In this document: piece by piece, positions 1 to 64,000 of the stretch
How the letters are laid out: each line of letters begins with the position of its first letter
How positions within the stretch are numbered: position 1 is the stretch's first letter
Origin: Rugalucina vietnamica
Taxonomy: Eukaryota > Mollusca > Bivalvia > Lucinida > Lucinidae
Length of the DNA: 64,000 nt
Assembly: GCA_964017185.1 (NCBI GenBank)
Contig: OZ024869.1
Coordinates: forward strand, 63,316,931 to 63,380,930
Direction: 5' to 3'
The notes under the pieces: model-generated
What the model saw: only the letters and a program-made list of their open reading frames with translations
Database searches by the model: none
What the model was told of the DNA's origin: nothing
Position numbers and translations under genes: made by a program

Positions 1-204
1 TAAATAGCAAAAACCATTATAAATCTTCTTCAGAACCAGAAGGCCTTTGAAATTGGCCTGAAGCATCAATGAATACAGCTCTACAAAGTTTGTATAAATC
101 ATGATTCATGACCCTTGGATGGCCTTGACCTATTTTACGGCAAGATCAGCTTAGGTTGCATATACCAGTTCTCAGGTGAGCGTTAACAGGACCATTGGTC
201 CTCT
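1..204 (+). mobile_element. 3' tail of a CTCACC-family element (window-edge fragment)
   Basis: The fragment carries the family core (cttcagaaccagaaggcc, atgaccttgacctatttta) and the family 3' end, ctcaggtgagcg, followed by the hairpin AGGACC-ATT-GGTCCT. It stops about 80 nt before the first visible CWH43 exon. The left part lies outside the window. Confidence 0.85.
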
Positions 205-285
205 TGTTGTTGCTTATGCAAATAATGAGTTTTCCCATCATGTGGTTCACTTTTTGAGTAGCATGTATCATTTGTGTTTCACTAG

Positions 286-425
286 GATTGGTACTCTGCT
301 AGCCCTGGGTTTTGGAATGTACATGTCAGCATGTCGTCATATGGCTACAAGTAAAGTATGGTGGCTGTTAGGAACAGCAGGTTTTGCCTCCCTGTACTAC
401 CTACCAACATGGTCAGGCTACTGTG
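286..425 (+). CDS. CWH43: CWH43 exon (first visible), membrane segments
   Basis: The acceptor is tttgtgtttcactag/G and the donor is tactgtg/GTAAGT. The exon starts as the third base of a codon and ends after the first base of a codon. It encodes [19 protein letters not shown] and then [20 protein letters not shown], two hydrophobic stretches fitting the polytopic N-terminal part of the family. Its last 74 nt (352-425) are the parent copy of the adjacent minisatellite. Phase 1 at the end matches the exon at 22643, which supports a 22-kb intron. Confidence 0.85.
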
Positions 426-3400
426 GTAAGTATGGTGGCTGATAGGCACAGCAGGTTTTACCTCCCTGTACTACCTACCAACATGGTCAGGCTACTGTGG
501 TAAGTATGGTGGCTGATAGGAATAGTAGGTTTTACTTCCCTGTACTACCTACCAACATGGTCAGGCTACTGTGGTAAGTATGGTGGCTGATAGGAACAGC
601 AGGTTTTACCTCCCTGTACTACCTACCATTATGGTCAGGCTACTATGGTAAGTATGGTGGCTGATAGGCACAGCAGATTTTGCCTCCCTGTACTACCTAC
701 CAACATGGTCAGGCTACTGTGGTAAGTATGGTAGCTGATAGGAACAGCAGGTTTTGCCTCCCTGTACTACCTACCAACATGGTCAGGCTACAGTGGTTAG
801 TATGGTAGCTGATAGGAATAGCAGGTTTTACCGCCCTGTACTACCTACCAACATGGTCAGGCTACTGTGGTAAGTATGGTGGCTGATAGGCACAGCAGGA
901 TTTGCCTCTCTGTACTACCTACCAACATGGTCAGGCTACTGTGGTAAGTATGGTGGCTGATAGGCACAGCAGGTTTTACCTCCCTGTACTACCTACCAAC
1001 ATGGTCAGGCTACTGTGGTAAGTATGGTGGCTGATAGGCACAGCAGGTTTTGCCTCTCTGTACTACCTACCAACATGGTCAGGCTACTGTGGTAAGTATG
1101 GTGGCTGATAGGCACAGCAGGTTTTGCCTCTCTGTACTACCTACAAACATGGTCAGGCTACTGTGGTAAGTATGGTGACTAATAGGAACAGCAGGTTTTA
1201 CTTCCCTGTACTACCTACCAACATGGTCAGGCTACTATGGTAAGTATGGTGGCTGATAGGCACAGCAGATTTTGCCTCCCTGTACTACCTACCAACATGG
1301 TCAGGCTACTGTGGTAAGTATGGTCGCTGATAGGAACAGCAGGTTTTGCCTCCCTGTACAACCTACCAGCATGGTCAGGTTACTGTGGTAAGTATGGTGG
1401 CTGTTAGGCACAGCAGGTTTTGCCTTCCTATACTACCTACCAACATGGTCAGGTGACTGGTAAGTATGGTGGCTAATAGAAATAGTGGGTTTTGCTTCCC
1501 TGTACTACCTACCAACATGGTCAGGCTACTGTGGTAAGTATGGTAGCTGATAGGAATAGCAGGTTTTACCGCCCTGTACTACCTTCCAACATGGTCAGGC
1601 TACTGTGGTAAGTATGGTGGCTGATAGGAACAGCAGGTTTTGCCTCCTTGTACTACCTACCAACATGGTTAGGCTACTGTGGTAAGTATGGTGGCTGATA
1701 GGAACAGCAGGTTTTACCTCCCTGTACTACCTACCAACATGGTCAGGCTACTGCGGTAAGTATGGTGGCTGATAGGCACAGCAGGTTTTGCCTCTCTGTA
1801 CTACCTACCAACATGGTCAGGCTACTGTGGTAAGTATGGTGGCTGATAGGAACAGCAGGTTTTGCCTCCCTGTACTACCTACCAACTTGGTCAGGCTACT
1901 GTGGTAAGTATGGTGGCTGATAGGCACAGCAGGTTTTACCTCCCTGTACTACCTACCAACATGGTCAGGCTACTGTGGTAAGTATGGTGGCTGATAGGAA
2001 CTGCAGGTTTTGCCTCCCTGTACTACCTACCAACATGGTCAGGCTACTGTGGTAAGTATGGTTTCTGATAGAAATAGTGGGTTTTGCTTCCCTGTACTAC
2101 CTACCAACATGGTCAGGCTACTGTGGTAAGTATGGTGGCTAATAGGAACAGCAGGTTTTACTGCCCTGTACTACCTACAAACATGGTCAGGCTACTGTGG
2201 TAAGTATGGTGACTAATAGGAACAGCAGGTTTTACTGCCCTGTACTTCCTACCAACATGGTCAGGCTACTATGGTAAGTATGGTGGCTGATAGGAACAGC
2301 AGGTTTTGCCTCCCTGTACTACCTACCAACATGGTCAGGCTACTGTGGTAAGTATGGTGGCTGATAGGCACAGCAGGTTTTACCTCCCTGTACTACCTAC
2401 CAACATGGTCAGGCTACTGTGGTAAGTATGGTGGCTGATAGGAACTGCAGGTTTTGCCTCCCTGTACTACCTACCAACATGGTCAGGCTACTGTGGTAAG
2501 TATGGTTTCTGATAGAAATAGTGGGTTTTGCTTCCCTGTACTACCTACCAACATGGTCAGGCTACTGTGGTAAGTATGGTGGCTAATAGGAACAGCAGGT
2601 TTTACTGCCCTGTACTACCTACCAACATGGTCAGGCTACTATGGTAAGTCTGGTGGCTGATAGGCACAGCAGATTTTGCCTCCCTGTACTACCTACCAAC
2701 ATGGTCAGGCTACTGTGGTAAGTATGATAGCTGGTACTGGTAGGAACAGCAGGTTTTGCCTCCCTGTACTACCTACCAACATGGTCAGGTTACTGTGGTA
2801 AGTATGGTAGCTGATAGGAACAGCCGATTTTGCCTCCCTGTACTGCCTACCAACATGGTCAGGCTACTGGTAAGTATGGTAGCTGATAGGAACAGCAGGT
2901 TTTGCCTCCCTGTACTACCTACCAACATGGTCAGGTTACTGTGGTAAGTATGGTAGCTGATAAGAACAGCAGATTTTGCCTCCTGTACTACCTACCAACA
3001 TGGTCAGGCTACTGTGGTAAGTATGGTGGCTGATAGGCACAGCAGGTTTTACCTCCCTGTACTACCTACCAACATGGTCAGGCTACTGTGGTAAGTATGG
3101 TGGCTGTTAGGAACAGCAGGTTTTGCCTCTGTACTACCTACCAACATGGTAAGGTTACTGTGGTAAGTATGGTGGCTGATAGGAACAGCAGATTTTGCCT
3201 CCCTGTACTACCTACCAACATGGTCAGGCTACTGTTGTAAGTATGGTGGCTGATAGGCACAGCAGGTTTTGCCTCTCTGTACTACCTACCAACATGGTCA
3301 GGCTACTGTGGTAAGTATGGTGGCTGATAGGAACAGCAGGTTTTGCCTCCCTGTACTACCTATCAACATGGTCAGGCTACTGTGGTAAGTATGGTGGCTG

Positions 3401-4961
3401 ATAGGCACAGTAGGTTTTACCTCCCTGTACTACCTACCAACATGGTCATGCTACTGTGGTAAGTATTTGTGGCTGATAGGCACTGCAGGTTTTGCCTCTC
3501 TGTACTACCTACAAACATGGTCAGGCTACTGTGGTAAGTATGGTGGCGGTTAGGAACTGCAGGCTTTGCCTCCCTGTACTACCTACCAACATGGTCAGGC
3601 TACTGTGGTAAGTATGGTGGCTGATAGGAACAGCAGGTTTTGCCTCCCTGTACCACCTACCAACATGGTCAGGCTACTGTGGTAAGTATGGTGGCTGATA
3701 GGCACAGCAGGTTTTACCTCCCTGTATTACCTACCAACATGGTCAGGCTACTGTGGTAAGTATGGTGGCTGATAGGAACAGCTCTGTCGTCCGTCCATCC
3801 GTCCGTCCACAATTTCAAAGTTCTTCTCCTCTGAAACCGCCGACCAATCAAAGCCAAACTTCATGTGCAGCATCCTTACAGGGAGGACAAAATATTGTAT
3901 AAATGGTCCAGGTCACATGACCAAGATAGCCACCATGCCCATATGTGGTAAAAACCATAAAAAATCTTCTCCTCTGGAACCTTCTTCTGAAATCTTCTTC
4001 TCCAGAACCAGAAGGCCTATGATTTTGAAACTTGATATGAAGCATGAGGGGGAGGGGCTCTACAAAGATTATATAAATCATGACCCTGGGATGACCTTGA
4101 CCTATTTTACGGCAAGATCAGCATAGGTTGCCCATGCATTTGAATGAGGAAAATTGTCAAAATGTAATTGAAGGGAAAAACTTTATGGAAATGGGCAAAT
4201 GGACAGAAGATTTATGATTCTGAAAAATATGGACCCCAGAGGCAGGTCTTCCCCCACCCCGGGGCAATATACATGTATATTACCATAATATTTGAAGATC
4301 TTCTTCTCTGAAACCGTTTGGCCAATCAAAGCCAAACTTCATGTGGAGCATTCTTAGGAAGGGATAGTCCGGCAGAGAAACAGCATATTTTTGGTGGACC
4401 TGGATTTGCGGTGTATAGAAAATGTTTTGACTGATAATGATAGCCAACACCTTCAGGAACAAGAATCCACTTGATGCCACCTTGTCACCCTTGGGCAACT
4501 CCCATAATTCAAGATGGCGTCCAAGAGGGTTGCAATCTGATAAAACCTTACAGATCTAAGCAGTTATAGTGCAAAATCATGTGTTTCCTTATCAGATAAA
4601 GTCCATGAGTGATACATAGGTATCAGATTGTGGAATAGTTGCACTTTCATAGGCATTGTGTAATTGAAAAATGATAATGGCATCCAAGACGGCCGTCAAA
4701 ATTAAAAAAAAAATGAATTTTCAACTGAATTCCATAATTTTACATTATTTGTTACTTTATAAGTGGTATTGAATACGAATATGCAACAAATGAGCCCAGT
4801 GGATACCCTTGGGTAATTAAATTAATTCAATATGGCATCCAAGAGGGTTGTCATCTGTTATTATCATACAATAGCCCCTTATAATGCAGTATAGTGTATT
4901 ATCAGATATAGTCCACCAATGTCAAAAATGTATCATTTTCTGATAAAGTTGCACCCTAATG

Positions 4962-5010
<49 letters not shown>

Positions 5011-8000
5011 GCATCCAAGATGGCCATCAAAATTTAAAAAGTTGAATATTCAACCGTATTTCATAATTCTACATTGTCTGTATTTTAGTGGTGTAGAAGA
5101 AGAATGTGCAACAAATGAACCCAGCGGATTTAACTGTTAGCCTTAGGCAACTCACATTATTCAGTATGACATCCAAGAAGGTTGTCATCTGTTATATCAA
5201 TACAGTTCTTAGCCCCTAATGTGCAAAATATTGTGTTTTCTGATCAGACACATGTTGCATACCCTCTTGGGTATTATGTCATTGTGAAATTCTCTCATCC
5301 AAAAGACCAGAGAAACATGAGATCAAACCCAGGTCTGTGACAAAAAGATGGTTTGCTTGTGCCTCAAGGCAAAGCTCTGAGCCTGTTCTGGAAAAGCAGT
5401 TACGTAAAAACATTCATGCATACATGTAAATATAAGCCTTAGTTGTTTATGTGGATGGTTGGATTTTGAAGCATATTTAACGTGTCATGACATCCTATGG
5501 TTTAACATGGAGACACCATCCAGAAACAGCTATTGCTGTTGACTGAACTGTAAAGAAAAAATATTAAAAAAAAAAAAAAAAAAAAAAACAAGATAAGAGA
5601 ATGACATTTGCCAGCAGACCATTCAAAACATCTAAAGCAACAATATCACGATCATTTATGAAGTTACAGCTGTTACTTCTTTATTATTATTGTTTGTTTG
5701 TCTCTAGACCATTGGTTACATATATGTCATCTGTCATATGGGGCCACTATTTGTTGTGTTTTTCTTACTTCAGCAGAATAGCATTTCTCTTATTAGGTCT
5801 TGTTAAGTCCTATTTACGGATTAGTGTTTCTTTGCTTAGATTGATAGATGATAGTCTGGTGAGACCACCAAGGAACTAGCAAAGGTTGGACCTAAGAGAG
5901 TTCAAACCATAATAAACTGTAGCAAAATATACACTGATGCCCTATGTATCGTGCCCTTAACACAAAGACTGAAGCTGCCCATCACATTTCAATTTATAAC
6001 CAAAGATGATGTTTTATGTACATCACATACAAGCGTTGAACGACTTATGAAATGTCAGATACCAATGACTGCACCAGTTTATTATTTAAAAAGAGAAGGA
6101 TTCAGTCTACTACCCTTATATATGACTTTTCGACAGACTGTATGTCTAGTGGGAATTTGTTAACATTACAAATGACCACATACATCAACTAGGTGGCGCT
6201 AGTTATATTTGTGTCAGTCAGCGAGACTGTATAGACCCAAAAGGGGATATTCTATGTAAGTGCCAAGTTCACAAAATGAAGTGAATGCAAATATTAAATG
6301 GGATAGGTAGGGGTTAGCACCCAGCATATGTTAGAGATGATGTTTAGTATAAGGTATACAATGGCTCCTTAATAAGCACTTCCTAAACATCTGTGGGTAG
6401 TGGTACAATTCCGTAATCATTATTTTTATGAATTTATTTATTTTTAAACTTCCTATGTAAGTGACCTATACAAACACACATTGCGCCACCTATCTAAATG
6501 TGTTTGGTCTTTTTAAGGTAACTCCACAGAACAGACTATATGTCCTGAAGCAAATTTGGGCATGGTTGATTGATGCCTTCAATTCATATTCATAGATGAT
6601 AAATTTGCCCAGTCAATCATATATATATATGTGATGTTCATATTGTAACACATGATCTATAACTGCTTAGATCTATGAAACGACTCATCGTCAGTCTGTG
6701 CCTTTAGCTTACAATATATGTTATCATTGTATATTCTACTGATGATTTGACTCCCTGTGGCCCATCTTTTATCGGTGTTGTGGTTTCACAATGCAAGCAT
6801 TCGTCAATCTTAGAAAAGTACAAAGCCCCATGTGATGATGTTAAGCACTTTCGAAACCTGAAAAAAAAGAGAAATATTATTTGAATAAAGAAAATTCAAT
6901 ACACAGCTCATGACCCCCTCTGACATTTGACATTATCAATAGAAATGGGCATTTCTGATAAAAATATAGTGATTGCAATTCCAGAAGCAATTGAGACTTT
7001 CGATATTATATCAAATACCATTGTATTTTACATTCATTAAACACTATTGGCCTGCAACTCCATTGAAGCACTTGTAGATGCATGGGTGACATACTAGGTT
7101 TATGAAGTTCGGCTTACGAAGTGTTTTCATGGTATAAGTGCCTGGTTGTTGGTTTGGTTTTTTCCCGCCTTGGTCTTTGGAGTGGGAGTCTTTTTCTGGT
7201 TGCGCCTTTTCCTGGTCTTTGCCTACTTGTGCTTTTTTATGATCAGAAAACACCTTTTGCATTATATAAAAGTTTTTTATGACTATAAATAGTTATATGA
7301 GTCAATATATTTTTTCATAACCAAATCCTGTCCGGGTACGTTTTTTCTGAAAACCGCATACTTCTGGTAAATGTTTTATGCTTGGAATGTGGTGTGAATC
7401 GAGGTGAGTATGGGTCATCCAAAACAAAATCGTTAAAGTGCTAGCAAATATAAAAAATTGTTACTCAAAGTGTCTAAAATGGCATATTTTCGCTGTCTGC
7501 AAAATGATTTTTTTTATATTTGTCTCCGATTCAATGATTTTTTTGCTAAGGTGGTTGTTCTAAATACTACTCCATCTTTATTCAATCATTCATGCACGAC
7601 ATAATACATTTTGATAGCAAGTACCCATGGTTTTAATACTAGATTTACGTGTTCAAACTTTGTACCTAGCATTTTGTCCCTGATGTAACAATTTATCTAA
7701 AAATACCAAGTACAAGGTGACTCCCCTTGGTAAAGGTGGAACATCTATCTGCATTTTGAAGAGCTACATTGAAATTAAATATGGCTGACTGCCATGATGA
7801 CACATCTATAGAGTAGATCTGAAAAAATAATAATTACAATTTTCAGGTGAGTGAGTATATTTGTAATAGTTCCCTGATGTAACAGCCTCTACTGGTTATT
7901 TGTTTCAAGCGACAATATGTAGGTACTATTCATAAAACGTGTTTAGTGGTTGTGTAAACATTTCACCATAACAATGAACACACAAGTATATTGGAAGCAA

Positions 8001-11000
8001 TTTACAGGTAATTTATCTAAAATATGTCCCTGATGTAACGGTCCGTGATGTAACGATGAAAAGTGTTACATCAGGGACAGAAATCGTTACATCAGGGACA
8101 ATATTTCGAGGAAAGGATATTTATTCCTTATATGCTTTGATTTTAGGAGTTTCATTGTATAACACAGAGCAACACAGCAATTCCAATACAGCCAGAGAGT
8201 CTGCAGACTTTATAAAGGGTCACTGATGAGGATTCAGTACCCAAAATTGCGCAATACGGCCAATTCTACCTGCATTTGAACGTTTTTGCTACTTCCAAAT
8301 ATCAAACTTTTATAGTTTATACAATTTCAACAAATAGATGTCAAATATGTCTGTTTATCAAACACACGTTACATCAAGTAATATATAGGGTAATTTGGGG
8401 GAATATGGACCGCTTAAGCACAAAACGAATCAGTTCAACCACGGGCTATTAACGTTATTATTGTATATCGTGTCTATTTTTAGGCAGGCATCTGTAAACC
8501 ATTTTAATATAAATTTTACATCATTTTGTATGCTAGTTTTTAGTTGCGTATTACGATAAACACACCCACTGGGTGGTCCAAATTACCCCAAACATTTGAG
8601 GTAATATGGACCACTCTACTGGGGTAATACGGACCACAACTTTAAAATGCTGACGATGTCAACATATAAATTCGGAAAACAAAATGTAAACTTCTATTTA
8701 AAAGTCTATTTAGCATAAAATAAACATAGATGTTCACGAAACAAATTCACTGGAAAAATATTTCGCATCAAAAATCAAAACACCTTGACAAACTTACAAA
8801 ACGGACATTCGCAAAAATGTCACAGATTTCAAAATATGTACACATTGCTTATAAACTTCACTTGTAAAACAATCTATTTTCAAAGATAGCTTAAAACATA
8901 TCACACAAGTGCAAAAGTTAAAATTCTAAAGACATGTGGTATCAAATGTTCAGTGTATCACTTTCAGAAAGAGTTTGAGACAAAATTCTTAGATGGTCCA
9001 TATTACCCAAAAAGGAAACTTTACATTGGGAAATTGATGGTCCAATTATTACCCCAGACACGACGGTTATGTCAATGGAGAAATTTTCCAAAACTGAAAA
9101 ATAGCTCATGCAAATAACCATTTGCATCATCTTCTAAAAATGGTGTATTAGGTTAATTTTACGTGAAACTTGGTTTTATATAAATATCATTAATCTTTTT
9201 ATTGGTTCTTCAGTGTAAACTAAAACATTTTAAGGGCACGACTTTCACAGGCTGTTTAATTTGGGTTCATTAATTTAACCTGTCCGAAAACACCAGCTTG
9301 GGTATGAATGTAAAAATGATTTCGATAATTTAGGATGGATAGCCAGGGAATAACAAAATGTTATTACTTTTTGTCAAACATGAGTCTTGAGTAAAATATT
9401 TGAAGAAAACACAGGGTGGCTCATATTCCCCAATTGTCTATATTACCCCAAATTACCTTGTTATTACATTAAGGAAATAATTGAACATTCATCAAAAAGC
9501 TGATTTTTCTGGTAAACCAGAGGACCAATGGTCCTGTAAACGCTCACCTGAGATCAGCTGCATATACCAATAAACATGTTTGAATATTATGGTATTTAAC
9601 TCCAGTGCAGGGGCAGATAAGCCCTTGGGCCATTTTCTTTTTTCAGAATCTTCAATATTCTGTCCATTTGCCAATTTCCTGTTGGCTTTTTCCTTCAAAT
9701 GACATTTTAACAGTTTTCCCAATTCAGATGCACAGGCAACCCATGTTGACCTTGCCATAAACTTGGTCAAGGTCATCACAGGGTCATGATTTATATATAC
9801 ATTGGAGTACTTTAGCCATCGATGCCTCACGCCAAGTTTCCTTGAAATCAGTCTATTGGTTTCAGAGAAGATGATTTTTGATGGGTTTTTACCATATATG
9901 GGCATGGCGGCCATCTTGGTCATGTGACCTAGATTATTTATAAACACATTGATTCCCCCATTCTATAGATGCTGCACTTAAAATTTGGCTTTGTTTTGCC
10001 AAGCGGTTTCAGAGGAGAAGACGTTTGAATATTATGGAAATATACATGTATATTGCCCCGGGGTGGGGGCACATGAGCCCCTGGGGTCCAATTTTTTTCA
10101 GAATCATTAATATCCAGTCCTACTGCCCATTTCCTGCAAGACTTTCACTTTAAATGACATTTTAAAAGTTTTCCCCATTCAAATGCATTGGTGACCTATG
10201 TTGACCTTCCCGTAAAATAGGTCAAGGTCATCACAGGGTCATGATTTATATACACATTGTAGTGCTTGAGCCATCGATGCTTCGTGCCAAGTTTCGTTGA
10301 AATCGGTCAACCGGTTCTGGAGAAGAAGATTTTTGAACGGTTTTTACCATATATGGGCATGGCGGCCATCTTGGTCATGTGACCTGAATTTTTTATATAC
10401 ATATTTGTTACCCCTTCCTATTGATGCTTCACATAAAATTTCGCTTTAATTGGCCAAGCGGTTTCAGAGGAGAAGATGTTTGAATATTATGGAGATATAC
10501 ATGTATATTGCCCCGGGGTGGGGGCGGATGAGCCCCTGGTGCCCAATTTTTTTCAGAATCATTAATATTCAGTCCTACTGCTCATTTTTTGCAAGATTTT
10601 TCCTTTAAATGACAATTTAACAATTTTTCCCATTCAAATGCATTCGCGACCTATGTTGACCTTGCCGTAAAATAGGTCAAGGTCATCATAGGGTCATGAT
10701 TTATATATACATTGTAGTGCTTGAGCCATTAATGCTTCATGCCAAGTTTGGTTGAAATCGGTCCAGTGGTTCCGGAGAAGAAGATTTTTGAAGGGTTTTT
10801 ACCATATATGGGCATGGCGGCCATCTTGGTCATGTGACCTGGATAATTTATATACACATTGGTTCCCCCTTCCCATAGATGCTTCATGTAAAATTTGGCT
10901 TTGATTGGCCAAGCGGTTTCAGAGGAGAAGATCTTTGAAAATGGTGGACGACGGACGACGGACGGACGGACGGACGGACGACGGACGGACGGACGACGGA

Positions 11001-14000
11001 GCATGGGTATACTATAAGCTCACCTTGTGAGCCTGACGGCTCAGGTGAGCTAAAAACAAGAGAACAAAGTATACTTTAAGCCAGTAAAAAAGAAACTTTC
11101 AGCATAATGACATGTACATTTATGCCTTTGTCTTTTCGGTTCAAACTGTCTGCAAATTTCAACATTGTCTTTGTATCCAACAAACCGCACTTCCTTTGTC
11201 TAAATTATGGAATGATTCAGTTTTATTTGGGTTTCGGAAGATTCTCAAAATCAGCGGTATTTTTTCGCATTTGAACATTTGAAAACTAATTTAGCTCATT
11301 TAAAAAAAATGGAGCATGGATGTGTGCATACAAAATTCATTACCACTGAACTTGGTCACGTTTTAAAGCTGATACATTGCCATTTCATCATATGGTAAGA
11401 AATACAAGATATTTAATTTGCATATTCATGAATTTTAATGAAAATATTAAAAAAATGACAGAAAAATCATGAAAAGTCAATAAATAAACTAATTTGAGGT
11501 CGAAACTATAATTGTGGCACTTTGTAATTTAAAGAGTAATAGCATAGGACAAATGTATTGATTTCATGTGCCTAAATTAAAATTATCTCATTTGCATATT
11601 CATGAATATTAATAAAATATAGAAAATCAAAGAAAAACGGAGATTAACTAAAGCCATTGCAAGTTTTGGATGGGTTATAAGATCTATCTTGTATCCCTGA
11701 AACCAATTTTCATGGCTGCCAGTGTGGTCAGAGGGACCATCTTAATGCCATAAAATATTGTCCACAACAATGAACACATTTGCATGATGTAAAAAAATCA
11801 TATAGTTTCCACATCTACCCCTTGTGTGATCCTAAAGAACAGGGTGTACTCGTAAAAGTATTCTATACAAATAATAGCATGCTCTAGAATATTATAATTG
11901 GTCTGATAATGATGCATGGACTTAGCAATTTAACCTTAATACCTATTATTCAAATCATTAATTTCGCTTATTCATGAAAAAAAATCAAACACACAAGAAA
12001 TCGGAGAAAAATCTTAGATGAAATAGGGGTATACGTACAAAATCAATCACTAAAAGCAGAGCTGTTACAAACCCAGGATGCTAAAAGAACTATCAAATAA
12101 ATGCTATGGCTATGTACTCTGACTCTTATGTCTCATATACACTGTATAAGCATTATCTTATTTTCAATTCCATGAATTTTAATGGAAACTTCATAAATAG
12201 GAATGAAAAAGTGAAAAATTAAACCGGCAAACATAAAAATGATGCTTTTCTCAGCAAGCAAAATCCCTTGTTATGTATGACAGTTACTTGTTGAAAGATG
12301 TGCATTCAGTACTGGTAAACTTCCCAAGGGAGTATGCCCAGGAAAGTATGATGTTATACATATGATGTTTACTTGTTGTCCTTAGCAATTATTTACTTTT
12401 AGTGTCCCAGATATTGGACATAAACAGGTTGTTTACTTCAGAATTTTCTAGAAATTTCAAATTGTTCTTTGACGGAAAAGTCCGGAAAAATCTGGAAGAC
12501 CCAGAGATGTAGAATCTTCTAGAAAAATCTTTTTTTATGTCAAAAGAATATTGTGGAATTTTCTGGAAGGATAATGGCCTCTCTAGAATATTCCAAAACA
12601 TTAAATTTTGGTAAACAACTTGTTATTTTTAGTATATGATATCATAGAATTTGCTGGAAGAATCCTGAATGTTCCTAAGTGCTATATAAGGGCTACAAAT
12701 TTTCATAAGGACAATCTTTGGGTACTGTTACTATTAAGAAGTCAAAATCTATCTTACTGGAATTTAAACTTATTCTTGGATTACTTTGTGATATTCGATT
12801 CTGGATTGGGACATAGTGCTATTTTGAAACAAACTTTAATTCTTGGGATCAGAAACTGATACAGACTTGTGTTAAAAAATTCTGAGGGACATTCAGACAT
12901 TCTTTAAGGGAATTAACATCTTGAAAGGTATTGTACATTCATTTTTGTTTGATTGTATATATGCTTTTGATTGTTTCACATGTAATTACTGGTTAAATCA
13001 CTTCTAAATAAATTTGTTAAATTTTAAACAAAGCTTGTTGCTGGCTAACCAACTTGTTGGTTTCCTTAATCTTCTAGTTACGCCTGGCACGTAACACCCT
13101 AACACGCTAAAAATGGCATTAAATGGTTGCTAGGGCAATATTATACCACCCTGTACTACAATATGTTAATCATTCATTTTTTTATTTCATGAATATTAAC
13201 AAAACCTTTTGAATTTAGAGGAAAGTTACGGAAATATTAAGGCAGTTTACATAGAAAATCACATGAATTTTGGCTACTGATAGACCTAGAGTGCTATAGG
13301 ACAATATTCTATAACCATATTACCTGTTATATAAATAAATAGTGACTTTTGTTGTATGGGTATTAATGAGATCACTAAGAATAAGAGAAAAAATAACGAA
13401 AAATGAAGTGATATACCAACACAGTTGCATATATCTCAGCTGCCAATTGCAATATGTGCTGCAATGGTACCAATAGAATGCTAGGGTGATGCAATTATGT
13501 CATGCAGTCTGATCACACTTTTTTTTAATTTTTGAGAGTACTGAATAAAATGTATGACCAGAGGACCAATGGTCCTGTAAACGCTCACCTGAGATCAGCT
13601 GCATATACCAATAAACATGTTTGAATATTATGGTATTTAACTCCAGTGCAGGGGCAGATAAGCCCTTGGGCCATTTTCTTTTTTCAGAATCTTCAATATT
13701 CTGTCCATTTGCCAATTTCCTGTTGGCTTTTCCTTCAAATGACATTTTAACAGTTTTCCCAATTCAGATGCACAGGCAACCCATGTTGACCTTGCCATAA
13801 ACTTGGTCAAGGTCATCACAGGGTCATGATTTATATATACATTGGAGTACTTTAGCCATCCATGCCTCACGCCAAGTTTCCTTGAAATCAGTCTATTGGT
13901 TTCAGAGAAGATGATTTTTGATGGGTTTTTACCATATATGGGCATGGCGGCCATCTTGGTCATGTGACCTAGATTATTTATATACACATTGATTCCCCCA

Positions 14001-17000
14001 TTCTATAGATGCTTCACTTAAAATTTGGCTTTGTTTGGCCAAGCGGTTTCAGAGGAGAAGACGTTTGAATATTATGGAAATATACATGTATATTGCCACG
14101 GGGTGGGAGCACATGAGCCCCTGGGGTCCAATTTTTTCAGAATCATTAATATCCAGTCCTACTGCCCATTTCCTGCAAGACTTTCACTTTAAATGACATT
14201 TTAAAAGTTTTCCCCATTCAAATGCATTGGTGACCTATGTTGACCTTGCCGTAAAATAGGTCAAGGTCATCACAGGGTCATGATTTATATACACATTGTA
14301 GTGCTTGAGCCATCGATGCTTCGTGCCAAGTTTCGTTGAAATTGGTCAACCGGTTCTGGAGAAGAAGATTTTTGAACGGTTTTTACCATATATGGGCATG
14401 GCGGCCATCTTGGTCATGTGACCTGGATTATTTATATACACATTGGTTCCCCCTTCCCATAGATGCTTCATGTAAAATTTGGCTTTGATTGGCCAAGCGG
14501 TTTCAGAGGAGAAGATGTTTGAATATTATGGAGATATACATGTATATTGCCCCGGGGTGGGGGCGGATGAGCCCCTGGTGCCCAATTGTTTTCAGAATCA
14601 TTAATATTCAGTCCTACTACTCATTTTCTGCAAGATTTTTCCTTTAAATGACAATTTAACAATTTTTCCCATTCAAATGCATTCGCGACCTATGTTGACC
14701 TTGCCGTAAAATAGGTCAAGGTCATCATAGGGTCATGATTTATATATACATTGTAGTGCTTGAGCCATTAATGCTTCATGCCAAGTTTGGTTGAAATCGG
14801 TCCAGTGGTTCCGGAGAAGAAGATTTTTGAAGGGTTTTTACCATATATGGGCATGGCGGCCATCTTGGTCATGTGACCTGGATTATTTATATACACATTG
14901 GTTCCCCCTTCCCATAGATGCTTCATGTAAAATTTGGCTTTGATTGGCCAAGCGGTTTCAGAGAAGAAGATGTTTGAATATTATGAAAATATACATGTAT
15001 ATTGCCCCGGGGTGGGGGCGGATGAGCCCCTGGTGCCCAATTTTTTCCAGAATCATTAATATTCAGTCCTACCGCTCATTTTCTGCAAGATTTTTCCTTT
15101 AAATGACAATTTAACAATTTTTCCCATTCAAATGCAAAGGCAACCTATGTTGACCTTGCCGTAAAATAGGTCAAGGTCACCGCAAGGTCATGATTTATAT
15201 ACACATTGTAGTACTTGAGTCATCGATGCTTCATGCCAAGTTTGGTTGAAATCGGTCCAGTGGTTCCTGAGAAGAAGATTTTTGAAGGGTTTTTACCATA
15301 TATGGGCATGGCGGCCATCTTGGTCATGTGACCTGGATTATTTATATACACATTGGTTCCCCCTTCCCATAGATGCTTCATGTAAAATTTGGCTTTGATT
15401 GGCCAAGCGGTTTCAGAGAAGAAGATCTTTGAAAATGGTGGACGACGGACGGACGGACGGACGATGGACGGACGGACGGACGCCGGATCATGGCCATCCT
15501 ATAAGCTCACCTTGTGAGCCTGACGGCTCAGGTGAGCTAAAAAGTGTAATATTAACAGAAAATTAAAGCTTGTGCTCTAATAAATTTAATTGAATCTTGG
15601 TTGCCTGCAAGTGTACCCTTGTTTATCTGAATACATGATAATACAATATTGTCCTAGCTATTATTGATGTCATTTTGAGATCTCTACAGCCATTGGTAGT
15701 CGAAATATATTCAATTTTGTTGGTGTACCCCTTCATTTTTCGTTGATATTTCCCTTATTTATATAAATCTCATTAATATCATTCTAATAGAAGAAGCTGG
15801 TGATTTAAATATCGGATTATATAGTTATAGAACATTGTCCTAGCAATTATTTGATACCAAGTATAGCTCTCTAGGTCAGTCTGTAGCCAAGATACATGTG
15901 ATTTTCTATGTATACCACCTTATTTTTTCCGTAATTTCCATCTAAATTCGAAAGGTTTTGTTAATATGCATAATACAAAAAAATCAATTGACTTATATAT
16001 TGTAGTACAGGATGGTATACTAATGTCCTGGCAATCAATTCATGCCATTTTCAACGTGTAAGGGCTTTTGGTTGCCGAGATACACACCTTTTTTTAGGTT
16101 TGCCGGTTAAATTTTTTCCATTTATTCATTCAAATTTATGAAGTTTTCATGAAAATTCATGAAACTGAAAAAATAAGATCATTCTTATATGAGACTTTAG
16201 GGTCATAGAACACTGCCATAGCATTCATTTTATACTTCTTTCAGCATCCTAGGTTTGTGAACAGCTATGGTTTAAGTGACTTTGTATGTATACCCCCATT
16301 TTTCTCTGATTTCTTGTGTGTTTCATTCATTTTCATGAATAAGCAATATCAATGATTTGAAAATTAGGTATTACGGTTAAATTGATCAGTCCATGCATCA
16401 CAACCAAACCCATTGTAGTATTTTAGAGCACGCTTTTGTTCGTATATGAATATTTTTGTATTCTTTAGAATCACAGTAGGGGTGGATGCGGAAACTATGT
16501 AATTTTACATCATGCAAATGTGTCCATCATTGAGGACAATATTTTATGGCATTTAGATGGTCCTTCTGAACACACTGGCAGCCATGAACATTGGTGTCAG
16601 GGATGCAAGGTAGATCTTGTAACCCATCCAAAACCTTGAAATTGCTAGAGTTTATCCCTCGTTTTTCCTCGATTTTCGACATTTTCTATTAATATTCATG
16701 AATATGCAAATAAGATAATTGTCATTTTGGCCCATGACATCAATAGATTTGTCATATGGTATTATTGGTTCAATAACAAAGTGTCACAATGATAGTTTCG
16801 ACCTCAAATTTAGTTTATTTATTGATTTTTAACGATTTTCTGTCATTTTTACTGTTTTCATTAAAATTCATGAATATGCAAATTAGATATCTTTTAAGGG
16901 TCACCGAATAGTGTTCTACATGGGGGAGAGATCCATAAACTTGTTTATTAATGTCACTTTCCTATTTGAGATGTTTGAATTTTTAACAATTAACCCCTTG

Positions 17001-20000
17001 AAATGGTTGCAAAAATATATATTGACTCCTATACATAAAATGTGTCAAACCACAACATTCTTGTATGGGCTATTGAGTTTTGATAGTAAACCATTGGCAA
17101 CAAGGTGGCATCAAATACATGTAGATTCATTATGTTGCATGCCACTTTGACACTAGTTGTAAAGATATGATAAAATAATGTAAAACTGTTTCACATTTTT
17201 CTTTTTACTTTTGGTGGCCATCTTGGATGCCATTTTCATTGATCACTGACAAAAGGCCAATGGTTGTGCAATGCAATGTCACCACAATATGATACGAAAA
17301 TCCTTTTGCATGCAAAATGTATCTTACCAAAACACAAATCATATACAAACAGCATTCTTGATCCCTGTCATTTTTACTTGTTTCATACCATTGCATGAAA
17401 AAATTATAGTGAAAACAGGGAACCATTTAGTTTACCCCGCCATTTTGTCCACCCTGTCATTGTTGTTACGTACATTGTCAATGACGCTATGGTTTCCTTC
17501 AAAAGTGTTAGTATACACAAGAACTGTATTGTCTTAAGAGATGATAACCCTCTTGGGTGCGATTTTGATTATGAGAGTTACCTAAGGATGGCATGTATTG
17601 GATTAGTGAGCTGTAGTCATTTGTCTACACTGCTGATAAATAAAATAAAAAGTGTGTAAAAAGACTAAACTTTCATCAAAATTTTCATTTTTATTTAGTT
17701 TTAGCAGCCATCTTGGATTCCATTTTCATTTCACAATGATATAAATCTCATTTTATATGTGTGCAACATTTACACAATATGATACAAATATGACATATCT
17801 GGACTATATTGGGTCAGAAAACACAAGAATTTACACAACAGGCGTTTAGTACGGTGTGGTTGAAATAGATGGCAGCCATCTTGGACTCCATATTTAACTA
17901 ATTTTATTGCCAAAGGGTGACAAGGTGATGTCAGTTGTGTTCATTTGTTGCATATTCATCTTCTACACCACTTATAGTGTTCAAAAACATGAAAAAGTAT
18001 GAAATTTGGTTGAAAATTCAACTTTTTTTAAAATTTAGGCGGCCATCTTGGATGCATTTTTTGTTTTACACTCACAAAAGACCATTGAGAGTATAACTCG
18101 TTCACAAAATGATACATCTGTAACAATTATGGATAAAATATGCTCAGAAAAATTTGAATTTTGCCCTATAGAGGTCTTGTACTTTGAAGTTTTAACAGAT
18201 GACAACCCTCTTGGACGCCATCTTGAATTATGAGAGTTGCCCAAGGGTGACAAAGTGGCATCAAGTGGATTCTTGTTTCTGAAGGTGTTGGCTATCATAA
18301 TCAGTCAAAACATTTTCTATACACCGCAAATCCAGGTCCACCCCCGAATCTGCCAGACTAGGAGAATGAAAGTTTATATAAATGGTCAAGGTCACTTGCT
18401 ATAAATAGCAAAAATTTCTTCTTCAGAACCAGAGGGCCTAGGATTTTGAAACTTGGCATGAAGCATCAGGGAGTGGAGCTCTACAAAGTTTATATAAATC
18501 ATAACCTTGGTATGACCTTGACCTATTTTACAGCAAGGCCAACATAGGTTGCATTTGAATGGGGGAAATTAGTAATTAAAAATTAAATTAAATGGGGGGA
18601 AACTTGCTGGGAGTATGCAAATGGACAGAAGATTTATGTTTATGGGAAAAATGTCCTCAGGGGGTTGTCTGCCCCCGCCCTTGGGCTATATACATGTATA
18701 TGGCCAAAATATTCAAACATCTTCTTCTCTGAAACCGCATGGCCAATCAAAGCTAAACTTTATTTGGATCGGGAATGAAAGTTTGTATAAATGGTCAAGG
18801 TCACATGACCAAGATGGCCACCTCTGCTATAGTAGCAGAAACCTTTATGAATCTTATTCTTCAGAACCGGAAGACCTATGATTTTGAAACTTTGCTGTAG
18901 CATCCATGAATGGAGCTCTACAAAAGTTGTATAATCATGACCCCAGGATGACCTTGACCTATTTTATGGCAAGGCCAGCTGAGGTCGCATATACAGATCT
19001 CAGGTGAGCGTTTACAGTAGGGATGTCAACGAATACCGAAATTGGTATTCGAATATTCGCATAGGATATTCGAATATAAGGATATTCGAATATATTCGAA
19101 TATTCGAATGATAAACACATCTATGCCAAATAGACCGAGTACGATGACTTACTTGGTGGTACATGTATTGAAAATATGAGGTACATGAAGATGCAAGGTA
19201 TCGTATCTGGGCTATACCAATGGCGCCATATAAGAAAATCAACAAATTTGGCACAGAAAACTAGACAATCTGGAGGTGTTTAATAATGACAAATCTCTGG
19301 GGTTCTGTCTGAGAAAGCAACGGCACACCATTATTGTCAAGCCAAGATTAAGTTCTGCATGCATATGTACTTTGTAAAAGGTCTGTTGTGACTGTGTTGT
19401 TTCTAAAGAATTTAGTTGTCAATCTATCCAGCCATCTTAAGTTTTCACATGACACAGCTCAAATTGTAGGACTTTCACACCTTGAAAACATTTATTGAAA
19501 CCAAGCGATGCTTTCTTCTCAACTTGAATCAACAAAGTGTCACTTGAATCAACAAAGTGTCACTTGAGTCAACAAAGTGTCAAACTGTTAATTGAGCAAT
19601 CTCAATTTCAAGTGTGTCAAAATGTTGACCATCTTGAATTACTCAACAGACAAGCAGGATTACTGGTCATAATATTTTCGACCTTTGGTCTTAAATTTGA
19701 GTCCTCCTTTAAACTGAAACATGACAATATTGCAGGTTAGAAACTTATGCGAATATTCGAATCCAGAAATCGCATTCGAATATTCGTTGACATCCCTAGT
19801 TTACAGGACCATTTCAGCTGAGTCACGATCAGGGTTGCTAAATGTGTTGCACTTGAGGCAAAAAATCAACATGTTTGTATTTTCATTTTTCTTGGTTTAT
19901 AATAACTTAAGACCCACTAGGTTTATATTCCAGTGATAATTCTTTTGGTTCTCCTGTGTTTTTGAATTTCGCCATTGTGGGTAATGGGAAACGTTCAGTA

Positions 20001-23000
20001 CAGGCTCTAAAAATGGTGTTTTAGGCTGCTTAAATGAGATCATATGTAGCCTAGATAAGTCACTGTTCCATGCTGCAGTTAATTTATTACAATGTAACGT
20101 GTGGTTGCAAATTGAAGGAAATCTTGACTGCAAGTAACATTTAATTTCTTTGGTGCCTCTTTCCATGGGGCTACGGACTCTACAGGCCATGCAAAAAGTA
20201 TAACTGACCGTATCAGCAGTCTTTTCAATTTCTTGACAAAAACAGACTCTACACAAAAATGATGATTTTTAAAGAAACAAGTACTCTTCATTGTGAGGAT
20301 AAATTCAACTTTCATTGATTCTAAACTTTCCTATGACTTCACAATGAAAGACTGGATAAATAAACAATCATTTTCTAATCATGGGTGTAATTTTTTGACC
20401 AGCCAACTAAAGACACCAAGAAAAATGGAAAATCATGACAAGAGTACAGTTTCACTTTTTTAGTCATATCTTTGTTATTTGTTGTCCAAATTTAATTCCG
20501 TAAAAAGTATATTACATGGGACATATGTGCCTTTAATATTACATGAATATTGGACCTTACTTATGATTGAACATAAAAGTATACCAGCTTAGAAAACACT
20601 CAAAATAAAAGTGCAACATCATATGTGAAAAATGGTGATTTTTGGACATTTATTGCCTTGCTATAGCAAAATGATGCATAGAATATCCTTTTGTTATACA
20701 TCGCCAGAAAGCTTATTACCTAAGTGTTATGGTAAAATAAAAACATTTATTCTCGGATAGTATCCTATTGAATTATATGCGCATAACATGGCATAGTTGG
20801 TAAAAGCAACCCTGATCGTGACTCAGCTGATTTGTCCTCTGGTTTGTTTATAAAATGTATTTTCACATTTTGTCAACAAAAAATAAATGTGTATAATTCG
20901 GCAAATAGGTTACTGTATGGGCGGTTACCTCATGAAAACGTTATAGGGTATGGTCTACTTTTGACCATACATGTGATACATTCTTAGGCCCAAATAGGGA
21001 GATTGGACATTTTTGGTAGGGAGATTTAGGTCTGAAATAGGGAGGTTTTTTCTCGACAAAATTATAGCCGATTTTACCCCGGAAAATATTTTCAGCAGTC
21101 CAGCATTTTGTCAAATGTTTGCACTTCAATATGCATATACAACTGATTCTCCCAAATCTATAGATGATTACTTAAAATTAGAATTTTATTATAATTATTG
21201 AAAGTAATTTAATTCTGGTTGTAAGACATACTTGAATACCAAATGGATAATGATAGCTTCCTTCAACAGTAGTTCATTGATAAAATAAGTAATTGTGAAA
21301 TTAGTAAATTATTAAGTTTGTATAGGTTTGAAAAGGAAATTACATGTAGATCTATTTGAAAAAAAAAATCTAAATTGTGCAGAAAAGAAAAAGAGAAATA
21401 AACTAATGCAAAAAAGAGGTTTGAAAAAGAGAAATAAACTAATGCAAAAAAGAGGTTTGAATGTGAAAAGAGGAAAAAAAATATCTTTTTTCAAAAAAAA
21501 AAAAAAAAAAAAAAAAAATTTGCTCCAGCGGAGATTCGAACTCACGACCTCCCGCGTGACAAGCCAACACCTTAACCACTGCACCACTTGGCCATGATGA
21601 CGTCATAGCACTCCAGCATTTGACCAGACGTAAAAAGCACATGGTTTATGTTTACACAATAAATAATTGCATATAAATGGAAAGCTGTGTATTGTCATTT
21701 GTTTACTTCGAGTCTTAGAACAAGTTATTGGAACATGTTGGAATAGTGTTTTGGAGTAATATTATTGGGATTATTGCTTTTTTGAAGGTTGGTGTATTTT
21801 TTTTTTATCAAGCTCAAGACAAACCCCAATGATCACCGATCAATCAACCATGTCAACTGATGATCCTTACGTAAGCTTACTTGACATCATCAAATCAAGT
21901 ACGACAATTACCTAGCACCTTATAGCGTTAATCCAATTACCTGAGGCCAATTATCACACCTGTCACTTCACAGTACGAAAATTCGTCGAGTAGGCGCTGT
22001 AAACATTCTGCCAAACGATCTTTTTGGGGAAAACTAAAAAAATGGTGGCTTGCGGAAAAACACCATAGGAATTTTTCTTCGTCGGGTTTTAGGTTTTTAT
22101 ATCGTGAGAGCGTTTTTGGGACCAAAATATCGGGAGATTCACGATCAATCGTTAGATATCACATGTATGCTTTTGACCTAGGCAAAAGCTAAAGGTATAC
22201 AGTTGAGAGACTCAACTCAAATGTTTTCCGTTAGAAAATAAGAATGATATACAAGTATGTCTAATTCACTAAATTGGGCAAAATACAGGTAGCTGATCTT
22301 TAATGGTAAATATGTGACAGCGCTCTAGGCTGACTGAGTCCGAATTTTCTATAATCTCCCTACTTGAACAGATGGACTAGCCAACCATGCCCAGATATAT
22401 TAAAGTTGCCGCCTAGACAGTGACCTATTTGCCGAATTAAATTTGCTTATGTAGTAGGCATAAATTTACTTAACAAGTTGAGGTCTTAACAATGACGTTA
22501 AGCTAACTGAGTTTTGAACAACTGGCCCCTGGGCAGTAATGCAAACAAATAAAAATTACATTGTTGAGAGAGATGTAACAAAATCCTTCAAAAAGAGTAT
22601 TTACATATGTCATATCAAATTGTCTGTTGTTGTTGTGTTTAGGAGGCCTAGTGTTAGCAGTGTATACCATGTCAGTCTGGCCTGAGATGACAGAGCGTCT
22701 GTCCCGGTGTCATCCTGCCCGATCAGTGTGCTTGCTCATCATAGTCTACCTGGTGGAGATGTTCTTCTCCGTGTGGACAGTGGCCTATAACTTTGTGCCA
22801 GGTGGAGTCTATACAAGGGAGAGAACTGATATCACAGTCTTCGGAGTTATGCTTCTCATTTTCCTTGGATTGTTTGTTGGTGAGTTGGTCAAACTTAAAA
22901 TTAGACTTAACCTATGTTATTTACAGTGAAAAATATGTAACTACCAGTATTACAGGTTTTTGTAAAAATCATCTTCATTCGCTCTGAGATATTCTTTTTT

Positions 23001-26000
23001 GGCAAAATTACAACCCCTATGTCATCGGTTTACATAACACTGCCCTCTTTCCCTGTTTGATACTGGTATTTTACTTTACTGCAGGGACTGTTATTTCCCT
23101 GCTTTCTCCTGGACTTTTGGGGCTTTGCTTACTGATAACCAGTGCATAAGCCTAGAGAGAAGTTTTTCAAACACGTAATATAATTGTTTGTCCTTGCAGG
23201 AGGAGATATAGGAGACGCTCAGCACACAGCTTATGTTCCTGTGAGAAAGAAGAAAATGCCATCAAATAATGTGAATAAATGTGAGGAAAGCAGTGATTCC
23301 TTTTGAAGTAAAAAAGTTAAAATACTTGCGAAGTACTGTAAATTAAAAAATGTTTGCAAGCACTTAATTTTCGAGAATATTTATCAATATTTGTGAATGA
23401 GATTGCTCGTGAATTTTAAGTTCTTGCAAATAAAGATTTACTATTGACTGCACAGTATTAAAAAAATCACCAATAATTCCGAGATGAATTAAAAGTCACC
23501 CAAAAATTTCTGAAATTACAGTAACCAAGTACATTGTCATTTTCTCTAATTCCTGCATTTTTGAAAGCAAAAATCTAGGTGTTTCTATTATATTCATATT
23601 TTGAATTCCGACAGACCTAACAAATATGCAAAATTGATGGTGCTGATAAACTGTGCTGTAAATCAACAAGAAAAGTGAAAAAGTCAGCAATAACCAAGAA
23701 CTGGCGCAAGCACAGCCAAAGTCCTGATTACCAAACCAAGATCATAGGGAATAGACAAAATAATGAATAAGCACTGATATAAAGAGAACACCTGGCTATT
23801 CCAGAGACAGCTCTTTCTCAAAAGGTGGATATCCAACTACGCAAATTTAAATATTTATACATACACTACTCAGACACCAAAACAAAACAGAGAACCACAT
23901 CAGAAGCACCACCTAAGAATGGTCATCGATATTAAATCAAAATATGAACATGTTTGTTTGCTTTAGGTCTTGTTGTATTCCTGTGTGTTGGACTCTTGGG
24001 GTTTGGAGCAAGATATGATCCTCAACGCTACTCCCACCCAACAAAGGTGAGATGGAATGTTTTGTTATAATTTTCCTCAAATACTGCAAGGTCTTACATA
24101 TTTGTAAAAACTGTGTGTTTTTTCTGATATTTGTCAATTTGCTGGCCTCTGTATTTTAAAGTCCAACTTATATTGACTTGCTAACATGTTCAATACAAAA
24201 CATTCTTGCTCATGAATCGAAGAATTTGCAATCAGTTGCAATACCTTGTAAAAAAGAATTCAGGCAAAATTTTCAGACTAGCATTTGAGACTAGAAGCCT
24301 CTGTGGCTTAGTGGTTAAGCCGCTCACCTTTTAAACCAGAGCTCATCACTAGGCATCTCCAGTCTTTATACCCCCTGCATTTTTGCCGACGGGTATATAG
24401 TTTTCGCTTTTCCGTTCATCCGTTCGTATGTTTGTTTGTTCGTTAGTTAGTTCGTTCGTTTGTTATTCCGGAACGTTCGTAGAATTTATGTCAAAGTTTT
24501 TAGCTCACCTGAGCCAAAGGCTCACAAGGTGAGCTTATAGGATGTCCATGATCTGGCGTCCGTCCGTCCGTCATCCGTCCGTCCGTCGTCCGTCGTCCAC
24601 AATGTCAAAGATCTTCTTCTCTGAAACCACTTGGCCAATCTTGTTGAAATTTTATGTGGAGCCTCCTTGGGTAGTGGCATTGAAAGTTTGATCGCGAAAT
24701 CTGGGTCACATGACCAAGATGGCCACCACACCCATATATGGTAAAAACCACTCAAAAATCTTCTTCTCCAAAACCGCTGGGTCGATTTTCATGAAACTTG
24801 GTATGTAGCATTTGGGACTTCAGCCCATCATAGTTTGATCAAATGATGACCCTAGGATGACCTTGACCTATTTTACGGCAATGTCAATTTTGGAAACATA
24901 GGCTTTTACATGGGAAAAAGTGAAAACTATGGATTTTTTGAAAGCTATTGCAGCCTGAGGCCTGAAAAGTGGTAGATGCAAACAACTGATGGAGTAGATG
25001 AAGCCAAAGGTATGTGATTAATTTAGGTCAAGGTCATCTCTTGACCTTGGCCTGTCTGTCGTCCATACACACTTTTCAAAGATCTTCTCTGAAACTGCCT
25101 GGTCAATCAAAGTGAAATTTTATGTGAAGCATCCATGGGTAGGGGAGACGAAAGTTTGATCGCGAAATCCAGGTCACATGACCAAGATGGCCGCCACGCC
25201 CATATATGGTAAAAAACACTCAAAGATCTTCTTCTCCAGAACCGGCAGGCCGATTTTCATGAAACTTGTAGCATTTGGGACTCCAGCCCATCATAGTTTG
25301 TTGAAATGATGACCCTAGGATAACCTTGACCTATTTTACGGCAAGGTCAATTTTGGAAACATAGGCTTTAACATGGGAAAAGGCGAAAACAATGGATACT
25401 TTGGAAACTGTTGCAGCCTGAGACCCGAAAGCTGCTAGATGCAGACAACTTATGGAGTCAATGAAGTTAAGTAATTAATGGAGGCCTAGGTCATTTCTTG
25501 ACCTTGACCCAAGGTCATTTAAATATCAAAATTAAAATTATGGTTTTCTCAGAAATCACTGGGTTTGGAAACTATTGCAGCCTGAGACCTGAAACTTTGC
25601 AGATGCAGACAACTTATGAAGTCAATAAAGGTGTGTGAGTATTCAAGGTCAAGGTCATTTCATGATGACTTGATACTCCAAGATCAGGCTTCAGGTGAGC
25701 GTTCTCGGGACCAATGGTCTTCTGGTTGTTAAAGTTTCTCTGGTAAAGTTTCATGAACCAATGATCAGAAACCATTTATATTTCAACCATAGGTACCCTA
25801 TAGGGTTTGCTTTGTTTCCATGAATTCGAACCCTGGGTCCGGGCATGACCCTGGGTCCATGCCCGGGGGTGGGGCTAGAGGTCAAAATCTAGGTCACCTT
25901 TAATTTGGGTCAAAGTTTTGGTTAAAGTTTCTCTGCTGGTGTATATCTCATGAGCCAGTTTTCATAAATGATTCATATTTGGACTTTAGGTACACTATAA

Positions 26001-29000
26001 GTTTTGCTTTGTTTCCATTAGTTCGGACCTGAGCGCCCTTGCTGGGGATTGGGGCTAGAGTTCAAAATCTAGGTCATTTTGAAAATGTACTATTTTCATA
26101 GTGTTTTTTTCTTCTCTAAGTTCATATATTAACAAATAATTATAAGAATGTATTCTTATTTTTGGATCATAGATACCCTTTAGGGTTGAATTAAAAGTCC
26201 ATGGCACCAAACTCTAGGGGTGGGGCTGGAGGTCAAAATCTAGGACACATTGATAAAATACAAAAGTTACCAAGATTAATATTCTGTAGGTCTGTATCTT
26301 GACAACCATGTGTCAGAAAGCATTCATGCTTACAACATAGGTATCACATAAGGGTTAGACCCAAGAGTCCGTGCATGGGGGTGGGGATGGGACTTGAGGT
26401 CAAGGTCTGGGACATTTTTTTTTTTTTTTTGTTTTAAGAAAGACCATCTATTTTCATTTCAATCTAGGACTGAGGACCTGACCCACAATGTCCGTGCTTA
26501 TGTCCTAGATTGAGTATACACGTCAGCTCTGTATACTGTTATGAAATAGCAGTGCTCCAGCTAGGATTTAAAAAGGGCAGGGCGGCTGCATGCTGAAAAG
26601 GGCACTTTCAGCGCGCGGCAGTGAGCAAAAAGGGCACTTTTAGACCACGGCACTTCTTTGAAATAGCTTAAATTCCAAACGCTCATAATCAGTTTATTAG
26701 TTGTACTCTGACTGTAAATAACCAATCCAAATATTCTTTTTTTTCTTTTCCTTCTTTGTGTGTGCTGTAGGCAGCAGGGAGTACCTTTTTCTTGAGTATG
26801 GTAATCTTTATCTTAAACTGTCTGATGATAATCCTGACCTTTCAAGAAGCCAGTCTACTATTTTTTTTCATGGGTTTTCATAAATGGATTCTCTAGTTCA
26901 ACCTGATTTAATTCACACTTCACTTGAAGTGGTGTCATCTGAGGCAATTATAATCAAAGATGTGTCAAAATTGTTTTGAGTAATTATTGACAACAAACAA
27001 AGAAAGGATTAAGGAAGTCAACTATGCAGTAATCACACTGCAGCTAGAGCTGCACTTTAATTTACTCCAGCCTCAAACTTAAAAACTCTGTAACTTTCTT
27101 ATTTTTTGTCCAATTTTTATGACCTTTTTACCAAAATAAAGGGCAGGGTGCACACTGCATGAAAAAGGGCACAGCAGGGCGCTGAAAAAGGGCAACAGGG
27201 CGATGCGCCCTGCTAAATTATTCTAGCTGAAGCACTGAATAGATCTGTCATTCTAAAACTCCACTGCACCATGTTTGTATGGAAAGTGCTTTACAGTGCT
27301 TATTTCTAAAGTGTACTTGATAAGGGCACTGTTTTTCATTGGGTATTTGAGGTTCAATGTCGGTTGATAATGGGCTGGGTTGTATGGGTAGGGGGTAGGG
27401 AGTGGGGGCTTGGTGGCTACCAGCCGGGGGTATACGTGCCTCCAAGGTACTTTTTCTAGTTTTAATTAGGATTTATTCCAAGGTTCTGTCTCCATTTGAT
27501 CTCAGCTGTCTTGTGGGACATAAAATATGAACAACAACAGTAGTCCGGGGACTTGAAAATATTATTAAAGGTCAGGCCTCATATTTCCAGTTTATCTGCT
27601 AAGATTTCTAACGGTTGGGCCCAAACAACAGCACATTTAGAAAATGTAATGTGAAGGAATATGTCACTTTAACAATATTCTAGTTATATTGTAAGCATGG
27701 AAGAATGATGATGAAAGATACTATTGAGTGAAGAAAGGGTGGTGTAGTTCATTGAAAGACCATATGAAGGGTACATATTGTGATCCAGTAACAGAGTCAT
27801 CCTAAAAACTTCAATATTAGATCATTTTAGAAGCATTTCCTCCTTTCCTAAATAGTCACTGGTTAGGAAATCATACAGCATTGCATGATTGTAAAATTCT
27901 GCCTTTCAGACAAGCCCTCGGCAGCTAACATCAGCCATATGGACTTACCATTTTGGTTATGACAATAAAGGCTGGCCAAGCTTAGAAAGGACAATGACTT
28001 TGTTGAATGATACAGGTAAACAAAGATTGAAATTATACTCTGAGAACTTTGAAAAAGCAGAATCAAAGGAGTAAGATTGTTAGCTCACCTGAGCCGAAGG
28101 CTCACAGGTGAGCTTATAGTATACCCATGCTCCGGTGTCCGTCCGTCGTCGTCCGTCCGTCCGTCATCCGTCCGTCGTCCACAATTTCAAAGATCTTCTC
28201 CTCTGAAACCGCTTGGCCAATCAAAGCCAAACTTCATGTGGAGCATCCTTAGGAAGGGGGAACGAAAGTTTATATAAATGGTTCAGGTCACATGACCAAG
28301 ATGGCCACCATGGCTATAAATAGCAAAAACCTTTAAAAATCTTCTTCTCCAGAACCAGTGGGCCGATTTCCACAAAACTTGGTATGTAGCATCGGGGACG
28401 CGGGCCCATCATAGTTTATATAAATCATGACCTTAGGATGACCTTGACCTATTTTACGGCAAGGTCAACTTAGGTCGCCCATGCATTTGAATGGGAAAAA
28501 ATGGTAAAATGCTATTTGATGGGTAAAATTTACTGGGAATAGGCAAATGGACAGAAGATTAATGTTAAATTTAGCCCCTGGGGGGTTGTCTGCCCCTGCC
28601 GCGGGGCTATATACATGTATATGACCATAATATTCAAACATCTTCTTCTCTGAAACCGCTAGGCCAATCAAAGCCAAACTTCTTGTGGAGCATCCTTGGG
28701 AAGGGGGAATGAAAGTTTATATAAATGGTCAAGGTCACATGACCAAGATGGCCACCATGGCTATAAATAGCAAAAACGTTTAAAACTCTTCTTCTTCAGA
28801 ACCAGAAGGCCTATGATTTTGAAACTTGGTGTGAAGCATCTGGGAATAGAGCTCTACAAAGTTTATATAAATCATGACCCTGGGATGACCTTGACCTATT
28901 TTACGGCAAGGTCAACTTAGGTCGCCCATGCATTTGAATGGAAAAAAATAGGAAAATGTAATTAAATGGCAGAAAACTTGCTAGAAATGAGCAAATGGAC

Positions 29001-32000
29001 AGAAGATTTATGTTTAAGAAAATATTTTGGGCCTGCCCCGGGGCTATATACATGTATATGACCATAATATTGAAACATCTTCTTCTCTGAAACCGCTAGG
29101 CCAATCAAAGCCAAGCTTTTTGTGGAGCATCCTTAGGAAGAGGGAATGAAAGTTTATATAAATGGTCAAGGTCACATGACCAAGATGGCGGCCATGGCTA
29201 TAAATAGCAAAAACGTTTAAAAATCTTCTTCTTCAGAAGCCCTATGATTTTGAAACTTGGTATGAAGCATCTGGGAATGGAGCTCTACAAAGTTTATACA
29301 TGACCCTGGGATGACCTTGACCTATTTTACGGCAAGGTCAACTTAGGTCGCCCATGCATTTGTATGGTAACAAATAGGAAAATGTCATGTAATGGCAGAA
29401 AACTTGCTAGGAATGAGCAAATGGACAGAAGATTTACGCTTATGAAAATATTTTAGGCCCAGGGGTTGTCTGCCCCTGCCCCAGAGCTATATCGTTGGCT
29501 CGTTGACAAAACCTCGTAACTGCACTTTTTTCAAAAAATCGTTTTTTCACATGGCGCGATTCAAAACATTCAAATTCAGCTTGTGACAAAGCCTTGTAGG
29601 TTATGTCCAATGGGAAGTTAGTTTTTCGATGACCTTACAAAACCTCGTAACTACAAATGGTAAACGGACTTGAAAAAAGGTGACAAAACCTCGTATATGC
29701 AATTTCAAAAAATTTAAATACAAGAAAATCTTTATCTTTTAGATATGCAAAAGTTGCATATGTATGATTTCTCATAAATGCATTCTTTAACTCATCATAA
29801 GAATCTGCTTCTAGCTTTCATTTATCAAGTTTTGTATATACGACAATTTGTAAACATGCACAATTATATATCATTTATATACAAGTTTTAGTTTTTTGCT
29901 TCTCCTGAAAAATTTGGTTTTTTGCAGTTACGAGGTTTTGTCAACGAGCCAACGATATACATGTAGATGACCATAATATTCAAACAGCTTTTTCTCAGAA
30001 ACTGCTAAGCCAATCAAAGCCAAACTTTATGTGGAGCATCCTTAGAAAGAGGAAATGAAAGTTCATATAAATGGTCAAGGTCACATGACCAAGATGGCTG
30101 CCATGGCTATAAATAGCAAAAAATTTTAAAAATCTTTTCTTCAAAACCAGAAGGCCTATGATTTTGAAACTTGGCATGAAGCATTAAGGAACGGAGGTCT
30201 ACAAAATTTATATAAATCATGACACTGGGATGACCTTGATCTATTTCACGGCAAGGTCAACTTAGATCTCCCATGCATTTGAATGGAGAAAATTGTTAAA
30301 ATGTCATTTGAAGGACAAAACTTGCAGTTAATTGGCAAATGGACTGAATTTTTATGATTTGAAAAATACATTGACTCCAGCAGTTATTCTGACCCTGCCC
30401 TAGGGTTATATACATGCATTGTACCATTCTAGTCTAACAAGTTTATTGGTACATGTATATATCTCAGGTCTCAGGTGAGCGTTTACAGGACCATTGGTCC
30501 TCTGGTTTTAAAACATTAGAGCCATGTTACTGATATTCTACAATCATCTCACCACTGTGTCCAGTGTGGGTTCGAGTCCTGCACTGATAACATGTGAGAC
30601 AAGCCAAATTTTGATTGTGGGCTCATCAGGTGTTTTTATGCCCCCAACTTCGGAAGAAGTTGAGGGGGCATATTGGTTTGGGTCTGTCTGTCCAGTCCAG
30701 TCCAGTGGTGTCTGTGATGCGTGAGTAACGCTTAGCACTCGGTCAGGAACCGTTAGAGCTAGGATCTTGAAATTTGGTATGTAGTTTGTATATGAAAATT
30801 AAGAGGACACATGTTTTTTCTTTCAGGTAAATTCAAGGGGCTAGGGGCCCATTCTGTGAGAGTTATTTCCCTTTTTAATTCTTGATAAAGTGAATAGGTA
30901 GTAGGTACCTTGTGTGGGCAACTCCTCCTACAGTTTTATTCCGATTCTCTTGAAACATTACAGATGTTGGGACCATGCTTTGAAAATATGCATGTGGTTT
31001 GGATATAATCCTCAGATTAATTTTTGTCACTTTCTCGCAATTTGAACTTAGCCATTTTTCGGGCATTTTGACAATGAAAGTGAATGGGCCGTGGGTACCT
31101 TGTGTGCACAACTCCTCCTACAGTTTCATGCCAATTCATTTAAAACTTTACATGTGTTATGGGCATGGTCTGAAGATATGCATGTGCTTTGGATATAATC
31201 CTTGGATTATTTTTTGTCATTTTTTTCACAATTTGAACTTAGTCATTTTTTTTGGCATTTTAGTGAATGGATAGAGGGTACCTTGTGTGCGCAACTCCTA
31301 CAATTTAATACCGATACTTTTGAAACTTTGCAGACATTGTGACCATGCTTTGAAGATATGCATGTGGTTGGGATATACTCCTCAGATTAATTTTTGTCAC
31401 TTTTTTTTTACAATTTGAACTTAGTCATTTTTTGGACATTTTTACATCTTGAAAGTGACTTACCAGTTGGGGGCATAGTGTTTCATAAACACATTTTCTA
31501 GTTTTTTGGGGTCCTGTTTTCGCCCATCTCAATTGAATTGAAATTGTCTTGAAAGAGAGGTAAAACTAGAAAATGTAACACCTTATGGGCGGTTTGCCTT
31601 TATTACGTCAGGGTGAACATTTATCACCAACAAGACAGGCATATGTACCAGCTGGGTATCGAACCTGCAACCTCTTGATTGTACCATGGCCGGTAATCCA
31701 AAAGTGAATAGAGAAAAAAACAAACAAAACGTTTCTTTGTGAAGATTTGGACATGCAAATATTCCTAGGGCCATCCTAGAAGAGCAGAGTGGTGAAAAAA
31801 TGTGCACTAAGTACTGATCTCCTCTGTTCAAGGCCTCTGTGGCATGAAGATTACTTTTGTGTGTTGGTTGTCTCTAATGTAGGTTTTGTTCTCACAGGTA
31901 GTCTCGGAACAGTGTGGCTAGGATAACTGACCACCCTCACCTTAGGTGTTGACTGTAGATGGAATTCACCATTTCAAATAAAACTCATACATGTGATACC

Positions 32001-35000
32001 TCCCTCATCATCAGGGAGACTCCAGGAAATGAGCCATAAAATTGATCAAAATTCTTCTAAAATATACTTATTTTTCAAACAAAATTCCAAATCTCCCTGA
32101 AATGGATCAAGAAATTTCCTATATATTCTATACATTTTTCAAAAACCTCCCTGAAATGAAGGAAAATTCTCCCTGAAGCTCATCACATATATGAAAACTT
32201 ACTATTTTACTTTTTCCCCCTGCAGGTTCAGATGTGATAACTCTGCTAGAGAGTGATGCCTCTAAACCGTTCCTAGGCAACAATGACCTGGGGATGTGGC
32301 TGGGGGAGAGAATGGGCATGTATGTTGACTTTGGACCCTCAACTAAAGACCACACATGGGGGTAAGAGCTTTATTATAAATGGCTTTACAACTATTAAAG
32401 ATCAGTGGGTACTAATGCAGCCTAAAACTCCAAATTTGGAGTATTTTACTGTAACATTTTGATTTTGACTCCAAATTCCAATAGAAAAATAATGAATTCC
32501 CAATAGAAAAATATAATAGAATTTAACATTTTTGGGCACATCTCATTTTTAGCTCACCTGAGCCGTTAGGCTCACAAGGTGAGCTTATAGGATGGCCATG
32601 ATCCGGCGTCTGTCCGTCGTCCGTCCGTCCACAATTTCAAAGATCTTCTCCTCTGAAACCGCTTGGCCAATCAAAGCCAAATTTTATATGAAGCATCAAT
32701 AGGAAGGGGGAACCAATGTATATATAAGAAATCCAGGTCACATGACCAAGATGGCCGCCATGCCCATATATGGTAAAAACCCTTCAAAAATCTTCTTCTC
32801 CAGAACCATTTGACCGATTTCAACGAAATTTGGCATGAAGCATCAATGGCTCAAGTACTACAATGTGTATATAAATCATGACCCTGTGATGACCTTGACC
32901 TATTTTACGGCAAGGTAAACATAGGTCGCCAATGCATTTGAATGGGGAAAACTTTTAAAATGTCATTTAAAGTGAAAGTCTTGCAGGAAATGGGCAGTAG
33001 GACTGAAAATTAATGATTCTGAAAAAAAATTGGACCACAGGGGCTCATGTGCCCCCACCCCGGGGCAATATACATGTACATCTCTATAATATTCAAACGT
33101 CTTCTCCTCTGAAACCACTTGGCCAATCCTAAGCCAAATTTTATGTGAAGCATTAATAGGAAGGGGTAACAAATATGTAGATAAAAAATCCAGGTCACAT
33201 GACCAAGATGGCCGCCATGCCCATATGTGGTAAAAACCCTTCAAAAATCTTCTTCTCCAGAACCGGTTGACCGATTTCAACGAAACTTGGCATGAAGCAT
33301 CGATGGCTCAAGCACTACAATGTATATATAAATCATGACCCCGTGATGACCTTGACCTATTTTACGGCAAGGTCAACATAGGTCGCCAATGCATTTGAAT
33401 GGGGAAAACTTTTAAAATGTCATTTAAAGTGATAGTCTTGCAGGAAATGGGCAGTAGGACTGAAAATTAATGATTCTGAAAAAAATTGGACCCCAGGGGC
33501 TCATGTGCCCCCACCCCGGGGCAATATACATGTATATCTCCATAATATTCAAACGTCTTCTCCTCTGAAACCACTTGGCCAATCAAAGCCAAATTTTATG
33601 TAAAGCATTAATAGGAAGGGGTAACAAATATGTAGATAAAAAATCCAGGTCACATGACCAAGAAGGCAGCCATGCCCATATATGGTAAAAACCCTTCAAA
33701 AATCTTCTTCTCCAGAACCGGTTGACCGATTTTCAACGAAACTTGGCATGAAGCATTGATGGCTCAAGCGCTACAATGTATGTATAAATCATGACCCTGT
33801 GATGACCTTGACCTATTTTACGGCAAGGTCAACATAGGTCGCCAATGCATTTGAATGGGGAAAACTTTTAAAATGTCATTTAAAGTGAAAGTCTTGCAGG
33901 AAATGGGAAGTAGGACTGAATATTAATGATTCTGAAAAAAATTGGACCCCAGGGGCTCATGTGGCCCCACCCCGGGGCAATATACATGTATATTTCCATA
34001 ATATTCAAACGTCTTCTCCTCTGAAACCGCTTGGCCAATCAAAGCCAAATTTTATGTGATGCATCTATAAAATTGGGGAATCAATGTGTATATAAATAAT
34101 CTAGGTCACATGACAAAGATGGTCACCATGCCCATATATGGTAAAAACCCATCAAAATTCTTCTTCTCTGAAACCAATAAACTGATTTCAAGGAAACTTG
34201 GCGTGAAGCATCGATGGCTAAAGTACTCCAATGTATATATAGATCAAGACCCTGTGATGACCTTGACCAAGTTTATGGCAAGGTCAACATGGGTTGCCTA
34301 TGCATTTGAATTGGGAAAACTGTTAAAATGTCATTTGAAGGGAAATGCCAGCAGGAAATTGGCAAATGGACAGAATATTGTCTGAAGAAAGAAAATGGCC
34401 CAAGGGCTTCATCTGCCCCTGCACTGGAGTTAAATACCATAATATTCAAACATGTTTATTGGTATATGCAGCAGATCTCAGGTGAGCGTTTACAGGACCA
34501 TTGGTCCTCTGGTTACTTCAGTTTTCAAAATTCTAACAAGGAGTAAAATATTTCATATGAACATTCCAGTGACAGGCAGTTCTCACTTAAATATTGCATT
34601 GTTAAAACCCAGAACCTCTAGGAGTCATTATCTTGTCAGAGTCAAACACACACACACACCAAAATGCCAACAGAATTGTTTATAGCTCTAAAATTAATCT
34701 GACTCTCATTCTTACAGGAATTTAGTATTATCCAAATGGCCTATAGTAAAGTCTACTCACCACTTATTGCCATCACCTGAAGGTATGTTGTGTATTTCCT
34801 GAATTTGGGGCAGTCTTGGCTGTAAGTGTTAGTTAATTGATGTTTTTATTACACTTTTGCATGTTAGTAAATGCATATACACTGAAATGTTTGGTTTAAA
34901 AATTGTGTTATACACTTTCAGCAATACATAAAAATGTATTTAGTATAACTTTTGTTGAGATGTACGAGGGGCGTTTGGAAAGTTCGAACAATTGTCTGCT

Positions 35001-38000
35001 CATTCACATAATATTCATATTAAAACAAAAAGAAACATACCTATTTTAATTTCAACATATCCTCTATAAATGCTGTGAAAACGAATATATTGTACTAAGA
35101 CACAATAAAAATATGTTCATTACAGAAAGGTGTGGTACAGGTACCCAGAGCACGCCAAAGCCAAAATGACGTTGCAATAACGTCAAACATTATTCTGATC
35201 CAGTTGGCGATGATCTCACTTTCTCAGCATAAACACCAACAATAATTATGTATTTTATCTGTCTGCCCATCCTTTTGTAATAAGTTTCCGTGACCAGTAT
35301 CAGTACGTGGTGATACAGCTCCCTGAGTCTATTTTGCTAATATTTTCTGCTGAATTATCAATTTTTCGCAATTCTTAATGGCACACAATTCCACTTCAAG
35401 ATGGTTTCTTCGTATATCGTCGTCACTTGATTTTATTCCACTGTTAAAACATGAGAGTCATTTGTACATAAACACTGAACTTCATTATTCATAGTTTTCC
35501 AAGTTGTTTGACCATTTTAAGTGTTTCTGTGGGTGTTTTGTGAAGAAAGCGTATAATTTCTTAATCCTTCGCAACTCAACGATATTGTTTGACGTCATGG
35601 TTTTCCATACAACCCTCGTAATAATGGGCCATTACTTTTTTGTGGAACATCAAATTGATTTAAAATTTTCAAGAAATAATGTTATGTTGTAGAATATTAC
35701 ATGACGGTTCCATGCTCTTCTGGTGATGAGCAAACAGTCAGAAATTATGTTTATTTCTTTAAGACTTCGTTTTAAAAAGTGACATTTTTCGGACTGCTCC
35801 GGGTACAGATGATGACGTTGCCACAGGAGCCTGTATTTTTGGTTTCACCGGTCACTTTTCTTTCATTTTTCTATCAACAATTAAGAATAAGTGGAAGTTC
35901 ACACACACCAACTTTCCAGTACAATGTATGAAAAGAGAGTTATAACACAATTACACGAACTTTCCGATCAACCTACGTATATACTTAATAAGTGTACATC
36001 TTAACTCTTGCATTATGTCGACAGTGCAGCTGATCTTCATCTCAAATGTCTTCATATATGAGCCACTGCATCAGAAAACCAACAATCTGCATATGCGAAA
36101 ACAAAGATGCAGATCAGCTTCACAGTAAATGCGAAGCTGATCAGCATCTTTGTTTTCATTACACGGATAGTACAACTCTTCTTCTTAAATACTTAAATTC
36201 AAGCTTCTAACCTTCTTCTGTGTTTGTACAGCCGGGTTTGTGTAGGACCTGGTTGGAACCCAAATTGTGGGTTTTCTCATGCACAGGCTCATTATTAGAA
36301 AAGCTGGTTTCTCATCCTGATGCTCATAAAGTGAGGGACAATTTAGCTCTCACATTGCCCAAATATCTCTTGTGAGTTGGCTCACGAATTTCCTATTATA
36401 GGAGAACTGGCCCCAGGACTGACTATAACAGTGAATGTCTCTGGTAGTCTAGTAGACTTTGTAGTAACACACATGGGTAACGACAGAGATAGATTAGACA
36501 GAAAACTACAGGCTGAATTCCTCGCTAATGAACTGAAAAATTGGTAAGCTTTGCCTTTCATTATTGGCGTATTGATGCTTGCATTCTTAAATAATTATAA
36601 TCTTTACAAAAGTGTACAATGTCAGAAACATAAAGATGTGAGAGATATAAGAAATAGGATAACAAACAACAATGCTACACTTAAAGACAAAAGAAACACA
36701 GCACTTGGTTAATCTCATGTACTTCGGAAACGGCTGATTCAAATTATGACTTGTGACTTTACTTCAGTTAACTGGCTTCTAACCTACATTCTATGTAAAT
36801 TTCATTGTGACATACCAACAACTAATAATGATTTTATCATGTCAAATGTCATAACCCACAAGTTCAATTTTCATGAAATTTTACTACTTCTGTATCCTAT
36901 ATTGACCAGCATAAAAGCAAGTCATGCATATCTCGAGTATACAAAAGCAATAACGATATTATTCTTTCAAAGCACAAGTCTAGACAAGAGCCTGACATAA
37001 CATTTTTATGTTGATGCTGTTGATGTGCATCAAACATCTTTTGAGTTCTGCACCTGCGAGGTCACTGTGGATATTTGTGAAAATCTCAAAATCATTATTG
37101 TAAGTGAAAAATGAACTTGTGAGTATTAAACTTTGAATTTCGGGAATCTTTTATGGTAAAGCATACTGAAATTCACAAGATACATTCATGTATGTATGCA
37201 AGGTGCCAAAAAGAAATTCAGTAATCCCAACATTGTTGTGTGAGTTAAACTTTATTGCCAGCAAGTTCATTTTTCACATGCTTCGAAAATCTCGTAAATA
37301 TCCAAAAAGTCATCCTGTAAATGTTTGTATAGAACTCATAAGACACTTGCATACACTTCAACAACATGGAAACCACAATAAAAATTATGTCAGATTCTTG
37401 TCTTGATATGATGAAGAAAATGCCTTTGAAAGAATGATGTTGCTATTGCTAATCTGTATCCTTCAGATAGGTATGACTTGCTTGTATGCTGGTCAATGGG
37501 GGATACAGAAAATAGCTAAGAATTTTGAAAACTGCACTTTTGAGTTATGATTTTTTAGGTTATAAAATAAGGGTAGGCTGTAGGTATATCATTATGAAAT
37601 TTACACAGAATGTCGGTAAGAGGCTAATTAATCGAAGTAAAGTTACAACTTAAAATTTGAATTGGCCATTTTCCAGTTACATGAGATTAACCAAGTGCTG
37701 CATTTCTTTTGTAACATCTAAATCTAGTAGTGAGGTATTTTTCATTCTAAATACTTACCCAATATTTTAGTGAGAAACCAGATGTATTTTATGGGCTATA
37801 TAACAAACAGAGCTGAAAGAAACACTCCATTCTAATCAATTTTGACCATGTTTCAGTGAGAATCCAGTTGTATTCATGGGCTATGTAACATCCAAGCCAA
37901 GCAGTCAGGAATACTCTACACTGATCAATGATGGTAATGTGAAGGATATAGATGCTACAGACAGGAAAAGATTCTGTGAATATATCATGTACAGAGGACT

Positions 38001-41000
38001 CAAACGGTGAGATTGTGTTTGATTTTAGTTGTGCTAAAGATAGGAAGATCATGGAATGCATCAGCATGGACATTCAGCTAGTTCTATCGCGTAATTGCAG
38101 TATAAACAACATTGGTCCTGATTGTTGACATAACAACAAAACCTGTTCACAATTGGCAAATACATATACATTAATAGTTTTTTTAGCTCACCTGAGCCAA
38201 AGCCTCTCAGGTGAGCTTATAGAATAGGCAGGCACCCGGTGTCCATCCGTCCCCATCTGTCCGTCGTCGTCCGTCCGTTGTCGTCCACCATTTTCAAAGA
38301 TCTTTTTCTCTGAAACCTGTTGGCCAATCGGAGCCAAATTTTACATGAAGCATCTATAGGAAGGGAAAACCAATGTGTTTATAAATATCTTGGTCACATG
38401 ACTAAGATGACTGCCATGTCCATTTATGGTAAAATCCCTTCAAAAATCTACCTCTGCGGAACAGCTGGACAGATTGTAGCATTAAGACTAGAGTAGTACA
38501 AGTTTATAGAATGTACTCGAGCCCATGTCCATCTGTCTGTCTGTTCACATTTTCAGAGATCTAATTCTCTGAAACCGCTTGGCCAATCAGAGCCAGATTT
38601 TATACAAAGCATCTACAGGAAGGGGGAACCAATATGTATATAAACAATCCAGGTCACATGACTAAGATGGCCACCATGCCCATATATGGTAAAACCCTTA
38701 AAAAATCTTCTACTCCAGAACAGCTGGACTGCTTTCAAAGAAACTTGGCATGTAGCATTGGGACTGGGGTACTACAATGTGTTTATAAATCATTACCCTG
38801 TGATAACCAAGACCTATTTAACAGGAAGATCAACAAAGGTCACCCATGCATTTGAATGGGGAAAGTTGGTCACAATGTACATGTATGCCTCTTGCAGAAA
38901 ATGGGCAAATGGACTGAGATTTATGATTCTGAAAAAAAAAAGAATCCCATGCGTTGGTTTGCCCCCACCCTGGGGTAATAAACATGTATATTGCCATAAT
39001 ATATGAATATCTTCTCGGAAACTGCTTGGCCAATCAAAGCCAAATATTGTAGGAAGCATCTATAGAAAGGGGGAACCAATAAGTTTATATATAAATACTA
39101 ATCCAGCGGACGAAGATGACCACCATGTAAAAACCCTTCAAAAATCCTCTCCAGAGATGCTGGGCTGATTTCAATTAAATTTGGCATGTAGCATCAGGGA
39201 CTAGAGTATTACAATATATTTTTAAATCATGACTCTGTGATGACCATGAATGATTTTACGCCAAGGTCAACTTAGGTCACTTAAGCCAAAAACTGTCAAA
39301 ATGTCACTGAAGGGGAAAACTTCAGGAATATTTATGATTCTGAACAAAAGTGCCTCCCACCCAGAGCCTTTATACATGTATATGACCATAATAGTGAAAC
39401 AAGTTTATTGGTATATATCCCAGATCTCAGGTGATCGTTTATAGGACCATTGGTTCTCTGGTTCTACAATGTACCACTCATCACCATCATTGTATTATTT
39501 TATATTATGCATGAATATTGAGCTACAGTATTGAGAATAAAAACAAGTTTGTAATTTGTTACTTTGCTTGATGGAAAATGATGAGCTGTTCCTTTTGGAT
39601 TCCATAGTATCTAATCTTTAAAGAGAATTTCATTTGTTTTTATGTTTCTGAAATTTCAGTATATGGTTCCTCTAGATTTTGTACAGTTATCCCCTTAAAT
39701 GAATGTATCAATGTTTCCTTTCAGAACTGGCTATGCCAGGATAACCCACGGAGGTTTGAGTGACACTGAGGTCCAGGTTGGCAGGTTTGAGATACCAGAC
39801 AGTGGGGAGTACCAGGATAATGTGAAAACTACAACAGATCCTGAGGATGTTCCTAAACATGTCAGGTTTAGTGATAGGTAAGGGTGGGTAGAAATATCAC
39901 TAAGATTTTAGAACCTGCAGTAAAATGAAGAAGGTAAGGGTGGGTAGAAATATCCCTAAGATTTTAGAACCTGCAGTAAAATGAAGAAGGTAAGGGTGGG
40001 TAGAAATATCACTAAGATTTTAGAACCTGCAGTAAAATGAAGAAGGTAAGGGTGGGTAGAAATATCCCTAAGATTTTAGAACCTGCAGTAAAATGAAGAA
40101 GGTAAGGGTGGGTAGAAATATCACTAAGATTTTAGAACCTGCAGTAAAATGAAGAAGGTAAGGGTGGGTAGAAATATCCCTAAGATTTTAGAACCTGCAG
40201 TAAAATGAAGAAGGTAAGGGTGGGTAAAAATATCCCTAAGATTTTAGAACCTGCAGTAAAATGAAGAAGGTAAGGGTGGGTAGAAATATCACTAAGATTT
40301 TAGAACCTGCAGTAAAATGAAGAAGGTAAGGGTGGGTAGAAATATCCCTAAGATTTTAGAACCTGCAGTAAAATGAAGAAGGTAAGGGTGGGTAGAAATA
40401 TCCCTAAGATTTTAGAACCTGCAGTAAAATGAAGAAGGTAAGGGTGGGTAGAAATATCACTAAGATTTTAGAACCTGCAGTAAAATGAAGAAGGTAAGGG
40501 TGGGTAGAAATATCCCTAAGATTTTAGAACCTGCAGTAAAATGAAGAAGGTAAGGGTGGGTAGAAATATCACTAAGATTTTAGAACCTGCAGTAAAATGA
40601 AGAAGGTAAGGGTGAGTAGAAATATCCCTAAGATTTTAGAACCTGCAGTAAAATGAAGAAGGTAAGGGTGGGTAGAAATATCCCTAAGATTTTAGAACCT
40701 GCAGTAAAATGAAGAAGGTAAGGGTGGGTAGAAATATCACTAAGATTTTAGAACCTGCAGTAAAATGAGGTCTTCATTCAAATGTTGGATTTTTTTCTAT
40801 ACATTTCTATTGGGGCATTAAATAATAAGTCAAAAACAACTGTTGGTGTAAAAAACACGCTAATTTGGAGTTAATAAGTACTGTGTAGGAGTTACTGGAA
40901 TAAGAGAAATAACCTTGGTATATAGCTCAGATGCACTGTCCACATTAAAAAAATGAGGTCTTATTAAGTCTCCAGTAGAGAGACATCTGTAGAGCACAAG

Positions 41001-41485
41001 ATGTTATTATACCTCAAGAATATTCATTGGCTGAGTGTTGATTTTGATTGGTCAAGAGCAGGTCACGCGGAGGGTGCTATTCTGTCATGTCGCATGATCA
41101 TTTTACCCTCTGACGTCATATCTGCCTGAAAACGTCCAGCTGCATTTGAAATCACATGTGTTTGTTTACAGTGCATGTAGAGGGTGCTATTCTGTCTTAT
41201 TATATAACTATAAATAGACAGTATTTCAGACAATGCTTTCAGCCCATTGCATATTTTGTCATATTCTATGACCTGGGGTTTTTCCCATTAAATATATGTT
41301 GCTAAATTTAGAACTCTATATCTGTCATGGAAATGTACATTGATTGATGTCTTGCAGTCCTGCTGATGAACTACAGATGATATTTACTACTGTTTAATTT
41401 ATTTGAATTTAAGACTTTATGTCCCAATGAACTTTTTAGTCATGCTGGGACTTTATGCAAGCTGTTGAAAACAGTCCATTTTCAA

Positions 41486-41533
<48 letters not shown>

Positions 41534-42441
41534 AAGTTTTGTATTAAAAGAAAGTGTTATACAATAAAACAATTGTTGACTATTGAGTCATTGAATATGA
41601 TGTGATATCCAACAGAGACTACCAATATTGACCGAGGCGAATATTGGTAGTCTCTGTTGGATATCACATCATATTCGGTCAATATTGGTAGTCTCTGTTG
41701 GATATCACATCATATTCAATGACTCAATAGTCAATAATTGTATAATGTTGCATAATCATATTACCCTCTGATGTCATATTCGCCTAATTGTGCAGTGGCA
41801 CTTGTAGTCACATGTGTTTGTCATGTGGCATGTCGTTAGTTTGTTTCAAAAGTGGTTTTGGTATAATAAAACAATTGTTGCCCTTGAGTGAGGGTGACAT
41901 GATGATTTGTTCACTTTCGACAGGTTACACTGCCTCGGGTGAACAAATTATCATGTCATCCTCACTCAAGGGCAGTAGTTGTGTAGTGTTACCATTCTGA
42001 GATAAGTTCTTGGTAGGTGATAAAAACAAAGCATTAGAAATAACACTAAGGTATGCTGTGCTTGGCACTGCTTAGATGTTTACCATAAATTATTTAATGA
42101 CAGAACGGTAAGATATTTCTCCTGAAGAAAGCAGTATGGTTGGATATGGTGAAAAGTACAACATGACAATAGTTTGTGTTGGTGTGCAATTTATGCACAA
42201 CACTAATTAAAAAAGAATGGTTGTTTTTGTCAGATTTTGTTTTTGCATAAAATGTAAACTCTGTTTACCCATTATAAAATTGAGAAATTGAGACAACCAT
42301 AGTGAAGGAGTTTTGCTGCATTTCCATCTTTTGTATCATTTTGATTATGTAATTTTCAGATTTGGAGGGTTCTACCCAGGCCATGGTTACTTCTCAGACC
42401 ATAGATTCCACATGAATACACCAAAATATTTTCTGCCATAG
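286..42441 (+). CDS. CWH43: CWH43 / PGAP2-interacting protein homologue, 5'-truncated, 11 exons
   Basis: Exons are 286-425, 22643-22879, 23200-23280, 23967-24046, 27910-28015, 32226-32361, 34718-34782, 36402-36543, 37857-38006, 39725-39877 and 42360-42441. All junctions are AG/GT and the phases match at every join, giving about 456 residues to a TAG stop. The vertebrate protein is about 700 residues, so roughly the first 240 are missing to the left. The product begins with several membrane segments, has a last membrane helix before a lumenal/catalytic-type C-terminal domain of the endonuclease-exonuclease-phosphatase fold, and ends in NTPKYFLP. Diagnostic family stretches include [57 protein letters not shown] and CEYIMYRGL. 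Yeast Cwh43 exchanges the GPI-anchor lipid for ceramide in the secretory pathway; the animal role is less clear. Identity is from recalled family motifs, not a search. Confidence 0.95.
352..3782 (+). repeat. 74-bp minisatellite (~46 copies) made from an exon end plus its splice donor
   Basis: The unit starts GTAAGTATGGTGGCTGATAG and ends at gtcaggctactgtg, and the period is 74 (GTAAGT at 426, 500 and onward). The first copy, 352-425, is coding sequence of the CWH43 exon; all later copies are intronic. Copies differ by scattered substitutions and a few short indels (for example near 1455 and 2730). Nearly every copy keeps TGTG/GTAAGT, a near-consensus 5' splice site, and a pyrimidine-rich stretch ending catggtcag that looks like a 3' splice site. 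Reading past the true donor gives a stop (TGA) after five codons. The right edge abuts a truncated CTCACC-family element. Confidence 0.95.
3783..4364 (+). mobile_element. CTCACC-family element, left piece (5' truncated, split by the foldback element)
   Basis: It begins in the CCGT microsatellite (gtccgtccatccgtccgtcc), has no terminal palindrome, and runs through the family core (ctctgaaaccgc, gtcacatgaccaagatag, tgaccttgacctatttta). It is interrupted at cattcttaggaaggga. The same monomer resumes at 18361 with ggagaatgaaagtttatata, so the two pieces were once contiguous. Confidence 0.85.
4370..5275. repeat. Outer left arm of the foldback element, tandem degenerate units
   Basis: Each unit of roughly 300 bp contains a version of atggcatccaagatggcc or ggcgtccaagagggttg, a (t)cagataaagtcca stretch and catgcaacaaatgagccca. 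An (AAT)n microsatellite lies at about 4961-5008. The same units appear inverted at 17186-18350 (gccatcttggatgccatttt). Confidence 0.75.
7672..8104. repeat. Cluster of CCCTGATGTAAC motifs in both orientations
   Basis: TCCCTGATGTAAC occurs at about 7678, 7871 and 8027, with a variant at 8043. It recurs inverted as GTTACATCAGGGAC at about 8069 and 8090, forming a potential hairpin between 8026 and 8104. This resembles subterminal transposase-binding motifs of a DNA transposon, but the element boundaries are unclear. Confidence 0.5.
8388..9458. mobile_element. Possible ~1.07-kb DNA element with repeated GGTCC-ATATTACCCC motif
   Basis: The left end GGTAATTTGGGG(G)AATATGG is inverted at the right end (ccccaaattacc at 9447-9458). 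At least seven internal variants of ggtccatattacccc lie between, in both orientations, for example near 8575, 8612, 8630, 8995 and 9039. No clear target duplication was found. Confidence 0.5.
9516..11053 (-). mobile_element. CTCACC-family element, complete, three core monomers
   Basis: Read on the - strand it starts at the palindrome around 11020-11053 (agctcacctgagcc / ggctcacaaggtgagct), followed by a CCGT-type microsatellite at 10944-10997. It has three ~455-bp core monomers and ends in the hairpin AGGACC-ATT-GGTCCT with CTGG near 9516. Monomers carry catgaccaagatgg, CCATATATGG and tgaccttgacctatttta. It is inserted in the left arm of the foldback element. Confidence 0.9.
11054..13556. repeat. 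Inner left arm of the foldback element
   Basis: From about 11390 it is built of degenerate ~300-400-bp units, each with a version of tttgcatattcatgaat and a stretch such as ggctgccagtgtggtcag plus aatgccataaaatattgtcc. Matching sequence in inverted order lies at 15600-16900; for example 11640-11840 pairs with 16480-16680. No coding sequence is seen, and short open frames here are chance. Confidence 0.7.
13557..15540 (-). mobile_element. CTCACC-family element, complete, four core monomers, near-identical to the copy at 9516
   Basis: It has the same termini and monomer order as 9516-11053, with one extra ~455-bp monomer. The first 430 nt or so differ from the other copy at only a handful of positions. 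It sits close to the symmetry centre of the foldback element, so it separates the two arms. Its microsatellite is (ACGG)n at about 15440-15483. Confidence 0.9.
15541..17185. repeat. Inner right arm of the foldback element
   Basis: This is the reverse-complement counterpart of the inner left arm, with tandem degenerate units containing attcatgaatatgcaaat and ccatttttcatgaat-like stretches. The pairing is imperfect, with indels. About 16905-17185 has no obvious partner. No gene is seen. Confidence 0.65.
17186..18360. repeat. Outer right arm of the foldback element
   Basis: It contains three or more units with ggtggccatcttggatgccatttt-like sequence. The last 150 nt up to tctgccagacta are the closely matched inverted copy of 4365-4515. 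Confidence 0.75.
18361..19017 (+). mobile_element. CTCACC-family element, continuation of the piece at 3783
   Basis: It resumes the interrupted monomer and runs to the family 3' end, caggtgagcgtttacag, at 19017. There it is interrupted again. The remaining tail letters (gaccat and tgtcctctggtt) appear at 19807-19814 and about 20834-20846, after two further insertions. Confidence 0.85.
19018..19798. mobile_element. hAT-type non-autonomous transposon with 8-bp target duplication
   Basis: Its ends are TAGGGATGTCAACGAATA and the inverse tattcgttgacatcccta. It is flanked by perfect GTTTACAG on both sides (19010-19017 and 19799-19806). An 8-bp duplication and a YAGGG-type end are hAT traits. The ends are rich in gaatattcga. 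A 20-bp tandem repeat (cttgaatcaacaaagtgtca, three copies) lies at 19521-19582. No transposase frame is visible. Confidence 0.9.
19815..20829. mobile_element. 1.0-kb DNA transposon with 25-bp perfect inverted ends
   Basis: The left end starts CAGCTGAGTCACGATCAGGG and is repeated in perfect inverse for 25 bp at 20805-20829. It is flanked by ATTT at 19811-19814 and 20830-20833. It is inserted in the terminal hairpin of the CTCACC element. The longest internal open frame (119 codons, - strand) has a few Cys residues but no domain I can name. Confidence 0.85.
20966..22169. mobile_element. hAT-type element, CATACATG family, 8-bp duplication
   Basis: The ends are CATACATGTGATA and tatcacatgtatg, flanked by perfect CTTTTGAC (20958-20965 and 22170-22177). 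Subterminal copies of an agggagatt motif occur in both orientations. Internal passengers are a 33-bp tandem duplication (about 21395-21465), an A-run at 21494-21518 and a tRNA-Asp-like segment on the - strand. No transposase was found. Confidence 0.9.
21524..21595 (-). repeat. tRNA-like segment (Asp GTC-type anticodon), probably SINE-derived
   Basis: Reading the - strand from gccaagtggtgcagtggtta, it has a box-B-like gagttcgaatctcc and an anticodon loop ttgtcac. The acceptor ends do not pair, and the T and anticodon stems have mismatches, so it is not a functional tRNA gene. A T-run follows on the - strand. Confidence 0.55.
22643..22879 (+). CDS. CWH43: CWH43 exon 2 of the visible set, membrane helices
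   Basis: The acceptor is gttgttgttgtgtttag/GA and the donor is TTTGTTG/GTGAGT. It is 237 nt and phase 1 on both sides, and encodes [15 protein letters not shown], then [20 protein letters not shown] and [17 protein letters not shown], three hydrophobic segments. The polar loop [13 protein letters not shown] lies between the last two. Confidence 0.95.
23200..23280 (+). CDS. CWH43: CWH43 exon 3 of the visible set, hydrophilic linker
   Basis: The acceptor is gtccttgcag/GA and the donor is AAAT/GTGAGG. It is 81 nt and encodes a basic loop around [19 protein letters not shown]. The donor was chosen because it is the only one that keeps phase 1 for the next exon; reading on meets a TGA 26 nt later. 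Confidence 0.85.
23281..23966 (+). other. CWH43 intron without recognised elements
   Basis: This is AT-rich unique-looking sequence. I see no repeat ends, exon or RNA gene in it. Confidence 0.7.
23967..24046 (+). CDS. CWH43: CWH43 exon 4 of the visible set, last membrane helix
   Basis: The acceptor is gtttgctttag/GT and the donor is ACAAAG/GTGAGA. It encodes [20 protein letters not shown] and YSHPTK. The hydrophobic stretch matches the final helix that precedes the C-terminal domain in this family. It enters in phase 1 and leaves in phase 0. Confidence 0.95.
24290..24365 (+). repeat. tRNA-like SINE fragment
   Basis: gcctctgtggcttagtggtt resembles a tRNA 5' half with an A box, with a Lys-like loop cttttaa. 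No 3' half follows. It lies directly before the TATACCCCC-family element. Confidence 0.4.
24500..25727 (+). mobile_element. CTCACC-family element nested in the TATACCCCC element
   Basis: It starts with the palindrome agctcacctgagcc / ggctcacaaggtgagct, followed by (CCGT)n, and has two diverged core monomers (catgaccaagatggc, tgaccttgacctatttta). It ends tcaggtgagcgttctcgggaccaatggtcttctgg. The host sequence aaagttt resumes on both sides. Confidence 0.85.
26550..27237. mobile_element. DNA transposon rich in aaagggcac motifs, 5-bp flanking repeat
   Basis: The left end CAGTGCTCCAGCTAG is inverted at the right end (ctagctgaagcactg). The flanks are AATAG on both sides (26545-26549 and 27238-27242). 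Several aaaagggca copies lie near each end in opposite orientations. No open frame of note is present. Confidence 0.7.
27910..28015 (+). CDS. CWH43: CWH43 exon 5 of the visible set
   Basis: The acceptor is tctgcctttcag/ACA and the donor is GATACAG/GTAAAC. It encodes [20 protein letters not shown] and TMTLLNDTG, a strongly conserved start of the C-terminal domain. It enters in phase 0 and leaves in phase 1. Confidence 0.97.
28080..30505 (+). mobile_element. CTCACC-family element, multi-monomer, with a nested element
   Basis: The palindromic start agctcacctgagccgaaggc is followed by a CCGT microsatellite. Several core monomers follow with ctataaatagcaaaaac in place of the CArG-like stretch found in other copies. 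The 3' end is tcaggtgagcgtttacagg plus the AGGACC-ATT-GGTCCT hairpin and CTGG. It is split by the insertion at 29493-29954. Confidence 0.85.
29493..29954. mobile_element. 462-bp MITE with 32-bp perfect inverted ends
   Basis: The ends start CGTTGGCTCGTTGACAAAAC and match in perfect inverse for 32 bp. It is flanked by ATAT (29489-29492 and 29955-29958) at an interrupted gctatatacatgtat of the host element. The motif acaaaacctcgta recurs four times inside, three of them as tandem-like direct copies. Confidence 0.9.
30535..30635 (+). repeat. SINE-like fragment with box B
   Basis: gtgtgggttcgagtcctgca contains a near-perfect pol III box B. The following acatgtgagacaagccaaat is shared with the SINE-like copy at 56430. 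Confidence 0.5.
30636..31501 (+). mobile_element. ATGCCCCC-family element (Helitron/Helentron-like)
   Basis: It starts with a palindrome (atgcccccaacttcgg / gaagttgagggggcat) and has three ~185-bp tandem core units (gtaccttgtgtg near 30905, 31096 and 31278). It ends ggggcatagtg with the hairpin GTGTTT-CAT-AAACAC, attttCTAG and a T-run. No coding sequence is present. Confidence 0.65.
31502..31985 (+). other. CWH43 intron stretch, mixed fragments
   Basis: An inverted fragment of an element end (ctagaaaatgtaacacctta, about 31567) and a tRNA-like antisense piece (gggtatcgaacctgcaacct, about 31651) are visible. No gene is seen. Confidence 0.4.
31986..32193. mobile_element. Short member of the CATACATG hAT-type family, 32 nt before an exon
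   Basis: The ends are CATACATGTGATA and catcacatatatg, with several ctccctgaaat motifs like the agggagatt motifs of the larger members. The target duplication is decayed: ATAAAACT before and AAAACT after. The next CWH43 exon begins at 32226. Confidence 0.8.
32226..32361 (+). CDS. CWH43: CWH43 exon 6 of the visible set, EEP-domain core
   Basis: The acceptor is tttttccccctgcag/GT and the donor is ACATGGG/GTAAGA. It encodes [20 protein letters not shown], then [20 protein letters not shown] and TWG. The acidic LLESD lies where EEP enzymes carry a metal-binding Glu. It enters in phase 1 and leaves in phase 2. Confidence 0.98.
32550..34513 (+). mobile_element. CTCACC-family element, complete, four core monomers
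   Basis: It opens with the palindrome agctcacctgagccgttagg and CCGT runs. Monomers of about 455 bp carry ccatatatgg or a variant and tgaccttgacctatttta. It closes with ctcaggtgagcgtttacagg, the GGACC-ATT-GGTCC hairpin and CTGG. Its last monomer closely matches the first 430 nt of the copies at 9516 and 13557, in opposite orientation. Confidence 0.9.
34718..34782 (+). CDS. CWH43: CWH43 exon 7 of the visible set
   Basis: The acceptor is ctcattcttacag/G and the donor is CCTGAAG/GTATGT. This 65-nt exon encodes [20 protein letters not shown] and E. It enters in phase 2 and leaves in phase 1. It is too short to stand out without the neighbouring exons. Confidence 0.97.
34965..35977. mobile_element. 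mariner-like non-autonomous element, decayed
   Basis: The left end cgaggggcgtttggaaagtt and the right end aactttccgatcaacctacg are imperfect inverses. TA dinucleotides flank both ends (34963-34964 and 35978-35979). The cgaggggcg start is typical of Tc1/mariner ends in invertebrates. No transposase frame survives. Confidence 0.6.
36060..36290. mobile_element. GAGCC-family MITE (copy 1)
   Basis: Ends: gagccactgcatcagaaaacc and ggttttctcatgcacaggctc. The internal palindrome gcagatcagcttcacagta / gcgaagctgatcagca defines the family. The flanks match poorly (ATAT, ATTA). Confidence 0.8.
36402..36543 (+). CDS. CWH43: CWH43 exon 8 of the visible set, catalytic-type TH.GN motif
   Basis: The acceptor is tttcctattatag/GA and the donor is AATTG/GTAAGC. 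It encodes [20 protein letters not shown], then [20 protein letters not shown] and ANELKN. The VTHMGN stretch is a family hallmark. It enters in phase 1 and leaves in phase 2. Confidence 0.98.
36544..37856 (+). repeat. CWH43 intron with a ~1-kb inverted-repeat pair
   Basis: cagcacttggttaatctcat (within 36686-36722) recurs inverted at 37677-37712 with one or two changes, suggesting a decayed 1-kb transposon. The sequence between is AT-rich with no gene. Confidence 0.5.
37857..38006 (+). CDS. CWH43: CWH43 exon 9 of the visible set
   Basis: The acceptor is gaccatgtttcag/T and the donor is CTCAAACG/GTGAGA. It encodes [20 protein letters not shown], then [20 protein letters not shown] and MYRGLK. 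FMGYVTS is where canonical EEP enzymes have GDxN. It is phase 2 at both ends. An earlier near-copy (agtgagaaaccagatgtatt, 37769) is an intronic partial duplicate of this exon start. Confidence 0.98.
38183..39463 (+). mobile_element. CTCACC-family element, older copy
   Basis: The palindromic start agctcacctgagcc / cctctcaggtgagct is followed by short CCGT runs. Three diverged monomers follow, ending in ctcaggtgatcgtttatagg and a weakened hairpin. Its divergence from the other copies is visibly higher. Confidence 0.8.
39725..39877 (+). CDS. CWH43: CWH43 exon 10 of the visible set
   Basis: The acceptor is gtttcctttcag/A and the donor is AGTGATAG/GTAAGG. It encodes [20 protein letters not shown], then [20 protein letters not shown] and [10 protein letters not shown]. 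It is phase 2 at both ends. The donor is the first of 16 tandem GTAAGG donors. Confidence 0.97.
39878..40768 (+). repeat. 56-bp minisatellite (16 copies) starting exactly at the exon donor
   Basis: The unit starts GTAAGGGTGGGTAGAAATAT and ends gtaaaatgaagaag; copies are at 39878, 39934 and every 56 nt after. They are nearly identical, with two main variants (tatcactaag and tatccctaag) mixed as A C A C A C C A C C A C A C C A. Each junction reads AAGAAG/GTAAGG, a strong 5' splice site, and each unit also has ttttagaacctgcag, a plausible 3' splice site. Confidence 0.98.
40769..42359 (+). repeat. CWH43 last intron with two long perfect-type hairpins
   Basis: A 60-bp perfect inverted repeat has arms 41576-41635 and 41676-41735, with a 43-bp partial copy between. 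A second hairpin has arms of about 41872-41913 and 41939-41981. A T-run of about 43 nt lies at 41490-41532. accctctgacgtcatat-type sequence recurs near 41095 and 41764, suggesting duplicated foldback units. Confidence 0.85.
42360..42441 (+). CDS. CWH43: CWH43 terminal exon
   Basis: The acceptor is gattatgtaattttcag/A. It encodes [26 protein letters not shown] and a TAG stop. [10 protein letters not shown] is the conserved C-terminus of the family. Here it is preceded by SDH, the canonical last EEP motif. Confidence 0.98.
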
Positions 42442-42917
42442 AAAGACATGTCGGAGTGCCAAAAAGTATTTTCTGCCAAACAAAGGATTTGAATACGCCA
42501 AAGTGTCCTGCCATAGAAATCCTGCCATAAAAATATATGAGTGCCACAATGTGTTTGCTCCCAGTAAATGTGCCACATCATGAGAAAACCGGATTTTAGC
42601 ATATGCGAAAACAAAAGCCCAGATCAGGTGTGCAGTAACTGCACAGCTGATCAACCCTTTGTTTTCACTACATGGACAGTAGAATTCCCCCTCTACTTAA
42701 ATCCAAAATTTCAAGCTTCTAGCCTTCTTCAGTGACTGTACAGGCCGGTTTGTGTCAGACCTGGTGGAAAACCCCGAAGACCGGTTTTCTCATGTCACAG
42801 CTCAAATATTACATCACATGACAAGTGTGACAGATCAGATCCTGCCATAGAAATAATTTGAGCAAGCCAAAGTTTCCTGCCACTGAAACAAAATGTGTAT
42901 GCCAAATATATATGAAT
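42414..42917 (+). repeat. Degenerate ~37-nt repeats derived from the CWH43 stop-codon region
   Basis: Starting at gaatacaccaaaatattttc (coding), similar units follow the stop: gagtgccaaaaagtattttc, gaatacgccaaagtgtcctg, gagtgccacaatgtgtttg and gagcaagccaaagtttcctg. Each has a tgcca(tag)aaa core. Six or so copies are seen, split by the GAGCC MITE at 42570-42803. Confidence 0.65.
42570..42803. mobile_element. GAGCC-family MITE (copy 2)
   Basis: Ends gtgccacatcatgagaaaac and ggttttctcatgtcacagctc surround the internal gatcaggtg...agctgatcaacc palindrome. Target duplication AAAT lies at 42566-42569 and 42804-42807. Confidence 0.85.
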
Positions 42918-43289
42918 CTCAAGAGGACTGCATCTATCTCTACTGTACCAGACTACTCCATGTCATGACTAGGAAAATCTATTTACTGTGTATGTACATG
43001 TAATAAGAAAACCAGCATGTTTATCTACAGAGATATTCTAGTAGCTGTGAATTGTGGACATTGAAACAAAACTTGCTTTTCTGTCAAAATAGTGACACCG
43101 TAAGCTTATTGTTCACTTATGATGAAAGCAGGGTGTCTGATTTGATTTGATTGGTTGGCTGATTTAGAGTTTATTATTTCACCAACAGCTAAGGTTGACA
43201 GTACCTCAGTCTAAAGTCTCATCCAAAGAACTGGACAAGTGAGAGATCAAACCCACCATCCCAGGCTTACAAGGTGCAACAGAGACTTT

Positions 43290-43521
43290 GAGCTGCCTCA
43301 TGAGAAAACAATCAATTTGCATAGGCCAAAACAAAGACGCAGATCAGCTTCGACCACAAAGCTGATCAGCGCCTTTGGTTTTGCTACTCGACAAGTACAA
43401 TCCCTCTTCTTCTTAAATAATCCGAAATTTCAAGCTTCTTGCTGTCTTCTATGGCTGTATAGCCCAGTTTGTGTCGGACCTCTTCAAAAACCACATTGTT
43501 GATTTTCTCATGAGGTGGCTC
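43290..43521. mobile_element. GAGCC-family MITE (copy 3)
   Basis: Ends: gagctgcctcatgagaaaac and gattttctcatgaggtggctc. Internal palindrome: gcagatcagcttcgacca / aagctgatcagcgc. The flanks are CTTT and ATTT, so the duplication has decayed. Confidence 0.8.
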
Positions 43522-44525
43522 ATTTGTCATAGACAACAGAGGGTTTCTGCTATTATTAATCAAGTACATGTAGTATTGGTTTTATTTACCACATATACCC
43601 CTTCATCTGCAAACATTGATCATTGGACAAAATGTTAACAAACACTTATTGCTTACTTCAGTATTTGAACTTTTACAGTTTGTAATCTGTATAATTTAAG
43701 TTTCTTCTTAATGTTATGCATCCATTTTGGATTCTACGTAATTGTACATTTTATGTGTTTTGTTTTTCTGTATTTTAAGTATGCACTGATTCAGTAGAAA
43801 TTTGATCAAGAAAAATGCAATTTCTTTTCATGGATATTAAGTGCTGTCGAGTACCTTGAAAACTGGTACATGTACATATGTGACTGAAGAATTCTTTGCT
43901 GGGACATTCAGTCCTGAACTTGGACAAACAATTGCACCAACCTGGCTAATTTTATCATGATAGTTGTCAGTTGACAGTTGTCTAACCTGTTGTTTTTGTT
44001 TTCCTCTTAATCTTATTTTGTTGAGTTTGTGTAAGTTTTTATGCTGTATGGCTTTTTGGTGCAGTTTTTCATAATTTTGTTTTGGATCCTCTTGCTTTTA
44101 TATTAACCTTGATTTGGATATTATCATATACCAGTTATTTTATATTTAACCATTCCAGCTTTAGCTATTGTTAGCTATAATCTTTATTTAATGTTTATTT
44201 GATTTGGAAAGTACATGTACAGGTATTAGAGTTGTTTTATAAAAATGTATGAAACTGACATTTAATGTAATATTGCAGGAATTACTTTCTCAATTCATTT
44301 GATTAAATCATGTACCAGAATGAACTAAAAGAAAATAATGACCATTGCCCAACAGTTTTTATTGTGCTATTTTATGTGTTATGTGTTTTATGTGCACACC
44401 ACATATATTACTGTTTTCTTTCTATTTATATGTGCCATAATATAACTCCAAGTGTCCTTTAGTTTAGTTTAGTTTTATACGTAGAACATGACCAAATGAC
44501 AATCTTTTCATGATCATGTCTATAT
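43522..44525 (+). other. AT-rich stretch downstream of CWH43, possible 3' UTR
   Basis: It is T-rich unique-looking sequence without exons, repeat ends or a clear AATAAA. It could be 3' UTR if transcription ends near 49.3 kb. Confidence 0.35.
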
Positions 44526-44760
44526 GAGCCGCATCGTGAGAAAACCGGATTTTTGCCTATGCGAAAACAAAGGCGCAGATCAGCTTCGCAGTAACTGCGA
44601 AGCTGATCAGCGCCTTTGTTTTTGCTAATCGGATAGTACAATTCCTCTTCTTCTTAAATACGAAATTTAAAGCTTCTAGCCTGCTTCGGTAACTGTACAG
44701 GCCGGTTTATGTCGTACCTAGTCGGAAATCCCGAAGACTGGTTTTCTCGCGTCGCGGCTC
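44526..44760. mobile_element. GAGCC-family MITE (copy 4, best preserved)
   Basis: Ends gagccgcatcgtgagaaaac and ggttttctcgcgtcgcggctc are near-perfect inverses. The central palindrome is gcgcagatcagcttcgcagt / actgcgaagctgatcagcgc. The target duplication is ATAT on both sides. Confidence 0.9.
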
Positions 44761-46012
44761 ATATAATCTCATGTATGCAGTGTGATGTCCCTGTATCCTA
44801 TTTTTAAGGGCTATGGTCAGACCACCTTATTTCCCATTTATCAATGCATACACAACTGAATATTGGATAAATGTACATGTTGCGAGCTCAACTGAGTCAA
44901 AGGCTCACTGGTGAGCTTATAGGATAGGCAAGCGTCTGGCATCTGATGTCATCCACAGTTTTCAAAGATCTTCTTCTCTAAAACTGCTTGGCCAGTCAAA
45001 GCCAAACTTTTAATACATGAAACATCTATAGGAAGTGAGATCCAATGTGTTTATAAATAATCCAGGTCACATTACCAATATGACCACCATGCCCATCTAT
45101 GGCAAAACCCCTTCAAAGTTCTTCTTCTCCAGAACCACTGGACCTATTTCAAGGAAACTTGGCATGTAGCATCGAGGACTAGACTACTACAACACCATCA
45201 TAAATCATGGCCCTGTGATGACTTTGACCTATTTTACGGCAAGGTCAAAATAGGATGCCCATGCTCTACCATGGGAATGGGGAAAATCATTAAAATATAA
45301 TTTGAAGGTAAAATCTTGTAGGAAATGGGTAAATGGAATGAAGATTTACGTTTCTGAAAAAAAAAACTGGACCCTAGCGTTTGTTCTGCCCCCACCCTGG
45401 GGCAGTATAAATGTATATTACCATAATATTGAAAGATTTTCTTTGAAACCGCTTGGCCAATCAAAGCCAAATTTAATAGGAAGCTTCTGTAGGAAGGGGG
45501 AACCAATGGGTTTATGAATAATCCAGATCACATGACCAAGATGGCTGCCATGCCCATATAAGGTAAAAACCCTTTAAAAATCACCCCCTGAACAGGTGGA
45601 CCAATTTCAATGAAACTTGGCATGTGGCATCTGGGCCAAAAGTACCATGATGTGTTTATAAATCATGACCCTGTGATGACCTTGACCTATTTATGTCAAG
45701 TTCAACAAAGGTCGTCCATGTATTTGAATGAGAAAAATTGTCAAAATGTAATTTGAAGGGCAAAACTTGCATGAAATGGGCAAATGGACTGAAGATGTAA
45801 GATTCTGGAAAAATTTTGATCCCAAATTGGTTGATGCCCCCACCCCGGGGCAATATACATATATAACCATAATGTTCTTCTCTGAAACTGCTTGCCCAAT
45901 CAAAGTAAAACTTTATAGGAAGCATCTGTATGAAGGGGAAACCAATGTGTTTATAAATAACCCAGGTCACATGGCTGCCATGCCCATATATGGTACAACC
46001 CTTCAAAAATCT

Positions 46013-46138
46013 TCTCGGGGTGCATGGTGGCATAGACTTCATATCGAGAGGTTCTGGGTTCATTCCCCACAGGTGGCACCATGTTGTGACCTTGAGCAAG
46101 ACACATTAATTCCCCACAGTACTGGTTAAATCCAGGAA
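46013..46138 (+). repeat. SINE-like insertion in the CTCACC element
   Basis: tggtggcatagacttcat, a box-B-like gggttcattcccc and ttgtgaccttgagcaagaca are typical of tRNA-derived invertebrate SINEs. The host monomer is interrupted between aaaaatcttct and gtgtttgaacccaagg. Confidence 0.55.
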
Positions 46139-46620
46139 GTGTTTGAACCCAAGGGGATGGTCTGCCCCCACCCCAGGGCAATATACATATATATAACCAA
46201 AATATTCAAAGATCTTTTTTCTGAAACCTTTTGGCCAATCAAACTCAAATTTTATAGGAAGCATCTATCTGAAGAGGGAACCAATGTGTTTATAAATTAT
46301 CCAGGTCATGTGACAAAGATGGCTGCCATATATGGTAAAACCCCTTCAAAAATTTTCGAGGAACTGCTGAATTTATTGCAACGAAATTGGATGTGTAGCA
46401 ATTGGGACTAGAGTATTACAATGTGTTTATAAATCATGATGCTGTTATGACCTTGACTGATTTTACAGCAAGGTCAAGGTAACATATGCAGAAAATTGAA
46501 AGAAAAATAGGCAAATGGACAGAATATTTATGATTTTGAAATTGACCCCAGGGGTTATTCTGACCCTGCCATGGGGCTGTATATGACCATTTTAGTCACA
46601 CATTAATTATATTTACCGAT

Positions 46621-46830
46621 TCTGATAGCGTTATGGTTAGAGCGTCCGCTTCGGGAGCGGGAGGTCATGGGTTCGATCCCGGGCCGTGTCATACCAAAGA
46701 CTTTAAAAATGGTACCAGTGGCTACCTTGCTTGGCGCTCAGCATTATAAGGCAAGCACTGGCTTCTCTTCTCCCAAGACAAAATATAGCATCACTAACAT
46801 CGCATGTCTAATATGAAAAAAGTCCAAATA
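46621..46830 (+). repeat. tRNA-derived SINE (Pro CGG-like head)
   Basis: The tRNA-like head has an A-box-like tatggttagagcg, an anticodon loop ttcggga, and a perfect box B ggttcgatccc. A unique body follows with ttggcgctcagcattataagg. Acceptor-stem pairing is absent and a body follows, so this is a SINE and not a tRNA gene. Confidence 0.7.
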
Positions 46831-46832
46831 AC

Positions 46833-48829
46833 TAGAGGACCATTGGTCCTGTAGCTCACCTGAGAGATTATCACATTGTAAGCTCATGAGATTTAAATTA
46901 ATTGAGAATCGACCAATGAAAGTCTATGCATGGACACTATTGACCCCCGGGGCATGGCCGAATTTGACCCAGGGGCATGACTGGCACAATTTATAATGGG
47001 GACTACCAAACATTGCTACATACAAAATATAGAAGCTCTGGGCCTTTTGGTTTCAGAGAAGAAGATTTTTTTAGTTTTTCCCATTGTAAGTCTATGGAGA
47101 CTATCTACCCCCGGGGCGTGGCCAAATTTGACCCCAGGGGCATGGCTGGCACAATTTATGTAGAGGACCATTAGCCATTGCCACATACAAAATATCAAAG
47201 CTGTGTGCCCTGTGGTTTCAGAGAAGAAGATTTTTTATTTTTTTCCCATAGCAAGTCTATTGAGACTATCAACCTCCGGGGCCTGGCCAAATTTGACCCC
47301 AGGGGCATGAATGGCACAATTTATGTAGAGGACCATTAGCCATTGCTACATACCAAATAACAAAGCTGTGGGCCTGGTGGTTTCAGAGAAGAAGATTTTT
47401 TTAGTTTTTCCTATTGTAGGTCTATGGAGACTATCCACCCCCGGGGCGTGGCCAATTTTGACCCCGGGGACATGATTGGCACAATTTATGTAGAGGAGCA
47501 TTAGCCATATACAAAATATCAAAGCTGTGGGCCCTGTGGTTTCAGAGAAGAAGATTTTTTTAGTTTTTTCCTATTGTAGGTCTATGGAGACTATCAACCC
47601 CCCGGGCGTTGCCAAATTTGACCCCAGGGGCATGATTGGCACAATTTATGTAGAGGACCATTAGCCATTGCCACATACAAAATATCAAAGCTGTGGGCCC
47701 TGTGGTTTCAGAGAAGAAGATTTTTTAATTTTTTCCCATAGTAAGTCTATGGAGACTATCAACCCCTGGGGCGTGGCCAAATTTGAACCCAGGGGCATGA
47801 ATGGCACAATTTATGTAGAGGACCATTAGCCATTGCCACATACCAAATATCAAAGCTGTGGGCCTAGTGGTTTCAGAGAAGAAGATTTTTTTTAGTTTTT
47901 CCAATTGTAAGTCTATGGAAACTATCCTACCCCGGGGCGTGGCCAAATTTGACCCCAGGGGCATGGCTGGCACAATTTATGTAGAGGACCATTAGCCATT
48001 GCCACATACCAAATATCAAAGCTGTGGGCCCTGTGGTTTCAGAGAAGAAGATTTTTGAATTTTTTTCCCATAGTAAGTCTATGGAGACTATTGACCCCCG
48101 GGGCGTGGCCAAATTTGACCCCAGGGGCATGAATGGCACAATTTATGTAGAGGACCATTAGCCATTGCTACATACCAAATATCAAAGCTGTGGGCCCTGT
48201 GGTTTCAGAGAAGAAGATTTTTTTTAGTTTTTTCCTATTGTAGGTCTATGGAGACTATCGACCCCCGGGGCGTGGCCAAATTTGACCCCAGGGGCATGGC
48301 TGGCACAATTTATGTAGAGGACCATTAGCCATTGCCACATACCAAATATCAAAGCTGTGGGCCCTGTGGTTTCAGAGAAGATGATTTTTTATTTTTTTTC
48401 CCATAGTAAGTCTATGGAGACTATCGACCCCCCGGGGCGTGGCCAAATTTGACCCCAGGGGTATGAATGGCACAATTTACGTAGAGGACCATTAGCCATT
48501 GCTACATACCAAATATCAAAGCTGTGGGCCTAGTGGTTTCAGAGAAGAAGATTTTTTTAGTTTTTCCCATTGTAAGTTTATGGGACCTATCTGTTGCCAT
48601 GGAAACCACAATTTTGATACAATCTGCTCCAAAACCTAATGCCATCAATCCCCCAACCCAATTATGGTTCACATTAAATTTGATCAAGATCGGCCTACTA
48701 GCTTCAGAAATATTCTTCTTTGAAATTGTGGACGGACGACGACGGACGCCGGACGACGGACGACGACGGACGCCGGATGCCTGCCTATCCTATAAGCTCA
48801 CCTGTGAGCCTTCGGCTCAGGTGAGCTAA
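46833..48829 (-). mobile_element. CTCACC-ended element with a different, ~165-bp core monomer
   Basis: On the - strand it starts with agctcacctgagccgaaggc at 48829, followed by (CGTC/CCGT)-type simple sequence. It has nine or so copies of a ~165-bp monomer (aggaccattagccattgc, gtggtttcagagaagaagat, ccccggggcgtggccaaatt) and ends AGGACC-AAT-GGTCCT CTAG at 46833. The termini match the CTCACC family, but the monomers are unrelated to the ~455-bp ones. Confidence 0.85.
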
Positions 48830-48984
48830 TAACAAAAAAGGTCCGAAAATAATCAATGTCTGTATTCACTAGAGGACCGTATGGAAGACTGGCTGTTGTG
48901 CTAAATATGTTATCTTCTATAAATATAGAGATTATAATTATTATATATCTCAGGTGAGCATTTACAGGACCATTAGTCCTCTGG

Positions 48985-49450
48985 TTTTCTTTACTATGCT
49001 TCAACCTATTAACATTCATCCTATTAGTATTCAAAATATCTTGAGGGAAGGACTGAAGTAAAGAAGCTCAGAAGCTTGTGAACATAGCATTTGATTCCTT
49101 TGTTCAACTAGGACACAAAGTTAATATTACTGTAGGCTAGAAATATCAAATTCACAGAGAATTTACATTGTATCAGTTGCTAAAACAAGAGTGCTGATGG
49201 TGTTGATCTGAGTTGTTACCACATGTTTAATATTGCTGTGTTTTTTATATTTTTTTTGTATGTACATTGTATTTAAGATTGCTGTTTGAAATAAAATGTT
49301 AAAAACTGCATGCCATGTTGTTTCTATTAAATAATCTAAATTTGACAGTTAATTCTTATTAACATTAACACCCAGAATGTAAAAATATACCTTTAGTCCC
49401 AATCATCAAACAATCCAAGTCATTTTACAGCATAAAATGACAGTATGCGG
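48985..49450 (+). promoter_or_regulatory. Candidate CWH43 polyadenylation region
   Basis: AATAAA occurs at 49290-49295 after a T-rich stretch and is followed about 20 nt later by the GT-rich catgttgtttc. It is the best + strand candidate 3' end after 42441, which would imply a ~6.8-kb 3' UTR full of transposons. This is inferred from position alone. Confidence 0.35.
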
Positions 49451-49458
49451 TTAAACGT

Positions 49459-51148
49459 CATACATGTGATATCTCCCTATTTCGGAGGAATCTCCCTATT
49501 CTCCAGGGGCTTGAAGCTGATTGAACAGACGATGAAAGTATTGGAGCGTGTAGTAGAAGGACTCATCCGGCAAAGAGTTGAGATTGATGAGATGCAGTGT
49601 GGGTTTATGTCAGGTCGTGGCACTACAGATGCGATTTTCATTGTCCGTCAACTACAAGAGAAGCACTTCGCTGCTAACAAGCTGCTCTACATGGCCTTCG
49701 TTGATCTGGAAAAAGCATTCGATCGGGTCCCACGGGATGTCATCTGGTGGGCAATGCGAAAACTAGGAATCGACGAGTGGCTAGTGTGCCTTGTCCAGTC
49801 CATGTATAAAGACGTGAGAAGTAGGGTAAGAGTTGGCAGTGGATACAGTGAGGAGTTTGGTGTCAAAGTAGGTGTTCATCAGGGCTCTGTCCTAAGCCCG
49901 CTTCTCTTCATCATTGTGTTAGAGGCTTTATCCAGGGAGTTCCGAACAGGCTGCCCTTGGGAGCTGTTGCAGATGACTTGATGATTAGTGCTGAGTCCAT
50001 GGAGGAACTACTGGTAAAGCTGAAGACATGGAAAGCAGAGATGGAGAGGAAAGGCCTTCGAGTGAACATGGGGAAGACAAAGATCATGGTCTCTGGCCCC
50101 AATCTGGACCTTCTGAAAAAATCTGGAAAGGATCCCTGTGGCGTCTGTCAGACAGGTGTAGGAAGAAATGCTATCTTCTGTGGTGGCTGCTTGTCCTGGA
50201 TCCACAAGAAATGCAGTGGAATCAAAGGCCCCTTGCGCCCTGATCCTGATTTCAGATGTGCTGGCTGCCTAGGAAAGGCACGTCCAATAGATGGAAGACT
50301 AGTGAAGGAGGTTCAGGTTGATGACGAAACAGTTGAGGCTGTTCCAGAGTTCTGTTATCTGGGAGACATGCTTTCTGCTGGTGGTGGTTGTGAACTGGCT
50401 GCAATAACACGTTGCAAATCCGCTTGGGGCAAGTTCCGACAGCTACTCCCCCTACTCACCAACCGCAATCTGCCACTTTTGACCAGAGGTCGAGTTTATT
50501 CAACTTGTGTGAGAAGTGTAATGCTGCATGCGGCAGAAACATGGGCGATGACTGTGGCTACACTTAACCGCCTACGGCGCAATGACCGTGCGATGATCCG
50601 CTGGATCTGTAATGTCAAGGCGAATGATGAAGTAAGCTCAGACTCCCTTCTCTCAAAGCTTGGACTTCAGGATATAGATGTGGTGCTTCGCTCCAGCAGA
50701 ATGAGATGGTATGGAGATGTAGAGCGCAGCAAAGGCTGGATTGCTCAAGTACGCAAGCTGAACATAGTTGCACAGAAAAGATCTGGCAAGCCAAGGAAAT
50801 CATGGGATGAAGTGTTGTTAGACGACAGAAAAAAGCTAGGAATGGATACTGCTGATCCTCAGAATCGCTCAGAGTGGAGAGGTCGTCTAAGAAGGAGACT
50901 TGTCAAACAAGTCCAACCCTCAGTAGAGGACAACGGACTATAAAACGGATATGATGATGATGATGATATTTGTCAGCAAATCTCCCTATTTGAAATTTTA
51001 AAATTTCCCTATATAACTTATACATCTCCCTATTTCAAATTTCAGATCTCCCTATTTAAAATCAAGAATTTCCTTCTTTGTTTAATCATTCTCCCTATTT
51101 CCAAAAGTAAATCTCCCTATCTGGTTTCTCAGATGTATCACATGTATG
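49459..51148. mobile_element. hAT-type element of the CATACATG family carrying a LINE fragment
   Basis: The ends are CATACATGTGATA and tatcacatgtatg, flanked by perfect TTAAACGT (49451-49458 and 51149-51156). The subterminal motif tctccctattt occurs at least twice near the left end and five or more times near the right end. A 5'-truncated LINE fills the middle. Confidence 0.9.
49513..50967 (+). pseudogene. 5'-truncated, frameshifted LINE reverse transcriptase (RTE-like)
   Basis: The first frame (to about 49965) carries RT blocks CGFMSGRGTTDAIF, AFVDLEKAFDRVP and GVHQGSVLSPLLFI. The second frame (from about 49957 to the stop at 50943) starts at ADDLMISAES and ends with a typical non-LTR C-terminal region (RMRWYGDVERSKG, GKPRKSWDEVL). 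The frames break at the active-site block: the aromatic residue of the xADD motif and one extra base are missing. A C4HC3-like zinc motif (CGVC, CGGC, WIHKKC, CAGC) lies after the active site. The 3' end is a (ATG)n tail at 50950-50967. It is inactive by truncation and frameshift. The clade assignment is tentative. Confidence 0.9.
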
Positions 51149-51298
51149 TTAAACGTGATATGGAGTAACTACAATGATACCGTTTCAAAGTTTCTAATTA
51201 AATATGTCGTAATATTCGATTTTTGGACGGAAACTTCGTCAAAATGACAGACAATAATTGGAAAACATATTAGCAACCAATATCGAAAGATAACTTAC

Positions 51299-51508
51299 AT
51301 GGTACCTTTCATTTTCGGGAAATTCGGCGAACCGCCTTTGATAAAAGAACGCTTTCTCCATCCTGTTTCTGTATATGTGCCGGGAACCATTGACGCGAAC
51401 AAGATGTTGACGTCATTATCCACGATCATTGAGCGATGGAATGAAACGTTGAATCAAGAGTCAAGTGGCCAAGTTCGTTTTAAAAATTCTTGTTTTATAT
51501 CTTTGTAA
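51299..51508 (+). CDS. Candidate coding exon, unknown protein
   Basis: An ATG frame reads MVPFIFGKFGEPPLIKERFL, then HPVSVYVPGTIDANKMLTSL and STIIERWNETLNQESSGQ. It has balanced composition and higher GC than its surroundings, and lies just outside the hAT element. The last ten codons before the stop may be intronic. I do not recognise the family. It could be the first exon of a gene continuing at 51602. Confidence 0.35.
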   Translation: MVPFIFGKFGEPPLIKERFLHPVSVYVPGTIDANKMLTSLSTIIERWNETLNQESSGQVRFKNSCFISL

Positions 51509-51601
51509 AATTCTTTTGAAAATTATTTTGATCCGGATCATCTACAGATCCGCTATTGCTACAAGTGTATAATGGTTGTCCTTGTTACTGCCAAGATTGA
51601 A

Positions 51602-51715
51602 GAGATCTGATCAAAAATAAAGGCGCTAGTGTCACACCATTCATCCAGATACAACAAATGCGGAAAGGCCTTCCAAACACAGATATAAACAACTACATCG
51701 CAGGAATACACAAGG
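51602..51715 (+). CDS. Candidate coding exon, unknown protein
   Basis: The open stretch DLIKNKGASVTPFIQIQQMR, KGLPNTDINNYIAGIHK ends at a good donor CACAAG/GTAAGA at 51716. The upstream acceptor is uncertain (ccaagattgaag). Composition suggests real coding sequence, but there is no family match. Confidence 0.4.
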
Positions 51716-52016
51716 TAAGAAAACATCAACGTATAGCCTTTAAATTGTACTAATATAAAATGTGTTTATGCAGAACTGATGATAAATGGTTTACCTTGAG
51801 AATGGTACAGTATGAAAACAAAAGATTTGTATAAACTATAGATAAAAGCAATTTTAATTCGTAAATCGCAATTTTCTTGTCTACATGGCGATTCTTTTGA
51901 TATTTGTTTGGTTTCATGCAAATATCAAAACTAATTTTCGACGTCTATGGAATACATTTATACGATGCATCAAACTGGAACTTCATGATTAAAAATCAAC
52001 CTAGTTTGCTTCAAGG

Positions 52017-52071
52017 TACAACTTGCCACGGACGTGGATACAACACATGCCGATGAGCCACATAATTTGGG
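52017..52071 (+). CDS. Candidate coding exon, weak
   Basis: After tttgcttcaag it reads VQLATDVDTTHADEPHNLG and meets a possible donor TTTGG/GTAAAA. It is in phase 0 with the donor at 51716. It is short, and I report it only because the phase agrees. Confidence 0.25.
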
Positions 52072-52725
52072 TAAAACAAACACAGATTTGAAAATCTGGT
52101 TTTAACGTGCAAAACACTGACAGAACTTTTTCTAATTAAAATGGAATGAAGAATGCTAGTGTTTTACAAAGTGAATGTGCTATAAATGCATCCTGTTGGC
52201 TTCTATAGTCGGTTATTCACTTGATCTATGATTGAATTCTGGGGTGGGCTGGAATGGCAACATGTTATGTCGTATATCGCTACATAATATTGAAACCATT
52301 TTTACATGATTATGCATAGAATCAGAGAAACGATATTTACTCTGTAAAGATATTTGTACGTTTGTGTTGTGAATAAATGCCCCAATTATTGATTCTTCAA
52401 CCCTGTCAGGAAGGAGCTGCCACTTTGTGGGTTTTCTCTGAAAATAGCTATGCACTACCGAAAAACATTTTTAAAATTATTTCCATCGAATATCTAGTTT
52501 TCACTTAGTTATCAAGAAAATGCCAAAACAAAAGTGTATGCCTTAGAAGTTCCCATAAGTGTATTGTGGCTTTCACGATTACACTTTTACTGCTTAACTG
52601 CCAGTGAAAAGAATTCATTTCGTTGAAATATAGTTGTGGAAACAATATTGAACTTTTATATCAAGGCAATAAGATATTTACAGATTTGATGTCTTTGGCT
52701 CATGGCCAAAATATTCATAACATAC
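52072..52725. other. No feature recognised
   Basis: AT-rich sequence. An 80-codon open frame on the - strand (52213-52455) lacks splice signals or a recognisable domain. Confidence 0.5.
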
Positions 52726-53085
52726 CAGGGGACCCTGTAAGCGGAGCAATGGTCCTGTAAGCTCACCCGAGATCGTCGTCATTTGAACACACTATGATAG
52801 GCTGAAGTTCCAAATGCTACATACCATGTTTCATGAAAATTGGCCCACCTGTATGTTCTTGAGAAGTATTTTTAGCATGGTGTGAGCATGGTGGCTCTGT
52901 TGAGCATGACTGTGACCTGGTATTCAGGAACAACTTGTTCTCCCTACCCATTGACGCTCTACACAAATACTGCTTAGATCTGCTAAGTGTTTGTAGAAAA
53001 GACCTTTGAAAATGGTGGATGATGACAACAGATGACGGATCATTGGTACCTTTGGTAAGCCTTTAGGTCAGGTGCTTGGTATGAA
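52726..53085 (-). mobile_element. Decayed CTCACC-family element
   Basis: aatggtcctgtaagctcaccc at the left, one shortened monomer and a decayed microsatellite (gatgatgacaacagatgacg) with ggtaagcctttaggtcaggt at the right are the remains of the family in - orientation. Confidence 0.65.
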
Positions 53086-55596
53086 GAACATGGAACATTC
53101 TAACATAAGTTAAGGATAGAAATAAAAGACAAACTGTGATGTGTTCAATTTAATATTATAATTAATAATAAATTAGACTCAGCATGATCACTTTAACATA
53201 ATCCAAATCAAATCAAGTTAACTCAAATCCAGCAAAGAAATTTCATCAACAATTTGTGTTAGTATGACTCAGCAAGACTAACAATTGGAGCAAGCTAATG
53301 TATAATGCTTGATATTTTAAATGTTTTACAATCAGAGATTTCTGCAACAAACCAAATGATCCAAGGAATTCAAGGAGAGAAAATTTATCGCCTCACAAGC
53401 CAATTGGGCTTTGACAGAAGACCTTAGAAGTTGAGTAAATGTAATTCTTAGTTCACCTGCCAATGATGTCAGTTATGTTCTAAAGTCACATTCAAAAACT
53501 TGGACACCTAGTTCTTTTAAGTGGTTTCAAGCCTTAAAATAAGTGGTGCTTGCTGTACTGTTAACCGAATAAGTCCAATCAAATCTTGGCACAGTCAAAA
53601 ACAAAATAAAGAACAAACAAAAGTTGCAAAAGAAAAAATGAAAACTGAAATCAAACTAATCTGAGCAGCCTAAATACATTACTTTTAGATGAATGTTTGA
53701 ATTTTAGCTGACATAAAATGGATAGTATTTCTTAAGGTTTCAAATTGGACAAACTAGCATTCTTATGGCTATACATGTATAACAGGAAATTAGTACAATT
53801 GAGAGAAAATTTACAGATAATCTAATGATGAATGATCTTTTCTTAGTAAACGTAACTTGTAACAAAAAAGAGTCCGATTCATCCTCTTCAAAAATGAGTT
53901 GACCAGCATTTTCTGAAAACAAAATTGATGATGACAACAAAGTTAAATACAGTCTAAGTTCAAAAGTTTAAAGTGCAAGGGGTCACATAAAATCTTTTGA
54001 AAGATTGAGTTCCTACTTTGGAAAGTAAAAAAAATCGGATAGTTTGGATAATTTCTTTCAAACAATTATTCATTAAACATGGTAAATGTAATCAATTAAA
54101 ATCATGATCTCAATGAAAGGCATTATTTACTCAATTAAAGATCATTATGTAATTATAGTGTGACTGTTAATCTGATGTCTGTTCTCTAAGGCTGATGTAC
54201 CTGTGAAATCACTCGGAGTGCATTAATTGATCACACTTCACAAAGAAATCATGTTCGTCGTGCCTGACCTTCAAGGTGTAATTTTGATAGAAATTTCTTT
54301 GATCGAGACTAATGAAATTATTTGAAAAATTAAATTTTTAAAAAAAATGGTAGTATCTTTACAATGAACTAAAGCTGAAATTTTCGAGACCCGGAGACAT
54401 CTTCAAAATTTCAAAACATGGGCATTCGAATTACTGAATTTGGACTGTATAACACATACATGTGTAAAAATGCCAAGAAAAATGTCACTTTTGATGGAAT
54501 GTAAGCATAAAAACTAAAATCATAACATGAAAATGGAGTAAAACATCTTTTTAGATAAAAACAAAATAGCAATACACTGTATCACAGCACATTGTAAAAT
54601 GGGAATGTATTTATGTTGTAAAGATTTAAATAATTCTAGCTTGTAAAATATGGCCTTAAAATAGTGAAAGTTTGATATGTATATAATGTAACATGTCTAT
54701 AGATAAAAATATAGCAGTTGTCATAAATTAAAATGAGCCTAGGTGAACCAAAATAATTGTCAAGTGAAAATATTGTGAATGTGAGAACATCCGTCTACCA
54801 GCTGACATAATGTAGCTACTATCAAACACATTTTCAATGCACATTGCTCTAGAGCTTACAGTATTATCAATCTTCATACCAAAAATGATAATTTGTGAGC
54901 TGTTTTCCTCCACATAGTCATTCTCTAACTCTACATAATGTTGTTATCAGTATGTCTGCGAAGTTCAGAACTACTGCTTGCATATTTGAGACAGGCACAA
55001 AGATCAACTGTGCTGCTAAAGTTATCCCTGGCTTTACCAAATCTTCATGACAGAATGGACATGCTACCCATTTTAGCTGTGGCACATATTCAATGTCAAT
55101 GATATGGCTCTAATATGACCAACATTTAACTTACTTGCAAACCCTTCACTTTAGCATCTTGAAAACAAAGAAATGATTAAACTAAGTTTAAAGATTCCTC
55201 CACAACAGTATTATTTTAAGCATTGTTTATTTAAAGAATCATGTTTTCTCATGATGTACATATAGCTTGTCTATTCTTCAACAGCTTGTCAACAGCAAAA
55301 TCTATGTGTACTTCAAAGTAGACTGACATCAAGCTAAACATGAGCACACTACATGTAGATTGATGTAGTCTTTCATTGGATAATACACCAATCAATATAT
55401 CTCTATGATATCAAAAACTACCTGATTTATCCTGTGATGGCTAAGTTTTGACATTACCTGTAACTCAGTGGCTAAGATAATGCTAAGCAATATACTTCAA
55501 GATCTATAGTGATTGAATCCAGGGATTATTTTCTGGGAAGATTGTGAGAGATTTGCTCATTTTTTACCAAAAATCTCATTGAAACTGACAAAAAAT
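53086..55596. other. 2.5 kb of AT-rich sequence without recognised genes or repeats
   Basis: No exon with paired splice sites, RNA gene or element end is seen on either strand. TTTATT at about 55226 (AATAAA on the - strand) is a possible polyadenylation signal for the kinase-like gene, but weakly supported. Confidence 0.45.
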
Positions 55597-55831
55597 GAGC
55601 CACCTCATGGGAAAACCAACAATCTGCACAGGCGAAAACAAAGACGCAGATCAGCTTCGCGGTAACCACGAAGCTAATCAGTGCTTTTTTTTTTCGCTAC
55701 TCGGATAGTACAATTCCTCTTCTACTTAAATCCAAAATTTCAAGCTTCTAGCTATTTTCTGTGCTTATACAGGCTGGTTTGTGTCAGACCTGTTCGGAAA
55801 CCACATTGTCGATTTTCCCACAAGGCGGCTC
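55597..55831. mobile_element. GAGCC-family MITE (copy 5)
   Basis: Ends gagccacctcatgggaaaac and gattttcccacaaggcggctc enclose the internal palindrome gcagatcagcttcgcggt / ccacgaagctaatcagtgc. The target duplication is AAAT on both sides. Confidence 0.85.
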
Positions 55832-56304
55832 AAATGATAGGAAAATCTTGCCAATTTGTTTGAATACAGGTAAGAGATTTTCTCTCATGATATTTTTGAG
55901 CCAGAATAATCCCTGGAATCCATACCATAACAAAAAATGATTTATGTTATTTGCACACACAGATCAACAAGGACGTTAACCCAGTCTGATCAGTAGTCTC
56001 TGCTTACAATTTTCTCAAGGACCACAGTAACAACAGAGGGACCTGGAATCAATGCTTCAGACATCAGAAAACTGACCTTAGAATCAGTGCTTGAATTTAG
56101 AACTTTTCTTCATTGGCCCAATTTCCCCTACCCTGACCCAAAAACAAGTACTGAGAGAAACTGAGTACTAGCTCAAAAACCATTTGACTAGGGTAGGGGT
56201 ATTAAGCTTGTGCTAATTTCTTTCACCGTAAGACAATACAAATGCTAAGGCATATCTTTTGTTTCTGTGTGGCAATGGCAAGTTGATGGATTTCAAACAT
56301 TAGG
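55832..56304. other. No feature recognised
   Basis: Unique-looking sequence between a MITE and a SINE-like segment; no open frame or repeat end is visible. Confidence 0.5.
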
Positions 56305-56550
56305 ATTTGGTTGCCCCTATGGCCCAGTGGTTAAGGTTACTGATTTCATAACCATTCTTAACCATTTGTTGATCTCAATGGTGTGTCTAGTTTGAGTTCA
56401 AGCTCCACATGGGATCATGGTCTCATGTGAGACAAGCCAAGTTCTGCTTGCAGGTGTGTTTTCTGGGGGTAATCACAATTTTGCCCCAACAACTGATATA
56501 GCCCATCTTATATGAGTGAAGTAATCTTGGAAGGGGTGTAAAACATTAGG
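56305..56550 (+). repeat. tRNA-derived SINE-like segment
   Basis: gcccctatggcccagtggtt resembles a tRNA 5' half with an A box, and gtttgagttcaagctcc is a decayed box B. catgtgagacaagccaagtt is shared with 30590. Confidence 0.5.
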
Positions 56551-56746
56551 ATTTCTCTAAGATACATCTCACACATATACATAAACAATATAAAACATAA
56601 CAGACTAGAGGTATACATCACTTAAACAAGCACTACAACAATAATTTAAGTTGAAAATGCAAAACACTCTGATATACATAAATGAATGTTTCTTCTGCCC
56701 TATAATAATAATGCTGCACAATTGTCTCGCCAGATCAGAACACTCC

Positions 56747-57250
56747 CAATACACCTTGTAGATCTAAGGTCTTGGTGTAGTCTCCACAGACCAGGAGACA
56801 GAGTCTATACTCTGATCTACGCTGGCAGAATCCTCTCCCCCCCCCCCCACATACACCTCATAGATCTAAGGTCTTGGTGTAGTCTCCACAGACCAGGAGA
56901 CAGAGTCTATACTCTGATCTATGCTGGCAGAATCCTCTCCCCCCCCCCCCCCAATACACCTCATAGATCTAAGGTCTTGGTGTAGTCTCCACAGACCAGG
57001 AGACAGAGTCTATACTCTGATCTACGCTGGCAGAATCCTCCCCCCCCCCCCCCCCCAATACACCTCATAGATCTAAGGTCTTGGTGTAGTCTCCACAGAC
57101 CAGGAGACAGAGTCTATACTCTGATCTACGCTGGCAGAATCCTCCCCCCCCCCTCCAATACACCTCGTAGATCTAAGGTCTTGGTGTAGTCTCCACAGAC
57201 CAGGAGACAGAGTCTATACTTTGATCTACGCTGGCAGAATCCTCTCCCAG
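56747..57250 (-). repeat. ~100-bp tandem repeat (five copies) overlapping the last exon of the kinase-like gene
   Basis: The unit on the + strand is acacctcatagatctaaggt, then gtagtctccacagaccagg, then tctacgctggcagaatcct and a run of 9-16 C. The rightmost copy (about 57157-57247) is coding sequence plus the stop codon. The four copies to the left would be in the 3' UTR, each preceded in the mRNA sense by a long G run. Confidence 0.95.
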
Positions 57251-57274
57251 GGCTAGACGACGTTCCATCACAGC
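57173..57274 (-). CDS. Terminal exon of the kinase-like gene
   Basis: On the - strand the acceptor is ctttgcaaatag/GCT. It encodes AVMERRLALGEDSASVDQSI, DSVSWSVETTPRP and a TAG stop (57173-57175). It follows the donor at 58759 in phase 0, and the helix begun in the previous exon (EQLLSIAELLRK) continues into it. Its last 75 nt are the parent copy of the adjacent tandem repeat. Confidence 0.85.
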   Translation of the reverse strand, partial: AVMERRLALGEDSASVDQSIDSVSWSVETTPRP

Positions 57275-60200
57275 CTATTTGCAAAGAAAAATACAGAATT
57301 ACATGATACAGCAAATCAATATTCCTGAAAACCTCGTTTTGTTTGAGCCACCTTGTGGGAAAACCAACTATCTGCATAGGCGAAAACAAAGGCGCAGATC
57401 AGCTTCGCGGTAACCGCGAAGCTGATCATTGCCTTTGTTTTCGCTACTCGGATAGTACAATTCCTCCTCTACTTATCTCCAAAATTTCAAGCTTCTAGCC
57501 TGCTTCTGTAGCCTTATAGCACGGTTTGTGTCAGACCTGTTCGAAACCACATTGTTGGTTTTCCCACAAGGCAGCTCGTTTATTTGTTTGATTTGTGGCT
57601 GAGCATCCCAGTAAACTGCTATGTTCATGCCTTTATTTCATGGGACTTCTACCCAACATTAGGATGCCAAACTGTTCTTGAAAATATAACCACCAAAGTA
57701 AACCACTTAGGCTCTTAGTATAATAATGTATGAATGTTTTGACTTGAACAGCTGGCACAGACCTTCTGAATGGTTAACCAGAGATCAGATGGTCAACCAG
57801 TAATTGATAAGCTTTGCTAAGAGGCACAAACTGCCCATCTATTTCTCACAACTATAAAATATGAAAGTACATGTAACAGCAACACCCAACTTCAAACAGT
57901 AACAAGAACGCTGTGGAGGTCAACATCGCACCTGCATTGGGCAAAATAACTAAAAACATGAAATATAGGTTGAGGGCACCAGGTCAAGGTGTTCTGAAAG
58001 GGTATGTCAGGGACAATTACTATGCAAGGTTTCACATTCGCACCAATCACTGATGTAGAGAAAATCAAACTTCAATGTAAAAATTAACAAAGTCAATGGA
58101 CCGTGAAATATAGGTCAAGGGCATCAGATTAAGGTGCGTGCTTGAAGGGTATGTGAAGGACAATTACCATGCAAGGTTTCACATTCACAGCTATCTTTGA
58201 TGCAGAAAAAAAAAACTTTTGACGTAAAAATTAACAGAGTCAATGGACCATGAACTATAGGACAAGGGCACCGGGTCATGGTGCATGCTTGCAGGATATG
58301 TCAAGGACAATTACTATGCAAGGTTTCACATTCTTAGCTATAACAAATGCAAAGAAAACCAAACTTTGTCGTAAAAACCAAACTTTGACGTAAAAATTGA
58401 GAAAGTCAATGGACCGTGAAAACCAAGGGCACCGGGTCAAGGTGCATGCTTGAAGGGTATGTCAAGGACAATTACTATGCAAGGTTTCACACTCGCAGCT
58501 ATCACTGATGTAGGGAAACCAAACTTCGACGTAAATGTTGACAGACGGACATACGGACGGACGGAAATTTGGACTCCTATATCGCACCTTGCTATAAGCA
58601 GGTGCGATTAAAATTGACTTTAATACATGAACCTCATTTTGTGTATTTCAATATCTGTTGTTTTATTACATTCAAAATTAATTTCAATACATATATCAAT
58701 TCAAAGCATTGTGAGTTAGCTATATTTTAACAGAATCCAAAATATACTACAGAACATACCTTTCTCAACAGTTCTGCTATGGAAAGTAGTTGTTCCTGGC
58801 TCACGTGACTTAGATCCTCCAGTTGACCCGGGTGGGGCTTAGATATTGACCTCAGGTGGTCCTTCTGGTCACGTAACTCCAGAGACTGAACTGCAAAGTT
58901 GGGAACTCCATCTGACAATTTGGGAATCAATATCTTATGTCTTTGTGGTTTATTCTGGTCATCACAAACTTCTATGTCATCTAATGAATCTTCCATATTC
59001 ACACTTTGATCTTCAACGACTGAGTCTAAAGGTCCCATGGATAATACTGCATGTCTTAAGCTCTGTGAAACATGTTTGTGCCCTACATGTTCATGTTTTG
59101 GTTTAACAAAGTTTCTCTGGTAGGACCTGCTCTGCCAGCTAGCCACTCTTAGCTTCAGCTCGTCGGCCATGCTGGCAGCTGTCTTTGGTACCTGGACACT
59201 CTTACTGAAGGTTACAGTTGACATTGAGAGACTATCTATAGGTGGAGGGGGTGGAGCTGGGGGGACAGGGGACTGTGGACCTTCGCTTAGAACTGGGGCA
59301 AGAGGGTCCTTCTTTAATTTCACCCTAATTGTCTTCTTGGGTATCTCTGGATAATCAGCTGGTTTAGCTTTGGAGACTGCATTTCGTTGTTTCGGCTTCA
59401 TTTCTGAAGTAGGGGAAATATTATTCCCTTCTGGAGAGTTTCTTTTCCCTTTACTTAATGGATGTTTCAAAACATAAGCAGTTGTCTTTGGTTTTTCAGG
59501 TGATTTCTTCCATTGTTCTTGCTTTGGTATTAACTTCACTTTCTGGCTTTTGTCTGATTTTTCAGAATTACTCAGCTCATCTGCAGTACCTTCACTTGTA
59601 CAATTCTTCAGAACTTTATCCACATTTACTGTCTTTGCTGTGGGTGTATTATCTTCTACCAATTTTCCCCATTCCTTACTCTGATCTGATTGGAGTTGTT
59701 TTGATTCTGTGGTATTCATTTCTGTAATCTCAGTTGACTCACTCTGAATCTCACTGAAGTCTTCCAGATCTTGTAGCTGTCTTACTGCATCTTCTTTACT
59801 CACAATGTCAGGACTATGACTTTTCATATCTGCTTCAGACTTCCCTATATCAACTGATGATTTGGTATCATTTGATACTCTAGCACTATTTACAATAGTC
59901 ACATCTGGAATTTCTTTCATTTTACTCTTTCTAGGAGTCCTTATAGGCTTTCTACCAACAATAACGGATGGATTTAATACTACTCTGATACTCTCTTTTT
60001 CTGCCTTTGCATCCTTTTCTATATCTGTTTTCACAGACTTATTAACTTTTGCTATCTTACTGACACCTGTTTCATTCTTAAAAGGTGCAATCATAGATGA
60101 GGATTTATCATTAGAAGGTTCTATCATAGAACTGTCATCATTATTTTGATTTTTCTTAGCACTCAAATCTTCAACAGTTTGTTCATCAACTTGTGTTACA

Positions 60201-62666
60201 GTTTCATTAGATTCATCTAACTCTGTATCTACATGTTGAGATTTATCATTGTCTGATTCCTGTTCATCACTCTTATAATTAAGTGATTTCAAGTTTTCTA
60301 TTGAACCACCAGCATCATGTAATATTTCTTTCTTTACAAACTCACGATAGTCATCTAAATGTTTTTGTCTTATCCCTTCTTTGGTGCTTTCATCAACTTC
60401 AATTACATTTCTACCTGGGAACACATGTCTTGACTTATAATGTTCAGCAACACTCCTAATACTAGCAAACTCTTTCAGATCTTGTTCATTAGGATATCTA
60501 GCAGATACTGCTGTCTTCTTTTCATCCACATTAGTTATTCCTCCTGTAAAAAAATCACTTTTTTCATTCGGTACACTCATATATGTTTTTGAAGTTCTCT
60601 TAATATCACTAGCTTTATTGATATTTTTTGTGAAAAATTCATCTGATTTAGCAGTTGTAGCAATTTCAGAAATGACATTATCATTAAACTGTTTCACTGT
60701 CTTAGATGGACTTAACAGATTTTCAGCTTCTTGATGAACATCTTGTCTGTAAACTTGTGTATCAGATCTGGCACTTTCTGATTCATTCTCTATATCATCC
60801 AGAGTTTTTGTGGTTTGACCAATCTGTGTTGTTAGTAAGTCAAGTAGATCTCTGGATTTTGTGAAAGAATCACACCTTGGCAGTGTGGTGTCAGAGCGTC
60901 TGTAGGCACTGGTTTCACGAGGTAGATTATGAATGGGCAAACTGTAAAAACTATCATAGGATTTGTCATTAAACAGATCTGATCTTTTATTGTTTCTATC
61001 ACTATCAATGTTACTCTGATCTTCAACATATGACCTGTGTGAACCACCAGAAACTGTGAGTCTCTCTGAATCAAATACTTCTTCAACCAGCTGTCTCAAT
61101 TTCTGATTGTTGTTCTGAGACAGATTTGTTAGTCTTTTATCAAAATTTTCATATTTAGCATTCAAATCAGCAAGTTTCCTATTGAGTGATGCCAAGTCAT
61201 TGGTGTTATCTAAACCAGTTTTGGCTGATCTCTCAGTAAATGCCCTTCTCTTCTCATCAATGTCTTCATCCTCTTCTAATTCGTCAACTGCAGACCTGCC
61301 ATTATATTCAGTATCAAGTGATTTAACAGTTCTGCCTGCTAGTTTCTTTGTGAGTGACAACCTTTTCCTTATAGGGGAACTTGGTCTCCTATTATTTATA
61401 GATTCTCTCATCAAGTACTCATCCATTTCTTTGGCCTTTTCTTGCCATGATTTTTGCTCAGTTTCTCTTGCAGTGCTGACTGCTACAGGGCTCAATGGTG
61501 CCACTATTCTATTACTCCTGTTTGACAGATTAAGCCTGGTCACTTCTCTATCTGGACTATGATTTACTTTATCTCTGTATGTTCTGTCTTCCAATGAGAT
61601 TGACATCCAGTCAAACTGGGCTTTTTGATCCCGAGAAGTTTTTGCATCAGGACTTTTCACTGACAATTCTAGACCTGGCACAAATACATTAAGTTTCTTA
61701 CGTGGGGTTTTTCTTTCACTGGACACTGGCAGGACAATACTATCATCCCCTGAGCTATAATCAGAACTATCATCAGCATAATTTCCCATGATTGTTTCAC
61801 CTAAGCTGTCAGAATCATTCTCATCTGAACTACTTCTCAGAGTCCCTAAAGAAAACTCAGAATTCTTTGCTGTTGGTATTTCAGATACGTCACTAATACT
61901 TCCGCTCTCACAGTCACCTGTATCAATTAGAGTTGTCTTTCTTACTAGAATACAAGTACTAGCAGTGGTGTCCCTTGATGTGTCCAGAGTAGTTTCCCCT
62001 GATGAATCATTCAATGCTTTTGGGTCTGCAATCATAAAACTGCTGAATGACTTGGAATCCAGGGTTGTTCTGACCAGATGGATAAGAGTTCGAGTAGATT
62101 CTATGTTATGTAAAGCCTCGTCAGAAACACCAGCTTTCTTAAACAGTTGACGCCATGCTGGGGGAAATGCCAGATTCTCTAATACAGAGACAACCTCCTG
62201 CAATGTTCACCAAAACAAACATTAGAAGCAAAATAAAGTAAAGAAACAGTCCACTAGGATACAATTCACAACTTTTTTGGAAATTTTACTCTTCCAATGA
62301 GCTTTTTGTTTTTAAATGGATTATTAACATGATGAACAATTTTGAACATGTATCATTGAATTTTTGAAACACTTGGCCAAATGAAGGAGTTTCAGCAATA
62401 AAAGATATATATATTACTCCAAAACTAAGATATACTTCAGGAATATTGACACTGTACAGCCATGTGGTATATTGTAATGTTAACAAACTGTTAGGCCACT
62501 TGGGGCATGACATCGTAACCTTATTGACAATTTACACAATACTTACTTTAAAATGGGGTCTTTTGGCAGGGTTTTGGTCCCAACACCGTGATATGAATAG
62601 CTTGAGCCCCTCAGGACAAGAGGAAGGAATTTCGGGTCGCTTGTTCTTTCTCACCATTTCTAAGAC
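57173..62666 (-). CDS. TKL-type kinase with GBD-like segment and long disordered tail, 5'-truncated, three exons
   Basis: The exons, in transcript order, are 62666-62547, 62197-58760 and 57274-57173, all joined in phase 0, giving 40 + 1146 + 33 residues. The first exon is the end of a protein kinase C-lobe (RPEIPSSCPEGLK, RCWDQNPAKRPHFK), closest by eye to MLK/ZAK/DLK-type MAP3Ks. Immediately after comes FPPAWRQLFKKAGVSDEALH, which resembles the WASP GBD or PAK autoinhibitory helices. The rest is Ser/Thr/Asp/Lys-rich, with one coiled-coil stretch and one poly-Pro stretch. Upstream kinase exons must lie beyond 64000. I do not recognise the specific gene. Confidence 0.85.
57345..57577. mobile_element. 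GAGCC-family MITE (copy 6)
   Basis: Ends gagccaccttgtgggaaaac and ggttttcccacaaggcagctc enclose the central palindrome gcgcagatcagcttcgcggt / accgcgaagctgatca. The target duplication is GTTT on both sides (57341-57344 and 57578-57581). It lies in the last intron of the kinase-like gene. Confidence 0.9.
57903..58613 (-). mobile_element. Hairpin/ACGG element with four ~148-bp core units
   Basis: On the - strand it starts with the hairpin atcgcacctgcttatagcaa / ggtgcgat near 58611, then a (CCGT)-type run, then four tandem units (gggtatgtcaaggacaatta, tatgcaaggtttcacattc). It ends around ggtgcgatgttgacc. The layout resembles the other hairpin/microsatellite families but the core is different. 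Confidence 0.65.
58760..62197 (-). CDS. Giant exon (1,146 codons) of the kinase-like gene
   Basis: The acceptor is gtgaacattgcag/GAG and the donor is TTGAGAAAG/GTATGT. Residues 1-9 (EVVSVLENL) finish the kinase fold and about 10-48 form the GBD/autoinhibitory-like segment. About residues 335-375 are a coiled coil (LNRKLADLNAKYENFDKRL). A Lys/Ser/Asp-rich disordered region fills most of the rest, a poly-Pro run (PPAPPPPPIDS) lies at about 980, and a short helix (SQEQLLSIAELLRK) ends the exon. An uninterrupted frame of this length in AT-rich DNA is itself strong evidence. Many SxD/E and SP/TP sites suggest regulation by phosphorylation, which is inference. Confidence 0.95.
62547..62666 (-). CDS. 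Kinase C-lobe exon of the kinase-like gene
   Basis: The acceptor is cacaattttag/GTC and the donor is TTTTAAA/GTAAGT. It is 120 nt and encodes VLEMVRKNKRPEIPSSCPEG and LKLFISRCWDQNPAKRPHFK. The CW..(N/D)P..RP motif with its conserved Arg is the alpha-H/alpha-I region of tyrosine-kinase-like kinases. Confidence 0.93.
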
Positions 62667-62940
62667 CTAAAATTGTGATAAAATTAGTTAATGTCTTGAT
62701 TGTTTCTTATTTTCAACTATTTCACCTTGGTATAAAGTGGATCTCTGTAATTCTTATTCTAGCAGAACAATCAAATCAAGCAGAAATTTTCAAAAATTAA
62801 CATTTTCAATTACAAGGTAAAAGATTGAAAGTTTTGTTTGACCTACAGTGCATTACTCAAATAAAAACTTTTACAATGAATCTATGTCTTCATAATTCTA
62901 GCAGGGCAGTAGACTCAACTTTCATAAATCTCCTACATAG

Positions 62941-63212
62941 TAAAGCTACAGTCACACTGTCTTTTGAGGCCTACGTTTTACTACGTTTCCAAGTCCCACG
63001 TTTTGCCCTAAAATTGTCCGGTTTTGCAGGTTGTTAGGTTTCAGTACGTTTATAGCTATGTTTTGCGACGTTTTACTCCGTATCGCTGCGTATTGTCCGG
63101 TTATCCAACGGCTTAGGGCCACAGTTTCACTAGGGATTGGTACGTTTAGCCACGCATTTACTACGTGTCGATACGTTTTCCTACGATTCAGTAGGTTTTA
63201 TCAGGTTATTAC
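62941..63212. repeat. TACGTTT-motif-dense segment
   Basis: Variants of (c)tacgttt, tacgtttag and ttacgacgtttt occur a dozen or so times in about 270 bp, for example near 62969, 62980, 63043, 63068, 63141 and 63171. No ends or target duplications could be defined. It may be one terminus of a DNA transposon. Confidence 0.5.
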
Positions 63213-63287
63213 AACGAATCATCCTGATAGTTCACTTGTACCTGTGACATATTTATTGGAATTACCGCACCAAAATTAATTAGTTGC

Positions 63288-63385
63288 ATGATGACCACCA
63301 AGAGAGGATCAAAGAAAAGCTCCAGGGGTGGCAAATCTGCGCGTGCACCGGGGCTGTTAAGTGCACTGCAAGATGACAGAAGAGG
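63288..63385 (+). CDS. Candidate first exon, basic N-terminus
   Basis: It reads MTTKRGSKKSSRGGKSARAP, GLLSALQDDRRG and meets a possible donor AGAG/GTAACC. The GC content is higher than around it. It follows directly on the TACGTTT segment, so it could belong to a transposon. I do not recognise it. Confidence 0.3.
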
Positions 63386-63435
63386 TAACCTTTTTTGTCT
63401 ATATTTTGTGACTCGATTTATTGCATTTAAAAAAC

Positions 63436-64000
63436 AGAGGACCAATGGTCCTGTAAACGCTCACCTGAGATCTGCTGTATATACGAATGTTATAGAAAAT
63501 AGTCCCAGTATAGGGGCAGATGAAGCCCTTGGGCCATTTTTTTCAGAATAATCAATATACTGTCCATACAAGTTTTTCCCTTCAAATGACATTTTAACAG
63601 TTTACCCATTCAAATACATAGGCAACCCATGTTGACCTTGCCTTAAAATAGGTCAAGGTAATCACAGGGTCATGATTTATATATACATTGAGTCATTATA
63701 TATACTTGAGTCATCGATGCTTCATGCCAAGTTTCTTCGAAATTGGTCCACCGGTTCCGTAGAAGAAGATTTTTGAAGGGTTTATACCATATATGGGCAT
63801 GGCGGCATTCTTGGTCAAGTGACCTTGATTATTTATATACACATTGATTCCCCCATTCTTTAGATGCTTCCCATAAAATTTGGCTTTGATTGGCCAAGCG
63901 GTTTCAGAGGAGAAGATGTTTGAATATTATGGTAATATACATGTATAATGCCCAGGGGCTGGGGCAAATGAGCCCCTGGGGTCCAACTTTTTTCAGAATC
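63436..64000 (-). mobile_element. CTCACC-family element, runs off the window
   Basis: Its 3' terminus (aggaccaatggtcctgtaaacgctcacctgag on the + strand, in parts) starts at 63436. One ~455-bp monomer with catggcggc, ccatatatgg and aataggtcaaggtaatcac follows. The remainder is to the right. Confidence 0.9.

Follow-up and report, generated by a model that had tools for sequence, protein, structure and literature searches.

Tandem arrays at exon ends recur in several genes of Rugalucina vietnamica. We consider it probable that tandem duplication occurs throughout this genome and that duplications spanning exon edges survive because the normal product is still obtained from the first donor or stop codon. 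In the window, i.e., the whole 64,000-nucleotide stretch analyzed, an earlier note had described four arrays at exon edges; three of them are clear (46 copies of 74 bp, 16 copies of 56 bp, and 5 copies of approximately 102 bp), whereas the fourth is degenerate (Table 1).

Table 1. Exons, arrays, and related features in the window
Feature	Positions	Strand	Basis
CWH43/PGAP2IP exon, part of second transmembrane domain	286..425	+	PF23021 profile 51-96, E 4.7e-7
Array 1, 74-bp unit of CWH43 exon tail and GTAAGT donor	354..3782	+	TRF, 46.3 copies; unit alignment
Next CWH43 exon	22643..22880	+	PF23021 profile 95-174, E 1.6e-28; acceptor and frame
Degenerate duplicate of the head of exon 37857-38006	37771..37840	+	Local alignment score 45
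CWH43 exon, acceptor side duplicated	37857..38006	+	Inside PF23226 match of joined exons
Penultimate CWH43 exon, end GATAG/GTAAGG	39725..39877	+	Mostly inside PF23226 match; frame
Array 2, 56-bp intronic unit from donor, each copy beginning AGGTAAGG	39878..40768	+	TRF; unit list; 16 donors
Last coding exon of CWH43, stop TAG 42439-42441	42360..42441	+	Spliced translation ends NTPKYFLP, then stop
Array 3, degenerate copies of CWH43 stop-codon region in 3' UTR	42448..42563	+	Best copies vs shuffles
MITE-like insert within array 3	42565..42808	.	Inverted ends by eye; self-blastn
Possible extra degenerate array 3 units, weak	42842..42888	+	Best score 24, matched by 15/200 shuffles
Array 4, last codons, stop, and 3' UTR, unit of about 102 bp, about five copies	56745..57248	-	TRF; boundary sequences
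Predicted last coding exon of minus-strand gene, AVMERRLALGEDSASVDQSIDSVSWSVETTPRP and stop	57173..57274	-	Acceptor and frame fit 58760 donor

The founder of array 1 is the tail of CWH43 exon 286-425, the donor of which (425/426) joins the exon at 22643 in frame; identification of the latter exon places the array within a 22-kb CWH43 intron. The array does not start at the donor, as originally described, but approximately 72 nt inside the exon. It comprises 46 full copies, the exonic copy counted among them, plus one partial copy, and contains 45 donor-like GGT(A/T)AGT matches, 44 of which are GGTAAGT. The exonic copy reads CTGTTAG and the majority of copies read CTGATAG, with CTGTTAG also present in a few inner copies; array 1 is thus multicopy and homogenized with a diverged boundary copy, as is characteristic of the amphioxus structures called mirages. 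Judged by eye, its units take up exon sequence again near +5, and the founding match is perhaps AAG. Array 2 does begin at a donor, as the earlier note had stated: TRF calls it at 39876-40768 (56 bp, 15.9 copies), within 2 nt of the 39877/39878 boundary, and GGTAAGG is kept in all 16 copies. By eye, its founding match is perhaps AGGT, with the start at +1. Since its unit is intronic and begins at the donor, array 2 falls outside the strict definition of a mirage, and it requires no filter acting at the exon edge. A frame check of the joined exons shows that the CWH43 reading frame continues from the first donor of each of the two arrays.

Recurrence elsewhere in the genome, as the earlier note had suggested, was borne out. 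In a CNOT7-like exon, the tail and donor are duplicated to give nine donors in 53-bp steps, with GTAAG kept in eight of the nine, and by eye the units again take up exon sequence near +5; a coronin-7-like exon is likewise followed by tandem units of exon tail plus donor. The units of array 1 and of these two exons span the exon-intron boundary, as mirage units do. In the four donor arrays examined (array 1, array 2, and those of the CNOT7-like and coronin-7-like exons), reading on beyond the first donor runs into a stop codon after at most 19 codons, and none of the periods (74, 56, 53, and 58) is a multiple of 3, so that, as judged from the sequence, only the first donor would give a full-length protein. 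This anatomy fits the suggestion that selection tolerates arrays at exon edges.

Most copies retain the donor (array 1, 44 GGTAAGT; array 2, 16 of 16; CNOT7-like exon, 8 of 9), which could also reflect positive selection for extra donors, with tandem 5' splice sites serving to safeguard splicing or to regulate it. The precedent is human IFI6 (6-16), reported to have donor sites within its repeat units, the downstream units being used as donors (PMC4526556, citing Turri 1995). The shared feature is the donor within the repeat unit; in the arrays described here, downstream units would bring premature stops, and the downstream donors usable without ending the frame that define the IFI6 type are precluded by the periods and stops given above. 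In array 1, the nine donor positions vary less than the others (mean of 1.0 vs 2.2 mutated copies), but a value as low arises in 27 of 74 circular shifts, so that the donor is not clearly more conserved than the remaining unit and purifying selection on the array 1 donors is unsupported. This is the result expected if the copies are passengers, and we regard selection for extra donors as highly improbable.

The frequency of such duplication was estimated in kinase and myosin genes, which were selected irrespective of repeats. From 136 kinase and 93 myosin matches, 72 were chosen by eye, mostly with short open frames and without stops, and 70 were retained. C3:61763242 (internal stop) and L012 (stops in both orientations) were left out. 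Edges, which are predicted from motif and frame, were also left out where the splice-site score was low or the flank insufficient, giving 59 tails and 62 heads in a first sample; a second sample, in which L036 (omitted from the first owing to wrong orientation) was put back, added 15 tails and 13 heads. Downstream copies of the exon tail were found for 6 of 74 tails and upstream copies of the exon head for 2 of 75 heads, i.e., 8 of 149 edges or approximately 1 in 20. The L096 head (score 34) clears only the lower cutoff of 30 and is left out of this count. Among the eight positive edges, two belong to locus L095, and the myosin paralogs L083, L095, and L100 are not independent. In the mismatched control, which covers the first sample, 0 of 56 tails matched upstream flanks and 0 of 55 heads matched downstream flanks.

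The position of the arrays by itself is not clearly above chance, whereas the homology of their units to exon ends is real. TRF finds 18 arrays in the window, 3 of which include an exon edge or stop codon, against 2.7 expected (P = 0.53); 5 of the 18 end within one period of an edge or stop, against 2.5 expected (P = 0.08), and a six-array subset selected post hoc gave P = 0.11 for overlap and P = 0.03 for ends. In the kinase and myosin sample, TRF arrays cover 1 of 129 edges, against 3.2 to 3.4 expected. TRF arrays were thus not enriched at edges in either the window or the 129 sampled edges, and overlap of arrays with exon edges was discarded as evidence in its own right. These chance-level overlaps are what would be seen if four unrelated arrays in a repeat-rich genome had simply been noticed near edges under flexible definitions of an edge (donor or stop). 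Such a coincidence is nevertheless very unlikely, because the units show homology to exon ends and this type of structure also turns up in genes picked irrespective of repeats; the recurrence had already weakened it.

The same data bear on whether duplication is seeded at donors, the 5' splice site being a preferred breakpoint through AGGTAAG repeats or transcription-linked damage. Duplicated donor tails (6/74, 8.1%) nominally exceed the net 2.5% of intron windows, which overlap one another (P = 0.011), and the excess persists at scores of at least 80 (3/74 vs 0.8%; P = 0.02). At a score of 60, however, P is 0.11, and when the intron rate is doubled, to allow roughly for conserved exon copies decaying more slowly, P is 0.09; part of the excess is expected from this slower decay. 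In addition, among the three strongest tail cases, two come from equivalent exons of paralogous myosins, and the second sample yielded no downstream copies among its 15 tails. Donors exceed acceptors with a Fisher P of 0.17 (6/74 vs 2/75). Raw counts of GGTAAGT arrays were discarded, a dispersed GGTAAGTAGACC repeat being predominant among the matches listed. With this repeat excluded, GGTAAGT arrays gave 944 matches and the reversed pattern 364, but such numbers depend mainly on large arrays and dispersed repeats and still track array size. Among eight distinct loci with GGTAAGT arrays in the first 63.3 Mb of C1, three lie at exons, the discovery locus counted, which corresponds to P = 0.05 to 0.19 if 150,000 to 300,000 introns are assumed. 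With TRF arrays unenriched at edges and a donor excess that is small and partly expected, the process seeding duplication at exon boundaries that the earlier note had envisaged is not upheld, and donor seeding is an unlikely explanation. Slightly less likely still is a stronger form, in which the 5' splice site acts as a hotspot of duplication, with breakpoints within the U1-paired 9-mer and new arrays arising at donors at several times the rate found elsewhere, survival of the first copy applying to stop codons as well; if it held, the lineage would have a standing stock of spare donors and of sequence from which new introns could form. Some observations count against survival by the first copy, among them the intronic position of array 2. 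Plain tolerance predicts neither more duplication at donors than at acceptors nor the nominal excess over introns, and the breakpoints placed by eye near +5 (array 1 and the CNOT7-like exon) and at +1 (array 2) suggest a position closer to the donor than random. A tandem transposon-like family of approximately 455 bp was also considered as a source of the arrays; self-blastn gave no match elsewhere in the window for arrays 1, 2, and 4.

Under the preferred explanation, survival through the first copy, the joining of two short matching sequences, TGGGAG in the case of array 4, would found a tandem duplication at the edge of an exon or at a stop codon, and the array would then expand and homogenize like any minisatellite. 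The first copy would remain under selection, and its donor or stop would still yield the normal product, so that the extra copies would be passengers in the intron or 3' UTR. Duplications within exons would be purged, and those spanning an edge would survive and, with one of their copies conserved, be recognizable for longer than duplications lying wholly in introns.

By their sequence organization, the arrays resemble mirages and appear to match the lancelet type. The amphioxus structures are minisatellites over exon edges in Adh and globin that are reported not to disturb splicing; they are known from Adh3, globin, troponin C, and PGBD5, on either side of the splice site, with units of 10 to about 160 bp (PMC3087553, PMC3902484), and their mode of origin is termed unclear (PMC3087553). 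The common feature is minisatellite-like tandem copying across the exon-intron boundary; the genome is another one here, two arrays lie at stop codons, and array 1 has 46 copies. Human internal tandem repeats, also minisatellites at exon-intron boundaries, are described as lying in segmental duplications and able to alter splicing (PMC2812944); unlike the present arrays, they occur in recent gene duplicates, with about half affecting coding exons. Intron gain by tandem duplication was reportedly described by Rogers in 1989 and Hellsten in 2011. Duplication of AGGT-bearing or boundary-crossing segments, common to such intron gain and the present arrays, is reported, including for potato RdRp (PMC4974935, PMC3443670); here, the copies appear confined to existing introns or the 3' UTR, and no new intron is demonstrable. 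That mirage-like structures occur in several genes of a single genome outside the lancelets, at approximately 1 edge in 20 in a small sample, allows their rate, age, and breakpoints to be counted and permits testing whether tandem duplication regularly feeds new introns.

The stop-codon arrays, which as such lie outside the strict mirage definition, would carry the same survival rule over to translation. Array 4 was correctly described as copying the stop-codon region of a minus-strand gene: on that strand, the unit consists of the last approximately 25 codons, the stop TAG (57175-57173 by count), and approximately 26 nt of 3' UTR. TRF gives a period of 102 to 104 bp with 4.9 copies, and TGGGAG stands at both outer boundaries. 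Array 3 lies downstream of the last coding exon of CWH43, which is outside the Pfam match, and TRF gives no long array there. That it copies the CWH43 stop region holds for two copies, at 42490-42519 (score 38) and 42454-42485 (score 36), where 200 shuffles reach at most 30; array 3 is degenerate, its sequence is convincing for these first two copies only, and the similarity is weak past the MITE-like insert. Self-blastn places the insert in a set of six related stretches within the window. A further two-copy case, absent from the earlier note, is found at the acceptor at 37857, where the duplicate directly follows the second TTTTAG.

The plus strand of the window, which spans 64 kb of a genome of 1.09 Gb (47 contigs), carries part of a CWH43/PGAP2IP gene identified by Pfam, and the minus strand carries the end of another gene, for which no match was found in Pfam or PDB. 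Ten CWH43 exons were placed, with all junctions in frame except 23280/27910; three of them were placed from splice motifs and frame. Because exon 286-425 corresponds to PF23021 profile positions 51 to 96 and the next exon, 22643, to positions 95 to 174, array 1, the first of four tandem repeats at exon edges, lies at a donor whose intron is 22 kb long.

Features in the window and related repeats elsewhere in the genome
Feature	Positions	Strand	Copies or basis	Description
Array 1	354-3782	+	46 full copies x 74 bp	tail (3' end) of exon 286-425 + donor
Array 2	39878-40768	+	16 copies x 56 bp from donor 39877/39878	intronic unit
Array 3	42448-42563, weakly also 42842-42888	+	degenerate	CWH43 stop region
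Array 4	56745-57248	-	~5 copies x 102 bp	last codons + stop + beginning of 3' UTR, minus-strand gene
CWH43 exons with Pfam cover	286, 22643, 32226, 34718, 36402, 37857, most of 39725	+	7 of 10	PF23021 + PF23226
MITE-like element	42565-42808, 36055-36291, 43298-43492, 44521-44765, 55593-55802, 57344-57546		six related stretches	inverted ends by eye
~455-bp interspersed family	9638-10939, 13679-15433, 24615-25506, 28179-29459, 32628-34364			own tandem copies
Dispersed repeat	G000:C1:2685452 and other places		match listing	GGTAAGTAGACCTAGGTAGGTAGACC type
Further GGTAAGT arrays, contig C1	69137572, 69895280, 88182478, 89174887, 92485246, 95509064		pattern search
Further GGTAAGT arrays, contig C2	6708681, 53198767, 57905993, 75632742, 81446179		pattern search

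The homology of array units to exon ends is a strong argument for the earlier note's placement of four arrays at exon edges, whereas their position is not clearly above chance: 3 of the 18 TRF arrays in the window overlap an exon edge or a stop, against 2.7 expected, and 5 have an end no more than one period away from such a site, against 2.5 expected (P = 0.08). For a six-array subset picked afterwards, the P values are 0.11 and 0.03. On these figures, the argument from position is weak. In array 3, the best two copies outscore 200 of 200 shuffles; beyond its MITE-like insert, the best score is equalled or exceeded in 15 of 200. The unit of array 2 has two variants, which often alternate. Array 4 has TGGGAG at each outer boundary, as would be expected for a microhomology junction. 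The acceptor side of exon 37857 has a two-copy duplication that was previously overlooked.

Kinase and myosin exons (first and second samples) were taken from Pfam matches in this genome; the last 60 nt of each exon were aligned with 430 nt of the intron that follows, and the first 60 nt with 430 nt upstream. At a local alignment score of at least 38, 6 of 59 first-sample tails and 0 of 15 second-sample tails have a downstream copy (6 of 74 together); for heads (exon 5' ends), an upstream copy is present in 1 of 62 and 1 of 13, respectively (2 of 75 together). Mismatched pairs in the first sample predict 0.0 tails and 0.16 heads, and control alignments at this score match none of 56 tails to upstream flanks and none of 55 heads to downstream flanks. 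Inspection showed that five of the six tail copies extend to the end of the exon; those at L055, L083, L087, and L095 continue into GT, that at L060 stops at +1, and the sixth (L064) aligns inside the exon only. In the myosin genes at L095 and L100, the corresponding exon has its head and acceptor duplicated upstream, and these duplicates could be relics of alternative exons. A short intronic repeat (L069:1225-1270) has ACATCAAGGCTG in common with the kinase exon just upstream and is possibly a relic exon-derived copy.

Among 2190 overlapping intron windows from the same loci, a net 2.5% have a local copy at score 38, versus 8.1% of donors (P = 0.011); at score 80 the figures are 0.8% and 4.1% (P = 0.020), and at score 60 P = 0.11. 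Both members of an intronic pair decay, but only one member of an exonic pair does; when the intron rate is doubled to allow roughly for this, P becomes 0.09 for donors and 0.29 over all edges. TRF arrays lie over edges in 1 of 129 cases in the first sample, versus 3.2 to 3.4 expected. A process seeding duplication at exon boundaries, as proposed earlier, is not borne out by these figures and the window overlap, and array positions are not enriched there. Our cautious reading is tolerance rather than seeding, in which duplication occurs everywhere and survives across edges. There is a contrary hint of donor-directed breakpoints: by eye, the units of array 1 and of a CNOT7-like exon go back to exon sequence at approximately +5, and array 2 starts at +1.

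In all four donor arrays examined, reading on beyond the first donor runs into a stop codon in no more than 19 codons, so the full protein can come only from the first donor. In stop arrays, translation would end at the first stop, ahead of the copies. The first-made donor is chosen and mRNA is translated in the 5' to 3' direction, and because both processes run this way, a filter in which the first copy wins would act on donor and stop arrays. With such a filter, donor arrays should outnumber acceptor arrays, and stop arrays should outnumber start arrays; the former excess is weakly present (P = 0.17). Donor positions in array 1 have no clear extra conservation, which would fit copies that are passengers.

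A genome search for three spaced GGTAAGT motifs yielded two multi-copy exon cases: the CNOT7-like exon (matched in PDB at E = 9e-7), which has nine donors in 53-bp steps, and a coronin-7-like exon (E = 7e-4), with four donors in steps of 58, 58, and 44 bp within the stretch read. Of four more arrays read and judged by eye, L112 is transposon-like, L113 and L114 look non-exonic, and L111 was read without its start. The tandem-donor matches listed are mostly the dispersed repeat, which is rich in donor-like motifs.

Amphioxus "mirages," minisatellite-like copies spanning an exon-intron boundary, have the same structure (PMC3087553, PMC3902484), and human IFI6 (PMC4526556), human boundary repeats (PMC2812944), and intron gain by tandem duplication (PMC4974935, PMC3443670) are related. 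No title or abstract opening in the literature searched, which mostly excludes subscription papers, reports such arrays in a bivalve.

The first-listed MITE-like copy lies within array 3, and the last-listed is just upstream of the last exon at array 4. Runs of (GGAC)n or (GTCC)n frequently flank the ~455-bp family, and a member with 27 self-blast matches adjoins array 1 on its 3' side at 3783. In 49436-50943, two overlapping frames hold open frames that look reverse-transcriptase-like by eye in the translations.
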